From Thuidium tamariscinum (taxonomy: Eukaryota; Streptophyta; Bryopsida; Hypnales; Thuidiaceae): 64,000 nt of DNA. The notes under the pieces were generated by a model. It searched no databases, was not told where the DNA came from, and saw only the letters and a list, made by a program, of their open reading frames with translations. Positions 1 to 64,000 of this stretch are shown piece by piece. Made by a program: the position numbers and the translations under genes. The number at the start of each line of letters is the position of its first letter. Position 1 is the stretch's first letter. Location of the stretch: the NCBI GenBank assembly GCA_947034885.2, contig OX344749.2, positions 32,793,182 to 32,857,181 on the forward strand, given 5' to 3'.

Positions 1-1645
1 TACAGGTGACATTTGAAGCTCATTGGGATTGTCGTCTTTGATATTTTGTAAACAATTACGTCACTCTCTTCCTCCTGTCCAGCAATGAGTTTAGCTGCAT
101 CTCAGGAAAGTCATGCAGTATCCAAAACTGATCATCAACAAGTGTTCTGTTTCTGGAACACAAAAATTTTCAATACGAGGGACAGTCATAAACTTTTCTT
201 TGTCCGAAGCTCAGAGTTGGAATTCTTATGGCCGAGAAATGTATGAGAAACTTTTGTCTGTCCTAAAATAGTACTAAACGCGGTATAGTCATGTTTTTGG
301 AGGTTAAGTTCAAACACTCTGTATGTATCATTCTATGAAATTTTTATTTTAACTTACTGCCTATGCAATTAGATGTCTTCTCTACTCTACAAAGTTTCTA
401 GTTTTTTATGTGAAAAATCAACTCTTTTTAGATGTTTTGAAGGAAATGTGAAGATAAAAAATATCGAATAGGAAATCATCTTCAGAAAAAGCTAAGGATG
501 TCATCATGTGTGTGTATGTCATAGTGAAGATCATCATAGTATAAAGATTTCATCATGTGTACATGCTATAGTATAAACTCAATTTTTGTGCCATTCTATA
601 ATTTAAATTTTGTAGACATGTTTTAGTTTAGGAATCTTTTTAAAATTCAAGTTAGAGTTGAAACTAGAATAGGTGGGCTTCACTTCATTAGTTGGATTTG
701 GACTTGAAAAATATCATTTATATGGAGAAATTTCAAATTTAGAACAAGGAGCAACAACTTCCTATAGTACCCTAAACTAATATGTTTTGTAATCTTGTTC
801 TTTTATAAAGTTTTCAATGAGGGTAGAACCACCTATAATCAATTATTTAAAGTATTTTAGACATGATCTAGTCTAGTGGAAGACAACAAATATTTTCAAA
901 GGTCTAAAGATGAAAATGATGGAGATTGCAAAAACTTTGGTAATTTCATCACATGAATTGAAATTACTATGAATTTTGGAAGGCAAGAAGTGTGTTAGAT
1001 CCAATACTAATTTGTGGAATCTTCTAATTTCAATCACACAAAAAACTACTTTTTTACTTAGTCCTTCCTATTTTCTTGCACACTACTTTGGGACATGTGT
1101 CATGAACTTTTAGTCCCAATTTTAAAAACTTGAAAAAACCCATTTTAGCCTTGATTGGAAATACATCCATCAATAGGTTGTCTATAAGGATTTGATTGGT
1201 TATAGGTGGTTCTACCTTGTGTAAAGACAAAGACTTGCAAGACTTGCAAATTCAATTGCAAATTCAATTACGTACTATGAAAGGTCAAAATCAAAAAAAT
1301 TGGACGTAAGAAATTTGTCAATCTCTATCAAGGTTGTTGCGATATCACCCAAATTAAAGGTTACATAATGGCTCTTGTAGTATTATAGGGTTAGTCCTAG
1401 AATTTCAAACCTTTACTTAATGCTCTAGTAAGTAACAATGAGTGAATTTTTTTGGTTTTCATTTTTATTAGTGGGAGACACAATCATATGTCTTCTATAA
1501 GCCATTAAAATTTTAGTCTTTTCTTTGTGGAGATTTGACATTGTTGTATATTTTTGTAGAGAATATCAAGACTAAAATTTATATCAAAGTATGTAATTAG
1601 TGTAGCTCAAAAAATCCAATTCTTTTACGATAAGTATATATTATA
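1..1645. other. AT-rich non-coding DNA, no gene seen
   Basis: I find no reading frame with a recognisable product and no clear repeat structure. The sequence is AT-rich with scattered homopolymer runs, as expected of intergenic plant DNA. Confidence 0.6.
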
Positions 1646-1647
1646 GT

Positions 1648-1733
1648 TAATTGGAGTTGGCAATTACTGCCACTTTTAGATACATTGTGTAAACAATGTA
1701 CCCAAAAGTGGTAGTAACTAACAATTCTAAAAT
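1648..1733. repeat. Short imperfect hairpin
   Basis: Two arms of about 40 bases face each other around position 1690. The left arm contains ACTGCCACTTTT and the right arm AAAAGTGGTAGT, with ACATTGT/ACAATGT next to the loop. It could be a very small MITE remnant. No target duplication was identified. Confidence 0.5.
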
Positions 1734-1814
1734 TTTTTTAATTTAAATTTGGATTTAGTACACTAGGCATGTTTTTATCGGCCAAAGAATTTTAAATTTT
1801 AAATCTTTAAATCT

Positions 1815-3165
1815 TCATTTCCCTCCCCCCCCCTTCTCCTCTTGTAAGTTTTTGAAACCAATTGATTGACAAACATTATGGGACAAGTGATCCTATATTG
1901 GTATTCATATCTGTATTTGTACTTGTTTTTATATTTGTATTTGTATCTGGACCATATCCATATAATCCATATAATATATATAGTATCCATATCCATATCC
2001 GTATTTGAACAGTTCAGATTAAATCTTACATGATCAATGGCTTAGGAATTTTTGAGAAATCAATGATGACTACAAAGGTAAGTTGTTGGTTTAAAAAAAA
2101 AAATCAATGGCTTGTAAATTTTTTGAGAGAGGAGGGGGCTAATTAATTGACCTGGGTGGTGCGCCACTTTTTGTCACATTGCATTGTGAAGAGTATTGTA
2201 GGATGTAATTTTTTTAATCATTTTATAAGTAGAGAATGAATATATTGTGGTGACATGCCCAAAGTTCAAATTATAATAAAAGTTTTAATTTTTTGAATTT
2301 TCAAATTGGACTAGATATGATAATTAAGTGATCAAGTTTGATATAGTAGTGTATTTGTTCCATGATTTGAATAAAATATGTAAATATTAAGAAAATGATT
2401 TGGGTCTTACCAGGTCAATGCATGTAGGTATATGGTGTTAAGATAATCTTCATGATTTAGAAAAGGTCATTGCCCGTACTCATGAGCCCATTTCTGATTT
2501 GTTACCTTGAAGTTAACTTTTGTTTGTAAACTTGTACTATATAGAATTTGTTTGTTGTCCAAAAAAGCCTAGGTCCAAATTTTCTTCCATCTATTTATGA
2601 AAGAAAATTTTTGAACTTTCAATTATAAATCTAATTCTTTTATCAATAATTAAAAGTTATCTTGTTCAATGTTGTGATGCATTCACTATCCCCTCAAAAG
2701 ATGCTGTTATTACTTTCCCCCCTTCCCTCTCCAAAAATTTACAGGCGATTGATTGATTTAAAAAAAAAATGTTGACTTTAGAAATTGCCATTGATTTCTC
2801 AAAAAATCACAAGCCGTTGATCTCATGAGATTTAATCTAAGTTGTTCAAATATGGATATAGAAATGGATACAATATTTGAATACGGATATAAATACAATT
2901 TTTGGATATAGATACAGTTTCTGAATATGGATATGGATATAGTATCTGAATATGGATATACATACAGAAATGATGTTGAGTATAGATACAAAATTTCATA
3001 CAAATATTGTAGTGAATATTGAATATGGATACAATACTAAATACGGATATCGAATAAGGATATGGATATTAGATACGGGATTGAAAATCCCATATTGATT
3101 GTCAATTGCACTGGTTTCTGGAAATTACAAGAGGGGGGGGGGGGGGAAGAATGGGGGAGGGGAGT
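1815..3165. repeat. Inverted pair of GGATAT-rich repeats
   Basis: The stretch 1815-2145 reappears inverted and diverged at about 2700-3165. Shared landmarks in order are a C-rich (or G-rich) run, a degenerate array of TATCCA/TGGATA hexamer-like units, TTTGAACA followed by GATTAAATCT, an A-run, and a second purine-rich run. The spacer is about 550 bp. Each arm probably represents one copy of a short dispersed repeat that expanded a microsatellite. The small reading frames in it are repetitive Tyr/Ile/Ser translations and not genes. Confidence 0.6.
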
Positions 3166-5495
3166 GAATTTTTTTATAATTTAAAAATTTGTAATTCTTT
3201 TTTTTAGATATTAAATTCTTTTGGGTAGGTAGTAAGGCCTCATGGTACCTCTGCCTCACTACCTACTTAAAAAACAAGTTACTATGCTCTTAATGCATTA
3301 CAACATTCAAAACGACACCTTGAATAAACTTGGTTATGTTATTTACTTGTTCACTTATTTATGGGGAGATATATATGGGATTGTAGGTTGTCAAATTGCC
3401 TATACATTATAGAATGATCAATCAAGTAAGGACATTGTACAAGTAAAAGATTCAATAGTTGATGTCAAGGTTTAATTGTAGAAATGAAGAATACACCTAT
3501 TAGTCAAATAATTGAATTATTTTGTTGACTACCTTGGTCATAAGGTCATTTGTTTGAAAGATTTAAGTTTGCATGCCAAGACTTCTTTCAAAGCCCTTGA
3601 TTCCGAATTTGAATTTAAGTTTTCCAAATTTGATTATCCGTAGTAATTAATTCATTTTTGTGTTTTTCCTAGTCCCCGTAGAATGAATTAAATAAGAACT
3701 AGCTCAATGCCTACATGTAAGGTTGGAAGTCTATACTCTATAAAGCACCAAGTTCAAAAAGCTTTTTTAAATACAAAGTCATATATTATTTTTTTGAAAA
3801 TATTGATTCAATATAGGAGATTTGAAGGCATTAGAAGACCGCAACTTTTCTTGACTTCCTAGACTATGGGAATGCACCACATCAATCTAATGTAGTGAAC
3901 AGACCCACCATGTCAGGGATTACTATTTATTTTAATTTATAAATTATTTCTTTTGAAATTGATTAATTTAAAAAAAATCAATTTTAAGTCTCTTAATACA
4001 ATTTGAAATTTCTGGAAAAAATTCAAAAACTCAACCATTATAGGCTGATTTACAATTTCTTGATAGCACAGAGAATATGTAGGGGAATGTCCCAAAAACA
4101 ACCTTCCCTTGCCCTCAAATCTCCTCTAATGGCATTTGCCAATTTTACCAACAACAATCATAGCAAAGATAAATGCTTCTAAAGACTTATATCATTTACA
4201 CTTCAAAATTTATAACTAATTTCACCAAGGTCCGAAAATTGTTGCTTCATGGACCTTCATCCTTCAATGTTTGCCTTAGAAACTCCATTGTAGAATACCA
4301 CGTGGATGTACCGCATTGGTTCAAACTTCAGACTAAACTAGCTGTACTCGTACAGTACCTTCGGATTGCTTACGTGGACCCAGAGAAAGATTCTGGATAG
4401 AACAAGCGATGACATGTCTTCCTTATCCGAGATCTGCTCACCGTCGGATCTTTGCACCGTATAGAACTCTATCACCGTGACGTATACCACTGTAACACCG
4501 TGCTCACAACAACAGATACAGTATAATACACCAGAGTAGCGACTTCGGTATAATACGCTTCCTCCATACGTCGTCTCTCTGGCCGAGGATGCTAGAAATC
4601 CAAGGAAGCTGGCGCCAGTTTCCTCTTTCGCGTGTTCAGGTCTTGCTGTTGTGGACTTTTCCTGCGGAGTGCTTCATACGGAAGTTTTCAAGTGTGCTTT
4701 TTATTAGAACGGTGAGAATCGTCTTATCTAAGCTTTCTCATATTTGTTTTTCATGCTTTTTGTAATTGGCGTTTTCTAGCTTTCTCACTGTCGTTTCTAG
4801 TGATTAGTGATTTTATGCTATTTGTAACTCTGCTCTGTTTTATTTTTTCTTAATCTGGACTGTCGAATTCTTGTTGGATTAAAGTAAGGAAAACTGCATG
4901 TGTGTTGAGATTTGAGAGAGTGACTCTCAGTTTCAATAGTTTTATCTAGGATCGAAGTGATCTTGAGTTTTTGTTGTTTGAAGAAGCTTGTGCAAGTTTT
5001 GACGGAGCTGGAGTCGTGTACTAGTCAGAGTCGTGAAACTTTCGTGAAGAGGATTAATATTCACGTTTCATTGCGTGATCTTCATTTTCCTCGGGGAGTG
5101 TGCTTTAGATGCTTATTCTCTGCGCACGTTTGGATGTCAGGTTAGCATTTAGCAAATCGCTTTGACGTCCAGGTCCTGTTAGGGCTGTTTTTATTGGCTT
5201 AAGCTACCGATTATTTGTTTCTCGGCTGACAAGATTGTGGTCAATTACCTTTCTGGCGATTTGGAGCTCATCCTAATTTGCTACTTTTCGAAACAGTGTT
5301 TTTCTGATGTTTTTCTCCTCTTTGTGGTGCAGAGGTTTTATTGGTGGCCATTAGTCGTGAGTTTTTGGTACTTTTCGTTCGTGCCGGTTTTCTTGTGATA
5401 AGAAGCGGTAGTGAATAGTTTCAGTGTTTGTCAGGTTTTATTCCCGAGCTTCAAGAGCTCATGGTTAGAGGTATTGGAGTAGGTTCAAAGCAATA
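3166..5495. other. Non-coding DNA and PP2C upstream/leader region
   Basis: Positions 3166 to about 4400 are AT-rich and show no gene. From about 4400 the base composition becomes more balanced and leads without a strong reading frame to the PP2C start codon, so 4500-5495 is the likely promoter and 5' UTR. Splice-like GT sites near 4711 suggest a leader intron, but I cannot place it. A 75-codon frame at 4173-4400 has no recognisable product and I do not call it a gene. Confidence 0.4.
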
Positions 5496-7992
5496 ATGGG
5501 AGGGAAAGTGCATTCGGGAAACGTGGAGTCGGAAAGTGATGGTAGCGGGAAGCTTGGTGTTAGGGTTGAGAATATGAACTGCGGGGGTGGAGAGAGCGGG
5601 CAAATGCAGCCCCAAGCCATATACGGATTCTCTCTCTTGCAGGGCCTCCGCGGTAATCCTATGGAAGACTTTCATGTGGCAGAGTTTCGCGAGATCGAGG
5701 GCGAGGAGGTATCAATCCACCTCCTTTCAAATTGTCTGCGTTTTCAATCAATGTCAAGGCTCTGGAAACCTTGGTTAACGGCAATTTGAAGGTGGCATTC
5801 CCTTGCTGTTTACTTCTCTAACGGCAAGGCTTGCAACAGCGGATGAAAACATGGCTGGTATACTATTAGCGTGATTGGTCTCAGCTCTGTACTCCTCAGT
5901 TAGTCAAGTCAATTTGTTTGCTTTTTGAACTGAAGGATGTACAGTTTCTTGTTTTGGTCTGTCTTTCTAGAGCTCTTGTATGGTTTCTATGCTGAGCGGA
6001 CAGCGCGTTGATTTTCTTTCAGATTGGCCTGTTTGGAATCATTGATTCGCACGATGGACGTGTGGTTGGAAACCACGTGCAACATCACCTCTTTGATAAT
6101 ATTTTGAACGAAGGAGGTGTGCGCTCGGATCCAGCGGGTGCAACACGGGATGGATACCTCCTCACTGACAGAAATATTTTGGAAGCTGCACTGGAAGGGG
6201 GATGCAGTGCTGTCACTGCTATGCTGGTTGAACATGGAAGCCGTTTAATTGTGGCGAATGTGGGAGACGCAAGAGCTATTCTTGCGAAGAATGGGAAAGC
6301 TGTGCAGCTTTCAGTGGACCATAATCCCGGGAGCCCTACCGAAAGGGCGAGTGTGGAGCGAAAGGGAGGCATGGTCACCCAAATCCCAGGTGTGCTTGAA
6401 GCGTGGTGAACCCCAATTTTCCAGACTGTTGCATTTTTGTTAGACTTATGTCGGGTGAAAGTTGTTCTTCTGGTATTCGAAACACTCTGTGAGGTAGGAG
6501 GGGCAGAAACTGCCCCTTGAAGAACATATTGGCTCAGGATGTCTTCCATTTAGATCAAATCATTTTCTAACAAATTTTCTAACAAAGGAAAGAAGAGAGG
6601 GAGACATATCCTTCACAATTTGATTTGTAGTTTTTAGACTTAAATTGATTCAGATATGATTTTTTGATGCTCACAGTAGTGGGGTGCTATTAAAGGCCAT
6701 TGGTGCAAGTAGTTGTCCATCAATGGTGCAAATGGAGTTCAAAATGAAGGTGTGCAAACCTTAAATTTGAATAGCATGGTTCATGTAAATGCTGAGGACG
6801 GCACAAAGTGTCCCACCACTTCTAACTCCACATTATTTCCATTGATATTTTGTCTACTTCCAATTCAAATTTAGTCCCCATTTAGGGCCTCCTTCCGTAT
6901 GCAGTTGAGTGTAGGTGACGCTCCCAAATGATAGTCAGATGGGCGTGGTTTTTCTAGAATTCCCATCTGACTGATCATTGGTGAGTTTCACTGGCAACTA
7001 ACTGCACATGGAAGCGCATGGAAGCCCACCCTTACTCATGAAACTATGCAGCAGTAAATCCCAATTGGCACCAATTTTTCACTAGAATATTTTTCTATTC
7101 CTTTAGTAACAATTCATGGTTCAATAGCAGGCAGTTCTTAGAACACAAGCAGAATATGGACAGGCTATCTTTATTCAGGAATTTTCTCCTTCCGCCTTCT
7201 GTGACACATCACCAGAAGACGGTTCAGCCCTTCCCTGTATCCTTGGGGATGGAATTTATTTCGAGTAAAGTGATTACTCACTCGTTACTAGTAGGTTCCC
7301 TATTTCCGTGGGAGACAAATGGATCCTGTTAATGTTAATTGTGTTACTGCATAGTAGTATTGGATCATCTGCCTCTCTCACAATCACATCTGGACGTCTT
7401 TATGCTCAGACTGCGAAAGTTATGCCAGACCTTAGCATTCCTGCACGTTCCGGAATTGCGTAGGATTTTGTCATGGAAATGAAAGACCGTAATCCTCAAC
7501 TTACGAATTGTTGAAGACTACTACCTCCGACACTGGAAATGCCCCATGTTTCCTTTGTGAATCACGAAAGAAACATGGGTCTTTTCCAGAAGCAGAGGGA
7601 GTATTACCTTAATCTTGGTTTGCCTATACTTTAAATGGCATATTGTTTTTTTGCAGGGAAAATTTGTTTCTTATGATTCACCTATTGATGCAGGTGATCA
7701 TTGGAGAGTGGACGGGCTGGTGTCTGTTGCACGAGCGTTTGGTGATAGAAGTTTGAAGGAGCACATGAGTGCACGACCAGACCTGGCTGATGTTGTCGTC
7801 GACCTCTCTTGTGAATATCTGATTCTTGGAAGTAATGGACTTTGGGCAGTTTTCACAAACCAGGAAGTCGTTGACGTTGTGCTCAAGACGAAAGATCCCA
7901 GGACAGCTGCCCAAGAGCTGGTCTCGGAGGCACGAAAGAGGGACAGCGAGGATGATATCTCCTGTCTGGTCATCCAATTCCGAGAACTTTGA
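5496..7992 (+). CDS. PP2C-family phosphatase, probably catalytically impaired
   Basis: The model is join(5496..5708, 6023..6389, 7694..7992), which gives 292 residues. All junctions are GT-AG and the phases agree. The third exon starts at 7694, because that acceptor rebuilds the family motif PGDHWRVDGL...ARAFGD. Family landmarks are MED (56-58), VANVGDARA, DHNPGSPTER and ARAFGD. Established PP2Cs hydrolyse phospho-Ser/Thr with two metal ions held by Asp residues in DGHGG, DGLWD and DN motifs. Here the first reads DSHDG (79-83), the second NGLWA (241-245) and the third DD (280-281). The protein resembles the small plant PP2C group that reads DGHLG and HLFDNIL, and it lacks N-terminal targeting or membrane segments. 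The frame is open throughout, so this looks like a kept gene and perhaps a pseudophosphatase. Intron 2 is long (about 1.3 kb). Exon boundaries are inferred without transcripts. Confidence 0.8.
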
Positions 7993-9966
7993 AGGGAAGA
8001 CAAGGCGTGGCCGGCCGAAGTAATGCAACATTAGGAATCGAGTATCATTTATGAAGATCAACCTCTGAATGCTGTTACTGTAGTGTGTGTGCCGAAGGTA
8101 TGTCTCTTGGCTCCAGAGTGAATACATCATGCAGGAAGGTTGTGTGTTGGTAATTAGCCTTATAAAGATGTAGTTTGCACCTTCCGTTGTATAGAAATGT
8201 CGACTTGACGTGCTCGTCAAGAGTAGTGTAACAATCTTGAGTTTTTGCACAGCATGTGATGACAGAAATTTGTGTGTTTGCCATTTGAATTATATTAAAA
8301 TGTGATCATTTTTAACAAAGTATCTTGGGGTTAGGTCTTGTGCTTTGAGGATTAACCCTTGCCGATGACATGGATGTCTAGCGTTCAATGGATGGAAGAG
8401 AATCTTTGTATGAAAATGCAAGTATTCATCTTTGGAATTTTGATTGAAAAGGGGAGATCTTCTACAATGCTTTGACTTCCAACAAGTGCTTTTGGATTTT
8501 CTTAAACCATTGATTCCTATGGTATCAAAATGGATGATTTCATAGTCACCAAGGTCCGTTCTTCAAAGGTGAAATGGTATAGCATCAAATGGCTTGTGAA
8601 AATTTAATTATGAGGTATATATTGATCTATATTACATATGGTTTGATGCCATTATATTGATCTGGCACTGGTGTTGAGTTGATGGACCTTCATTACTATC
8701 ATGTAAGGTATTGAATTGATATTCTTTGATGGACCTCCATTACTATCATGTAAGGTATTGAATTGATATTCTTTGTTGTATAATTGAATTTTTTTAGAAA
8801 TTGAAGTTTGATGATTGTTAGAAATAGAAATATTTTCTAAAATTTATATTTTCTAAAATTATTAATCAAAGTTTTGGCATCTATTTTAAGAATACTGTTT
8901 TGTCAACCTTGGTCAATCTTTACAATACAAGATAACATACAAGGAGGGAATATGGAAAAATAAAGTCTCAATAAAGAAGTTTGTTTTTCTTATAGTGTCT
9001 TAATTTATTTTCTCTCTTCAATAAGTATCCAACCTAAACCATCATCAAACCCTAAACACTTATAGTGCTAGAAAGTGGCTCATGAATTAATTAGAGATAA
9101 ATTTTTTGATGAAAGATTGAGATTTTTCATCCATTTTATTTTAGAGATATTTGAATGTATGTTTAGGGCATGGTGGCAAAAATTTCTTAATTGAAGTATC
9201 ATTCACCTTTCAATATAAAAAGATGCTAAAAAATTAATGACAAAAGATGCCCTCTCATTATATTTTGATAATGTTTACATCCTTGTTCTTGATATGAATT
9301 TTAGACATTAATATAAGTTTTTTAAAATTTGAGTCCAACTATCAAAATGAAACTTCCTAATTTTTGTTTCTAAGACAATTTGAAACCTTATAAAGTCCAT
9401 AACATAGAATATTTTATTACAATTTGACCTTAGGACCATGGTTTTAAAAAAAAAAAATTCTAACCATAGTATATCATGGTTTTTTAGGTTACAATATAAT
9501 GTTTTAACCAAAATATATAGCAATGGTATTTAAAATATTCTTTAATCCAATTTTGTTTTTGATATGCAATTTTTTTTCTCAGTATTCTTATAAATTTCAT
9601 AATAATTTCAAACTTACATCAAATTTTTTTAGAAATTTAGGCATATTGACAATTAGATTGTTTTTTGGTCAAAGCAAATTAAAGAACATTTCATTGACAT
9701 TTAGTGAAAAAATAGAGCATATAGAGCAAAGAATATTGAGGTTTCAAAATTCCTAATCTAAAAACATCACAATTGGATCTAACAAAGAAAGTCTAAAAAT
9801 TAGATAATAAAAGTACTAATACATCAACCACAAAATCAGCCAAGCAATTAGTCAAGTGTTCATGTTTTCAAAATAAGTACATGTTTATAAAATGACCTAT
9901 GCTTTTAAACCTAGTTGCCTTTTGGGGGTTGGCTTTTCAAGAGGCTATTTATTTTTTAGGACAAGT
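7993..9966. other. PP2C 3' region then AT-rich DNA
   Basis: The first 300 bp are probably the PP2C 3' UTR, and an AT-rich stretch near 8285-8300 could serve as polyadenylation signal. No further gene is visible. The small frames opposite the PP2C exon are shadows. Confidence 0.4.
8681..8774. repeat. 47-bp tandem duplication
   Basis: Two almost identical 47-base units beginning GATGGACCT follow each other directly and differ at one base (T/C). This is a simple recent duplication in non-coding DNA. Confidence 0.85.
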
Positions 9967-10813
9967 AGAGCATTGGAAGAAACACTAGTACTATCCTCTA
10001 TCACAATTGGAGTGATGATGTTCTCATCCACTATAATTTTTGAAGCACAAGTCCAATGAATATAAAGTTTTTGATGGAGATGTCTAACTTGATGGTAATT
10101 GAATCCCTTATTTCTTAGAAATTAAAAATATAGATTTTTATATTTAAAAGTTAATTTTGTTAATTTGTTACACTTTGAGATCTGGGGTTTTCACTACATT
10201 TGGAATACTCAAATTGATTGATCTAGAGTTGAAATTTTAGTTGCCTATTTCTACACTAAGTTGGCATAGGGGCATCTAAAAATATATTATTTCATGTCTT
10301 TTGGGTCTATATAAATAGGGCTTCCTTGCATGAGCACTTTTGAACATTGAAGATGGTGTCAATTTCAATTTTATGATGAAATTTGATAACCATCAAGTTT
10401 TCACAAATGGCCAATTTTTAGTTTTGTTTGTAATTTGTAATTTATTAATTGATACCTCACTGTTTTTATTTTCTATGACAATCTATCTTTTTTCCCCCAT
10501 AGTATTGTTCCAATACTTGCAAATAGTCAATAGTACAAGTTTGCAATAGTAATTTTAGCCATCAATTTTGGCAATCAAGAGCTAAGATTGTTCTACTATG
10601 TTGTATTCATAGTACTGTAAGTTGAAAATGTAGATTTGGCCAAAAAAGTACACAAAACCCATGGTGTTTTTTGCAAATAGTAATTTTAGCCATCAATTTT
10701 AGCAATCAAGAGCTAAGATTGTTCTACTATGTTGCATTCATAGTATTGTAAGTTGAAAATGTAGATTTGGCCAAAAAAGTACACAAAACCCACAGTGTTT
10801 CTTGCAATGACGA
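9967..10813. mobile_element. Diverged MITE-like copy of the large-element family
   Basis: Both ends carry a diverged form of the terminal repeat seen at 35304, 42372 and 48284. The left end reads CATTGGAAGAAAC, and the right end on the other strand reads GTCATTGCAAGAAAC. Internal landmarks of the left half are also shared, such as CACAAATGGCCAATTTTTAG near 10400. It encodes nothing recognisable. No target duplication was found, so the exact ends are uncertain by a few bases. Confidence 0.5.
10551..10812. repeat. 131-bp tandem duplication inside the MITE
   Basis: A unit beginning AATTTTAGCCATCAATTTT at 10551 recurs at 10682 with few differences. Both units end in a GTGTTT...TTGCAA stretch related to the terminal repeat, so the right end of the element appears to have been duplicated. 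Confidence 0.8.
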
Positions 10814-13412
10814 ATGTGAGGCTATTTTCTCAAGTTTCATGTAGTATGAATGAAGTCATAATGAACAATGATTATTTACATAAATAATTTTGATAAATGT
10901 ACACAATTTTAGATGAATTGATGATGTTTTGTCTTTTATCTAAATGTCTATAGATGTAAATAGATTCATCATTTGAGTTAAGATTGCAAAATATCTCACT
11001 AATTTATCATATTAGAAAGGTTGCAAAACTAGTGTCATTACTTGTAAAATTAGTATCAAAAATTAGCATCCAAAATTGTGGCTATGAGAAATCAAACAAT
11101 GTAGGAATATCTAAGTATGTACTAATTAGAATTAAGAAATGTTAAATAGTGTTTAGTATATGACTTTCAAAGGTTTTTTTGTAGGAACAAAAGAATGTAT
11201 GAATTCATTGACTTCTATTTTTAGATTGACTATTATATAAGGTGGTTAGATTTAAAATTCTTTGCAAAATAACTAATCACAAGTGGAAAATGTGATTCAT
11301 GGTGAATGCAAGAAACACTTGTAACATTTGTTGCATTTGCATGATATTTTTGGAAGTAGTTTAAAATTAGGAAAATTATTTTTTAAATTATTTTTAAATA
11401 TTATTAGTGTATACACATTTAAAACAAAGAAAACCATTGAAGGGAATTTGTTAAAAAAATCTCTAAGTAGGAGAACTTGAAAAGTGCCAAACCTCAAGAT
11501 AGTACATACTTTGATGTTTTATTTAGTAAAAAATCATTAAAAAAATAAATTGTCCATTTGCAACAACTGTATGGGGATGGTCATTCACCAAAAAACTCAC
11601 CAAATCATTTTTTTGCATGTTTCAAAATGGATGCAGAAGGAAGCTCACTTTGTAGACTTCTACACCACATAAAAATAATTATTTTAGGCCATTCCTTTAG
11701 GCCATTAGTTGCAAGTCAACTAGAAGATCATCTCCTCTGAGTTTGAACTCAAACTGATTCTTTTTTTGGGGTGCTAAATAGTACTAAAATCCTCCAAATT
11801 AGTAAGTATGACATTCAATCACAGTCTATTTTGAAATAGTTAATTTTTTCTTAAATTATGAAAAAATTAGGTAAGGTGTATAATAGTCATAAGTACCTTC
11901 TTGTAAATCTTGAGTCATTTAGTGTCAAAATACAAAAGTTATGGCTAAAAAATAGATCAATACTTATCATGTGTTACAAAATAGTACATGTGATTCTTGC
12001 AGTCACCCTTCAATAGAGGCCTAAAGTGATAATATTCATTCTTTATCCTACAAAAAGTAATTTTATTGAAAAATGATATCTTTGAAATTTTGGCACCTAT
12101 TTCTAGAATTTCTTCATTGTTGTTCTTGACCAAAAGGTTTCCAAAATGCTTGAATAGCTAAATGATTATGAAATGATACCATTAAGAAGAATGAATAATT
12201 GGCCACAAGAGTATGAAAACTAATATAACCAATCTAAGTAACAATGCTACCTACATACACTACAAATGTTATTATGCCACCACTACAACCAACCTTCAAT
12301 AGTAGTCATGGGATAAATAGTTTTGACCATAGTAAATAACCAATTGAATGTAGTATACCTTTGATCAATTAGTGTTGCAAGCACTCATAGAATAAATTTG
12401 GAGCCTCCAGAATTAAAGAATTAAATCCCGTCCTCAAAGTAGTTGGGTCACTTGGATATAGTTACAATACCAGTTTTTTGTGTACACATTTTTTTCAAAG
12501 TAGATACTACTAAAAGATATTGGCTTGTTTTGTTAAAGAAAAATTTGATTTTTTAGCCTCAAAATATCCAAATTACTACTCTTTTTGTAGATCAATTACC
12601 AAATATTACCTACGTATCACCTACTTTTGATACAGTCATCAAGTATACTAAGTTACATGAGTATTGAAGAAATTATGCTGGACATTAAATCCTACCATCA
12701 AAGGTGGACCCATTAGGGTAAATTTTGGGTTCTCCGATAAAAAATGTAAAAGAAGGCTCCCTATTTTATGCTACATCTAAAGTACATTCTAAATCCACCC
12801 AACTAATGTGATTGCAAATATGAATTCAAAACTTGCAAAAAAAAAATTTGCAAAAAAGAAATTCCAAAAAACAAAAAAATTCATGTGTTATCCATCTACT
12901 AGGCCCACCTTCAATGGCAGGGTTTACCATATGTGTAGGTCAATTTTGGCAGTTTCTACCAAAATAGTTTACTTTTGGCATTTCAACAATTCAACAAACA
13001 GATAGGAATTTTTAAAATTTTCAGCTCTTTAAGAAGATACTCCTAATTTTGGATTGATTCTATCTAACAATGTGTGAATGTGACCCTTTTTCTAATATTT
13101 CTCAAGAACAATTTTTTCAGATTTTTAGAAATAGATGTAAATAATTTTCTAAATTTTGACATTTTCCAAATTGTTCCAGGTTATTTACGAAACTAACCTA
13201 CACTTATGGCACCGTCTTGCAGAAATTGTTGGCTCCTTCAAAATGAAAAAATTCCTTTGTAGGATGGCATGCACTGATCCCAAAACTGGCTAAATTTTGC
13301 TCATTTTCTACTTAATTTTTTCATGCCCTTTGAATAAAAATTTAAAAATCTTCCAAAAATGAACATTTGGTTGAAACTCCTGAATCTGTTCTGAGATGGC
13401 CTGAGGATCAAT
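10814..13412. other. AT-rich non-coding DNA
   Basis: I see no gene, no terminal repeats and no strong tandem array here. Short frames are AT-driven. Confidence 0.5.
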
Positions 13413-13750
13413 CCTTTTGGAAAATCAAGCAGGACGACACACTTTTACATCGTGATTGATTAAAGCACACACACATGTTGTATTCAAAGTAGCTAGCATA
13501 CATTCCTGTGAGCCAATGCTTGATTCCACAGCACACACTTAGTCAGACTCAAGCTGAGCTCACACTAATCCAGTGCGCCAAAGCTTGAAGCAAGAGAGAG
13601 CTACTTTGTCTACAATGCTAAGATTATATACCCTTCTTCATCATGCTTGTATTTCAAGAAAACGCAACCAACTGGTGCTTGGTTGGCTTTATCATGATTG
13701 GAGTTTGGTACAAGGATGTAGATCATCCAGTGGGGTTCATGCATCCAACA
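13413..13750 (-). repeat. Copia 3' LTR
   Basis: It is 338 bp and matches the copy at 31594-31931 with six differences that I could count by eye, all transitions. On the minus strand it begins TGTTGGATGC, directly after the polypurine tract. The outer end reads CCAAAAGG, not the usual CA, so the inner limit may be off by a few bases. Confidence 0.92.
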
Positions 13751-13762
13751 CTCCCACTCAAC
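13751..13762 (-). promoter_or_regulatory. Copia polypurine tract
   Basis: On the minus strand GTTGAGTGGGAG lies immediately before the 3' LTR start TGTTGG. This purine-rich primer for plus-strand DNA synthesis is typical of plant Copia elements, and it fixes the orientation and the LTR boundary. Confidence 0.8.
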
Positions 13763-13813
13763 ACTGTGATGATCTACAGATCCTCCCACTTCAGCACAGT
13801 GTTCTATGGAGCA

Positions 13814-13880
13814 TCAGTTTTTTAAAAGAGGCCCTACAAGATAACGGAGTCGTTCAAAACGATCACGCGGTAAAGGCTTA
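13814..13880 (-). pseudogene. Severed C-terminus of Copia RNase H
   Basis: Read on the minus strand after a TAA, these bases encode the usual Copia ending (KPLPRDRFERLR, then a short tail and a stop at 13814-13816). The matching upstream half, ending LADIMT, lies 12.6 kb away at about 26495. The Harbinger block therefore landed between a Thr codon and the following Lys codon. Rejoining the flanks across one TAA restores the reading frame exactly, which is the best evidence for the limits of the insertion. Confidence 0.88.
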
Positions 13881-14143
13881 TAGTATGTTCACACCTAGTG
13901 TTAAGGTAGAGTCTTACAGGAGATGTTAGAAGCATAACTGCGCAGTTGTTCACACCATGAGTTATTAGTAAATGCCGATCCTACGTGGGCTTCGAGCTGG
14001 CACATGAAAAGAGCGCTTCTTCGTCATCTGTTAGTGGTCACTGTAGCTATCTTTCCATGATTTGCGGCAAATCCTTCGTAGCACCGCAATCTTCACCAAA
14101 CAAAGATTTCAGAATTTAATCACCGCTTCTAGTTAATGCTTGG
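13881..14143 (+). mobile_element. 263-bp end of the outer Harbinger, cut off by the inner copy
   Basis: It starts with the terminal inverted repeat TAGTATGTTCACAC and matches the loop 20188-20450 over its full length with a few substitutions. It is followed by TTA and then by another terminal repeat (TAGTATATTCACAC at 14147). So it is the left end of the outer element, separated from its body (20451-26491) by insertion of a second element into a TTA. The body of 6,041 bp plus this piece gives 6,304 bp. Confidence 0.85.
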
Positions 14144-15173
14144 TTATAGTATATTCACACTTGTTCTTCCAAAGGAGCGGTTCTTAAAGATAAGAATGAT
14201 TGACAGAAGGCACAGTGTAGAACAGTAGACTTCCTCGTAATGTGGACTTTGCTCCGGTAGTTGCTGTGTAAGTTAGTTGTGCTTTAATAGCGAGGGTGTT
14301 CACACATGATGTAGCGTAAGGGTATTTTTAGGTGCCACAACAAACATGACCAGTTCCTTGGCAGCGGCTCATCACACCAAACAACAGTTCTTAGGGTTTG
14401 TCTTGATGGGCCCTCTTCTCGTAGGTCGAGGTTGATCAAATAGGCTCTTTTTCCTTGACAGCTTGTGATTGCGCTCCAATGCTTCCCAAAATTCCGCCTT
14501 TGTAATCAAAGTTCTGGAGTCCTGTGATCCTGTCTAGTTCTGCAACCTGCACCATTAGTCCAACTAAAACGACGAGAGTCCGGATTCAGGAACAGTACTT
14601 ATCAGAAGCGGGAGAGATCATTCCACGGCCAGGCCTACGAATATTCTGCAGCGTGGTCAGTGTGTGCGCTGTTTTGCAATTGCAAGCGATCCTTGAGCTT
14701 CGAATTGTTTTTCTTTAATAATTGGTGGTTACCTGGTTCAGTGCAGCAAGCTTTGGCGTACAATTGTACATAGGTTTGTGGGGTGGGAGGATTTTGAGCT
14801 TTGCTTCTACACAGGATCAAGATCAACACGTCAAGGTAAAAAATTATTCAAACCTACAACTGCTGTTTTGTGTTTTGAAATGAGAAAATGCGTAGGATTT
14901 GGTGGAGTAGTGATCAATTTTTAAGTTTTCAAGTCATAGCAGTAGTGACATGGTTTGTTTGATGTTGCAGTTCTTGATGTTCCTTCAATGGGGTTTAGGA
15001 AAACAGTTCATGTTTTGTATCATCGATTTGGATTTAGGGTTGCTTGCCATGTCTGTTGTTGTTGTAGTTTTGGATTTCCTCGACTCCTCATGCAAATTCC
15101 ACAAAAGCCTTCATACTAATTATGTAGTTCTCATTCCCTTTAGTTTTGTAGCAAACTGTGAAGACGTCCAAGG

Positions 15174-16523
15174 ATGGACTTCGGCAGCAATCCCCCAGAT
15201 TTTATGGCCATGGCATCAGCAATTCTCTTGCTGCTTTTGACTGCTAATAGAGCTCTCCACTTGGCCGCCCAAGAACTAAATGATGATGACAATGCAGATG
15301 ACTTGGATTTGCTGCAGCTATCATGCCAGGAATCATCTCTAGAGATGGAGGCTTTTGCTCGTGCTGCTCTCCACAATTTTCGTTTCTGCAATATCTTTAG
15401 TCTTCTGGATGAAGAGCTGCGATATTGGGTCAAACCAAGGTCTACTACTTGGTTTTCCCGTTTTTTGTTAGAACAATATGATGATGAGCGTTGGATAAAA
15501 ATGTTCAGAATGACTAAACCTGCTGTGCTATCATTGGCGGAACTATTGAGGCCTTGGGTGTCGAAGAAGGATACAAAGTATCGGCTATCAATTCCAGTCC
15601 TTGTGCGGGTAGCTTGTACATTGTTTAAACTGACACATGGTGCTAGTTTACTCATATGTAGCGAAATGTTCGCTGTAGGTCGCAGTACGGTATCTATGGT
15701 CCTTCGTGAGGTTGTGTATGCAGTGAACATTGTCCTACGTGGTGAGATCTCGTGGCCCACTGGTCAGAAACTTCTTGAGACGGAGGCTGGCTTCAAGCGG
15801 CTTTGTGGTATTCCTGGGGTGGTTGGAGCGATAGATGGAACTCATGTTTCCATCTCAAAACCAAGATATGTACCAGCTGACTATTTTTACTTCAAATCAG
15901 GGGGTTTCACTCTCAACTGTCAGGCTGTCGTTGATAGTAATAAACGTTTCTTAGATTTGTTTTTGGGTATGCCTGGCTCAACCAATGATTCCCGTGTCCT
16001 CCGTAGATCATCACTTTATCATAGGGGCATGCAAAACACCTTATGGGATTCAAGTGTGACTTTCCATGGCTTCAGTCCATTCTTGGTGGGAGACTCTGGT
16101 TATCCCCTCTTACCATGGCTCATGGTGCCCCATCAGGGCCGAAGTAACTTGCCATTGGCGGAGACATTGTTCAACAAAAAACTTAGACGTGGTAGAGGTG
16201 TTGTTGAAAATGCCTTTGGCATTTTGAAACTTAGTTTCCGTGAGCTCCTCGGAAAATCGGATTTGGATGTCATTTTTCTGCCTGACGTGATTACTGCCTG
16301 TGCCATTCTGCACAATATGTTGCTAGGGCAGTCTCACACAGACGTAGAAAGGTTGTTCGAGATTTTGAGAATGGAAGGTCTTCACACTAATGCTAATAAC
16401 GAAGACAACGAGCCAGTGGAAGTGTTGGATTCAGTGCAGGACGACCTTGTGGTGCCACTAGCTACGGACAAGCGTCGAGACCTAGCTGTGTACTTGGCAC
16501 TGCAAAGAACTTCAGTACCGTGA
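15174..16523 (+). CDS. PIF/Harbinger transposase, left copy
   Basis: This is a 449-residue single-exon frame. It belongs to the DDE nuclease family of PIF/Harbinger (HARBI1-like), which cuts and joins element ends in the nucleus. The catalytic triad is visible: Asp in VGAIDGTHVS (about 222), Asp in LVGDSGYPLL (about 308) and Glu in GVVENAFGILK (about 347). A helix-turn-helix-like stretch (LLICSEMFAVGRSTVSMVLR) lies at about 160-180. The length is normal for the family. It converges on its partner gene (18124-19808, minus strand), with 1.6 kb between them. The frame carries no lesion, so the protein could be active. The start ATG is the first in frame after an upstream stop. Confidence 0.93.
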   Translation: MDFGSNPPDFMAMASAILLLLLTANRALHLAAQELNDDDNADDLDLLQLSCQESSLEMEAFARAALHNFRFCNIFSLLDEELRYWVKPRSTTWFSRFLLEQYDDERWIKMFRMTKPAVLSLAELLRPWVSKKDTKYRLSIPVLVRVACTLFKLTHGASLLICSEMFAVGRSTVSMVLREVVYAVNIVLRGEISWPTGQKLLETEAGFKRLCGIPGVVGAIDGTHVSISKPRYVPADYFYFKSGGFTLNCQAVVDSNKRFLDLFLGMPGSTNDSRVLRRSSLYHRGMQNTLWDSSVTFHGFSPFLVGDSGYPLLPWLMVPHQGRSNLPLAETLFNKKLRRGRGVVENAFGILKLSFRELLGKSDLDVIFLPDVITACAILHNMLLGQSHTDVERLFEILRMEGLHTNANNEDNEPVEVLDSVQDDLVVPLATDKRRDLAVYLALQRTSVP

Positions 16524-18123
16524 GGCTACAGACATCATGATACTCTTTTTTGGCTGGTACATACATAATCTCCATTTCTTTGATCTCCAAAATTCTACTA
16601 TGTCTGGAGACTATTGCTTCTCTATAGTGTTGTTTTGCTTTTCATTGTGACTGATGAAGTTCCTGTCTATGGTAGGAAAGCTTTGTGAATTCCAAGACAG
16701 TCATTTCTACCAAGGTGACATGAAGGATTACAAAAGTTCATAGGAAATTAGGAAATGAGATGTGACGATTGAATCCATGGATGTTGTATCCAGATTTTTT
16801 TCTCTTTAAAACTCTGTAGAGTTAGTGGCTTCAAGTTTTCTCAGTGCTTCCTGTGGGTTGTAGCTTCCTCTACTGTAGTTTATATTCTAGAAGGTCGGCT
16901 TTATATAGTTTCAGTAGTTTGGATATCACTTATTAATTAGATGGTAGCCCCTTCTCACTTTGGGCTTTGTGAATGAAGTGAAAGGTGTCTATGCCAAATA
17001 TATATTGAGTTGAATCTTTTTCTACTTGCAAGCATTCCAAAAAAATTTACAACATTTTCTTAAAAACACTAGTTATGGAGTTGTTCATCAATCGTTTGTT
17101 ACTTGCTTCAAAACAACCAGGTGAGTGTATTAGGTTCTTCAATCCTAGGATGAGGTCCTCTTGATTAGAGCTTTAGATTATACTAATCGACATTACTGTA
17201 GAAAGGAGTAAGGAGTTGGTCTTCCAATGATTCTCGATTCTGCAGCATTGGTGGAGTACTAGCACGCTCGAGAAATTAGCATACTACTTTATTATAGTAG
17301 GTTTAGGATATGAGTACGCATGAAATATGAAGATGAGCATTGCAACGTTATGCAAGAGTATGATTTCTGCCACTTGAATTCATCATATTGGCTTGACTGT
17401 ATGCTCTGAGAAGTGTGTAGATCTCCAAATACTTTTATCATGATTTCTTTCCAAGCTTTGAACTAACAAGAGTTTTGTTCACTCTATGCCTTAGTCAGCG
17501 GTACATTTGGATTATTTTTTGTACATATACAAGAGATTTTGTTAGAGGACTATTACGATGTGCAGGTGATTTTGACTCTGGAGCAAACGAAAAGCTCTAA
17601 AGAGAAAATTTGATATGGCATGTTCTTCAAGTACCACTCATGCCAGTTCATCCAACCTGCTTGATGTGTGTACACTCTTGTGAGCTTTGGGACTTGATAG
17701 CATTGAGTTCACCAATAACTTGATCAGAAGACTGCAACCCTTGCTATATTTTCTCAGTGAACTATGCATGAAGCAATAAGGAACGGAGGTACGCATTCAC
17801 GTTATCAATGAGACAAGAAAAGGCAAGCACAATTAAAACATAAAGCAAACTCCATTAACTAACGTATTGAACGTGGGAGTGCTACAGATGGAACGTCGTG
17901 GAAGCGGACGTTACACATATACTGAGGATTAGTTGCCGGAGGCACCGCCACAACCCTCATCAGCGGGAGGAAGGTGTGCGTCGGTGTCTTTAGCCACATT
18001 TTCCTGTACCTTTGAGTTGGGGGGAATTTGATCTCCCTCTAGTCCCACCTATAGTGCATTGGGGAGACGCAACCCCACACTTATAATGTTGGAAAGATCA
18101 GAAAGGCATTTTACAACCTGTCC
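16524..18123. other. Non-coding spacer of Harbinger, left copy
   Basis: This is the 1.6-kb region between the convergent transposase and Myb-like genes. No reading frame or terminal repeat is visible. It presumably holds both 3' UTRs and terminators. Its mirror image is 22515-24114. Confidence 0.6.
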
Positions 18124-19808
18124 TTACTTTTCTATAGCTAATCTAGCATTCAAATTAGCTAACTGTGCATTCTCGTAAAGTCTCCTATCTTTCTCTCTTT
18201 GGTATTCCATTTGCTCGCTGAAGAGCTTGAGCTGGACCTCTATTTTTGATTTCTCCAGATCCTGACTAGCTGTTGCCATTTCTCTCATCTGCCCTACTAA
18301 AACTTCTCCGCTGGCTTTCGTGGCCTCTGCGATAACATTATGACCCGCCAAGTTTTTGCGTCGCACTCCAGTGTTACCTTCTCTACGACGTATATTGAAG
18401 GCACTCGTGTCACTGGAGGTAACCACTATCGGCGTGACACCTACCAGCAAGCCCTGACGGTACGCTTGAGTAGGTGTCGCTATTGGGGAGCTGAATGAAG
18501 GATTTGGTGTGGGTGTCGCAATGCTAGATGGTGGTGCTTGTGATGACATTCTTCCAGCAGTGTCATCACTGATCTCCACAGGTTCGCAGAGGTCCATGGG
18601 ATCTTGGTTCTCACCATCACTGTCACCATGGTCATCACCACTTCCTTGTCGTAAGGGAGCAATGTAATGATTGTCATCATTTGACAGTAAATCCCTAGTG
18701 TGAGGTGGTTGCATGCTAGGGCGATTTCCAAACCATTCATGTATATTGTTGAAGATATCTTGGGAAAATGACCGCGGCAAGTTTTCACTCCTCCGATCTG
18801 CAACAGTCATGTTCCAGTACTCCATGTCGTTGGTGCCACTTCTTGTGAAGAAATCCGCGATCCTCTTATAATCTGGAATCAGTTGATTCCACTTTGACTT
18901 GCATGCTGGACCGTCGCGAGGGCAAGGCGAGAATCCGGCTCTCATGACTTCGATGCTAATTCGGATCCACTTTGATGCATCGGGGTTCATGAGGTCCCTT
19001 CCATCGACAACATCCGCCTCCTCCAAATACATATCTCTCTTTGCATTCACCAGAGCTGTAACTTCTGCATGAGACCAGTTTGGTCCGCGGTCTCTCCTGG
19101 CACGCTTCGGTGGGTTTGAAGGACGTGCATTATTGAGGAGATTGCTTGCGGCAACCGAACGTCCTCTTAGTGCTTGGCCTTGGCTAATAGGACTCATAAA
19201 ACCTTCAATATCAATCCAATGAAATGAAGTTAAGATTAAAGTTGTATGTAGCCATCGACTAGGGCGTCCTAGTCCTTGCATGTGTTTTGCAGGTGTGAGT
19301 CCATGCAAAAAAAGACGGTAGTCATGAGAATAAATAACTCACCGTCAAGAGGAGCGGCAATTCCAGTGGATGGAGTTCTTGATCTTTGCCTGCTGGAATC
19401 GGCCGTGCCTGCACACCGCATTCTCAAAGTTCGGTGTCGATCGATCAATTAAGTTCGATCTCAAAGTTCGTTATCAATCGTTAAGTTCGGTATCAATCGA
19501 TCGTGAAGTTCGATCTGAAAGTTCGGTATCGATCGATCTTATGTTGCATAATGGAAATCAGTAGGAACTGGGAAAGACTAGTGTACATATCACATGCAAT
19601 TTCATGGTTGCAACACAAGTTCAAATCAATACGAAGAACGGATTCGACTGATCAATGTAAATATGGAGTGACTTCTTTACATCAACAGGTTCATGCAAGA
19701 TTGACGCAAGAGGAATGAAAATGTTTAAACGTTGATCTCACCTTCAATTGGGGCCACAGCTGACCCACTTCCAGTGCCATAACCTGCAGCGTGCAACTGA
19801 TTCTCCAT
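18124..19808 (-). CDS. Harbinger Myb/trihelix-like partner protein, left copy
   Basis: The model is complement(join(18124..19202, 19343..19408, 19742..19808)), which gives 403 residues. All introns are GT-AG and phases agree. PIF/Harbinger elements need a second protein with a Myb/SANT-like domain that binds DNA and brings the transposase to element ends and into the nucleus. Here a basic stretch KRARR (77-81, likely nuclear signal) precedes a trihelix-type domain at about 84-185. Its Trp residues lie in PNWSHAEVTALV, SKWIRISIEVM and CKSKWNQL. The middle is Ser/Pro/Thr-rich, and the last 70 residues are charged and suit a coiled coil. Using the nearest ATG (19308) would give a 394-residue frame that reads through intron 2. 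I prefer the spliced form because both exon ends keep a Gly codon in frame. Confidence 0.85.
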
Positions 19809-20187
19809 GGATGGGATTCTGATTGCAATGAGAGCATGAAGCTAGTTAGTACCCTGAAGCACTTGCGATCACATATGTTTGCAGGTCTACACAAAACGAA
19901 AATCAGAAATGCAAATAATTGTATGGAAAGAGGACGTAGAGAAGCACTTGAGTGACGTTCTTGAATCGGAAATTTGACTTGCGAGAGTTGGTGTGTGCGT
20001 GCTTGCTGGTAATTTGTGAAGACCAGCATCCGAATTTGTACATTCGGATCTGCCGTCAATCAACAACTTCGTTTAATTGCATATACCTACGTCAACATTG
20101 TCTATTCATTTTCATGTGGGCCCTGTCTTTAATTCCATTTAAAACTGCTCCATTCCAAGCGTCGTTCTTAGTTAACCGACCCACTAA

Positions 20188-20450
20188 TAGTATGTTCACA
20201 CCTGGTGTTAAGGTCGAGTCTTACAGGAGATGTTAGAAGCATAACTGCGCAGTTGTTCACACCATGAGTTATTAGTAAATGCCGATCCTACGTGGGCTTC
20301 GAGCTGGCACATGAAAAGAGCGCTTCTTCGTCGTCTGTTAGTGGTCACTGTAGCTATCTTTCCATGATTTGCGGCAAATCCTTCGTAGCACCGCAATCTT
20401 CACCAAACAAAGATTTCAGAATTTAATCACCGCTTCTAGTTAATGCTTGG
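20188..20450 (+). repeat. Palindrome loop, a 263-bp Harbinger end
   Basis: It lies between the two arms, which end CCCACTAA and begin TTAGTGGG. It begins TAGTATGTTCACAC. In this orientation it joins the right arm to make one uninterrupted element (20188-26491) with proper inverted termini. Confidence 0.85.
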
Positions 20451-20829
20451 TTAGTGGGTCAGTTAACTAAGAACGACGCTTGGAATGGAGCAGTTTTAAA
20501 TGGAATTAAAGACAGGGCCCACATGAAAATGAATAGACAATGTTGACGTAGGTATATGCAATTAAACGAAGTTGTTGATTGACGGCAGATCCGAATGTAC
20601 AAATTCGGATGCTGGTCTTCACAAATTACCAGCAAGCACGCACACACCAACTCTCGCAAGTCAAATTTCCGATTCAAGAACGTCACTCAAGTGCTTCTCT
20701 ACGTCCTCTTTCCATACAATTATTTGCATTTCTGATTTTCGTTTTGTGTAGACCTGCAAACATATGTGATCGCAAGTGCTTCAGGGTACTAACTAGCTTC
20801 ATGCTCTCATTGCAATCAGAATCCCATCC

Positions 20830-22514
20830 ATGGAGAATCAGTTGCACGCTGCAGGTTATGGCACTGGAAGTGGGTCAGCTGTGGCCCCAATTGAAGGTGA
20901 GATCAACGTTTAAACATTTTCATTCCTCTTGCGTCAATCTTGCATGAACCTGTTGATGTAAAGAAGTCACTCCATATTTACATTGATCAGTCGAATCCGT
21001 TCTTCGTATTGATTTGAACTTGTGTTGCAACCATGAAATTGCATGTGATATGTACACTAGTCTTTCCCAGTTCCTACTGATTTCCATTATGCAACATAAG
21101 ATCGATCGATACCGAACTTTCAGATCGAACTTCACGATCGATTGATACCGAACTTAACGATTGATAACGAACTTTGAGATCGAACTTAATTGATCGATCG
21201 ACACCGAACTTTGAGAATGCGGTGTGCAGGCACGGCCGATTCCAGCAGGCAAAGATCAAGAACTCCATCCACTGGAATTGCCGCTCCTCTTGACGGTGAG
21301 TTATTTATTCTCATGACTACCGTCTTTTTTTGCATGGACTCACACCTGCAAAACACATGCAAGGACTAGGACGCCCTAGTCGATGGCTACATACAACTTT
21401 AATCTTAACTTCATTTCATTGGATTGATATTGAAGGTTTTATGAGTCCTATTAGCCAAGGCCAAGCACTAAGAGGACGTTCGGTTGCCGCAAGCAATCTC
21501 CTCAATAATGCACGTCCTTCAAACCCACCGAAGCGTGCCAGGAGAGACCGCGGACCAAACTGGTCTCATGCAGAAGTTACAGCTCTGGTGAATGCAAAGA
21601 GAGATATGTATTTGGAGGAGGCGGATGTTGTCGATGGAAGGGACCTCATGAACCCCGATGCATCAAAGTGGATCCGAATTAGCATCGAAGTCATGAGAGC
21701 CGGATTCTCGCCTTGCCCTCGCGACGGTCCAGCATGCAAGTCAAAGTGGAATCAACTGATTCCAGATTATAAGAGGATCGCGGATTTCTTCACAAGAAGT
21801 GGCACCAACGACATGGAGTACTGGAACATGACTGTTGCAGATCGGAGGAGTGAAAACTTGCCGCGGTCATTTTCCCAAGATATCTTCAACAATATACATG
21901 AATGGTTTGGAAATCGCCCTAGCATGCAACCACCTCACACTAGGGATTTACTGTCAAATGATGACAATCATTACATTGCTCCCTTACGACAAGGAAGTGG
22001 TGATGACCATGGTGACAGTGATGGTGAGAACCAAGATCCCATGGACCTCTGCGAACCTGTGGAGATCAGTGATGACACTGCTGGAAGAATGTCATCACAA
22101 GCACCACCATCTAGCATTGCGACACCCACACCAAATCCTTCATTCAGCTCCCCAATAGCGACACCTACTCAAGCGTACCGTCAGGGCTTGCTGGTAGGTG
22201 TCACGCCGATAGTGGTTACCTCCAGTGACACGAGTGCCTTCAATATACGTCGTAGAGAAGGTAACACTGGAGTGCGACGCAAAAACTTGGCGGGTCATAA
22301 TGTTATCGCAGAGGCCACGAAAGCCAGCGGAGAAGTTTTAGTAGGGCAGATGAGAGAAATGGCAACAGCTAGTCAGGATCTGGAGAAATCAAAAATAGAG
22401 GTCCAGCTCAAGCTCTTCAGCGAGCAAATGGAATACCAAAGAGAGAAAGATAGGAGACTTTACGAGAATGCACAGTTAGCTAATTTGAATGCTAGATTAG
22501 CTATAGAAAAGTAA
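20830..22514 (+). CDS. Harbinger Myb/trihelix-like partner protein, right copy
   Basis: The model is join(20830..20896, 21230..21295, 21436..22514), 403 residues, an exact mirror of the left copy (18124-19808) with the same exons and the same translated third exon. Domain content is a nuclear-signal-like KRARR, a trihelix/Myb-like DNA-binding domain (about 84-185), an acidic Ser/Thr/Pro linker and a C-terminal coiled coil. The start ATG (20830) follows the 263-bp element end and a 380-bp leader, so the terminal region probably supplies its promoter. The gene is intact. Splicing is inferred from sequence only. Confidence 0.85.
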
Positions 22515-24114
22515 GGACAGGTTGTAAAATGCCTTTCTGATCTTTCCAACATTATAAGTGTGGGGTTGCGTCTCCCCAATGCACTATAGGTGGGACTAGA
22601 GGGAGATCAAATTCCCCCCAACTCAAAGGTACAGGAAAATGTGGCTAAAGACACCGACGCACACCTTCCTCCCGCTGATGAGGGTTGTGGCGGTGCCTCC
22701 GGCAACTAATCCTCAGTATATGTGTAACGTCCGCTTCCACGACGTTCCATCTGTAGCACTCCCACGTTCAATACGTTAGTTAATGGAGTTTGCTTTATGT
22801 TTTAATTGTGCTTGCCTTTTCTTGTCTCATTGATAACGTGAATGCGTACCTCCGTTCCTTATTGCTTCATGCATAGTTCACTGAGAAAATATAGCAAGGG
22901 TTGCAGTCTTCTGATCAAGTTATTGGTGAACTCAATGCTATCAAGTCCCAAAGCTCACAAGAGTGTACACACATCAAGCAGGTTGGATGAACTGGCATGA
23001 GTGGTACTTGAAGAACATGCCATATCAAATTTTCTCTTTAGAGCTTTTCGTTTGCTCCAGAGTCAAAATCACCTGCACATCGTAATAGTCCTCTAACAAA
23101 ATCTCTTGTATATGTACAAAAAATAATCCAAATGTACCGCTGACTAAGGCATAGAGTGAACAAAACTCTTGTTAGTTCAAAGCTTGGAAAGAAATCATGA
23201 TAAAAGTATTTGGAGATCTACACACTTCTCAGAGCATACAGTCAAGCCAATATGATGAATTCAAGTGGCAGAAATCATACTCTTGCATAACGTTGCAATG
23301 CTCATCTTCATATTTCATGCGTACTCATATCCTAAACCTACTATAATAAAGTAGTATGCTAATTTCTCGAGCGTGCTAGTACTCCACCAATGCTGCAGAA
23401 TCGAGAATCATTGGAAGACCAACTCCTTACTCCTTTCTACAGTAATGTCGATTAGTATAATCTAAAGCTCTAATCAAGAGGACCTCATCCTAGGATTGAA
23501 GAACCTAATACACTCACCTGGTTGTTTTGAAGCAAGTAACAAACGATTGATGAACAACTCCATAACTAGTGTTTTTAAGAAAATGTTGTAAATTTTTTTG
23601 GAATGCTTGCAAGTAGAAAAAGATTCAACTCAATATATATTTGGCATAGACACCTTTCACTTCATTCACAAAGCCCAAAGTGAGAAGGGGCTACCATCTA
23701 ATTAATAAGTGATATCCAAACTACTGAAACTATATAAAGCCGACCTTCTAGAATATAAACTACAGTAGAGGAAGCTACAACCCACAGGAAGCACTGAGAA
23801 AACTTGAAGCCACTAACTCTACAGAGTTTTAAAGAGAAAAAAATCTGGATACAACATCCATGGATTCAATCGTCACATCTCATTTCCTAATTTCCTATGA
23901 ACTTTTGTAATCCTTCATGTCACCTTGGTAGAAATGACTGTCTTGGAATTCACAAAGCTTTCCTACCATAGACAGGAACTTCATCAGTCACAATGAAAAG
24001 CAAAACAACACTATAGAGAAGCAATAGTCTCCAGACATAGTAGAATTTTGGAGATCAAAGAAATGGAGATTATGTATGTACCAGCCAAAAAAGAGTATCA
24101 TGATGTCTGTAGCC
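22515..24114. other. Non-coding spacer of Harbinger, right copy
   Basis: Mirror image of 16524-18123. No gene is visible. Confidence 0.6.
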
Positions 24115-25464
24115 TCACGGTACTGAAGTTCTTTGCAGTGCCAAGTACACAGCTAGGTCTCGACGCTTGTCCGTAGCTAGTGGCACCACAAGGTCGTCCT
24201 GCACTGAATCCAACACTTCCACTGGCTCGTTGTCTTCGTTATTAGCATTAGTGTGAAGACCTTCCATTCTCAAAATCTCGAACAACCTTTCTACGTCTGT
24301 GTGAGACTGCCCTAGCAACATATTGTGCAGAATGGCACAGGCAGTAATCACGTCAGGCAGAAAAATGACATCCAAATCCGATTTTCCGAGGAGCTCACGG
24401 AAACTAAGTTTCAAAATGCCAAAGGCATTTTCAACAACACCTCTACCACGTCTAAGTTTTTTGTTGAACAATGTCTCCGCCAATGGCAAGTTACTTCGGC
24501 CCTGATGGGGCACCATGAGCCATGGTAAGAGGGGATAACCAGAGTCTCCCACCAAGAATGGACTGAAGCCATGGAAAGTCACACTTGAATCCCATAAGGT
24601 GTTTTGCATGCCCCTATGATAAAGTGATGATCTACGGAGGACACGGGAATCATTGGTTGAGCCAGGCATACCCAAAAACAAATCTAAGAAACGTTTATTA
24701 CTATCAACGACAGCCTGACAGTTGAGAGTGAAACCCCCTGATTTGAAGTAAAAATAGTCAGCTGGTACATATCTTGGTTTTGAGATGGAAACATGAGTTC
24801 CATCTATCGCTCCAACCACCCCAGGAATACCACAAAGCCGCTTGAAGCCAGCCTCCGTCTCAAGAAGTTTCTGACCAGTGGGCCACGAGATCTCACCACG
24901 TAGGACAATGTTCACTGCATACACAACCTCACGAAGGACCATAGATACCGTACTGCGACCTACAGCGAACATTTCGCTACATATGAGTAAACTAGCACCA
25001 TGTGTCAGTTTAAACAATGTACAAGCTACCCGCACAAGGACTGGAATTGATAGCCGATACTTTGTATCCTTCTTCGACACCCAAGGCCTCAATAGTTCCG
25101 CCAATGATAGCACAGCAGGTTTAGTCATTCTGAACATTTTTATCCAACGCTCATCATCATATTGTTCTAACAAAAAACGGGAAAACCAAGTAGTAGACCT
25201 TGGTTTGACCCAATATCGCAGCTCTTCATCCAGAAGACTAAAGATATTGCAGAAACGAAAATTGTGGAGAGCAGCACGAGCAAAAGCCTCCATCTCTAGA
25301 GATGATTCCTGGCATGATAGCTGCAGCAAATCCAAGTCATCTGCATTGTCATCATCATTTAGTTCTTGGGCGGCCAAGTGGAGAGCTCTATTAGCAGTCA
25401 AAAGCAGCAAGAGAATTGCTGATGCCATGGCCATAAAATCTGGGGGATTGCTGCCGAAGTCCAT
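24115..25464 (-). CDS. PIF/Harbinger transposase, right copy
   Basis: A 449-residue frame with the same translation as 15174-16523, including the DDE residues (Asp in AIDGTH, Asp in VGDSGY, Glu in VENAFG). The identity of two full-length transposase genes shows that the second insertion is recent or that gene conversion keeps the arms alike. The 1 kb between this start codon and the terminus at 26491 has no other gene and should contain the promoter. Confidence 0.93.
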   Translation of the reverse strand: MDFGSNPPDFMAMASAILLLLLTANRALHLAAQELNDDDNADDLDLLQLSCQESSLEMEAFARAALHNFRFCNIFSLLDEELRYWVKPRSTTWFSRFLLEQYDDERWIKMFRMTKPAVLSLAELLRPWVSKKDTKYRLSIPVLVRVACTLFKLTHGASLLICSEMFAVGRSTVSMVLREVVYAVNIVLRGEISWPTGQKLLETEAGFKRLCGIPGVVGAIDGTHVSISKPRYVPADYFYFKSGGFTLNCQAVVDSNKRFLDLFLGMPGSTNDSRVLRRSSLYHRGMQNTLWDSSVTFHGFSPFLVGDSGYPLLPWLMVPHQGRSNLPLAETLFNKKLRRGRGVVENAFGILKLSFRELLGKSDLDVIFLPDVITACAILHNMLLGQSHTDVERLFEILRMEGLHTNANNEDNEPVEVLDSVQDDLVVPLATDKRRDLAVYLALQRTSVP

Positions 25465-26491
25465 CCTTGGACGTCTTCACAGTTTGCTACAAAACTAAAG
25501 GGAATGAGAACTACATAATTAGTATGAAGGCTTTTGTGGAATTTGCATGAGGAGTCGAGGAAATCCAAAACTACAACAACAACAGACATGGCAAGCAACC
25601 CTAAATCCAAATCGATGATACAAAACATGAACTGTTTTCCTAAACCCCATTGAAGGAACATCAAGAACTGCAACATCAAACAAACCATGTCACTACTGCT
25701 ATGACTTGAAAACTTAAAAATTGATCACTACTCCACCAAATCCTACGCATTTTCTCATTTCAAAACACAAAACAGCAGTTGTAGGTTTGAATAATTTTTT
25801 ACCTTGACGTGTTGATCTTGATCCTGTGTAGAAGCAAAGCTCAAAATCCTCCCACCCCACAAACCTATGTACAATTGTACGCCAAAGCTTGCTGCACTGA
25901 ACCAGGTAACCACCAATTATTAAAGAAAAACAATTCGAAGCTCAAGGATCGCTTGCAATTGCAAAACAGCGCACACACTGACCACGCTGCAGAATATTCG
26001 TAGGCCTGGCCGTGGAATGATCTCTCCCGCTTCTGATAAGTACTGTTCCTGAATCCGGACTCTCGTCGTTTTAGTTGGACTAATGGTGCAGGTTGCAGAA
26101 CTAGACAGGATCACAGGACTCCAGAACTTTGATTACAAAGGCGGAATTTTGGGAAGCATTGGAGCGCAATCACAAGCTGTCAAGGAAAAAGAGCCTATTT
26201 GATCAACCTCGACCTACGAGAAGAGGGCCCATCAAGACAAACCCTAAGAACTGTTGTTTGGTGTGATGAGCCGCTGCCAAGGAACTGGTCATGTTTGTTG
26301 TGGCACCTAAAAATACCCTTACGCTACATCATGTGTGAACACCCTCGCTATTAAAGCACAACTAACTTACACAGCAACTACCGGAGCAAAGTCCACATTA
26401 CGAGAAAGTCTACTGTTCTACACTGTGCCTTCTGTCAATCATTCTTATCTTTAAGAACCGCTCCTTTGGAAGAACAAGTGTGAACATACTA
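25465..26491. other. Harbinger subterminal non-coding region, right copy
   Basis: This is leader and terminal DNA of the right element, and its mirror is 14147-15173. Short frames here are shadows. One of them extends the Copia RNase H frame by 29 codons across the terminus and is not part of Copia. Confidence 0.7.
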
Positions 26492-26494
26492 TTA

Positions 26495-27021
26495 GTCATG
26501 ATATCTGCAAGCTGGTCATTTGTGCAGACATACGTAATAGAGATTTGACCGCCTTCTTGGGCATCCCGAATTTTGTGGAATTTAATGTCGATGTGCTTCG
26601 TTCGTTGGTAGAATACTGGGTTTTTGATGAGCTGGATTGCCGATTGATTGTCACAGTACAATGGTGTCGGAGCTAATTGTGGAGACCGTAAACTGGCAAG
26701 TAATCGACGCATCCACAGTATCTCCTGGGTCGCCAATCCAGCCGCAACATACTCAGACTCGGTTGTGCTGAGGGACGTACAAGTTTGTTTTCTGCTGCCC
26801 CATGCAACTGGGCCACCGTTGAGTAGTAATACGAAACCAGACCTTGATTTACGATCATCACAATCTGCAGCGTAATCGGCATCGCAATGGGCAGTGAGGT
26901 AGTTTGACTTGGGGCCTCGTCCATACGTGATCGTGTGGCCGATTGTACCTTTAAGGTATTTGAGAATGCGCTTTACGCCTGATACATGGGCCAAACTAGG
27001 ATTGTTGTTGAATCGGGACAT
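26495..27021 (-). pseudogene. Copia RNase H domain (interrupted)
   Basis: The minus-strand frame shows the Copia RNase H signature: CDADYAADCDDRKSRSGFV, WGSRKQTCTSLSTTESEYVA, YCDNQSAIQLIKNPVFYQRT and KHIDIKFHKIRD. The enzyme degrades the RNA template during reverse transcription. The frame stays open up to LADIMT and then runs into the Harbinger terminus, its last 22 codons being at 13814-13880. Between this frame and the reverse transcriptase (27022-27198) the reading frame is broken. Confidence 0.88.
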
Positions 27022-27198
27022 GTTGCTTACTGCGTAACTGATGTCGAATCGAGTGCCGATGTGGGCAAATTGTAAGCAGCCAATGCATTCTCTGTACGGG
27101 AAGGTGACCGTGGGTGCATCAAGTGTTGCTGATCGCAGATGTGCAGCGCTTGAGGGATCTGAAGGTACTGTAACGGGATGGCAGTCTTCATGGCGAAA

Positions 27199-28542
27199 TC
27201 AACGTAGAAGTCGTTCGAGATAGCGGCGTTGATTGACGTGAATCAAGCCTCGGTCTCGATCTCGTGTGATGTGGAGGCCAACATATACTTCAACTAGGCC
27301 TTGAGTGATTTGGAATGTTCCTCCCATGTAGTTTAAAATTTCTTCAATGCTGTCGTTGAATGTGCTGCAAACCATGCCGTCGTCCACCCATATACATAAT
27401 ATTAATTTAGGGTTGGTCTTGTTGACATAAACACAACAATCTGCATCGGAAACAGTGAGGTCATATGCCTGCAAAAAGAGGTCGAATTTTCGATTCCATA
27501 CTCGTGCGCTTTGCTTTAATCCATAAAGCACTTTGTGTAAACGGCAAACTAATCGCTTATTAGTTGCATGTCTGATCTCAAACCCTAGTGGTTGCTGCAT
27601 GTAGATTAATTCACGAAGTAGTCCATTGAGGTATGCAGTGCAAACATCGAACTATATGATGTTTAAATCCTCAGCTGCGGCAACTGATAAAATTGTCCGA
27701 ATAGAGTCAAATTTGACCACGGGGTTGAACGTCTCATGATAATCGACGCCTTTCCTTTGTGTGAAGCCTTTTGCAACAAGCCTGGCCTTGTAACGGCTAA
27801 CAGAGCCATCGGCAGCTAATTTTAATTTGAATACCCAGCAACATTTGACGAGGTTGCATTCTGCAGGGATTTCTTCGAGTGTCCAAGTGTCATTGTGAAC
27901 CAAAGACTCATATTCTTCGCGCATCGCCACTAACCAATGTTCTTTCTTCGGTGACGCAATAGCTTCCTCGTACGTTTCTGGTTCGTCTGGAATTTGCATT
28001 TGGGCCATGCAAGCGTAGGAGTAGCGATCGACAGGGTAGATCCATTCTCCAAGGCGAGTTGGGGGATTTTGCGATCGCATGCCACGTGCAATTGGTTCAT
28101 CAATAGTGTCATGACTTGCTTCTCCTACTTTTTCGGAAAATGGAGTGGGGGCATGATGAACCTGTGAAGGTGAACCTGCATGAAATTCGGACGTGCGGGG
28201 TTTGACGTCGATGGTATCAGTCGTGGGATCAGTTGTAGCGACATCATCAGCATCAGTAGAATTTGGAGGAGGGTCATCCTCGCTTGGTGGAGAATCAGAT
28301 GCAGCTTCAAGAAGAGCGGAGCCAATAACCAGAGGGGGCGGTTGGAAATGAGCGACGAGTGGAAGAGGCACACCTGGTGGGTCAAAAATGGGAGCGACAA
28401 AGTGAGGAGTCGATCTGAGCATGGGTCTTTCAGATGTGGCATCTCCGTCGATGCTGAGCAAGTGGTAAGAATCAGAAGATTCTTGTACCGTAAGGTCTTC
28501 ATGGAAAAGGACGTCGCGGCTTTCATCAATGCGCCTCAAGTC
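27199..28542 (-). pseudogene. Copia reverse transcriptase
   Basis: The frames at 27652-28542 and 27199-27600 carry the Copia reverse transcriptase core: [57 protein letters not shown] and the active-site motif as WVDDG. A stop codon interrupts the frame after [11 protein letters not shown], where the family usually has a Gln before FDV, so CAG to TAG is likely. The N-terminal part starts at [15 protein letters not shown], directly next to the 10-bp target duplication of the insertion at 28552-29324. Confidence 0.87.
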
Positions 28543-28716
28543 GTTGCTCCAGGGTTGCTTCCGTCGCGTCACGTCCGTCCGTTGACGTGACGGGGAGCCG
28601 AGCGTTCGTCAGGATGAAATTCATGACAGAATCCGCGACAGAGGATGAAAAATCGTCGACAGGGCCATCGACGAGGCCGTCCACCGTCGACCAGACCGTC
28701 CAGGATAGAATCGAAC

Positions 28717-28910
28717 CGATTAGGGCTAGCCGGCTGTGAACTTCAGAGCCTTGTAACTTTTGCAAAAAGTTTTCAAATTGTGCAAATGAGATGTTTTTCG
28801 GCATCTACAGAAACTGTAGATGCCGAAAAACATCTCATTTGCACAATTTGAAGACTTTTTGCAAAAGTTACAAGGCTCTGAAGTTTGCAACCGGCCAGCC
28901 CTAATCGGTC
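28717..28910. repeat. Palindrome inside the inserted element
   Basis: Arms of about 95 bp mirror each other around 28812 with few mismatches (core GCATCTACAG AAA CTGTAGATGC). Both arms translate to similar peptides starting MPKNISFAQFE, which is a by-product of the inversion and not evidence of genes. Confidence 0.85.
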
Positions 28911-29215
28911 GACGGCCTCGTGGACGGCCCTGTCGATGGTGGACGGCCTCCTCGACGGCCCTGTCGACGGCCCTGTTAACGGTCGACAGCCTCGTGGACG
29001 GCCCTGTCGACGGTGGACGGCCTCCTCGACGGCCCTATTAACGGTCGACGGCCTCGTGGACGGCCCTGTCGACGGTGGACGGCCTCCTCGACGGCCCTGT
29101 TAACGGTCGACGGCCTCGTGGACGGCCCTGTCGACGGTGGACGGCCTCCTCGACGGCCCTGTCGATGGTGGACGGCCTTGTCGACGGTCGACGGACTTCA
29201 TCCAGGCCGTCGACG
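28908..29215. repeat. GC-rich minisatellite GACGGCC
   Basis: About four to five copies of a unit near 62 bp contain GTCGACGGCCTCGTGGACGG, then GTGGACGGCCTCCTCGACGG, and then CCTGTTAACG. The base composition is far from the AT-rich surroundings. Short Arg/Pro-rich frames on both strands come from the repeat. Confidence 0.85.
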
Positions 29216-29334
29216 ACGCCGTCAGCATTCGGGACGGCCTCTGACGCGTCCTGACTCGTCACGACTGATGCGTCATGACATCCGGATGGGAAAAGCCCAT
29301 GTCACGTCGGGATAGACAACCCTGCGTTGCTCCA

Positions 29335-30183
29335 AATCCGATATGCTTTACTAGTTGTTGAATAACCCATGAATATGCCTTGTCGACTTTTAGGCACGAG
29401 CTTATTTCGAAGTTGCTTGGGTACGTAAACATAAGCTGTAACCCCAAATATACGCATATGTGAGACTGACGGTTTTTGATTATACCAGATTTCAAAAGGG
29501 GTCTTGCCTTCAATTGTACGTGTCGCAGTACGATTCAACGTGTAGATTGCGGTGTGGGCTGCCTCTCCCCAAAAGCGAACATGCACATTGGCAGAGTGTA
29601 GCATGCTTCGAATTGCCTCCACAATGGTACGATTGTCCCGTTCGAAAGCGCCATTCTGCTCCGGCGTGTAAGGAGTGGTAAGTTCTTGCTTGATATTGTG
29701 GTCCTCCAAATATTGCGTGAAAGCTCTATTTGTATACTCGGTGCCACGATCATTGCGGATGATTTTCACGGTATTAATTGTTTCTCGCTGCAACTGTAAA
29801 ACGAAGCGTCAAAAAGCACCAAAGGTATCTGACTTGGTTTTAAGGCACTCGATGACTCGAAACCCGGAACAGTCATCTTTGAAAAGAACAAAATATAGAG
29901 CACCTCCCACTGAAGGTGTGCTCATGGGGCCGAATAAATCGGAATGAATCAGGTCACCTAATGTGGTGGACCGAGGTCGATGCTCGTTTATTGAAAAACG
30001 GTGCTCGGCTATGTTTGCCGTAAGCACAACCTGAGCAAAAAGATCGATTTTTACTACTAAGAATAAGGCCATTAACAACACCCTGAGAAGCCATCTCTTG
30101 AATCGTTGCGTGGTTGAGATGAGCGAGGCGTCTATGCCATATGTCCAAAGTTTGTTTGCTCTCAATATTGGTGGGTACGCCAA
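29335..30183 (-). pseudogene. Copia integrase
   Basis: Catalytic residues are visible: Asp in LIHSDLFGPM, Asp in IRNDRGTEYTN and Glu in EQNGAFERDNR, in the Asp-Asp-Glu order. The C-terminal Copia motif FMGYSTTSKAYRIW precedes the inserted element. A stop follows ...KSDTFGAF at about 29809, and a frame shift near 30000 separates the core from the GAG-pre-integrase zinc region (HRRLAHLNHATIQEMASQG, CSGCAYGKHSRAPF). The enzyme would insert element cDNA, but this copy cannot encode it in one piece. Confidence 0.88.
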
Positions 30184-30790
30184 AAGATGTAGCAGAGCTG
30201 GCTGTTAATGTAGTGGCGAGGGATTGAGATTGAATTACGTCTATATTCAATCTATACATGCGATTGGTGATACTACCAGTCATGACAACTTGACCAGCTT
30301 CAAGCATCTGGCAACCCGTATCTGTATGCAGGGTATAAATTTTCTTTTGTACAGCAACGTACAAAGAAAATAAATTACGGCCAAGAAGAGGAACGTGGAT
30401 TACCCCTGTAAGCGTTCCGAGGCTGTATCCGTCATCGTGTTGAATCTTGATCATGATGTCACCTACTCCCGCAACTGTAAGTAGTGCTCCACCGATTCCT
30501 TGGACAGGTCTTTGCTCAGTAGAAATATCATGGTATGTTGAGAAATAGGACCGATTGTCAGTCATATGTTCGGTGCATCCACTATCAACATACCAAGAGT
30601 GAGAATCCAAGGACACTTCATCCAACGTGGCCATAAAAGCTTTGTGTCCAGATTGTTTCTTGCTACTCTGGCCTGCATGCGATTCTTGGTGCCGTCTCTG
30701 CTCTTCCTCAGTAGCAGTGCACTCACGGCCCCAGTGTCCGATAATGCCACACTTCCAACATTTGGTGGTCTTTTTGGATCAGAAATCTCC
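30000..30790 (-). pseudogene. Copia protease and zinc-knuckle region
   Basis: In the frame ending near 29954 the zinc knuckle CWKCGIIGHWGREC (about 30738-30779) is followed by SWYVDSGCTEHM, the aspartic protease site (DSG). The GAG-pre-integrase domain comes after that. The knuckle lies in a different frame from the upstream gag, so a frame shift occurred near 30790. Confidence 0.8.
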
Positions 30791-31479
30791 TGATGTCGAG
30801 CAGCACGTTGCTCGGGCGTAAACTCAGAATTCTTGGCTTTCGTAGAAGCAATGTAAGCAACTAATTGAGTGATTTCATCAACTCTTGCTTTTAATGTACT
30901 CTCTGTTTGAAGCAACTGAAGTGTGAGATTATCAAGCGTTTTAACTGGACCCGGTTGCATGCGCCATGCAGGGATGAGGCTATCGAAGCCTTCTAGGAGG
31001 TTACACAAAATTTTTGAAATTACTGCTTGTTCATTAAACGTCGTATCTCCTCGGGATGCTAGCTGCTGGACAATAATATCGAGCTTTCCTATAAAATCAA
31101 CTATACTATCGCTTTGATTCATGGAACATTTGTAAAACTCTTGCTACAGAGTGTGAATATTTTCTGAGGCGTTTTGTTCGTGAAAAAGTTTAAGCCTATC
31201 CCAAATTTGTTTCGATGTGACACAACTAGTCACATGTTTAAGCATACTTTCATCGATTGCTTGACAAAGAAGACTGACTACTTGATTATCTTTCCGACGC
31301 CAAGAAGCTTTGACTTTTGCAGTCTCAGTTTCGGAAGGTTTGGTATCAGAGCCATCGACAACATCCATGAGTTCTCTGCCAAGCAACGCAGCTCTCATCT
31401 GAAACTTCCATAAATGGAAATTTGTACCTTTAAAACGTGAGATACCACCAAGATCACGGTTGGTATCAGTCATGATCAC
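30791..31479 (-). pseudogene. Copia gag
   Basis: The N-terminus reads ISRFKGTNFHLWKFQMRAAL, followed by CQAIDESMLKHVTSC and KQIWDRLKLFHEQNASENIH, the usual opening of plant Copia gag. A stop at about 31144 separates it from the continuing frame (FIGKLDIIVQQLASRG, ILCNLLEGFDSLIPAWRM). Gag would form the virus-like particle. The start ATG at about 31471-31479 suits the element. Confidence 0.85.
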
Positions 31480-31593
31480 AGGGCTATGGTTCTGAGGGTT
31501 GCTAGGCCTCCTACAAAGAAATTGAAAAACAAAAAAAACAAAACGATCAGAGGTTTACGACCGCACAGCGATTGGAGAATCGTGGGCCCATAA
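31480..31593 (-). other. Copia 5' leader with presumed primer-binding site
   Basis: This is the short region between the 5' LTR and gag. On the minus strand the first bases after the LTR are TTATGGGCCCACGATTC. They do not match the common initiator-Met primer site TGGTATCAGAGC, so the priming tRNA is not clear. Confidence 0.5.
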
Positions 31594-31931
31594 CCTTTTG
31601 GAAAATCAAGCAGGACGACACACTCTTACATCGTGATTGATTAAAGCACACACACATGTTGTATTCAAAGTAGCTAGCATACATTCCTGTGAGCCAATGC
31701 TTGACTCCACAGCACACACTTAGTCAGACTCAAGCTGAGCTCACACTAATCCAGTGCGCCAAAGCCTGAAGCAAGAGAGAGCTACCTTGTCTACAGTGCT
31801 AAGATTATATACCCTTCTTCATCATGCTTGTATTTCAAGAAAACGCAACCAACTGGTGCTTGGTTGGCTTTATCATGATTGGAGTTTGGTACAAGGATGT
31901 AGATCATCCAATGGGGTTCATGCATCCAACA
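31594..31931 (-). repeat. Copia 5' LTR
   Basis: 338 bp, matching 13413-13750 with six transition differences. On the minus strand it starts TGTTGGATGC. Its outer end lies 255 bp before the LHC start codon, so the LTR sits in or next to that gene's promoter, in opposite orientation. Confidence 0.92.
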
Positions 31932-32186
31932 AGTCCCCTACTGGCCCCCCTCAGCCAATAAGAATTCGGTAGTAGATACCGGCCCCTATCCCGTCCCCAA
32001 GTCACGGATTCACTCTACACCGTCCATCTCCCATCTCTCATCTCCTCACCGCTGCATCGCCTTCATCTCACTTCTCACTTCCCCTGAAGAAGTAATCCCA
32101 GCAGTGTTCTATTGAATTGCAGCTCCTTCGAGTTTTGCCTGCAGCTCAACTGCAGTCAAGAAAGCGCTCTTGTGGAATTGCCAGGA
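31932..32186 (+). promoter_or_regulatory. Proximal promoter and 5' UTR of the LHC gene
   Basis: The remaining upstream DNA between the LTR and the ATG contains a CCAAT box (31955-31959, in TCAGCCAATAAG) and a CT-rich stretch (about 32000-32090), common around plant transcription starts. I see no clear TATA box. Any more distant light-responsive elements would now be 18 kb away, beyond the Copia block. Confidence 0.5.
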
Positions 32187-33970
32187 ATGGTGTCCATGGC
32201 GTCCACGGCGCTTGTTCCAGTTGCTGCAGCAGTCGCACCTGCGGGAGCTGCTTCCATTTCTGCTCGGCGATCGTCTCTCCGAGTGCAGGAGCCTTCGTCG
32301 TCGTCATGGGCGTGCCGAGCTGTGTCGCAGGACGGGGAGATGTCGGATATGTCCAATGTGGGTTTGGACGATGTGTTCAACCTCATTCAACAGGTGTGTG
32401 GCGTCCCGTTGTGACGTATCGGATGTAAATTTGTCACATGGGATTGAAGATTTGATGGTTTCGGTAGTTTCTCGTGAATTTTCATGGTGTTGTAGCAATG
32501 CAAGTCCTGGGGATTCTAAGTACTGTCGCAATGAGCTTGCAATTGCGACCTGCGTTTCGGTCTTGTCCTGCGTTTCGTATCCTAATGCACTGGGATGCTC
32601 AGCTTTCAAACACTCCGTATTTGTTAGTGATTGTCGGGTTTTGGCTGTAAATTGGCATTGGGGTTACAGCGTGGTTACGATTCTTAGCAGTCTCTCACAT
32701 GTAGTGATTCTTAGGAAGAGGAATTTAGAAGTATGATCGGGGTACGCATTTGCTAAATGTCTGTAAACTCTTCCGTGACGGTTGCCAGAGTTCGCAGCTC
32801 GCCATCATATTTTGCATTTTCAAGTCCAATTCGTTCAGTAGGGATTGCAGATTGTCTTTTCCAAATTGACTCCTGGCTCAATGCGTGAGTTTGGAACTCT
32901 GACACTTCTATAGTAACACAGTTGAAGAGTCGTCTCTCCACCAGAAGAGGGAATTAGTGTCAGAAGATTGTAGTGGTGGCCTCAAACCCTGGATCGGTTC
33001 GACGCCTACCCTTCTCTTATCCACAAGGCCAATGCCATGTGTAAAAGTAATAAACTCCTTGAACTTCTCCTGATTAATGTGGCTGAACCTCCTCCAGGCC
33101 GCTTCTGTAATTGAAAATCCTCTCCTTGAATCCTAATTTTCCAAATAGGAAAACAGTCAAAGGACAGTAAGAGGTTCCTATTGCCCAATTGCTCCCGTAA
33201 ACTTGAACCCCTTATCTCTCTGTTTCCAGGCCTCAGACGCCGACCCGGAGCCCCAGGACTTGGTTGCGAAATCCTCCTCCACTCCCCCCGCCTCTCTCAC
33301 CGCCGCCGCCTCCTGGTACAGCGTCTACGGCCGCTCGGTCGCCTCCACCGAAGACGCTCGCTCATCTCTCTATGGCCCCAAGCGTCCCTTGTGGAAGGGC
33401 CCTTTCACAAAACCCCGAGACGTCCCCGCCCATCTCAAGGGCGATTATCCCGGTGACTACGGCTGCGACATCTTCAATCTCTGTCGCCTCCCAGCAAACT
33501 ACTCCAAGCTTCGTTCCCAGGAGCTTATGAACGGACGCTGGGCCATGCTTGGCATCACGGGATGCTTGATTCCTGAGCTTATCAACCCCGTTTCCACCAC
33601 GGGATTCGAGCCTGTTTGGTTCAAAACTGGTGCGCAGATCTTCTCGGAGTCCGGGATTGATTACTTGGGTGTGCCCGGGTTTGTGAATGCGCATAGTGTG
33701 GTGGCAGTGGCGGTGGTGCAGGGGCTGTTGATGGGGTTGGCTGAAATAGCGAGAGTGAGGATGGTTCCCGAAGGAGGGGATGCGTTTTACCCGGGTGGCA
33801 GGGTTTTTGATCCGCTGGGGTTTAGCTCGGATCCGGAGGCGTTCGCGGAGCTCAAGGTGAAGGAGATTAAGAATGGGAGATTGGCGATGTTGGCGATGGC
33901 AGGGTTGTTTGCGCAAGGAGCTGTGACCGGTGTGAGTCCTCTGCAAAACTTGCATGATTGGTTGCTTTAG
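32187..33970 (+). CDS. LHCB9: Chlorophyll a/b-binding antenna protein, LHCB9-like
   Basis: The model is join(32187..32393, 33230..33970), 315 residues, with one GT-AG intron in phase 0. The N-terminus is a chloroplast transit peptide rich in Ala/Ser (MVSMASTALVP...). The mature part has the LHC fold. Helix 1 contains ELMNGRWAMLG, the lumenal part PVWFKTGAQIFSESGIDYLG, the middle helix VVAVAVVQGLLMGLAEIA, and helix 3 AELKVKEIKNGRLAMLAM, followed by TGVSPLQNL. The Glu-Arg pairs of helices 1 and 3 are present. In LHCII the residue three before the helix-1 Arg-Trp pair is His, which binds Chl a603. Here it is Asn, as in red-shifted LHCI proteins and, as I recall, the moss protein LHCB9. The C-terminus stops soon after helix 3 (HDWLL) and lacks the LHCII tail. 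The protein harvests light in the thylakoid. LHCB7 or CP26 relatives are alternatives. Confidence 0.75.
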
Positions 33971-35303
33971 GGAGGGAGATTAGGGGAGTACTGAGTAGAG
34001 AGAGGTGGAGGAAGCCTTACATTTGCATCGACAGAAGCTACCCTGAGGAAGATTGAGTAGCTACCTTAGTTGAAATGCAAGAATGCAAGACAGAGTCTCT
34101 GGTCTGGTAGTGTATTTGCTTGTTATTTTTGTTCGGAGGTGGTGATGGTTACGTAATTTCTGTTGAAGGTGGTGATGGATACGTAGTTTCTGTAGAAGGT
34201 GGTGATAGGTTACTTAATTTCTGTTGAAGGTACTGATTGTATCATGAGGAAGAGAATGAAGACATTCAGTTGTTGCACCTCTGTGATTTTTTTGCTGTTG
34301 AATCTGCACTGGAGTGTGACATTTGAGTAGTGTAGAGTGTTTTCGGTAAAATGAAATGAATTCGAATGGTGGAAATGCTCTGTTTTCTGTGTTCTGGAAT
34401 TTCCTTGGCCTGCATGAGATTGGGTCTTGTATTGGCGATGGCAGTACGAACTGTGGGTCGCTGTAGATTTTGCACAGGATGAAGCAGCAACACTGAGCTG
34501 GAAATTGGAATAATGTCATGTAACTGAATGTTTGGCATTCGCTACTATTTTCTCTCGCCAATTTCTCCGATTTCATAGAATTCTCCTTCTCGGTGGGTGT
34601 GCTTCGTGCGCCATGCTTTCACTGCTCCGGCACCCCTCTTTTGCTGCTTTCACTGCTCCAAAGCTTTAGTTTCACCCAGCCAGCCCGAGTTCTGCGCCTT
34701 CGTGCTACGTTGAGTACGTTCTGCATCGCTTTGCGCGTTATGCGCTTTGATCTTGCGTTTGCACCTGCTGCGCGTTTTGTGAATTCATCTCTCTACTGTA
34801 GTTTCCAATTTTCCACTCTCGTACAGAAAGGGGTCACAAATTGTGTGAAGGAGGTGAGATACCCTTTTTGGTTGTTTTGATTCTCAAGGAATTTGTTACC
34901 TATGTAAGTTGACAAGAGCTCCACAAGTCATGCACAACCAACAAACTAAAAAATTCCTTGAAAAATATTTCCTTGAAAATGTTTCTTGATCTTTGGAAGA
35001 AAAAAAATATACTTTAAATTCTTGTGGAAATGGAATTGTACTTGCCACAAAGTGCTAACCAACAATTGTTGTGTGCATTTTGACCAAGAGTTGTAGTGAT
35101 GCTAAAGAAGTTGTGACAACTCCTATTATTCATCTTTGGAGGGAAATAATGAACTTGAAAAATATATATTCTGTTTTTGTGAGCCAATTCAGAACCATAA
35201 TGCCCTATTTTTTTAAGAATTTTATGTAAGAAAGGTGTGACTATCCCTAATAGTGGTGGAACTTGTTTTTGTGAACAAGTTTAGAATAATCCACTAGGTT
35301 TGT
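33971..35303. other. LHC 3' UTR and AT-rich spacer
   Basis: The first 300-500 bp are likely 3' UTR. The rest becomes AT-rich, and no gene is visible. Frames opposite the LHC exon are shadows. Confidence 0.5.
34137..34231. repeat. Three copies of a 31-bp unit in the LHC 3' UTR
   Basis: A unit reading GGTGGTGATGGTTACGTAAT plus TTCTGTTGAA recurs three times with small changes shortly after the stop codon. Confidence 0.8.
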
Positions 35304-35905
35304 GGGGTCATTGCATGAAACGGTGGTCCTATTCTCCGTCACAATGGAAGTGATGTAGTTATTTTCTATTAGAACTTTTGGAAGTAGAATCCTACCAATA
35401 TGAAATAATTAGTGAACATCACTAACTTGATGGTTTTCACATCCATTATTTTTGGGAAAAAAAAAAAATCAACCAATAATTATTATTGAATTTTCTTAAT
35501 TTGTCACAAACTGAGGTTAAGGGGTTTTTACTACGTTTGTTGTATCCATATTGAATGATGGTGAATTGAAATTTCTAGGGCTTCTTCGTACTTTACAAAT
35601 ACATCTTTCTTCGAAGAAGGAATCTTTAATTATTCCTTGCTTGATCCTGTAGACGCTTGCGAATAGGGGTCCCTCGTGTGCTCATTTGTGAATGGTGAAA
35701 AAGAGTTTTCCCTACTTTTCTTTGTCACGTGTGACAAGAACAAAGTTCTCCAAAATGGCCATAATTAAATTAAATTTTGTTAGTGACGCATTCATTATTA
35801 GTAATTATTTTATTGAATCTTGTATTTTCTGGTTCAAATTGGGACCTGCCACATTTGTAGTACTCCTTCGTTGAACGTAGTACTCCATAGTACTCCTTTT
35901 TGGAC
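35304..35905 (+). repeat. Left terminal region of the large element
   Basis: It starts with the terminal repeat, continues with TGGTCCTATT...GTCACAATGGAAGTGATG, later CAAAATGGCCATAATT, and ends in two AGTACTCC copies (35878-35896). The same order occurs in the short elements. The transposase-like gene begins 300 bp further in. Confidence 0.6.
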
Positions 35906-36212
35906 CCACCTACCGTCAAAACTTTACATGTGCCCTATGACATCGGCAGATTGAGCAGCCGCCTAATTTTTTCCATTAACTGCATTGAAGTCTGCATGCA
36001 ATAGGTGCGCGATGAATGATCAACGGCGGCGTAGGCGCTTCTGAAAATGAAGGCTTGCTTTGAAGTGAATTAGGGTTGTTTCTCGCATTGCAACAATTCA
36101 GCGCAAGTGTCTTCTGATTTCTGGGTTGAGGGGTCCGATTTCTAATTTTGAACGTCTAAGTTGGCTTAGAATTGTAGTTAGCGGGTACATTTGCCACAAG
36201 TTCCATACATTC

Positions 36213-39200
36213 ATGATGGACGAAGATGGAGAACAAATCCAGCAGTCGCAGCACCTGGGCGGTTTAGGGAGACCTGGTCCGCGCACCAGACAGGCTACGG
36301 AGGAAGCGCAGTTGGAGGAACAACGGGCACGAGCTCGAGATCGGCAGCGAGTGAGTTGTGCGAGGTGTGACTTCGTGAACTTCATTCAAGAATTGGCAGA
36401 AGCATCGGACAACGACTCTGCTGAGGAGGACGACGGTGGCCCTCACACCTTGTACCGGAGCACCGTCAACCGACATGCAGATCGCATCACCAACATCTTG
36501 ATAGATCGGCTTATGCATATAGACGATGCTGACCTTCGTGCTAAAGTTTTGCACAAGGTTTTTACGAATGTCCACATCCAGCCTCTACTTCCTCATTATT
36601 ACCCGACTCCAGGAAATGCAAGATCAGAGTGCCAGATCTTACTGAATATTCGTGGTGAATTGCAGTGGACCAAAAATCCTCATAATTCAGGTAAACTTGC
36701 TAGAAAACGTGCTATTCTCAAAGCTGTTGTTTCTGAATTTGAAGCAAACTTCAGCAAGTTCCACAAAATTCTTGGAACGAAGAAAGCCAATGTCATAGGA
36801 GCCGTCGAACGTTTGCGCGACGCTGCCGTCAATTTAGATTCTAGGTTACTCGTGCCTGGAAGAAGGAAACGACAAGGAGGTCTTCCTGACGATGTCAAAT
36901 TAGCCGTTGCCATGTGGTGGACCGCTGAAACCCGTGTGAGCCCCAACCGGAAGGACATCAGGCGCAAGCGACAAGGGCGTAATCTGTACGACACCCACCC
37001 AGCGCATCTTCTCATGGAGACTCAGGTTTAGAGTCATTTTCTTTTCTCTTACTTGTGCTTCCTCTTGCTTAGTGTCTGTAAGCAAAATTCGTGACGCATT
37101 GAGCAGAAATCAAGAATTTGATGTAGGCTTATACAAAGCGCTGTGAGACCCATACTGCTACATAAGTGTCATTCTTGTAATGCCCCTTCTAGAACAAGTA
37201 CCGTTAAATTCGTATAGTCCAACTACATTTTGTATACAAGTGTACCTCATGACTTTTCACAGTACTATCATGAGCTGTCTGTGCAATGTTCATTTAGAGG
37301 TGTAACAGAACTGCTTGTATGTAAGGTCTCCAATACTTTCTAGTGCAGTACTTCATGACTATATGTGTTTATTCTGGAGATCAATTTTCCCAGACTTTCT
37401 TTGACCACATCCGAAGTACCTTAGCACTTTGGGTGTCTTTGCATCCCAAATCATAGTACACTTGCGTACACCCCTTTCATATGGAGTTGGCATAGGACGA
37501 CCATGAACTTTGGTTTCGTTCTAGAAGTATTGTGCACTGCGTCCCCTATGAGCACAGTACTTTCAGTGTTCTCTAAACTTATATAGTGCCTTCATATGCC
37601 ATGTATACCCTTGAAGTTCGTGTTCTCCAACTTATACAACATTGAAAATACTGCTTACACTAGAAATGCCCAACTGTGTCAGTCCTTGTAGTACTGTATG
37701 TCCTACGGTAACGTTTTAATACTAAATAGGATTTCACTATAGTAATACTCTCTTCAGACTAAATTTGCATGTTTCGATTGGAATGCATGCTGTACTATTT
37801 CCATTCAAATGTTCTTCTAGTCAGTAGCCCTTGCATTTCTAGAGAAGTCATACTCTTTGTAGTGATACTAAAGGAAGTGGGAGTCCTATGCTAAGCAAAA
37901 CGTCGTCACAGGTTAGAACCCCACTCCATCTCCAGATGCTCTTCTGTACTACATATAGTACTGAGTACTTTCTAGTAGTACTCAAAGTACTTCAATTTAG
38001 TACTTCCTCTCCTGCACTTGGAACTCAACATAGGACTGCACGTTTTATCAGCTCAGAAGAGTACGTCACACATTCCATGTAAGTCGGAGCCTTAGAATCG
38101 TGAGGCCCACTAAGTTATTTTGCCTAATCATTTTTTGGGGTCGGGACCTGGCACATAGACAATCATAATTAGTATCTACCGTGGTGACTACAATACTCCT
38201 CAGAACATTGCATAGTACTCGGCAATATGTGCTGCAGTTTCCATGAGTATGCAGTGTGGTACTACGACAACTTAATGTAGTACTCATCAATACTACAGAA
38301 GGGTATGCACAGTATTTCAGGATTCCAGTCTGGTCTATTGAGCTCATAAAAGCGGTTAACAATTGTAAGTTGGATACTGGATACCACTGAACACAGTCCT
38401 ATAGTTAGAAAGTGAAAAAGGTGATTCACAACTTCCACACATCTTCTCCAATTTCCTTGCTACTTCATGTGCTTTTAAGAAGTAGTGCCTATGCTTTGTT
38501 TGTATTGCACAGTATTTGGACCAAAATGTTCATGGCTCAACTCTTGTTATTGCTATAACTGGTTTTGGTGGATTTCTATAGAAACTACTTTACGACCGTT
38601 TCATTGCAGCCCATCCTGAGTGCGTCCTCATGAACCGATCTTTCTATGGTTTACGGCCTTTCTTCGTCATCAAGTGCAAGGAGCGTAACGTCTGTTGCTG
38701 CCAATACCACGTGCAAGTCCTATTTCTATTGGAGGCGCTCAATGCTTTTCGTGATCCACGATTTACAGCACACTTGCTTGTTGACTATCATTGCCCATGT
38801 TTGGTCTGCTGCATCTTTGATGGACAAGGCTGCCGTCTTGGACAAGCTCGCTTCCCCGGTGTCACCACAATGTGGGAGTCCATGCTGTGCGTGAAGCTTG
38901 ATGACTCAGAATTTCATCGCCCCCAATGCTTGCTTGGTGAATGTGATACTTGTGGGGTTGCTACTTTCAGCGTCTGCCCACAGGAACTGCTTGATTCACC
39001 GGGACTCATGATACAGTGGAAACAATTCCAATATGAGGTAGTTGGAGCATCAACAAATGGCCGGCCAAAGAAACGCATAACGGAGGTTTTGAAAACGACA
39101 ACCTTCTCTGACTTCATGTTGTTCTTCACACCCACCGTGGAACGCTTCATATGACACAATTTTGAGGCTCGTTGGCAATCAAATCAAGCAAAGCTTCTCC

Positions 39201-40878
39201 GAGAATCTCTGCAAAGTGAAAGCGTTCTTACCCACATAGACTTTGCTGAGAACTACACTTTCCAAGTTCAAAATGAAATTCAGTCTATGTATTTCAGTTC
39301 CACACAAGTCACTATTCTTGTCCAAGTTACCTACTATGCTGCTTTAAGCTTGGGAGATGTGGAAGAAGATGCTGACCTCATTCAGGAAACCCATTATTAT
39401 ATATCAGATGATAGGAGCCATGATACGTTATTTGTACAGCATTGTTTGCTAGAGCATTGGAGGTGGTTGCGATCCCAGAAGTTCAACCCAATCAATCACT
39501 TTGTCTTCAGCGACGGCTGTGCAGGTCAATTCAAAGGCTGTCGAGCTCTTTACTTTGCTACAAGGTTGTATGGCTGCCTCAATTCCCTATGTGCCTTAAA
39601 ATTTGTTTTTATGAGATCTGGCTACATGTTGCACTAGTTTCTGTCTTCATCATTTTGCTATATAAAAAAATTTGCACGACTAGGCATTCTGTAGTCTACA
39701 ACCCCAAAGATGTATGGCATTGACTCACAGCATTCTACATTGCTTGTTTGCCTTATACACGATAGATATCCTTCTCTCACTGGAGGGTGCAAAATGATGT
39801 GGAATTTCTATGGATCCGGTCATGGAAAAGGAGAATGGGATGGTGTTGGTGTTGTGGTGAAAAGAACCTTGCGTCCAGAACAACTTCTGAATCCACAACG
39901 TACTCTGCAGAATGCAAGTCAATGCGTGACATTTCTTGAAGAGACACTAGGTGGCCAAGTACCGAACACAAGAGACCGACTCAGGTGACATTCCACTCTG
40001 ACTTCAACCGTATCACTATCCACCCAATTGGGACTAAAAGCTATTGTGGAAATATTGTTGCATGGTATTAGTTTCAATTCATTTGGCAGTCCATTCCTTA
40101 CTGTTACATAAAAAAGAAGGCAATTTCTCCCTTGTACCCATGTTTGACTGACCCTCCGTTTATACTGTTCTATAGGTCGTTCCGCTACTTCCACCACGTA
40201 GCCACTATTGACGTGGACCGGAGCAACCAACATGCATGTGACAGAATTGTTGGATCATCAAAATTCCACTCGGTCTTCGCTAACGACAGGAATGACCCAA
40301 GAAAGCTGTTGGTTAGAGAACTATCCTGCTTCTGTGGCCCATGTCTGGAAGAAGACTTCTGTAAGTGTGAAAATCAGGACTATGTTCATCCTTGGAAAGT
40401 AGTGAAGATTGAAGGCCGCAATGTGGAATTGGGACCTAACCAGACGATGTTGGAAGAAGGAGAAGACAATTGGGACTGGGATTACACAGGAGATACTATG
40501 GCTGATTTGGTGCAAGCAGGGGATAATTTTGCCGTCCCAGCACTACCTGACAATGACGAAGGAGTTGCTTTTTACATCTTGCAATGCTAGAGCCCAAAGC
40601 GTGTACTTACAGAAAACCTGCATTGCATTTGGGGAGGGGAATTTGAAGTGGGAGACTCAGTTCTCACGGGAACTTACTATCAGAAATGGGGGTGTAGAGA
40701 GATGCAGAACTACGTGTACCTGAGGAACTCACAGGTGGCGCACATGGATGCAACCACAGTTCTGGCGTGCAAGTTTCAAATGATCCTAAGACAGCACCAA
40801 GTGAAAGGTGGCCATCGAGTGTACACACTGCCTGACGAAACAGTGGATGTCATCCACAGCGCCCTTGATAGTTTGTGA
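36213..40878 (+). pseudogene. Transposase-like gene with two in-frame stops
   Basis: The model is join(36213..37025, 38582..39564, 39766..39984, 40176..40878), 906 codons, all GT-AG with agreeing phases. The only lesions are TGA at 39152-39154 (between VERFI and HNFEARW) and TAG at 40588-40590 (after FYILQC). I recognise a large uncharacterised family, found in animals and mosses, by CLLGECDTCG, THIDFAENYTFQVQNEIQS, FVFSDGCAGQFKGCRALYF, MMWNFYGSGHGKGEWDGVG and LSCFCGPCLEEDFCKCEN. The invariant Asp/His residues suggest an RNase H-like nuclease, but that is inference. The N-terminal 270 residues hold CARCDFVNFIQELAE and a basic region PGRRKRQGG. Both stops could be single C-to-T changes (CGA to TGA, CAG to TAG). 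It faces the SET gene convergently across 9 kb. Confidence 0.7.
37026..38581. repeat. AGTACT-rich intron 1 of the transposase-like gene
   Basis: This 1.56-kb intron contains many AGTACT palindromes and one-base variants, densest at about 37960-38010 and 38200-38300. It has no coding potential. The motif is also dense at both ends of the element and in its other introns and spacers. Confidence 0.6.
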
Positions 40879-42371
40879 GGTACCTTCCTGTACTTGCGAA
40901 GGCAATGCGTGTCTACATAGGCTTCTTCACTTGGTTGCATCCCATTTCTCTGCACTGACCTCTGACCATGTTCAGCTCCATATGGAAATGTTCATTTTCA
41001 TTAACTGAAGTGCATCTATGTTTCCTATGACAATGACCTAGTCTGTGCAGTCCATGCAATATGAGAAAGTTTTTGATACAATCCCATGTTCAAAATGTTG
41101 TACAGGGCCGAAGTTCTATTGGTACATGTTCTATCATCGAAGATGCAATTTTAGAACATCAGTATGTACCTATCATCAAAGATGTACGGTAGGTGAGCAT
41201 CTAATGAAGCTGATTTTGGTGTCGGTTCCTTCAGATCCCCTGCGAGTTGCATACTTTCGTGACAATTTTGATACCCAGCGCTTGGCTTTCACGTGGTTCC
41301 AAGGTATCCATACAGAACCTTAGGAAGCACTTTGCTGGACTATAAGATTTATATTGATTTGTAAAGATTTTTCGTTGTTAGAATTAACTTTTCTATGCTC
41401 AGTTGTAGGTATTGGGTCCTGGGCACATTTTTCATGAACAGAGTTCATTCAATTTTCGTGATCTGACTGTTTTTAATTATCTCATTATCGTTTGATTTGC
41501 ATCAGACCATGTGAGAAGTTGGAAACCCTCTCGGCAAACCAAAGTACATATTATGTAGTATGTTTCTTATGGAATGGGGTGGTGACGTGCTGTTGCAAAT
41601 GTCTCAATAGTTGTTTTCTTGACTAAGTTATAGATGCCAACTTCATTTGCTGTCTATAAGGTATTAGTTGGGGTATGTTGCTATGGGTGTACTGCACAGA
41701 AGTGTCCCCCTATTTAGAGTTGATTTGGTTTACAAAATCCCAAATTTATGGAAATCTATTTGAGATGGCTTGTGTTGATTTTGTATTAACAAAATACAAA
41801 ATATGGAGTATTATTTTTTGGGTCTTGGGTTGTACATATTGAAGATCTATAGAATAAGTAAAAAAATGAAAAAGCAACTCTCTTAGATTCTGAAATCGAC
41901 TGATGACTATGGTCAACAAGACTTCAATCCATGAACACCATTAAATTTCAGTTCACTAAGAAGCCTACAAATGTCAACAATGCCACAATCCCTCTCTAAA
42001 GTGATAACCTTTGTAATGTTATACTCTGCTTTTGGTTTGGGGGCTATTATCTTGTGGAAGTTCTATTGTAATAAAAATAGAAGTGTACAATGCCTACCAA
42101 TGAAACTGAAACCTTCAATTAACCAAAAAAGATCAAACTATGAGTGTGATACATATCAATCAATCAAATCTACAACTATCCTAAAAGGACAAGACTGTGA
42201 ATTTGCAATACCTATAAATCTTTCCAATAACCCCAACAACTTCCTATGAGGACAAAAGTATGTAATGTAAAGAATTCAAAGATTTCTTTAAAATATAATA
42301 GAGAGCTTAACATCAATGCTCTAAGATGTGCATTAGGAAGGTTGAGATTTCTTCCATCTTGCCTTCAACAT
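40879..42371. other. 3' region of the transposase-like gene, AT-rich spacer
   Basis: No second gene is visible. Short frames at 41045-41323 and 41971-42249 have no recognisable features. Confidence 0.5.
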
Positions 42372-43113
42372 AGGGTAGTTGCAAGAAAGGATGGTCCTAT
42401 TTCTTGTCACAATTCGAGTTGCATCGTTTCTTTTAGCCATATCTTTTGGAGAACAAAGTCAATGGACTTGAAATTTTTATTGAAGATGACCAACTTGTTG
42501 ATGAAGAGAATTCCTATTCTTCAGAGATTTTCAGAAAACTTTATATAATTACATTCTAATTTGGCTTATCTGTCACACTGTGCGATTTAGGGGGTTTTAG
42601 TACTGACATGGAGTATCCACAAATAATGATGTAGAGCTAAAATTTGTAGGGGCTATTCCCGCCCTACAGATTTATGTGCCCACCAAAAAAAAATATATAA
42701 AAACATTAGAATATGGTGTCCACATGCACGCAAACAGAGGTCCCTTGCGTGCGCTATTCCAAAGAGTGAATATGGTTTTGAATTTATTTCTTTGATAAAA
42801 TATGATCACCATAAAGTTTCCACAAATGGCCAAATTTTAGGGTTTTTTTATTCATGATTTTTTATTTATTATTGATTTATACATCATTGTATCCATTTTT
42901 TGTGACCATCTGCATTTTTTTGATGAACACTAAAATGCCAGTACTAAAAGTACTCATAGTACTCAAAACAGTACTATTAGCCGTTGATTTTTTGGATCAA
43001 TTGCTGAGACTGTTCCATTTCACTGTACTAATAGTACTCGAAGTACTAAACAAAATAATGACAGATTTGGCTAAGCGCTACAAAAATCGTTCATCCTTTC
43101 TCGCAACAGCCCT
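42372..43113 (+). mobile_element. 742-bp MITE with termini of the large element
   Basis: Imperfect terminal inverted repeats are AGGGTAGTTGCAAGAAAGG at the left and, on the other strand, AGGGCTGTTGCGAGAAAGG at the right. The interior has a left part like 35304-35900 and a right part with several AGTACT copies (42940-43050), then GTAGCGCTTAGCC on the minus strand. It lacks coding sequence and looks like an internal deletion derivative. No clear target duplication. Confidence 0.7.
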
Positions 43114-43430
43114 AGATTTGTAACTCGGGGGGACACTCCCCACATTTTAGAAACACACTTGCAGTGGAATATGTAATACATGTAATACACCCTAAAATTT
43201 AATTTTTTTGGGAAACACAATTATGAAAAGATTGTACTACTTTTGAAGTTCATGTTTTCAATAATTGATATTTTTTTAATGCTAATATTAATTTGTTATG
43301 CATTTTGAAAGGAAAAAGATACATTGTAAAGCTGAAAATAACTTTCACATCATAGCCTATATTATATAAGGAAAAAAATTAGAAAAATGAAAAGAAAAAT
43401 TCCATAGAATAGCTTTCTATTGAAAGTTTA
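43114..43430. repeat. Segment shared in inverse orientation with 49019-49320
   Basis: It begins AGATTTGTAACTCGGGGGGA and contains ATGTAATACATGTAATACACC. The same sequence appears inverted and diverged at 49019-49320, next to the other MITE. Confidence 0.7.
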
Positions 43431-44959
43431 TTTTGGTTGAATATTGATGCAATAGTCATCTTCATGTGATCTCTATAAATATTTTAGTTGAAAAACATGC
43501 CATTTTAGTTCATTTTTCAACCCTTTCTAAACAATATATCTTATCTTATTTGGAACTAAAATTTCTATCAATAGAAACCTTTAGTCATTGTTAAACAAAG
43601 CTCAAAATTGTAGGATGAAATTAAAGTTAATTCAAAAGTAAATAGGGGGTCAAATAATCTCTTTGCTGCAAGTCGGTACCCCAAATGCAATGAGAGCGTC
43701 CTCCCTAAGATTTGTAAAGAACCACCAAAGATATAGCACTAGCCAAATCTCCCCAACCAAAAGTAGGCATAGCACTTTGTAAAATCAAAGGATCTAATTA
43801 AATTTGAAAACATGACACATCACTTTTCAACCCTCAATCCTTTGAATTGCTTCAACTAAGTTAATAACTCTTGAACAATCAACCAATGCAAGGAAAACAA
43901 AATTAGAGCACCGCAACAAGCAAACTTTGAGGAACCTTAATTCAAAAGTGCTAGTCATTCCAACTTCATCTACGATTTCTATTAACCAAACAATTTGTCA
44001 TTCACTACACTTCAAACCCAATTGTGCACCCAATTCTACATACGGATTTTTATAAATACAACCCAAAGGATCCAAAAGATCATACTAAATTATATGTGCA
44101 AAATACTAATGTCTCAAATTTGGAGGCAACCTAAATTATGTATAATTGATTTGTTGCTTTCAATGGTCCCTACCTTATTTGTAAGTGTTTTTTTTTTAAT
44201 TTTACAGGAAATGAATAAAATGCTCTGTATATTTAGCCACACATTTCTAAAACGTCATAATTGATCCTAAGTAATTTGCAGATATTTACAACTATTTAGT
44301 ACCCAAAAAATGCATTTGAAGGTAAATTTGGAAGAAATGGTCCTCTAGTAGACTTGTACCTACCAACAAAAGGAATTCCAAAAAATTCTTACTTCAAATA
44401 TTTCAGAGGACTAAGCATGAGTATTCTGAAAATGGAACAAAATCAATATAGGTTTTCCTTGCAATCATTCTGGAATTGTCTTCATGTGCAAGCCCCTAAA
44501 TAAATGGCTTAAATAAATGGCTCATATAAATGTTAGTAATTCAAACCTATATATTAGGTGGCTTTTTTATATTACTCAATGTTAAAAGGTGACTACAAAT
44601 TGAAACTTTAATTATAATTTCTAAAATGGAATAAATGAACTCCCTTATAATATTATTAATGAAGTCATATATTTATGTAATTAAAGACTATGAGTTTATT
44701 TTTTGCAAAAATATCAATCATTTGAAATTGAACTTGCAATCTGTTCAAAGCTGAAAAATTACTTACATCAATAAATTTTTTATATTTTTTATGAAATGTC
44801 ATTCCACATACTGAAATTCTAATTAGAGCTACGCTTTCCCCTTCACAAAATATGACAATCAATTTTCAACTAGGAAGATGGAAATTTTCAACACGTTGCC
44901 ATATAAATATTGAACTACATAATACATAATGGTTGACCTTAGTCTTCAAATCATTGTCT

Positions 44960-44994
<35 letters not shown>

Positions 44995-45330
44995 TTTTCA
45001 TACTTGAATGTAATAATATTGATATAATTTCAAATAAAAGAGTCTCTTGATTGTTTTCATATGCCTTCATATATAAGCTCATGAATCAAATAATCCTGAC
45101 AATGCAATTACATAATATTGACAAATCATAAAGAAAATTACTTTGCATTTAGTGATGGCCATCATTTACAAGTGCATTCTACATTGGTGCACTTAGGTTT
45201 TTAGAAGTTGTGATAGGGCTCTAAATGTTTTACAATTTATAGATGAATCAGCTTCCGAGGATAGAGAGACTTCAGACTCTTCTAGTGACAGGGATTCTGC
45301 AACATAGTCTATTGCAAATTAGAATCCTAA
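43431..45330. other. AT-rich non-coding DNA with an (AT)n run
   Basis: No gene is visible. A simple (AT)n microsatellite lies at about 44958-44994. Confidence 0.55.
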
Positions 45331-45637
45331 TGGGGAATTTCGTTAAAATGGCGGTATTCCACATGCCATTTTCACACCTTGACATCTAGGACAAGTATAC
45401 ATTGCTAATATCTAGGACACTTTTAGATTTCTGAAATCTATGACAAGCATAGATATTAGACCAAACAATCTAAAAAATCTAGGATTGGTATAGATTTCAG
45501 AAATCTAGGAGACTTGTAGATTTCCAAAATCTAGTGCAGGTGTAGATCCTAGGATAGAAAAACGGTTCAGACCGTGCAGTCTGAACTGCTCAAAAGCGCC
45601 AATTTAACGAAATGGCGCCATTTTAACGAAATTTCCC
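45331..45637. mobile_element. 307-bp MITE with 7-bp target duplication
   Basis: Terminal inverted repeats of about 22 bp (GGGGAATTTCGTTAAAATGG at the left; GGGAAATTTCGTTAAAATGG on the other strand at the right) enclose a non-coding interior made of short ATCTAGG-type repeats. ATCCTAA flanks both sides (45324-45330 and 45638-45644). A 7-8 bp duplication suggests hAT or a Mutator relative. Confidence 0.82.
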
Positions 45638-45984
45638 ATCCTAAGATTGATGTATCTCATGAGTCAAAATAGTATGTGTGGATTTTCATTACAATTGAAC
45701 TTTTGTGTTTTATGGCTATATATTGTGTAATTTGTTTTTGGCTACAGTCTTGTATTTTCTTAGATAGAAGTGTATGACAAAATGAAATGGGTGTACAAAC
45801 AAAATTCACCTCAGAGAAAAAATGCAAGTATACCAATTATTTGTTTGTAGAGGGTAATATTAAGCCTTTCAATAAAAAGAGTTGATCCATATAAATATAT
45901 AGCCTCATTAGATCATGGTGTCATAGTATGCATCAAATCTCATTAGATGTTACAGAAATTCCTATTCTAAATACCCTAAAACCC

Positions 45985-46580
45985 AAAAATTATCTTCATT
46001 CTTCACCCAAATAATGAAAAGTGAAATAAAAGAATGTCTTCTATGAAAGTTTACCTAGAAGAAAATGAGGAGTGAAATAAGTATTCACCTCCTTGCTAGT
46101 CTCCGTACAAAAATATGAAGAGTGAAAGAAATACTCATCTCCATGAAAGTTTCTTGGGAAAAAAAGGTGGAGTCAAATAAATATTCACTGAGACTTAAAA
46201 AGTTTTCATCCCAAAAAATAGCGAGTCTAATTTATATTCACTTAGACTTAATAAATCAGGATTAAAAAAATGGGGAGTGAAATAATTATTCACCTATACT
46301 AAATAAGTCTTCATAAAAAAAATAGGGAGTCAAATAGAAATTCACGTCTTCATGAAAAAAAGGGGAATAAGTAGGATTTCACCCCTATTAACGTCTGTAT
46401 ACAAAGAAACAAGGAGTCAAATTAAAATTCACCTACACTAAGAAGTCTTCATGAAAAAAATGGGAAGTCAAATTTATATTCACCTGTTTCTGAAAAAAAA
46501 ATGGAGAATAGTCTAATACATTGGAATTCTCCTCCATGGATGTCTCCATAGAAAAAAAATAGGGAGTGGAATTAATATTC
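45985..46580. repeat. Degenerate tandem array, unit about 55-60 bp
   Basis: About ten imperfect units contain a run of A, then GGGGAGTCAAAT, then TATTCACCT and ACTAAGAAGTCTTCAT. Spacing varies. It has no coding potential. Confidence 0.65.
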
Positions 46581-46586
46581 ACCTTT

Positions 46587-47080
46587 GGGTAGTTGCAAGA
46601 AAGGGTGAACGTTTTTGTAGCGGTTTGCAAAACTGGCTTCTATCCAAGCTATAACTTTTGAGTTTTAAGCCGAACGCCAAAAGCAGAAAATATATTTCTG
46701 AATGTTTTGATTGAAATTGTATCACTTATTTTTCAGGAATTTTCAAATATAATTTTATATTTAAAAGTCAATTTCTGTAATTTGTCACACTTTCAATGTT
46801 TTTTGTTTTTTGTACCAAAAAGTATCCAAATTTAATTATTTAGGAAATCAATTTTGGTGGTCTATTCCTACACTAATTGGACATGTCCCATGGGAGGGGC
46901 ATAAAAAAATACATTATTTTATGTCCTCCATGTTTGTCCAAATAGGCCAAAACAAAGGGTCCATTGCGCGCATACTTCAAAACATATAAGATGGATTGAA
47001 GATCATTCTCTTGGTGAAATCTCATCACTATAATGTCCTTACAAATGGCCAGTTTTTAGATTTTTTTAGTTCACGATAAG
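46587..47080 (-). mobile_element. Diverged MITE copy of the large-element family
   Basis: It starts GGGTAGTTGCAAGAAAGGGT followed by GAACGTTTTTGTAGCGG, which is the right-end type of the family. It goes on with TTTGTCACACTTTCAATG and ACAAATGGCCAGTTTTTAG, landmarks of the left half. The far terminus is missing or replaced by the hairpin at 47084. Confidence 0.55.
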
Positions 47081-47083
47081 TTT

Positions 47084-47178
47084 TTAATTAAAAATACAAA
47101 CGTTGAAATACTCCTTTTTTGGGACATGTAGAGCTGTAGGTAGAAAAGGAGTATTTCAACGTTTGTATTTTTAATTAA
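47084..47178. repeat. Perfect 35-bp hairpin
   Basis: Arms 47084-47118 and 47144-47178 are exact complements (beginning TTAATTAAAAATACAAACGT) around a 25-base loop. Confidence 0.9.
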
Positions 47179-47224
47179 TGAGATTAATAGAGATGAATGT
47201 CTTCTTTGTAAGAAAATGGAGTGT

Positions 47225-47465
47225 AGAAAAGAAATACCACTCCAAGAGAAAGGGGTGTTTTAAGTATAGTCCTAGAGATAAGATTTTAAGGAATGACCTT
47301 TTTAGGAGCTTTCAAGTAAGAAATAAGTGTCTTTCTAGTAAAATTTTACTAGAAAGACTTTTATTTCTTACTTGAAATCTCCAAAAAAAGTCATTAGTTA
47401 AAATCTTATCTCTAGGACTATACTTAAGACACCCCTTTCTCTTGTAGTGTACCATTTCTTTTTAA
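47225..47465. repeat. Long fold-back, arms about 120 bp
   Basis: Arms mirror around 47343 with few mismatches. The centre is CTTTCTAGTAAAATTTTACT, and the outer part contains AAGAGAAAGGGGTGT and its complement. It would form a long RNA hairpin if transcribed. It may be a MITE. Confidence 0.85.
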
Positions 47466-48283
47466 TCCTAGTCTCCATCCAAAAATCATTCACCTCAAAA
47501 ATGATCAATATATTGAAGGTTCAACTCTATCAAAGTCTTTAACCCAAGGAAATAAATAAATAAATATTCACCTCCAAAAAAGTCTCCATTCAAAAAATAG
47601 AAGATGCAAAGGATAAATCATCTTCTTCAAAATGTAATGTACTTCCAGAAAATAGAAGGTGAGGGACCCTAAACCCACCCCTAAACCTAAAGCATTATGC
47701 AATAGATGCCATACAAGGACAATTTTATTGACTCAAATTTTGAAAACAATAACTTTTGGAAAATTCCATATTTGCAGACAAAAATAAAAAAACCCTGAAC
47801 CCAACAATGGAAAAACAATTTGGATTATTTAAAACCACGGTCATAGGTACATCCACGATTATAGATATTGACCTTCTTTTTTGAAAAAAAAAGTTTCCCA
47901 CTCATAGGCTCACAAGGTCACCGCTCTAGGCTAGCACGCTAGCAACCAGGCTCTAATAGAGAACTACTTTAGTAGAAGGTCTGTACTAAATCTATATTAT
48001 ATCAGTAGAGCTAGCTTTCAATCTTCATGAACTTGGATAACTTTTCTATCTTTATATTGGACTATGTAGAAGTCAAATCTTCTTTCAATGATATGTATAT
48101 ATTCCCCTTATTTCTTGAGGGACTCTTGTAATAATTGTGTGGCTAATTGAAATCTTCAAATGACTTTTCTAAATTAAATATGCAGCTTTTTGAAATGTCC
48201 TAAGAATCCCTTAGATTTTTTTAGTGAATCCTAGAAATTCCTAGCTTTCTTTGAAGAAACCTCAAGATGTAGAAATAGTATAT
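47466..48283. other. AT-rich non-coding DNA
   Basis: No gene seen. A short GC-richer patch at 47920-47960 contains GGCTAGCACGCTAGC, of unknown meaning. Confidence 0.5.
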
Positions 48284-49018
48284 AGGGTTGTTGCAAAAAA
48301 GGGGGAACAATTTTTGGAGCGTTTTGCCAAAACAGTCATTTATTGGCTTAGTACTGCGAGTACTATTAGTACTGTGAAATGGAACAATCTCAGCCGTTGA
48401 TCCAAAAAATCAACGGCTAATAGTACTGTTTTGAACACCATGAGTATTTTTAGTACTGGCCTTTTACTGTTCTTCCAAAAAATCCAGATGGTCACAAAAA
48501 AGAGATTCAATGACGTCTACATTAATAATAAATAAAAAATCATGGAAAAAAAAAAAAAATTTGGCCATTCGTGGAAACTTTATGGTGATCATATTTTATC
48601 TAAGAAATAAGTTCAAAACCATATTCACTCTTTGGAATTGCGCACGCAAGGGACCTCGGTTTGCGTGCATGTGGACACCATAATCTAAATTTTTTTTTTT
48701 TTTTTTTTTGGTGGGCACATAAATCTCTAGGGCGGGAATAGCCCCTACAAATTTTAGCTCCACATCATTATTTGTGGATACTGCACAGTACGAAAAAACC
48801 CTAAATCGCAAAGTGTGACAAATTAGCCAAATTAGAATTTAATTATATACAGTTTTTTGGAAATTTTTAAAGAATAGGAATTCTCTTCATGAACAAGTTG
48901 GTCATCTTCAATAAAAATTTCAAGTCCATTGACTTTGTTCTCCAAAAGATATGGCTAAAACAAATGATGCAACTCGAATTGTGACAGGAAATAGGACCAC
49001 CCTTTCATGGAACTACCC
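48284..49018 (-). mobile_element. 735-bp MITE with termini of the large element, inverted
   Basis: It matches 42372-43113 on the opposite strand over its full length with many differences. Ends are AGGGTTGTTGCAAAAAAGG at the left and, on the other strand, GGGTAGTTCCATGAAAGGG at the right. Its AGTACT cluster is at 48350-48460. It is non-coding. Confidence 0.72.
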
Positions 49019-49320
49019 AAAAAGCTATTCTATAGAATTCTTTTTTTCATTTTTCAAATTTTTTTTCTTATATAATATAGGGTAGGGTGTGAAAGTTATT
49101 TTCAGCTTTACAATGTATCTTTTTTTTAAAAAAATGCATAACAAATTACTAGTAGCATTAACAAAATATCAATCCTTCAAAACATAAACTTTAAAAGTAG
49201 TACAATCTATTCATAAATTTATTTTTAAAAAAAATTAAATTTTAGGGTGTATTACATGTATTACATATTCCGCCGCAAGTGTTTCTAAAATGTGGGGAGT
49301 GTCCCCCCGAGTTACAAATC
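49019..49320. repeat. Inverse copy of 43114-43430
   Basis: It ends TCCCCCCGAGTTACAAATC and contains GGTGTATTACATGTATTAC, the complement of the segment beside the first MITE. Confidence 0.7.
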
Positions 49321-49767
49321 TATTGTTGTTGTAATGCAATTGATTTGAATGTCTTCCTTATTTAGGGTAACCACTACTCCTTCTAATGTTACATGTTCTT
49401 GGTTTTCAAGTAAATAGAAAAAACCAAGTGCAACACAACTGAAATCAAGTCAACACATATAGAATTCAGGACTTCAAATATGTACAAGATGTTTGCTTCC
49501 TCTGAAATGTCTCCACATCAATACAAATGTAATCATTCAGTATGTTTACCACTGTTGAGCACTTACTCAATTTCATAGTACACTTGCAGTGTACCTATCT
49601 TGTGGAACCCACATCTTCTAAGCCTACCATGTATGCACAATGCATCCTCGAAACTCAACTGAATGCATTTAAACTACCAATGTTTTCACAAGTAGTGATT
49701 CCATATTTATTAATGTGCACCCACTTATTCACATCTAGTATAATAGCTCCAGGATTGGAAGTGGAAA
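49321..49767. other. Downstream region of the SET gene
   Basis: Likely 3' UTR and spacer on the minus strand. An 88-codon plus-strand frame (49542-49808) overlaps the SET stop and has no recognisable product. Confidence 0.45.
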
Positions 49768-51160
49768 TCAGATTCCCCTACAGAGCTCACTATTGCAGCT
49801 GCAAATGAATGGTGTTCCATCTTCATTGAAGTCAATGCTATAGTCCCATGTCAACTCCTCCCCTAGAAAAATAAGTCGGCTTGCGAAGAACGCCACCTGT
49901 TGCAGATTTGGGAAACGTCGTTAGTACCATGTGCATTGACAATGCTGTGGGGAACAGAACTTCCATTGAATTACAGTCACAACACTTAAGGTTTGTGAAC
50001 TTGCATGATACAAAGCTGGACTTCTCCTGTCAATCCACACTGCCATGTCCATGACATTTGCGTCACCGCATCTGCATCCACATTCAGTGCAAATCATTTA
50101 CTATTCCCCAATCATTTCATTGTTGCAAGTAAATCAAACTGAAAGAGGTAGTTCTTCAAGTAATACCTATGATTTAACCAACGGGCAACGTTCGTGAACA
50201 CCGTTGAGTCTATGCATAGGAGGGAGTTGTCGTCCTCAGCTGCCTCAGTCTGCCAATCTGCTGTCAAAGCCAGAGAATACTTCAGTCGATCACCTCGTTT
50301 GAGTAACTCTGCATTGGTGACCACCTCTCTTGCATATTCAAACAAGAAGTGTCCTGGTTTCAGGTACTGTAGTGTGCGAATGCCCCATCCTTTCTGCTTG
50401 TTCACATAAAACACCTGCATGCATTGGACAATTAGAAGCGGTCAGTTCTTTTCTCATCTAGGCCATGTAGTCATAAGTGGAAGGCACTGAAAGAGTTGTC
50501 AGAGTCTACTCTCACCTGCAACTTCGCTGTCAATCCTCTTTGAACAACCCTGTTTAGACAATTCGGTGAACAAGAGCATTTGTTGTTGCACTCGCTGATG
50601 TATTTGAGACGCAGATGGCCTTGGCACTTTCCATTAAGGTTCTCTGGACAATTTGCCTTTCCACTACAGTAAGTCAAACTTTTTGAACTTCCTCGCTGTC
50701 GGCTTAAGTACTGCACAGTCCCACACACCCAACCCCATTAGTACTACTGTGAAGTGTGAACTGCTGCTAGTAGGAGGGTGCAATAAAAGTTCAAATACAT
50801 GGTGCATACATGTATACTGTGGAAACGCACCTCCTTAATGTATCGAGGCTGTAGAAGGCCTGAAGTGAGGTAAGGCAATTCCTGTCCTCCCAACTCACAG
50901 ACACATGTTGTAGCCTTCTCAATGCACCTGCCATCATGTTGGTCAGTGTGTACCACGTCCCCGATTCGCAGTGGAGGGAGCGTTTCCACAGTGACGGAGG
51001 AATGGATTCCGGGCGACTGGATATAAGTGAAGGAGTCATCAAAAGCAGGAATATCGTTTGAGGCTTCACCCTCAGGCACAATAATCGGGATGCTTTCGAG
51101 ACCTTTAGACAAGTCAAAATGAAGGACAGTACGATCCCCCTGTTCCAAAGACCTTATCAT
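49768..51160 (-). CDS. SUVR-type SET-domain histone H3K9 methyltransferase
   Basis: The model is complement(join(49768..49896, 50005..50071, 50167..50414, 50516..50710, 50831..51160)), 322 residues with consistent phases. SUVR enzymes transfer methyl groups to histone H3 Lys9 and repress transposons. Visible parts are: a pre-SET start (RIGDVVHTD, CIEKATTCVCELGG), where the first Cys pair of the family is missing; a Cys-rich pre-SET (ISECNNKCSCSPNCLNRVVQ); SET motifs GWGIRTL (184-190), NHRCGDANV (256-264) and EELTWDY (293-299); and a post-SET CSCNSELC (312-319). Intron 4 appears to be GC-AG (donor GCAAGT after 50005), since only this rebuilds YHVAFF. The start ATG (51160) is uncertain. An upstream exon could instead join it to the gene ending at 51681, whose last exon has a good donor (AAG, then GTGGGT). 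It lies inside the putative large transposon. Confidence 0.8.
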
Positions 51161-51680
51161 ATACAAGGCAATAGCAAACTTACAATAGGAAGTACTTCAA
51201 AAATGGAAGACAGTACTGTCTATGGAAACCGTACATGTACAGACTTTGAATTATATAATAACAACAACATCCACAGACTTGTAGAAGAAACACATACCAT
51301 TCGTAGCACAATTGTATTAAAATAGTGAATCATACAATCCGATTACAAAAGAGGAAACCTCTACTGCATCGCGTGGAATACGAGAACTTCGTGGGACCCC
51401 ATGGCTAGTTGAGGCCTGCGCTTTCGCCTACGGCCCACACATTTCCAGTGGGCCATCAACCACTCCATAGGCCCACATTGACGTCCAGAGAAACTTCAGT
51501 GCCACATCCCATCCGAGACCAGCTATACTGGCTTCGGCCTACTAGGGTCTAGTGGATGCTGAGGCTTCCTCAACGTACTGTGGTCGTTACAAAATAGAGG
51601 TGCACGTAAACCACTGCAATCAAAACATGGTGTAGAAAAAACCTTTGACATAGACGCCGTACTTCCATTCTGGAAGCAAG
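51161..51680. other. Spacer between SET gene and the unknown gene
   Basis: It contains a GC-richer stretch at about 51360-51600 with no convincing reading frame. AGTACT occurs at 51191 and 51213. It may be promoter, or an intron if the two genes are one. Confidence 0.4.
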
Positions 51681-54600
51681 TCACTTCTTACCACCCACCT
51701 TGCTCTTCTTTGGTTTTACAGGACGTTGAGCTGGTGCTAACGTAGTCACTGCTGTCGGAGTTCCTGTACTGTCGCGTGTACGAAGTACTCGGGAAGTTGA
51801 ATCGTCAGTAGTGGCAACAGGAGACGTTGTTTCCTTCGCTGTACAAAAGCAGATTGGGAATTAGAAGCATTTGCTCGTTGCAAACTACTGAAGAAGAGTA
51901 GAGAACAACATACGGGCTGTAAATCACAGTAACAAATACTCTTTACCAAGACATGAGAACTATAGTCGCAAATTTCAAACGCTAGTACGCACACAGTATC
52001 GACATAGTACCCTATAGTATCCACTGACACCCATATAGTACTCAGACAGTACAGACGAAGTACTCATGCAGTACCCTATAATATCCATTGATATGCATAT
52101 AGTACTCATACATTACAGACGTAGTTCTCACATAGTACCCACTCAGTTCTATAAAGTGAGGGTCATTTCATCCAAGAAGTACCCACGTTGTAGACACATG
52201 TCAACCTAGGTCTGCCTCACATTACCACCCTAAACCTACAGAGCGCACGCACAATGAAGAAGTATTGCATCAGAATGCAGGATCCTTCAAAACATCTAAA
52301 AAGAGCTTATCCTGCATTACGAAACCCATTACAAGTGTATCAGTGGAAGAAGGCAAAAAAACTGAAATTGAATAGTAGGAAGGACATCACTTACAATCAG
52401 AAGTAACATGACCAGGGACTTTGGGAGAGGGTTTCTCAAAGCGCACTGTATTAGCAGTATCGCCCTCCTGCGCAGGTAGAGGTGGTGCATGATGCTTTGA
52501 TTCATCGTCGGTCTTCTTCAAGCGCTTTGATGGTCGTGGATAAGTGAAGGAATAAGGATCTTCAGTACCCACGCTTACCTGAACTCCAGTCTCTTCAATA
52601 ATTGGATCAGCTGACTGAGTTGTTGGGGGCAGCAAGGGTTGTGCATTCTATACACAGTGAGCATTGAAATTTCATAAAAAATAGAAGCACAATCAAAACT
52701 TCCTCTCTTGCACACCGTAGAGCATGTGAAAAGGAGGACTGTGGTACCGAAATTCAAACGAAGATGAGGTAGCAATACAGTGAAAGAAAATGGAAGTCTG
52801 CCTTACCTCAGAAACTGGGAACGCTGCGGGCATGACATTAATGCCATGATCATCGCATTCCATGTCCTGGTCATGAACAATTCTGATAGGAGACTCATGC
52901 AGCAGTGGGTCGGCGGGAGGCAACTTCAACGCCGAGTCCTGAGCTTCTGTACGCCTATTCGGTCCAACGCCACGCACTACCTCAGTAATATCAGTCGGGT
53001 TTGTAAGAGGGAGAATATCCGTTGCTTGATTTCCCTCCTCAGAAGATGTCACAAGGCTTCTTGTATGCGATGTCGTAGTTACTGTACCTTAATTTGATCC
53101 AAATGGTTTGTTGGAGCCTTCAATGTCTGTATGCGGTGTTGCTGCTTTACCGTGTGCTGTACCAGCGGGTATCTCCAGGTGTTCAGTTGTCCCAGCGGCC
53201 TTCAAGAATGTGCTGTCACAAGTAGAGAAGCTTGGAGCACCATCACCAATGTTCAAAGACACTGCACATGATACATGAAAACATATGACAAAGAGTACAC
53301 ACGCATGCTAGAGCAGACATCTTGTAGAACTTCAATGTTAGCATGGACCCAGAGAACCCCAGATATGATGAATGAAAGACAAGGAAAGCACAATGAAGAC
53401 TGAAGTTGTAGAAGATTAGTGAATACCTGTAGGTGTATTTAGTGTGGATGCTCCTTGTACCATACTGGTAGTGCCAGAGTCGCCATCTTTGTTAATGTCA
53501 CCTGCATGTATGGAGAGAAGTTTTTCGTACTACCCAAATCCCCAACTATTGTACTAAGCCTTCGAAACAAGTCCACACGTTGGCACTACACAAGTGACAT
53601 TTTTTTGGAACCACTGAATTGCACACCAAGGATGATAAACATGTTGGCAGAAGGAGAGAATGATGTCCTACAGTGGAAAAGCATCAGAACAAATACAACA
53701 TACAAGGGCTAAGGGGAGGGCAGCTTCTTTGTTGTTGACGACAAGTAATTCATCATTCTTGTGTACTGGGAGTGGCCTCATGAAAACATTGTCCTTTCCC
53801 ACGGACAGCTCCTTCAAATATGCTTCCAACGCGGAGAGTCGACTGGTGCACGCAATTCGCATAGCATGAGCTCGACTGAGGGACTCTTCACATGCTGCCT
53901 TGTTTGTTGCATAATTGGACAGTTTCTTGATGTTTGAGTAAAACATCTTGAACATGGGTCCAATGCCCACTTGAGCCACTGCAGCAGCGATTTCTTCTTC
54001 GTCAGCTGTGATAGAGCACTCTTGTTCAGCCTCCAGCAATGACGCCTGTATTTGCTTAACAACCAATGAACAGGCCTCCCATTCGAGGGTTGCTTTTCTG
54101 ACGTCTGCCTCCATAATAGAAATGTCTTGGTTTAAGTCTTGAAGTTCACTTTCAGTGATTGCCACTAAGTTTGTGACGTCATTCTTCCTGCATGATAAAT
54201 GTATGGACAACTATTAGCGCTCATAGTGAAGTGGCGCAGAAGGTTTCACTATTCAGACCATGAGAAGAAGTGATGCAGTCGGCAAATTACAGAGAAGTGA
54301 GAGCACTCAAAAGAAAGAACTCCCCGCGACAGGACTCTTGCTATAAGAATGCAGTCTTAAAACAACTGAATGTAGTACTCATAGTACCTCTTAGTACTAC
54401 CAAGAAGCCAACAGTGAAGGATAGTACTACATGAGGTAGTACTACATAGAAGTAAAGAGAAATGTGCACCTGGAACTAATGCGCGGCTGTCCTACATGTA
54501 CTAAAGTGTAGGACAGCTAATCGTGTATACATGAAAGTGTGTAGCAGTAGACCAACTGTGCAATGAAGGACTCATACTACAGCATTCAAAGACACGAAAG

Positions 54601-57600
54601 ATAGTGCAGGTGTTCTCTAATCGGCAACAGCTGTGGGCGCTTTATTCCCACCCTTGGAATAAAGTGTACACAACCAGGTTCTACTCTTTTATGTGTGATT
54701 CCTAGTGGGTGTCTAACTTACGTGTGATCCAGTTACGCCTTCCAAGCAATGGATCTTTCTAATTCCTACTCCTAATTTGTCTATTGGCAATCGCTAAGTC
54801 GATTATCCTTGGGTTCTAAGAGTTAGCCACTTAGCTTCCACACTGGTGAGTGATAAAGGTCTATCTATCGGAATCAATTGAGTGTCTTTAGTTACTTCCT
54901 ATTCCCTCAAGACCTAAGTCTTTGCTAAGTTTTTTCCCTTTCTTTGGTTTTTTTCCATTCTAAGATATCTTTTGGGTAATTCTATTCCTATTTTGTCCTT
55001 GATGGGCTTTCATATAACTGATGATGGTTTTGACTAATCTTGGCTATTTTTGGATAAAATTGGAATAAGTGAATTGGTTTTGGTCAAGAAAGGAATAATT
55101 TTACCTTTGCAAAAGTAAAACCTCAACTTTTGATGGTGAGGTAAACGTGAAATTCTTTAGTAAATTTCGACCGTTAACTGGTTCATCAAAATTACCTAAT
55201 CGAATTCCTTTTTACCGAAGAGTCCAATCCTTAGTTGACTTTTATCTTTGGTTTTTTATCCTAATTCAACTTCTACCTTTTAAATCCTTGGGTAAAATGA
55301 ATTTTAAGTAAACTTTGACCGTTGTCCGGTTCTCCAAAATTTACTTATTTCTTGTTTTTACCTTGGAAGTGCTTTTTTGGGTTTTAATCTTCTACTTCTA
55401 CTTCTAATCAATTGTCTAATTTTCTAAAACTTAAATCTTCCAACCTTGGTTTAATCTCGAAAATATTATTGGTTTGGATTATCTTTGGAATGTTTGTTCG
55501 AATTGTTATCTTTGTTTTGGAAGCAGAACTTTCCTATGCTAATTGATTTTGCTTAATTCTAATTGAAAAAATAACCTAATTGATACGTTGCCTAGACTAG
55601 AATCTAATTTGGATAAAATCAAAAGAAGGGTAAATGAGAAAATAGGTTTAAGAACTAACCTCCAACATAGCAATCTCGGGGTCTTCGTGTTCTCCCATCA
55701 GTTCTCCACGCGGCGCCAATTCCATCTCCATTTTTTGTGTTTTTTGTTTGAATACCGTTGAATGGGGTATTTCCCTTCAAAACCTCCTTCCTTTACTTAC
55801 CTTTGTTTTGTTTTTGTTTTCTTTATCCTTCGAGCTTCTTCTTTCCCTTTTAAATAATCCCCAAAGTCAACCTATAAAATATCCTAATAAAATCTAGTTT
55901 TTGAAATTAACCATTAAATGGTTTTGAAAGTCAATCTCACTACAACTAATGTTCTCCAACTTTTCTCTAAATTGGCAAATTCTCTAAACTACTCAAAGTC
56001 AACTTATTCTTTTATTTGTTTTTTTCTATTTGTCTTTTTTCTTCTTCCTAGGCTAGATACGACACAAAAGTCAATGATCCCCTACTTGGGCCTAACTCCT
56101 TCTTCCCAACTTCAATGCTTGCATATCATTCTACTTCCGCACTTGCTTAAGGACTTGTATTTTGAGAGATGAGAGTTTGCGTGAGATTGCACTGAATTGT
56201 TGGAGGAGAGCGTGCTGGAGTTGGAGTCTGAATGTTGGTGGTGAGGCTACTGGGTAGCCTGTTCTCAATGGGCTGATTTGAATTTGAACCAGCCTTGCTT
56301 GGTCTAGTCCTGATCTCTCTTCAATTGAACCCGCCTTGCTGGTCTGTCCTGATCTCTCTTCAAATTGAACCCAGCCTTGCTGGTCTGGGCCTCTGTGGGC
56401 TGATGTGCTCAGTCAACCCAAGTTGACTTTGTTTTAAAATTCAAATTTTATAGCATCCAGCTACTAGCTGGTCTGGCCTCTCAAATTTCAATACTCTGGA
56501 ATTTTCTACTTGACTGAATTTGGCTTTGGGCTAACCTGGCTTGGAAATCTGGGTTTTTGGAAGTCCTATGATCACTCAACAACCTTTCTTTCTTCTCAAA
56601 AACTCTCCCTGCAGTTTAATCTAATTTTTCCCAATGCAAAATTATCACTAAATAGTTTTTTCCCTCTTTCTCTCTCAACCAGTTGACACCTGGTGTTCAA
56701 AAAAACTCTGAAAAAACAAAGTGGGGGCCCTCAAGCATCATCCCCAGTAGTGATGGTATGATGGAAAAAATTTGGTTTCATGGCCTGGCTAAGTGGCCGT
56801 ATGGTCTGGCTAGGTGGCTGTATGGCCTGGCTCAATAACCAAGCTTGACTGATGCCTCGCTGGCTGCTTGGCCGACTGGCTGCTGGCCGAACTGGTTGCT
56901 TGGCCGAACTAGCTTGCTTGGCCGAACTGGCTTGCTTGGCCGAACTGGCTGCTTTGTCACCAAATTCTGGCTGTTGCTCACCAAACTTTGGGTCTCCAAT
57001 TGGGGACCCCTTGACAAAACAAAACACGGAATTTTACTTAGGAAGTCAAAGCTTCGCCATTTGGCAAAATAATTCTAAAAAAATGTTTAAAATTTGGCGA
57101 TAGCTTCGCCGTCTAAGGAATCTCACCCGTGTTTCTTGGAGAATTTGGCAAGGGGTTGCCTCCCAAGGAATCCCCAAGAGTTAGAGTTTCCTCTAAACAC
57201 AACTTTCGTGGATCACAATTCAACGGTTAGGCCCGGGGGGAATTCTCAATAAGCCTATCCAGGCTGTAAATTCCCCGAAGAGACTAATCACAAAGGATTA
57301 TGATTTCAAAATTGCAAGAGTCACAAAATGACTAATACAAAAGACACAAGGAGTTAGGAGAACCCCCAAGAGTACACAAGGACTCCCAATAAATCCCCAA
57401 CAAAATGCTTCAATAGTTGAAGACAACTTGTAATGACAAAGGTGGTTTAGAAAATACCAACAAAGTTGGAGTAGCGTGAAGGTGAGCACACACGCCCTTG
57501 GACTTGCAATATAGTAATCAAATGACACTAAAGAAGGATTGAAGAATGGCAATAGAAGATGGTAGTGTTTGATGTTTGAAAATGATATTAGAATGATAAG

Positions 57601-60169
57601 AAGTGTAAGAGTTTAGAGGTGTGAAATGAGGGGAGGGGGAGGCCTTTTATATGTTTCCAAGGCCTCCTCCCCCCTCAAGTTACGAATAAAACTAACTAAG
57701 AAAAACCCAATTAACGAACTAAAAATCTACCCTACTGCTGTAGCAATTCTATCTTTTGGAGAAATGGTCCGATCGCCAAACGGACAGCGCCATTAGCTCC
57801 AGAAGACCCAAATTAGTCTAAAGGAACCCCTACCCCTTACTCTCGGAACCCAAATGTGCTCCAAAGCTAACATTCACAAACCGGTAAAAAGGGTGGAAAA
57901 TCTATCTTTTGGAATTGATTTTTCCCAAAGGTTTTGACTAGTCCAGGTTGTTGGGAAGGTCCAAGAATGTTGGAAAAGAGTCTAAGTTGACCCGAATCGG
58001 ACTCCGTATGCTCCCCGTGCGATGGTCAACTCGCAAGAGTTTTGGTAAAAAACCTAGAAAGTTGTTGCCGCCGCTGGTTCTGGTACTTGCCACTATCAGA
58101 ATGTCTTGAAATTTGGCGGGACTCTTATTTAGGCTAAAACATACTATCCTAATTTTTTAGTGGGATTTTACCATCACCGTGGAATTTTCCATAAATTTCC
58201 AATTGCCGGTAAAAGCGGTTGACTTCCCATGGAGTCAATTCCGTAATCCAGAAAATTACGAAACTTTTAGGGGATCTTCTAGGAAGTCCCCTAATGACAA
58301 GTGCAAAGTTTCACCAAAACCCCACATTGTCTAACCAAAGCAGAAATTGCACTGTGGCGGAATTAATTCCTCCGGGGAGGAATCATTCCACATGAGGGAA
58401 TCTTCACCAGTTGGCTTCGCCATGACGCCAGTAGAAGACTGTTGGACTCCCGTGGTGCTAGTATCATTTCTTGTGAATTGCGTAATATCATGTCTAATCT
58501 CCCGATAAGTTGTAGAAATTGGCTCTAAGGAGTCTTTTAAGGTACTCTAAAATATTTAGACCCAATTCTCCTTCATTGACAGGAATTGTATCAATCCTAC
58601 TGTGAGCACTCTTTTTAGTCGTTTTTAACCATAATTACCCTAAATACGAGCAATAAGCGAAAAAAAGAAAAATCCGAGGCCTGAGTGACAAAGACGGGGC
58701 TCACAGCAGCCAGCAGAAAGAAATTCTGTAGTACTAAAGTAGTTTGCTAGGACTTCCACGGACAGTGCATATTCAACATGACTGTTGAGTGTGTACTAAA
58801 GAATCCTACATGTTACTACTCAAAGGACTAACACAAAACACACTTCCACATATAGTATGTTCCAAAGACAAGAGAGTAAGGCACCTGTTAATTAAGCATC
58901 CGAATGTGACAACTAGCACCATACATAGGAGAGTGATGAGAAGAAGCCAATTTTGGCTAAGCAGCAGAGAAGAAGAAACGTAACCACTGCTTCAATAGTA
59001 CCTGCAGTATCGAATACAGTGAAAGAATCACATCATGTCCTATTTCTAGTAGTCAACCTGACAAGGTTCAAATGTATATAGAAGGAAGATGAAATACCTG
59101 ATATGGAGGGTTTCAGTGTCATGTCCACGAACTTCAGCAACGGGAGGACGCATCTTCGTGTGGCCTATGGATGCACCCTCGAGAGCTCCATTAGAATGCA
59201 CATCTCCAATTCCAGACTTGTCACTAGGATAGAAGATGTAGTCAGTGAAATCTTTAGACTGGTAGACATTGATAGCTGGTACATTCCGTAAAGTAGCTAA
59301 GGCTTCGATCCACACCTTCACTCTTCGACAGTAGGATTGACGCTGCCTAAAATTAGTTTCACTAGCAAAGTCTGCCCAATCCACGCTCTTGTGTTGAACC
59401 TTGTCCAAGACCACACCAATGGCAAATTCCTTCGCTACATGATTAGGTGCCATACTCTTCTGGTAGCACAAACAGTACAGCTGTTGTGCCTCTTTCCTCA
59501 TAACCTTCGATAGCTTTTCCGTCAGAAGAAAGCCGTTTCTGCTTTTCTCTTTCCCGAACACTTCCTCGACTTCTTCCAGAGTGATGTCCTTCCCGATTTT
59601 CATGCGGTGGGTGTTGATTCCTTCGTGGGGAAGTTTGAACCGAGATGCAAACATGTCTGCAGTCATGGCTTCGGGGGGGCGCTTGTCATCTGTGCTTAAG
59701 GCTGCCAATTGCTTCAAGCATTCCCACTCCGTGAAAACTCGATCTGCTTTCTCTTGTTTCTTCTTCTCACGTCGCTGCTCAGAAGGGGCAATACTTGTTT
59801 CTCGCTCATCCTCACTGTCGGCTTCACCGTCGGAGACTACCTTCGTAGGTGAAGTCAAATTCCCAGATGAAGAGCTCCCGCTAGCAGACTGCTCTGCTGT
59901 TGCCTTCTTCTTGCATGTGAGGGAACCCTTTTCTCTCGAGGACTTCGTAGGAGCCGCCAAGGCACCTGTAGCGGTCACATTGACCATCTTCTTCCTCTTC
60001 TCGGTACCCGAAGGTCGAGAAGGCGCTGCCATGGACGAAAGACCCTTGTTGTCCATAACTTCAGTGGCAGAACCCTTTCTCCCATCAACCGAAGGCGCAC
60101 CTTCCCCACCAGGCTTGCGTGCCCCTCAAAAGCTACCTTGGGCCGCACTGATTTCTTCATTTTAGCCAT
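51681..60169 (-). CDS. Multi-exon gene of unknown function with coiled coil
   Basis: I do not recognise this gene. Supported exons on the minus strand are: 59098-60056 (or from ATG 60169), 53704-54187 and a last exon 51681-51838, with low-complexity frames between at about 53090-53280, 53430-53510, 52810-53052 and 52397-52650. The first exon is Ser/Lys-rich (KRKK, EKKKQEKADRV) and then has a folded-looking part (FTEWECLKQLAAL, GFLLTEKLSKVMRKEAQQLY, YCRRVKVWIEALATL). Its end (AG) joins exon 54187 in phase, giving HIRKNDVTNLV. That exon is a coiled coil (LQDLNQDISIMEADVRKATLEW). The last exon ends KPKKSKVGGKK, a possible nuclear signal. The N-terminal frame from 60169 switches frame at a GGG run near 60120, and a stop follows KPFGSN near 53095, so the gene may be damaged or my exon calls may be wrong there. 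The intron 54188-59097 is 4.9 kb. Confidence 0.45.
54188..59097. other. Long intron or insertion of unknown origin
   Basis: The sequence from about 54640 to 58640 differs in style from its flanks: it is TTTGGTTTT-rich, lacks AGTACT and has no open frame of note. AGTACT-rich DNA resumes at 54360-54500 and 58720-58800. This suggests a 4-kb inserted element, but I found neither LTRs nor terminal inverted repeats. Confidence 0.4.
56765..56965. repeat. Minisatellite of GGCCGAACTGGCTTGCTT-type units
   Basis: Around five units of 18-25 bp (CTTGGCCGAACTGGCTTG and variants) follow TGGCCTGGCTAAGTGGC-like units. The Ala/Ser/Lys/Gln-repeat frames on the minus strand are translations of this array. Confidence 0.75.
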
Positions 60170-61299
60170 ACTCTGAATCCAAAAGACAACAGTAGTTCAA
60201 AAAAGAGGGGACTTGAACATGACCTACAGTGCACATGGCGAATTAGGCGACTAAACCCTAAATCTGAATGCTTAGGACATGTAGGATTGCATAGAAATGT
60301 CACGGGAGCCAAGACTAACATCGACATCCACAAGAAGACATTCTAAGTGGCCCACGGTGGCTCCAAAATGGAAAATGAGTATGTGACCCTCATCGGCAGT
60401 AATGACAATGTGCCAAGAACAAATGCCAATAAGAACATGCATTTCTGGGAAAACAGGGAGCACTACAGTTGTTACACAATGGAATTGTGAAGGGGAGCCA
60501 GAATTACAGAGCACGAGATTGCTTACCAAATCAGAAGACCTGCAACGCCGCTCAATCGGGAGGAAGATGAACCCTAAAACTGAAGCGTTCTTCTAGTCGT
60601 CACAACTGCCGATGTTTGCAATCGGCCACCTCACTTCTCTGGATGGCATCGGAAAGAAGCGTCCACACTCCAAAGCAGCATCCTCCGCACTTCTGATCAG
60701 CAGCCGTGGCAATCTTCGTTCAACGCGGGAATCGGAAGTGCAACAAATGCAATCCTTCACCAACTCACTTCCACGCACTTCATGAACATCTTCTCGTTGT
60801 TGTTGCACTCGCTGAGGGGACCCCTACGACGTAGAATGGAGATAATTCCAATTCCGCTGCACCCCTCGACCACTCCCTCACGCAATTCTGCGTTAGTTTT
60901 CCGTCACAAATTGAAAATCAAATTGCTACATACGAAATCGGCACTCCGCTGAACACACTCAGGAGACCTCCACGGAAATTGACCTCAGTCGACGTAAAGC
61001 TCTCACGATCGCAGCAAACAGCGAAATGAGATCGGAGAACTGTGCAAGCAAAAACTGCCATTTTTTTTCAAAACTTCATCCACAAGCAACGAAACATCCA
61101 TCCATCCATCCTGAAAATGAACGAATGAATGCAAGTGGACGAGGCAAACCTGACAACTTTCATCCACTAAATGTCGACGTGTCTTATTAAAAAGCTGATG
61201 CGACTCATAAGTGCACCCCATCGGGCGGCGACATTCAATGCTGAGGCCACGGCCCTCTTGAACACGCGTCAGTCCCACAGGACATCTATAACGTGATCA
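60170..61299. other. Upstream region of the unknown gene
   Basis: This is probably the promoter and 5' UTR of the minus-strand gene and the subterminal region of the large element. Short frames on both strands (60272-60529, 60593-60808, 61003-61278) have no recognisable product. Confidence 0.4.
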
Positions 61300-61412
61300 A
61301 CGGACTACATTTGCCACCTGTAGTACCCGTAGTACTCATAGTACTCCGGGCCGAAAATCCAGAAATCTCATAAACGCTACGCAAAACGAACACCATTTCT
61401 TGCAATCACCTT
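61300..61412 (-). repeat. Right terminal region of the large element
   Basis: Read on the minus strand from 61412: AAGGTGATTGCAAGAAATGG, then a TTCGTTTTGCGTAGCG stretch, then a cluster of AGTACT (61317-61346). The right ends of the elements at 42372 (minus strand, from 43113) and 48284 show the same order: terminal repeat, GAACG/GTAGCG, AGTACT cluster. Confidence 0.6.
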
Positions 61413-61665
61413 GTGATCAATTAAGATATGTGTTTGTATGAGGCCAATAGTAGCTATTCTTCCTCGAAACCTTTGTTTCATGGATACTTTTCAAATATTT
61501 TGAATTCATGTTTTGTGTAGGAGCCATATACTAAATGCTCTAGTCATGTTCATGTGTGCTATCATATTTTAAATCCCTTTGAGAACCAAGTGATTGTTTG
61601 ATGTTTGAAAGAAATCTTAGGTAGTTGTGCATGAAGTCAATTTTGGTTGTATGTTCATGAAATTT
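61413..61665. other. AT-rich flank
   Basis: Nothing recognised. Confidence 0.5.
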
Positions 61666-61987
61666 CATAAGAGGATTTTCAGTTGCAGTAAGAGACTGCA
61701 AGTTCCCAGACGCTGGGGACGCGATGCTGATGTGGTCGAGCGACTGCCACGTCAGAAAAAAATATTTTTTTATTAATTTTAATTAAATATTAAATATTTT
61801 TAAAATATTTTTTTAAATCATTTTTTCTCTCTTTAATACATTCTGAAGTTTTTTGAAAAAAAAAATTTTAATTTTTTTTTTGCAAAATTCAAAAATTCAG
61901 ACCAGCAAGGTGCTGGTCTGCAGCAGTGGGAACAATTTCGGGGAACACCCTGAAACGGTCTCTTGGGGGCCCAGAAATCCTCTTATG
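61666..61987. mobile_element. 322-bp MITE-like element
   Basis: The ends are inverted: CATAAGAGGATTTTCAG at the left and CATAAGAGGATTTCTGG on the other strand at the right, followed on each side by AAGAGAC. The interior is very AT-rich (about 61750-61900) between two GC-richer shoulders. It has no coding sequence and no clear target duplication. Confidence 0.6.
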
Positions 61988-64000
61988 TGACAAAAGGTGT
62001 GAACATATCCTCCCTTTGTGAAGATATATATATTTTTTTGATTGGATGTCCCAATCAAAAGTAATGCTACCTTCGATTTTGGAAGTAGCTTGGGCAGCAT
62101 GAGCAAAATTCCTCTTCTATCTTTAAAATTTCGTAGGTGTGGAAATAATATGGTATATAGGTGATGCAAATGTCCTTAAGAAATATATTTGGTGCAAAAA
62201 TCTCATTGTAGGATGAGATTTTTGCTTGTTGGTTGTATCAATCCAGATCACAAGAAAAATAATGTTTCTTTCACCTCACTCAATTCTAAACTAATGGAAA
62301 ATAGCCATCACTTCATGGTAATACTTCTAATTCTACCAACCAATCTAATTATCCCTTAACTCCTAAAGTCCCTTCACTATGTTTTCACTAAAAACACTCC
62401 AAAAATGTCATTTTTAGTACAAGCATCAAAATTTAGAGAAAAAACGTTTTTTGATACATGTAATTGCAAAATCTTGTAGTACACTAGTGTGAGAAGATGT
62501 AGAAAAAATTTCAAAAATTTCTCTTGTATGGATTGCAAGATCTATTAGTGTTCGAAATGACCAAAATCTTTTTCTTGGCATTGCGAGAACTAGGTAGCTA
62601 CACTTCACAAGCTCACATTTGTATGAAAAAATGTCCATAATGTTTGTGCTTCTTTGGATTCATTTTTCAAGTCAAGTTGGCTAAATGCTTGAAAAATATC
62701 AAATCATTTGAAACTACACAATATATAGGAAAAAAATAGTAAGTAGAAAGAAATAGAAAATGACTCAAAATACTAAACTATTAAGAGTTTAGTTATGAAA
62801 TTGATAAATGTCAATTCCAATGGTTGCAATGTTGTAATAAACAATCCACATCAAATGTTTTCAATTTTTTTCAAAAATATTGAAATTTATAGTCATATAA
62901 AGGACTTCAAGGTTTATTTTAGAGTAAAAATTTACAATCGCTTGCAAATTAAAACTCTTCATAACTTTCATCCCATTCATCAAAATGGAATGATTCAAAG
63001 CCTTTCATGTACATATAAATTTAGAAAATCAATTTGAACTTTTTGATTCTAAAAAAATGATTTCCTTAGGTTTGCAAGCTTAAACTACCTTAGTTGAGGA
63101 AAGAAAAAACATCTTACAATAATTTTTTAATTATGTAGTCAAAAGTTATGAAGACCATATAGCCTTAATGATGTTATTTATCTACATGTTGCATGAAAAT
63201 TTTCAAAAGAAAAAGAATAAAATCTTCATTTGTAATGAGTTGCTCAAAGTTTCTATATTGCCAAAAAAGCATAGCTTAGTCATGTAGGGGTTGACCCTTC
63301 TAATTCCAATGACTTTTTGACAATGAAGGTTTTCAATGAATTTTACTACTTTGATATTTTTTGGAACCTAGATGTGCTTGAATTTTATAATTTTAACTAT
63401 TAAAAAGTGAAAACTAATTAATCTCATATACATAAAATTAATTGTGGAAAATTTTGACTATTGAATTTTTACATTATAACAATTTCAGATGATCAATTTC
63501 ATAAGTAAAAAATTCAGCTTTTGGAGAATCTTTTTTTATGGAAAGACAAATGATGCTTTTTTACACCCTCCAAAAAATTGTCTTGGAATCTAAAGCAAAT
63601 GTGGGATTTTTTAATTTAGAAATTTGATAAATAAGAAATTCTCTCAAAGTTGTATACTATTTTAAACAAAAAGAGTAGAGAGCCAAAATTCACCAAATTA
63701 GATCCTACAAAATTTTAAAAAATAAACATATGCTTCAATTTTTGAATTCAATATTATTTAGAACACCTTCTAAAAACTTAGAATCATTCCAGTTATTTTG
63801 TGTTCTTATTCACATTAGATAGAATTTTTTATTTTAAAAATTGCTAAAAATTAAAATTTGAAAGAAATTCTGCAAACCTTGTTTGTTTGTGAAGAATAAA
63901 GTGTCAAAGAAAATGATTTTTTTCCCATTTCTACCACTCCTTTCATTGGAAAAACATTATATTTGCTCCTTTTTTCTATTAGACTACATTTTCTAAATAA
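61988..64000. other. AT-rich non-coding DNA
   Basis: No gene, RNA gene or structured repeat recognised to the window end. Confidence 0.5.

Follow-up and report, generated by a model that had tools for sequence, protein, structure and literature searches.

DNA transposons that encode a SET-domain protein are on record in oomycetes, where HarbingerS and MuDR/MULE-Phytophthora_1 are named (Kojima & Jurka 2014, as cited in PMC12730594) and where a table of elements gives "SET for 14 members" (PMC6446971). MULEs make target duplications longer than 4 bp, with 9 bp for several groups in that table. VANC, encoded by VANDAL/Hiun elements of Arabidopsis, is a MULE anti-silencing protein, and these elements carry arrays of a short motif (YAGTATTAY) in their non-coding parts, as described in PMC5735166 and PMC10398659. 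Fungal DNA transposons with TET/JBP dioxygenases have also been described (PMC12730594). A 4-bp target duplication is given for Sola2 in PMC3627910, and Sola1 is listed for Physcomitrella (PMC9033089).

A SET gene in a DNA transposon is therefore already known from oomycetes; the element described here differs from those in its transposase, host and scale. It lies in what we call the window, the whole 64,000-nucleotide stretch of Thuidium tamariscinum DNA that was analysed.

A giant transposon and its short relatives

The window contains a complete SET-bearing DNA transposon on the forward strand at 35305..61411, recognized by its paired ends, collinearity and target duplication. It is one of eight near-identical, collinear insertions with both ends in common in the 363-Mb genome; the window copy is 26.1 kb long and the other seven are 21.1-21.7 kb. 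The element is bounded by GGGTCATTGCATGAAACGGTGGTCC ... TTTCTTGCAATCACCT and flanked on either side by TGTG (35301..35304 and 61412..61415), the left and right copies of a 4-bp target-site duplication. Terminal inverted repeats of approximately 25 bp (GGTCATTGCATGAAACGGTGGTC / GGTGATTGCAAGAAATGGTGTTC) are present at 35305..35329 on the plus strand (GGGTCATTGCATGAAACGGTGGTCC) and at 61387..61411 on the minus strand (reverse complement AGGTGATTGCAAGAAATGGTGTTCG). The duplication is exact in seven of the eight large copies and retains three of four bases in the eighth. The eight copies are the best left ends (98-100% identity) among the 40 of 1154 candidates that were scored, and each is paired with a right end in the same orientation (82-100%) at a distance of 21.1-26.1 kb.

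The best explanation of the interval 35305-61411 is that a DNA transposon of the cut-and-paste type, with inverted ends of about 25 bp and a 4-bp target duplication, left a copy there. The first-pass annotation had proposed a giant DNA transposon with an H3K9-type methyltransferase at 35304..61412, bounds that proved right to about one base. The eight copies, the inverted ends and the duplications, exact in seven, bear out this proposal, with the SET gene assigned to the H3K9 group by sequence. The genes that it named are present, namely transposase exons on the plus strand and a SET gene and a coiled-coil exon on the minus strand. The search that it suggested, of the assembly for further copies with the same ends, gene order and target duplication, returned the eight collinear intervals. 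Other genomic intervals thus pair these ends, and the possibility that the ends are two independent short elements was rejected, because eight copies pair both.

In the window copy, the transposase core exon has two stops and the coiled-coil/RING exon three; gene X lacks one base and shows 13 stops in the frame examined, and the SET frame is open. An insertion of 4,079 bp at 54625..58703, with no reading frame longer than 104 aa, is private to this copy and does not belong to the element. It was also considered whether the AT-rich middle (42-50 kb) had inserted into the window copy secondarily, which was rejected since that region is present in all eight copies, with smaller gaps.

Short look-alikes of 734-736 bp form a non-autonomous family with the same ends as the giant element. 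Perfect 4-bp duplications were found in all 13 for which the right end was found (14 fetched), and the duplications of large copies and short elements have no common sequence. Two old internal short elements of this group, one at 42372..43113 (plus strand) and an inverted one at 48284..49018 (minus strand), are present in all eight copies. The claim that both ends of the giant element match these two held clearly for the left end, which has 193/261 and 197/258 identical bases and scores of 56 and 79, beyond chance, as none of 300 block shuffles scored above 36. For the right end the direct match is marginal (scores of 32 and 27; shuffle maxima of 28 and 29), since only the terminal ~20 bp, a CGCTAC box and AGTACT are in common.

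A transposase paired with a SET gene

The transposase exons lie on the plus strand. A probable first exon, without a Pfam match, spans 36213..37028 (ATG at 36213, 3' limit approximate), and the stretch at 38409..39596 holds the core exon (HIDFAENY ... FSDGCAGQFK), which is open over its full length in four of the eight copies; a fifth (C3) is open with 15 bases lost. An exon at 39767..39979 with GHGKGEWDG, the third acidic motif, is open in all eight copies, and a C-terminal exon (ELSCFCGPCL...FCNCENQDYVHPW) follows at 40186..40875. The HID, FSDG and HGKGEWDG motifs are conserved in this putative transposase; the three acidic motifs are, we presume, compatible with a DDD transposase as in Sola. 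A Pfam scan of seven members of the core alignment returned two families, both at chance level and each matching a single member, and neither a MULE nor a Harbinger domain. When single exons of the window copy were compared with Pfam, the transposase and gene X pieces had no match, and there was one weak coiled-coil match. A PDB profile search with the transposase found no match, and searches of viral and genome contig collections gave 170 and 46 pattern matches, respectively, with no relatives among them. None of the exons examined points to a viral origin. Elsewhere in the window, a Harbinger-type transposase was recognized by Pfam.

Of the 136 transposase places collected from the genome, 98 lie no more than 25 kb from a SET match, which in all 98 is downstream on the opposite strand, that is, convergent; the random expectation over 200 trials is a mean of 3.3 and a maximum of 8. 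This union count supersedes an earlier one of 75/98. The 136 places come from a first set with 98 of 319 candidates scored (100 matches minus two small second pieces) and a second with 118 of 384 scored (125 matches minus nine second pieces and 78 already counted, leaving 38). SET places number at least 130, with some elements counted twice and three that look like host genes: at least 102 were listed in a first set (130 of 464 candidates scored and 186 matches obtained, with additional exons of one gene removed), and at least 28 more in a second (129 of 354 scored, 193 matches, minus places already counted and second exons). Among the remaining 38 transposase places, 12 are followed by a convergent gene X no more than 40 kb downstream, by a gene X list that excluded the eight giant copies and second pieces, and 26 of the 136 have neither SET nor X among the matches listed.

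Because the paired places are so many and all 98 are downstream and convergent, the SET gene is not a casual cargo. The element is a member of an old and extensive group of transposons in this plant genome. The core of such an element usually consists of the transposase and a convergent pre-SET/SET chromatin gene, and SET is a core gene of the whole group. Of the first-pass description of an "unusual cargo," the presence of the gene stands; its oddity does not, given its place in the group and the oomycete precedents in PMC12730594 and PMC6446971. A chance neighborhood, or a captured gene carried passively without function, would fit the stops in some copies and those 26 places, and we dismiss it as highly improbable in view of the 98 of 98 convergent, downstream pairs in families down to about 40% identity, between-lineage SET dN/dS below 0.4 and unchanged SET exon lengths.

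The SET gene lies on the minus strand in five exons: a at 50831..51138 (start of the pre-SET region, HFDLSKG..., with a manually placed 5' limit), b at 50516..50710 (second pre-SET cysteine cluster), c at 50167..50414 (SET domain, GWGIR ... NVARWLNH), d at 50005..50071 (RCGDANVMDMAV...YH, with a GC-AG type donor) and e at 49768..49896 (VAFF...EELTWDY...CSC...LCRGI stop). Pfam recognizes SET in giant copy C5 (E = 3.2e-15), with Pre-SET at 9.2e-6 and 26.6 bits, short of the 29.1-bit cut-off, and both domains at locus L055 (4.7e-20; 2e-8, 35.2 bits). The best PDB matches of the protein are the H3K9 enzymes EHMT1/2, and SETMAR is also among its matches. Domains and closest structures support its prediction as an H3K9-group SET protein. 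Exon lengths are the same in all eight copies. The frame is open in five of them; the stops in the other three weigh against our preferred explanation. Between lineages dN/dS is 0.24-0.37 (16 pairs), and within lineages, where changes are few, it is 0.14-0.99, a further point against that explanation. Giant copies and the L055 family, 42% identical to each other in SET, have both retained the NHRC, YH, EELTWDY and CxC...C motifs. The first pre-SET cysteine cluster is incomplete in the giant copies, which retain three of the five host cysteines (two in C5), and the L055 family retains all five. This loss and the Pre-SET score under the cut-off also count against our preferred explanation.

For the SUVR comparison, a single host gene was set beside two families of elements. 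Three intron positions are common to the giant-copy SET gene and the host SUVR gene near a WIYLD match, the third of them being represented on the host side by the donor alone in the fetched piece. Two other host-like SET matches each consist of one uninterrupted open frame, 606 and 630 aa long. L055 retains one of these three introns, which weighs against our preferred explanation. No WIYLD domain was found in the elements, and a whole-genome search, which would miss a domain split by introns or diverged, gave one match, in the host gene, covering positions 34-60 of 61 only. Since WIYLD was found at the host gene alone, the element gene would encode a SET part of SUVR origin and not the complete SUVR protein. 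It probably derived from a plant SUVR gene and was most likely captured long ago from the host, introns included.

AGTACT arrays and a possible function

Each giant copy contains 40-45 AGTACT sites, as compared to 5-6 expected, mostly outside exons (2/41 fall inside listed exons). They include a left subterminal cluster of three sites at 35859..35894, a cluster of 11 between transposase exons at 37261..38284 and a right subterminal pair at 61331..61345, which lies upstream of gene X at 66-80 bp from the element's end. In the window outside the element, AGTACT is also about twice as frequent as expected (13 vs 6.3), which weighs against our preferred explanation. Triple arrays occur 100 times in the genome, versus once for the reversed pattern, and 18 of the 50 listed are within 8 kb of a listed element gene (random mean 0.4). 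Among the mid and right non-coding sites, 21 of 26 are kept between lineages, as compared to a fraction of 0.41-0.43 expected from the flanks (p < 1e-4), a pattern that recalls the motif arrays to which VANC binds in Arabidopsis. AGTACT is not the best-kept word of all: of the 336 hexamers seen at least eight times, 11 and 6 were better kept in the two comparisons.

Further genes accompany the SET gene on the minus strand. A coiled-coil exon lies at 53419..54210 and includes a zinc motif with weak resemblance to RING (Pfam zf-RING_2 in copy C5: E = 0.002, 18.8 bits vs a cut-off of 27.3), and the stretch between the RING and SET parts at 52696..53307, open in copy C3, probably holds one or more linker exons. 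A gene X exon (MAKMKKSVRP..., with a conserved block WECLKQL...LRNVPA) lies at 59043..60196; a Pfam scan of gene X of copy C5 gave no match. As the open frame of the SET exon has no start codon ahead of it, we propose that a single nuclear protein comprises gene X, the coiled-coil/RING part and SET. This putative X-RING-SET protein would recognize AGTACT arrays in introns and subterminal regions and methylate histone H3 on element copies, most likely at K9. The element would thereby have sequence-specific control of its own chromatin state, in a layout analogous to VANDAL/VANC. That the element encodes its own motif-guided chromatin modifier in this way is the reading we prefer, at a probability of about 0.5. 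Its fullest version, in which binding to AGTACT in introns and ends deposits H3K9 methylation, so that the parasite, and not only the host, sets heterochromatin, is tentative and the less likely outcome.

AGTACT might instead be a transposase-binding site that was spread by nested short elements, with SET acting on something unrelated. This is possible, at clearly less than even odds. AGTACT could be such a site because short elements carry it too (three in L043) and because triple arrays of giant copies coincide with short elements: the 11 listed there are at internal short elements, in the window copy at 42940 and 48350, and 13 of the 26 mid and right sites fall within such elements. However, clusters also lie between exons, away from the ends and short elements (37261-38284, 50740-52106 and 54374-54443), and when internal short elements are left out, the remaining 13 sites are again kept better than the flanks (p = 0.001-0.002; 0.016-0.025 against all hexamers).

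A somewhat weaker candidate is counter-defense, in which the SET protein disturbs host silencing, for example by competing with SUVR/SUVH or reader complexes, and copies stay active. The loss of two first-cluster pre-SET cysteines with SET motifs kept would suit a protein whose role is binding more than catalysis, and where chromatin proteins encoded by transposons have a role that was tested or proposed, they oppose silencing (PMC5735166 and PMC10398659 for VANC, PMC12730594 for fungal TET/JBP). On the other hand, pure competition would not require the catalytic motifs, which both the giant copies and the L055 family have kept. As between self-restraint and interference with host silencing, we lean slightly toward H3K9 methylation written by the element on its own copies.

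It is doubtful that methylated chromatin, or the SET protein itself, leads the transposase to tolerated targets. Contig C11 has an excess of transposase places (19 of 136, versus 6.6 expected by length), which would fit such steering, but the 4-bp duplications lack a common sequence and uneven density may reflect loss instead.

Comparison with known systems

Transposons are usually targets of H3K9 methylation; here a whole group has kept, through long divergence, a methyltransferase gene of its own that is probably of SUVR origin. SET genes that resemble plant silencing enzymes hint that parasites manage chromatin themselves. A SET gene beside conserved motif arrays offers a test case for self-regulation of mobile elements and for exchange of chromatin enzymes between host and parasite, and the element could provide a compact, possibly sequence-directed histone methyltransferase.

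The closest parallel is the oomycete HarbingerS and MULE elements, which likewise have a SET methyltransferase gene beside the transposase in a DNA transposon. Unlike in those elements, the transposase here has no Pfam match and the duplications are 4 bp rather than the longer ones of MULEs; the plant host, the introns in common with host SUVR, the 21-kb size and the AGTACT arrays also differ, as judged from descriptions of the oomycete elements. The 4-bp duplication and the moss record recall the Sola superfamily, a likeness of description rather than of sequence. VANDAL/VANC shares the combination of an element-encoded chromatin protein with short-motif arrays in non-coding parts, but VANC is an anti-silencing protein and not a methyltransferase, and its motif is YAGTATTAY, as compared to AGTACT here, where binding is putative. 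Fungal TET/JBP transposons similarly associate an enzyme acting on epigenetic marks with DNA transposases, although those enzymes remove marks and the transposases and hosts are different. In primate SETMAR, as here, a SET methyltransferase is joined with a DNA transposase; SETMAR, however, is one domesticated host fusion gene, whereas the enzyme here is a core gene of a mobile family.

Copies and ends of the giant element

The first-pass annotation proposed a giant DNA transposon with paired ends at 35304..61412 and suggested that further copies be sought with 300 bp from each end. In 363 Mb of assembly (19 contigs), the left-end query found eight places at 98-100% identity, followed by 32 weaker ones at 79-82% (the best 40 of 1154 candidates), and the right-end query found nine places at 82-100% and 15 more that were weaker. 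These ends formed eight pairs, all in the same orientation, which were 21.1-21.7 kb long, or 26.1 kb in the window copy, and collinear from 35305 to 61411. The 30 bases flanking each side were different at every copy. The termini were GGGTCATTGCATGAAACGGTGGTCC and its near-inverse, and seven copies were bounded by identical 4-bp duplications (TGTG, AAAA, ACAT, TTGA, TTGC, TTCC and TGGA), that of the eighth being imperfect (AGCC/AACC). These results bear out the proposed transposon. Private to the window copy was a 4,079-bp insertion (54625-58703), which holds minisatellite-like repeats and lacks any long reading frame. One right end, the ninth (13.877 Mb on contig C6), had no left end among the matches listed. 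Since gene X (86%) and coiled-coil (91%) matches lay about 44 kb from it, with left end, transposase and SET absent among the matches listed, 13.831-13.878 Mb of this contig could be a ninth copy that has been disrupted.

The copies fell into lineage A (window, C3, C6, C2a) and lineage B (C2b, C5, C1b, C1c). Relative to copy C3, lineage B was 94-98% alike in the transposase half and 81-90% in the SET/X half, and the left half of copy C5 was A-like and its right half B-like. This mixture indicates that the halves have recombined or been converted.

The annotation also likened both ends to short internal elements at 42372-43113 and 48284-49018. The left-end match was confirmed, the direct right-end match was marginal, and the look-alikes of about 740 bp belong to a non-autonomous family: 13 of 14 elements fetched from the 32 weaker left-end places were 734-736 bp long, terminated in TTTCTTGCAATGACCC and had a perfect 4-bp duplication, and no right end was found in the other. 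The two internal elements, common to all eight large copies and showing no matching duplication by eye, are older.

Elsewhere in the window, a near-perfect inverted repeat (14140-26498) has two arms of about 6.05 kb (about 14140-20187 and 20451-26498) and a 263-bp spacer. Each arm carries a PIF/Harbinger-type pair of frames (DDE_Tnp_4 and Myb/SANT-like in the one arm scanned), and the repeat reflects recent inverted duplication or else a fold-back in the assembly. A GC-rich minisatellite (28906-29194, 31/62-bp unit) lies near retrotransposon-type gag/pol frames at ~29.9-30.8 kb. Host genes at 5996-7992 and 33149-33970 comprise PP2C phosphatase fragments and a gene for a chlorophyll a/b-binding protein, the latter adjoining the giant element. 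This last gene marks the genome as that of a photosynthetic organism and, taken together with the host SUVR gene described below, as that of a plant.

Transposase and SET genes as partners

The transposase-like, coiled-coil and SUVR-type SET genes named by the annotation were all recovered. The plus-strand transposase has several exons and the core motifs HID(F/Y), FSDG and HGKGEWDG; it had no match in Pfam, PDB, viral contigs or prokaryote contigs. Its core was open over its full length in four of the eight copies, and all tested exons (for the transposase, exons 2 and 3) were open in two. Reading inward from the right end, the minus strand carries gene X, then a coiled-coil exon with a weak RING-like motif, followed by linker stretches and finally the SET gene. 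SET exon a shows no start codon after the stop that precedes its domain, which calls for exons further upstream; gene X, the coiled-coil/RING part and SET likely form one long protein.

The SET gene was read as five exons and 314 codons, with the 5' limit placed by hand. Exon lengths were identical in all eight copies and internal splice sites were conserved, the exceptions being an acceptor in C3 and a donor in C5. The frame was open in five copies (window, C6, C2b, C5, C1c); C3 and C1b had one stop each and C2a two. dN/dS between lineages was 0.24-0.37 (16 pairs), and within lineages 0.14-0.99, on few changes. The nearest solved structures were EHMT1/2. A host SUVR gene (contig C1, 43.26 Mb), with a WIYLD match ~4 kb upstream, was 37-42% identical to the element SET and shared three intron positions with it (after LQ, inside the NHR codon and after YH). 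Only the second is kept in L055, a locus from another element family (42% identical in SET), which retains all five cysteines of the first pre-SET cluster, as against three in the giant copies other than C5, which has two. Two additional host-like SET matches each lie in a single open frame, 606 and 630 aa long.

Queried genome-wide, two transposase cores gave at least 136 transposase places and two SET proteins at least 130 SET places. A SET match lay within 25 kb of 98 of the 136 transposases listed (median distance 5.0 kb), downstream and on the opposite strand in all 98, as compared to a mean of 3.3 pairs (maximum 8) in 200 random placements on the same contigs. We interpret the giant element as a DNA transposon in which a captured, SUVR-derived methyltransferase is a long-standing partner gene, part of the core of a large element group. 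Among the matches listed, 38 transposases had no SET within 25 kb; gene X was downstream and convergent within 40 kb in 12, and 26 had neither (e.g. G000:C3:45381826 and C1:31894948 in the source genome). Ten of these 26 had open frames of 600-662 aa with 43-47% identity to the C11 query. They possibly form a SET-less clade, which would be the natural comparison for SET-bearing elements. Seven of the 15 weaker right-end matches lay 9-34 kb downstream of a listed transposase and, by eye, ended at one common query base, as expected of true right ends.

Contig C11 (17.5 Mb), possibly a sex chromosome or an accessory one, held 19 of the 136 listed transposase places (6.6 expected by length). Related SET-bearing elements occurred as mirror-image pairs with equal match identities on contigs C1 (42.905-42.934 Mb) and C3 (12.642-12.675 Mb), which suggests large palindromes like the repeat at 14140-26498.

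AGTACT arrays and known systems

The annotation's remark on an AGTACT cluster prompted a count of this motif. Each giant copy held 40-45, versus 5-6 in first-order Markov shuffles; the window outside the element (37.9 kb) held 13, with 6.3 expected. In copy C3, 2 of 41 fell in listed exons, which account for 35% of its length. Between lineages, 21 of 26 middle and right non-coding motifs were conserved, compared with 41-43% expected from their flanks (p 8e-5 and 3.5e-5); the figure for all hexamers was 44-47% (p 5e-4 and 1.6e-4). With the internal short elements left out, 10 of 13 were conserved, compared with 32-35% (p 0.001-0.002) and 44-46% (p 0.016-0.025), respectively. Among 336 frequent hexamers, 11 and 6 were better conserved in the two comparisons. 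The triple array AGTACT-N3-AGTACT-N3-AGTACT occurred at 100 places genome-wide (reversed control, 1). Of the 50 places listed, 18 were within 8 kb of a listed element gene (random mean 0.4, maximum 4): 11 in giant copies, at the internal short elements, and seven in other families, at the right end or just outside gene X. The other 32 were more than 8 kb from any listed element gene, and some may be short elements.

As the best mechanism offered, the element would encode a motif-guided chromatin regulator; its SET protein might silence or counter silencing. Alternatively, AGTACT could serve the transposase instead of a chromatin regulator.

DNA transposons with SET methyltransferases are already recorded from Phytophthora (introduction of PMC12730594, table in PMC6446971); no plant case appeared among the titles and abstract openings listed in searches of open-licence PMC papers. 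Sola is the leading superfamily candidate on two counts, a 4-bp duplication (PMC3627910), as found here, and a record from Physcomitrella (PMC9033089). In VANDAL elements, the encoded VANC protein is reported to bind short motifs within the non-coding DNA of its family (PMC5735166, PMC10398659). The layout of the giant element, a chromatin gene with short-motif arrays, matches that system.
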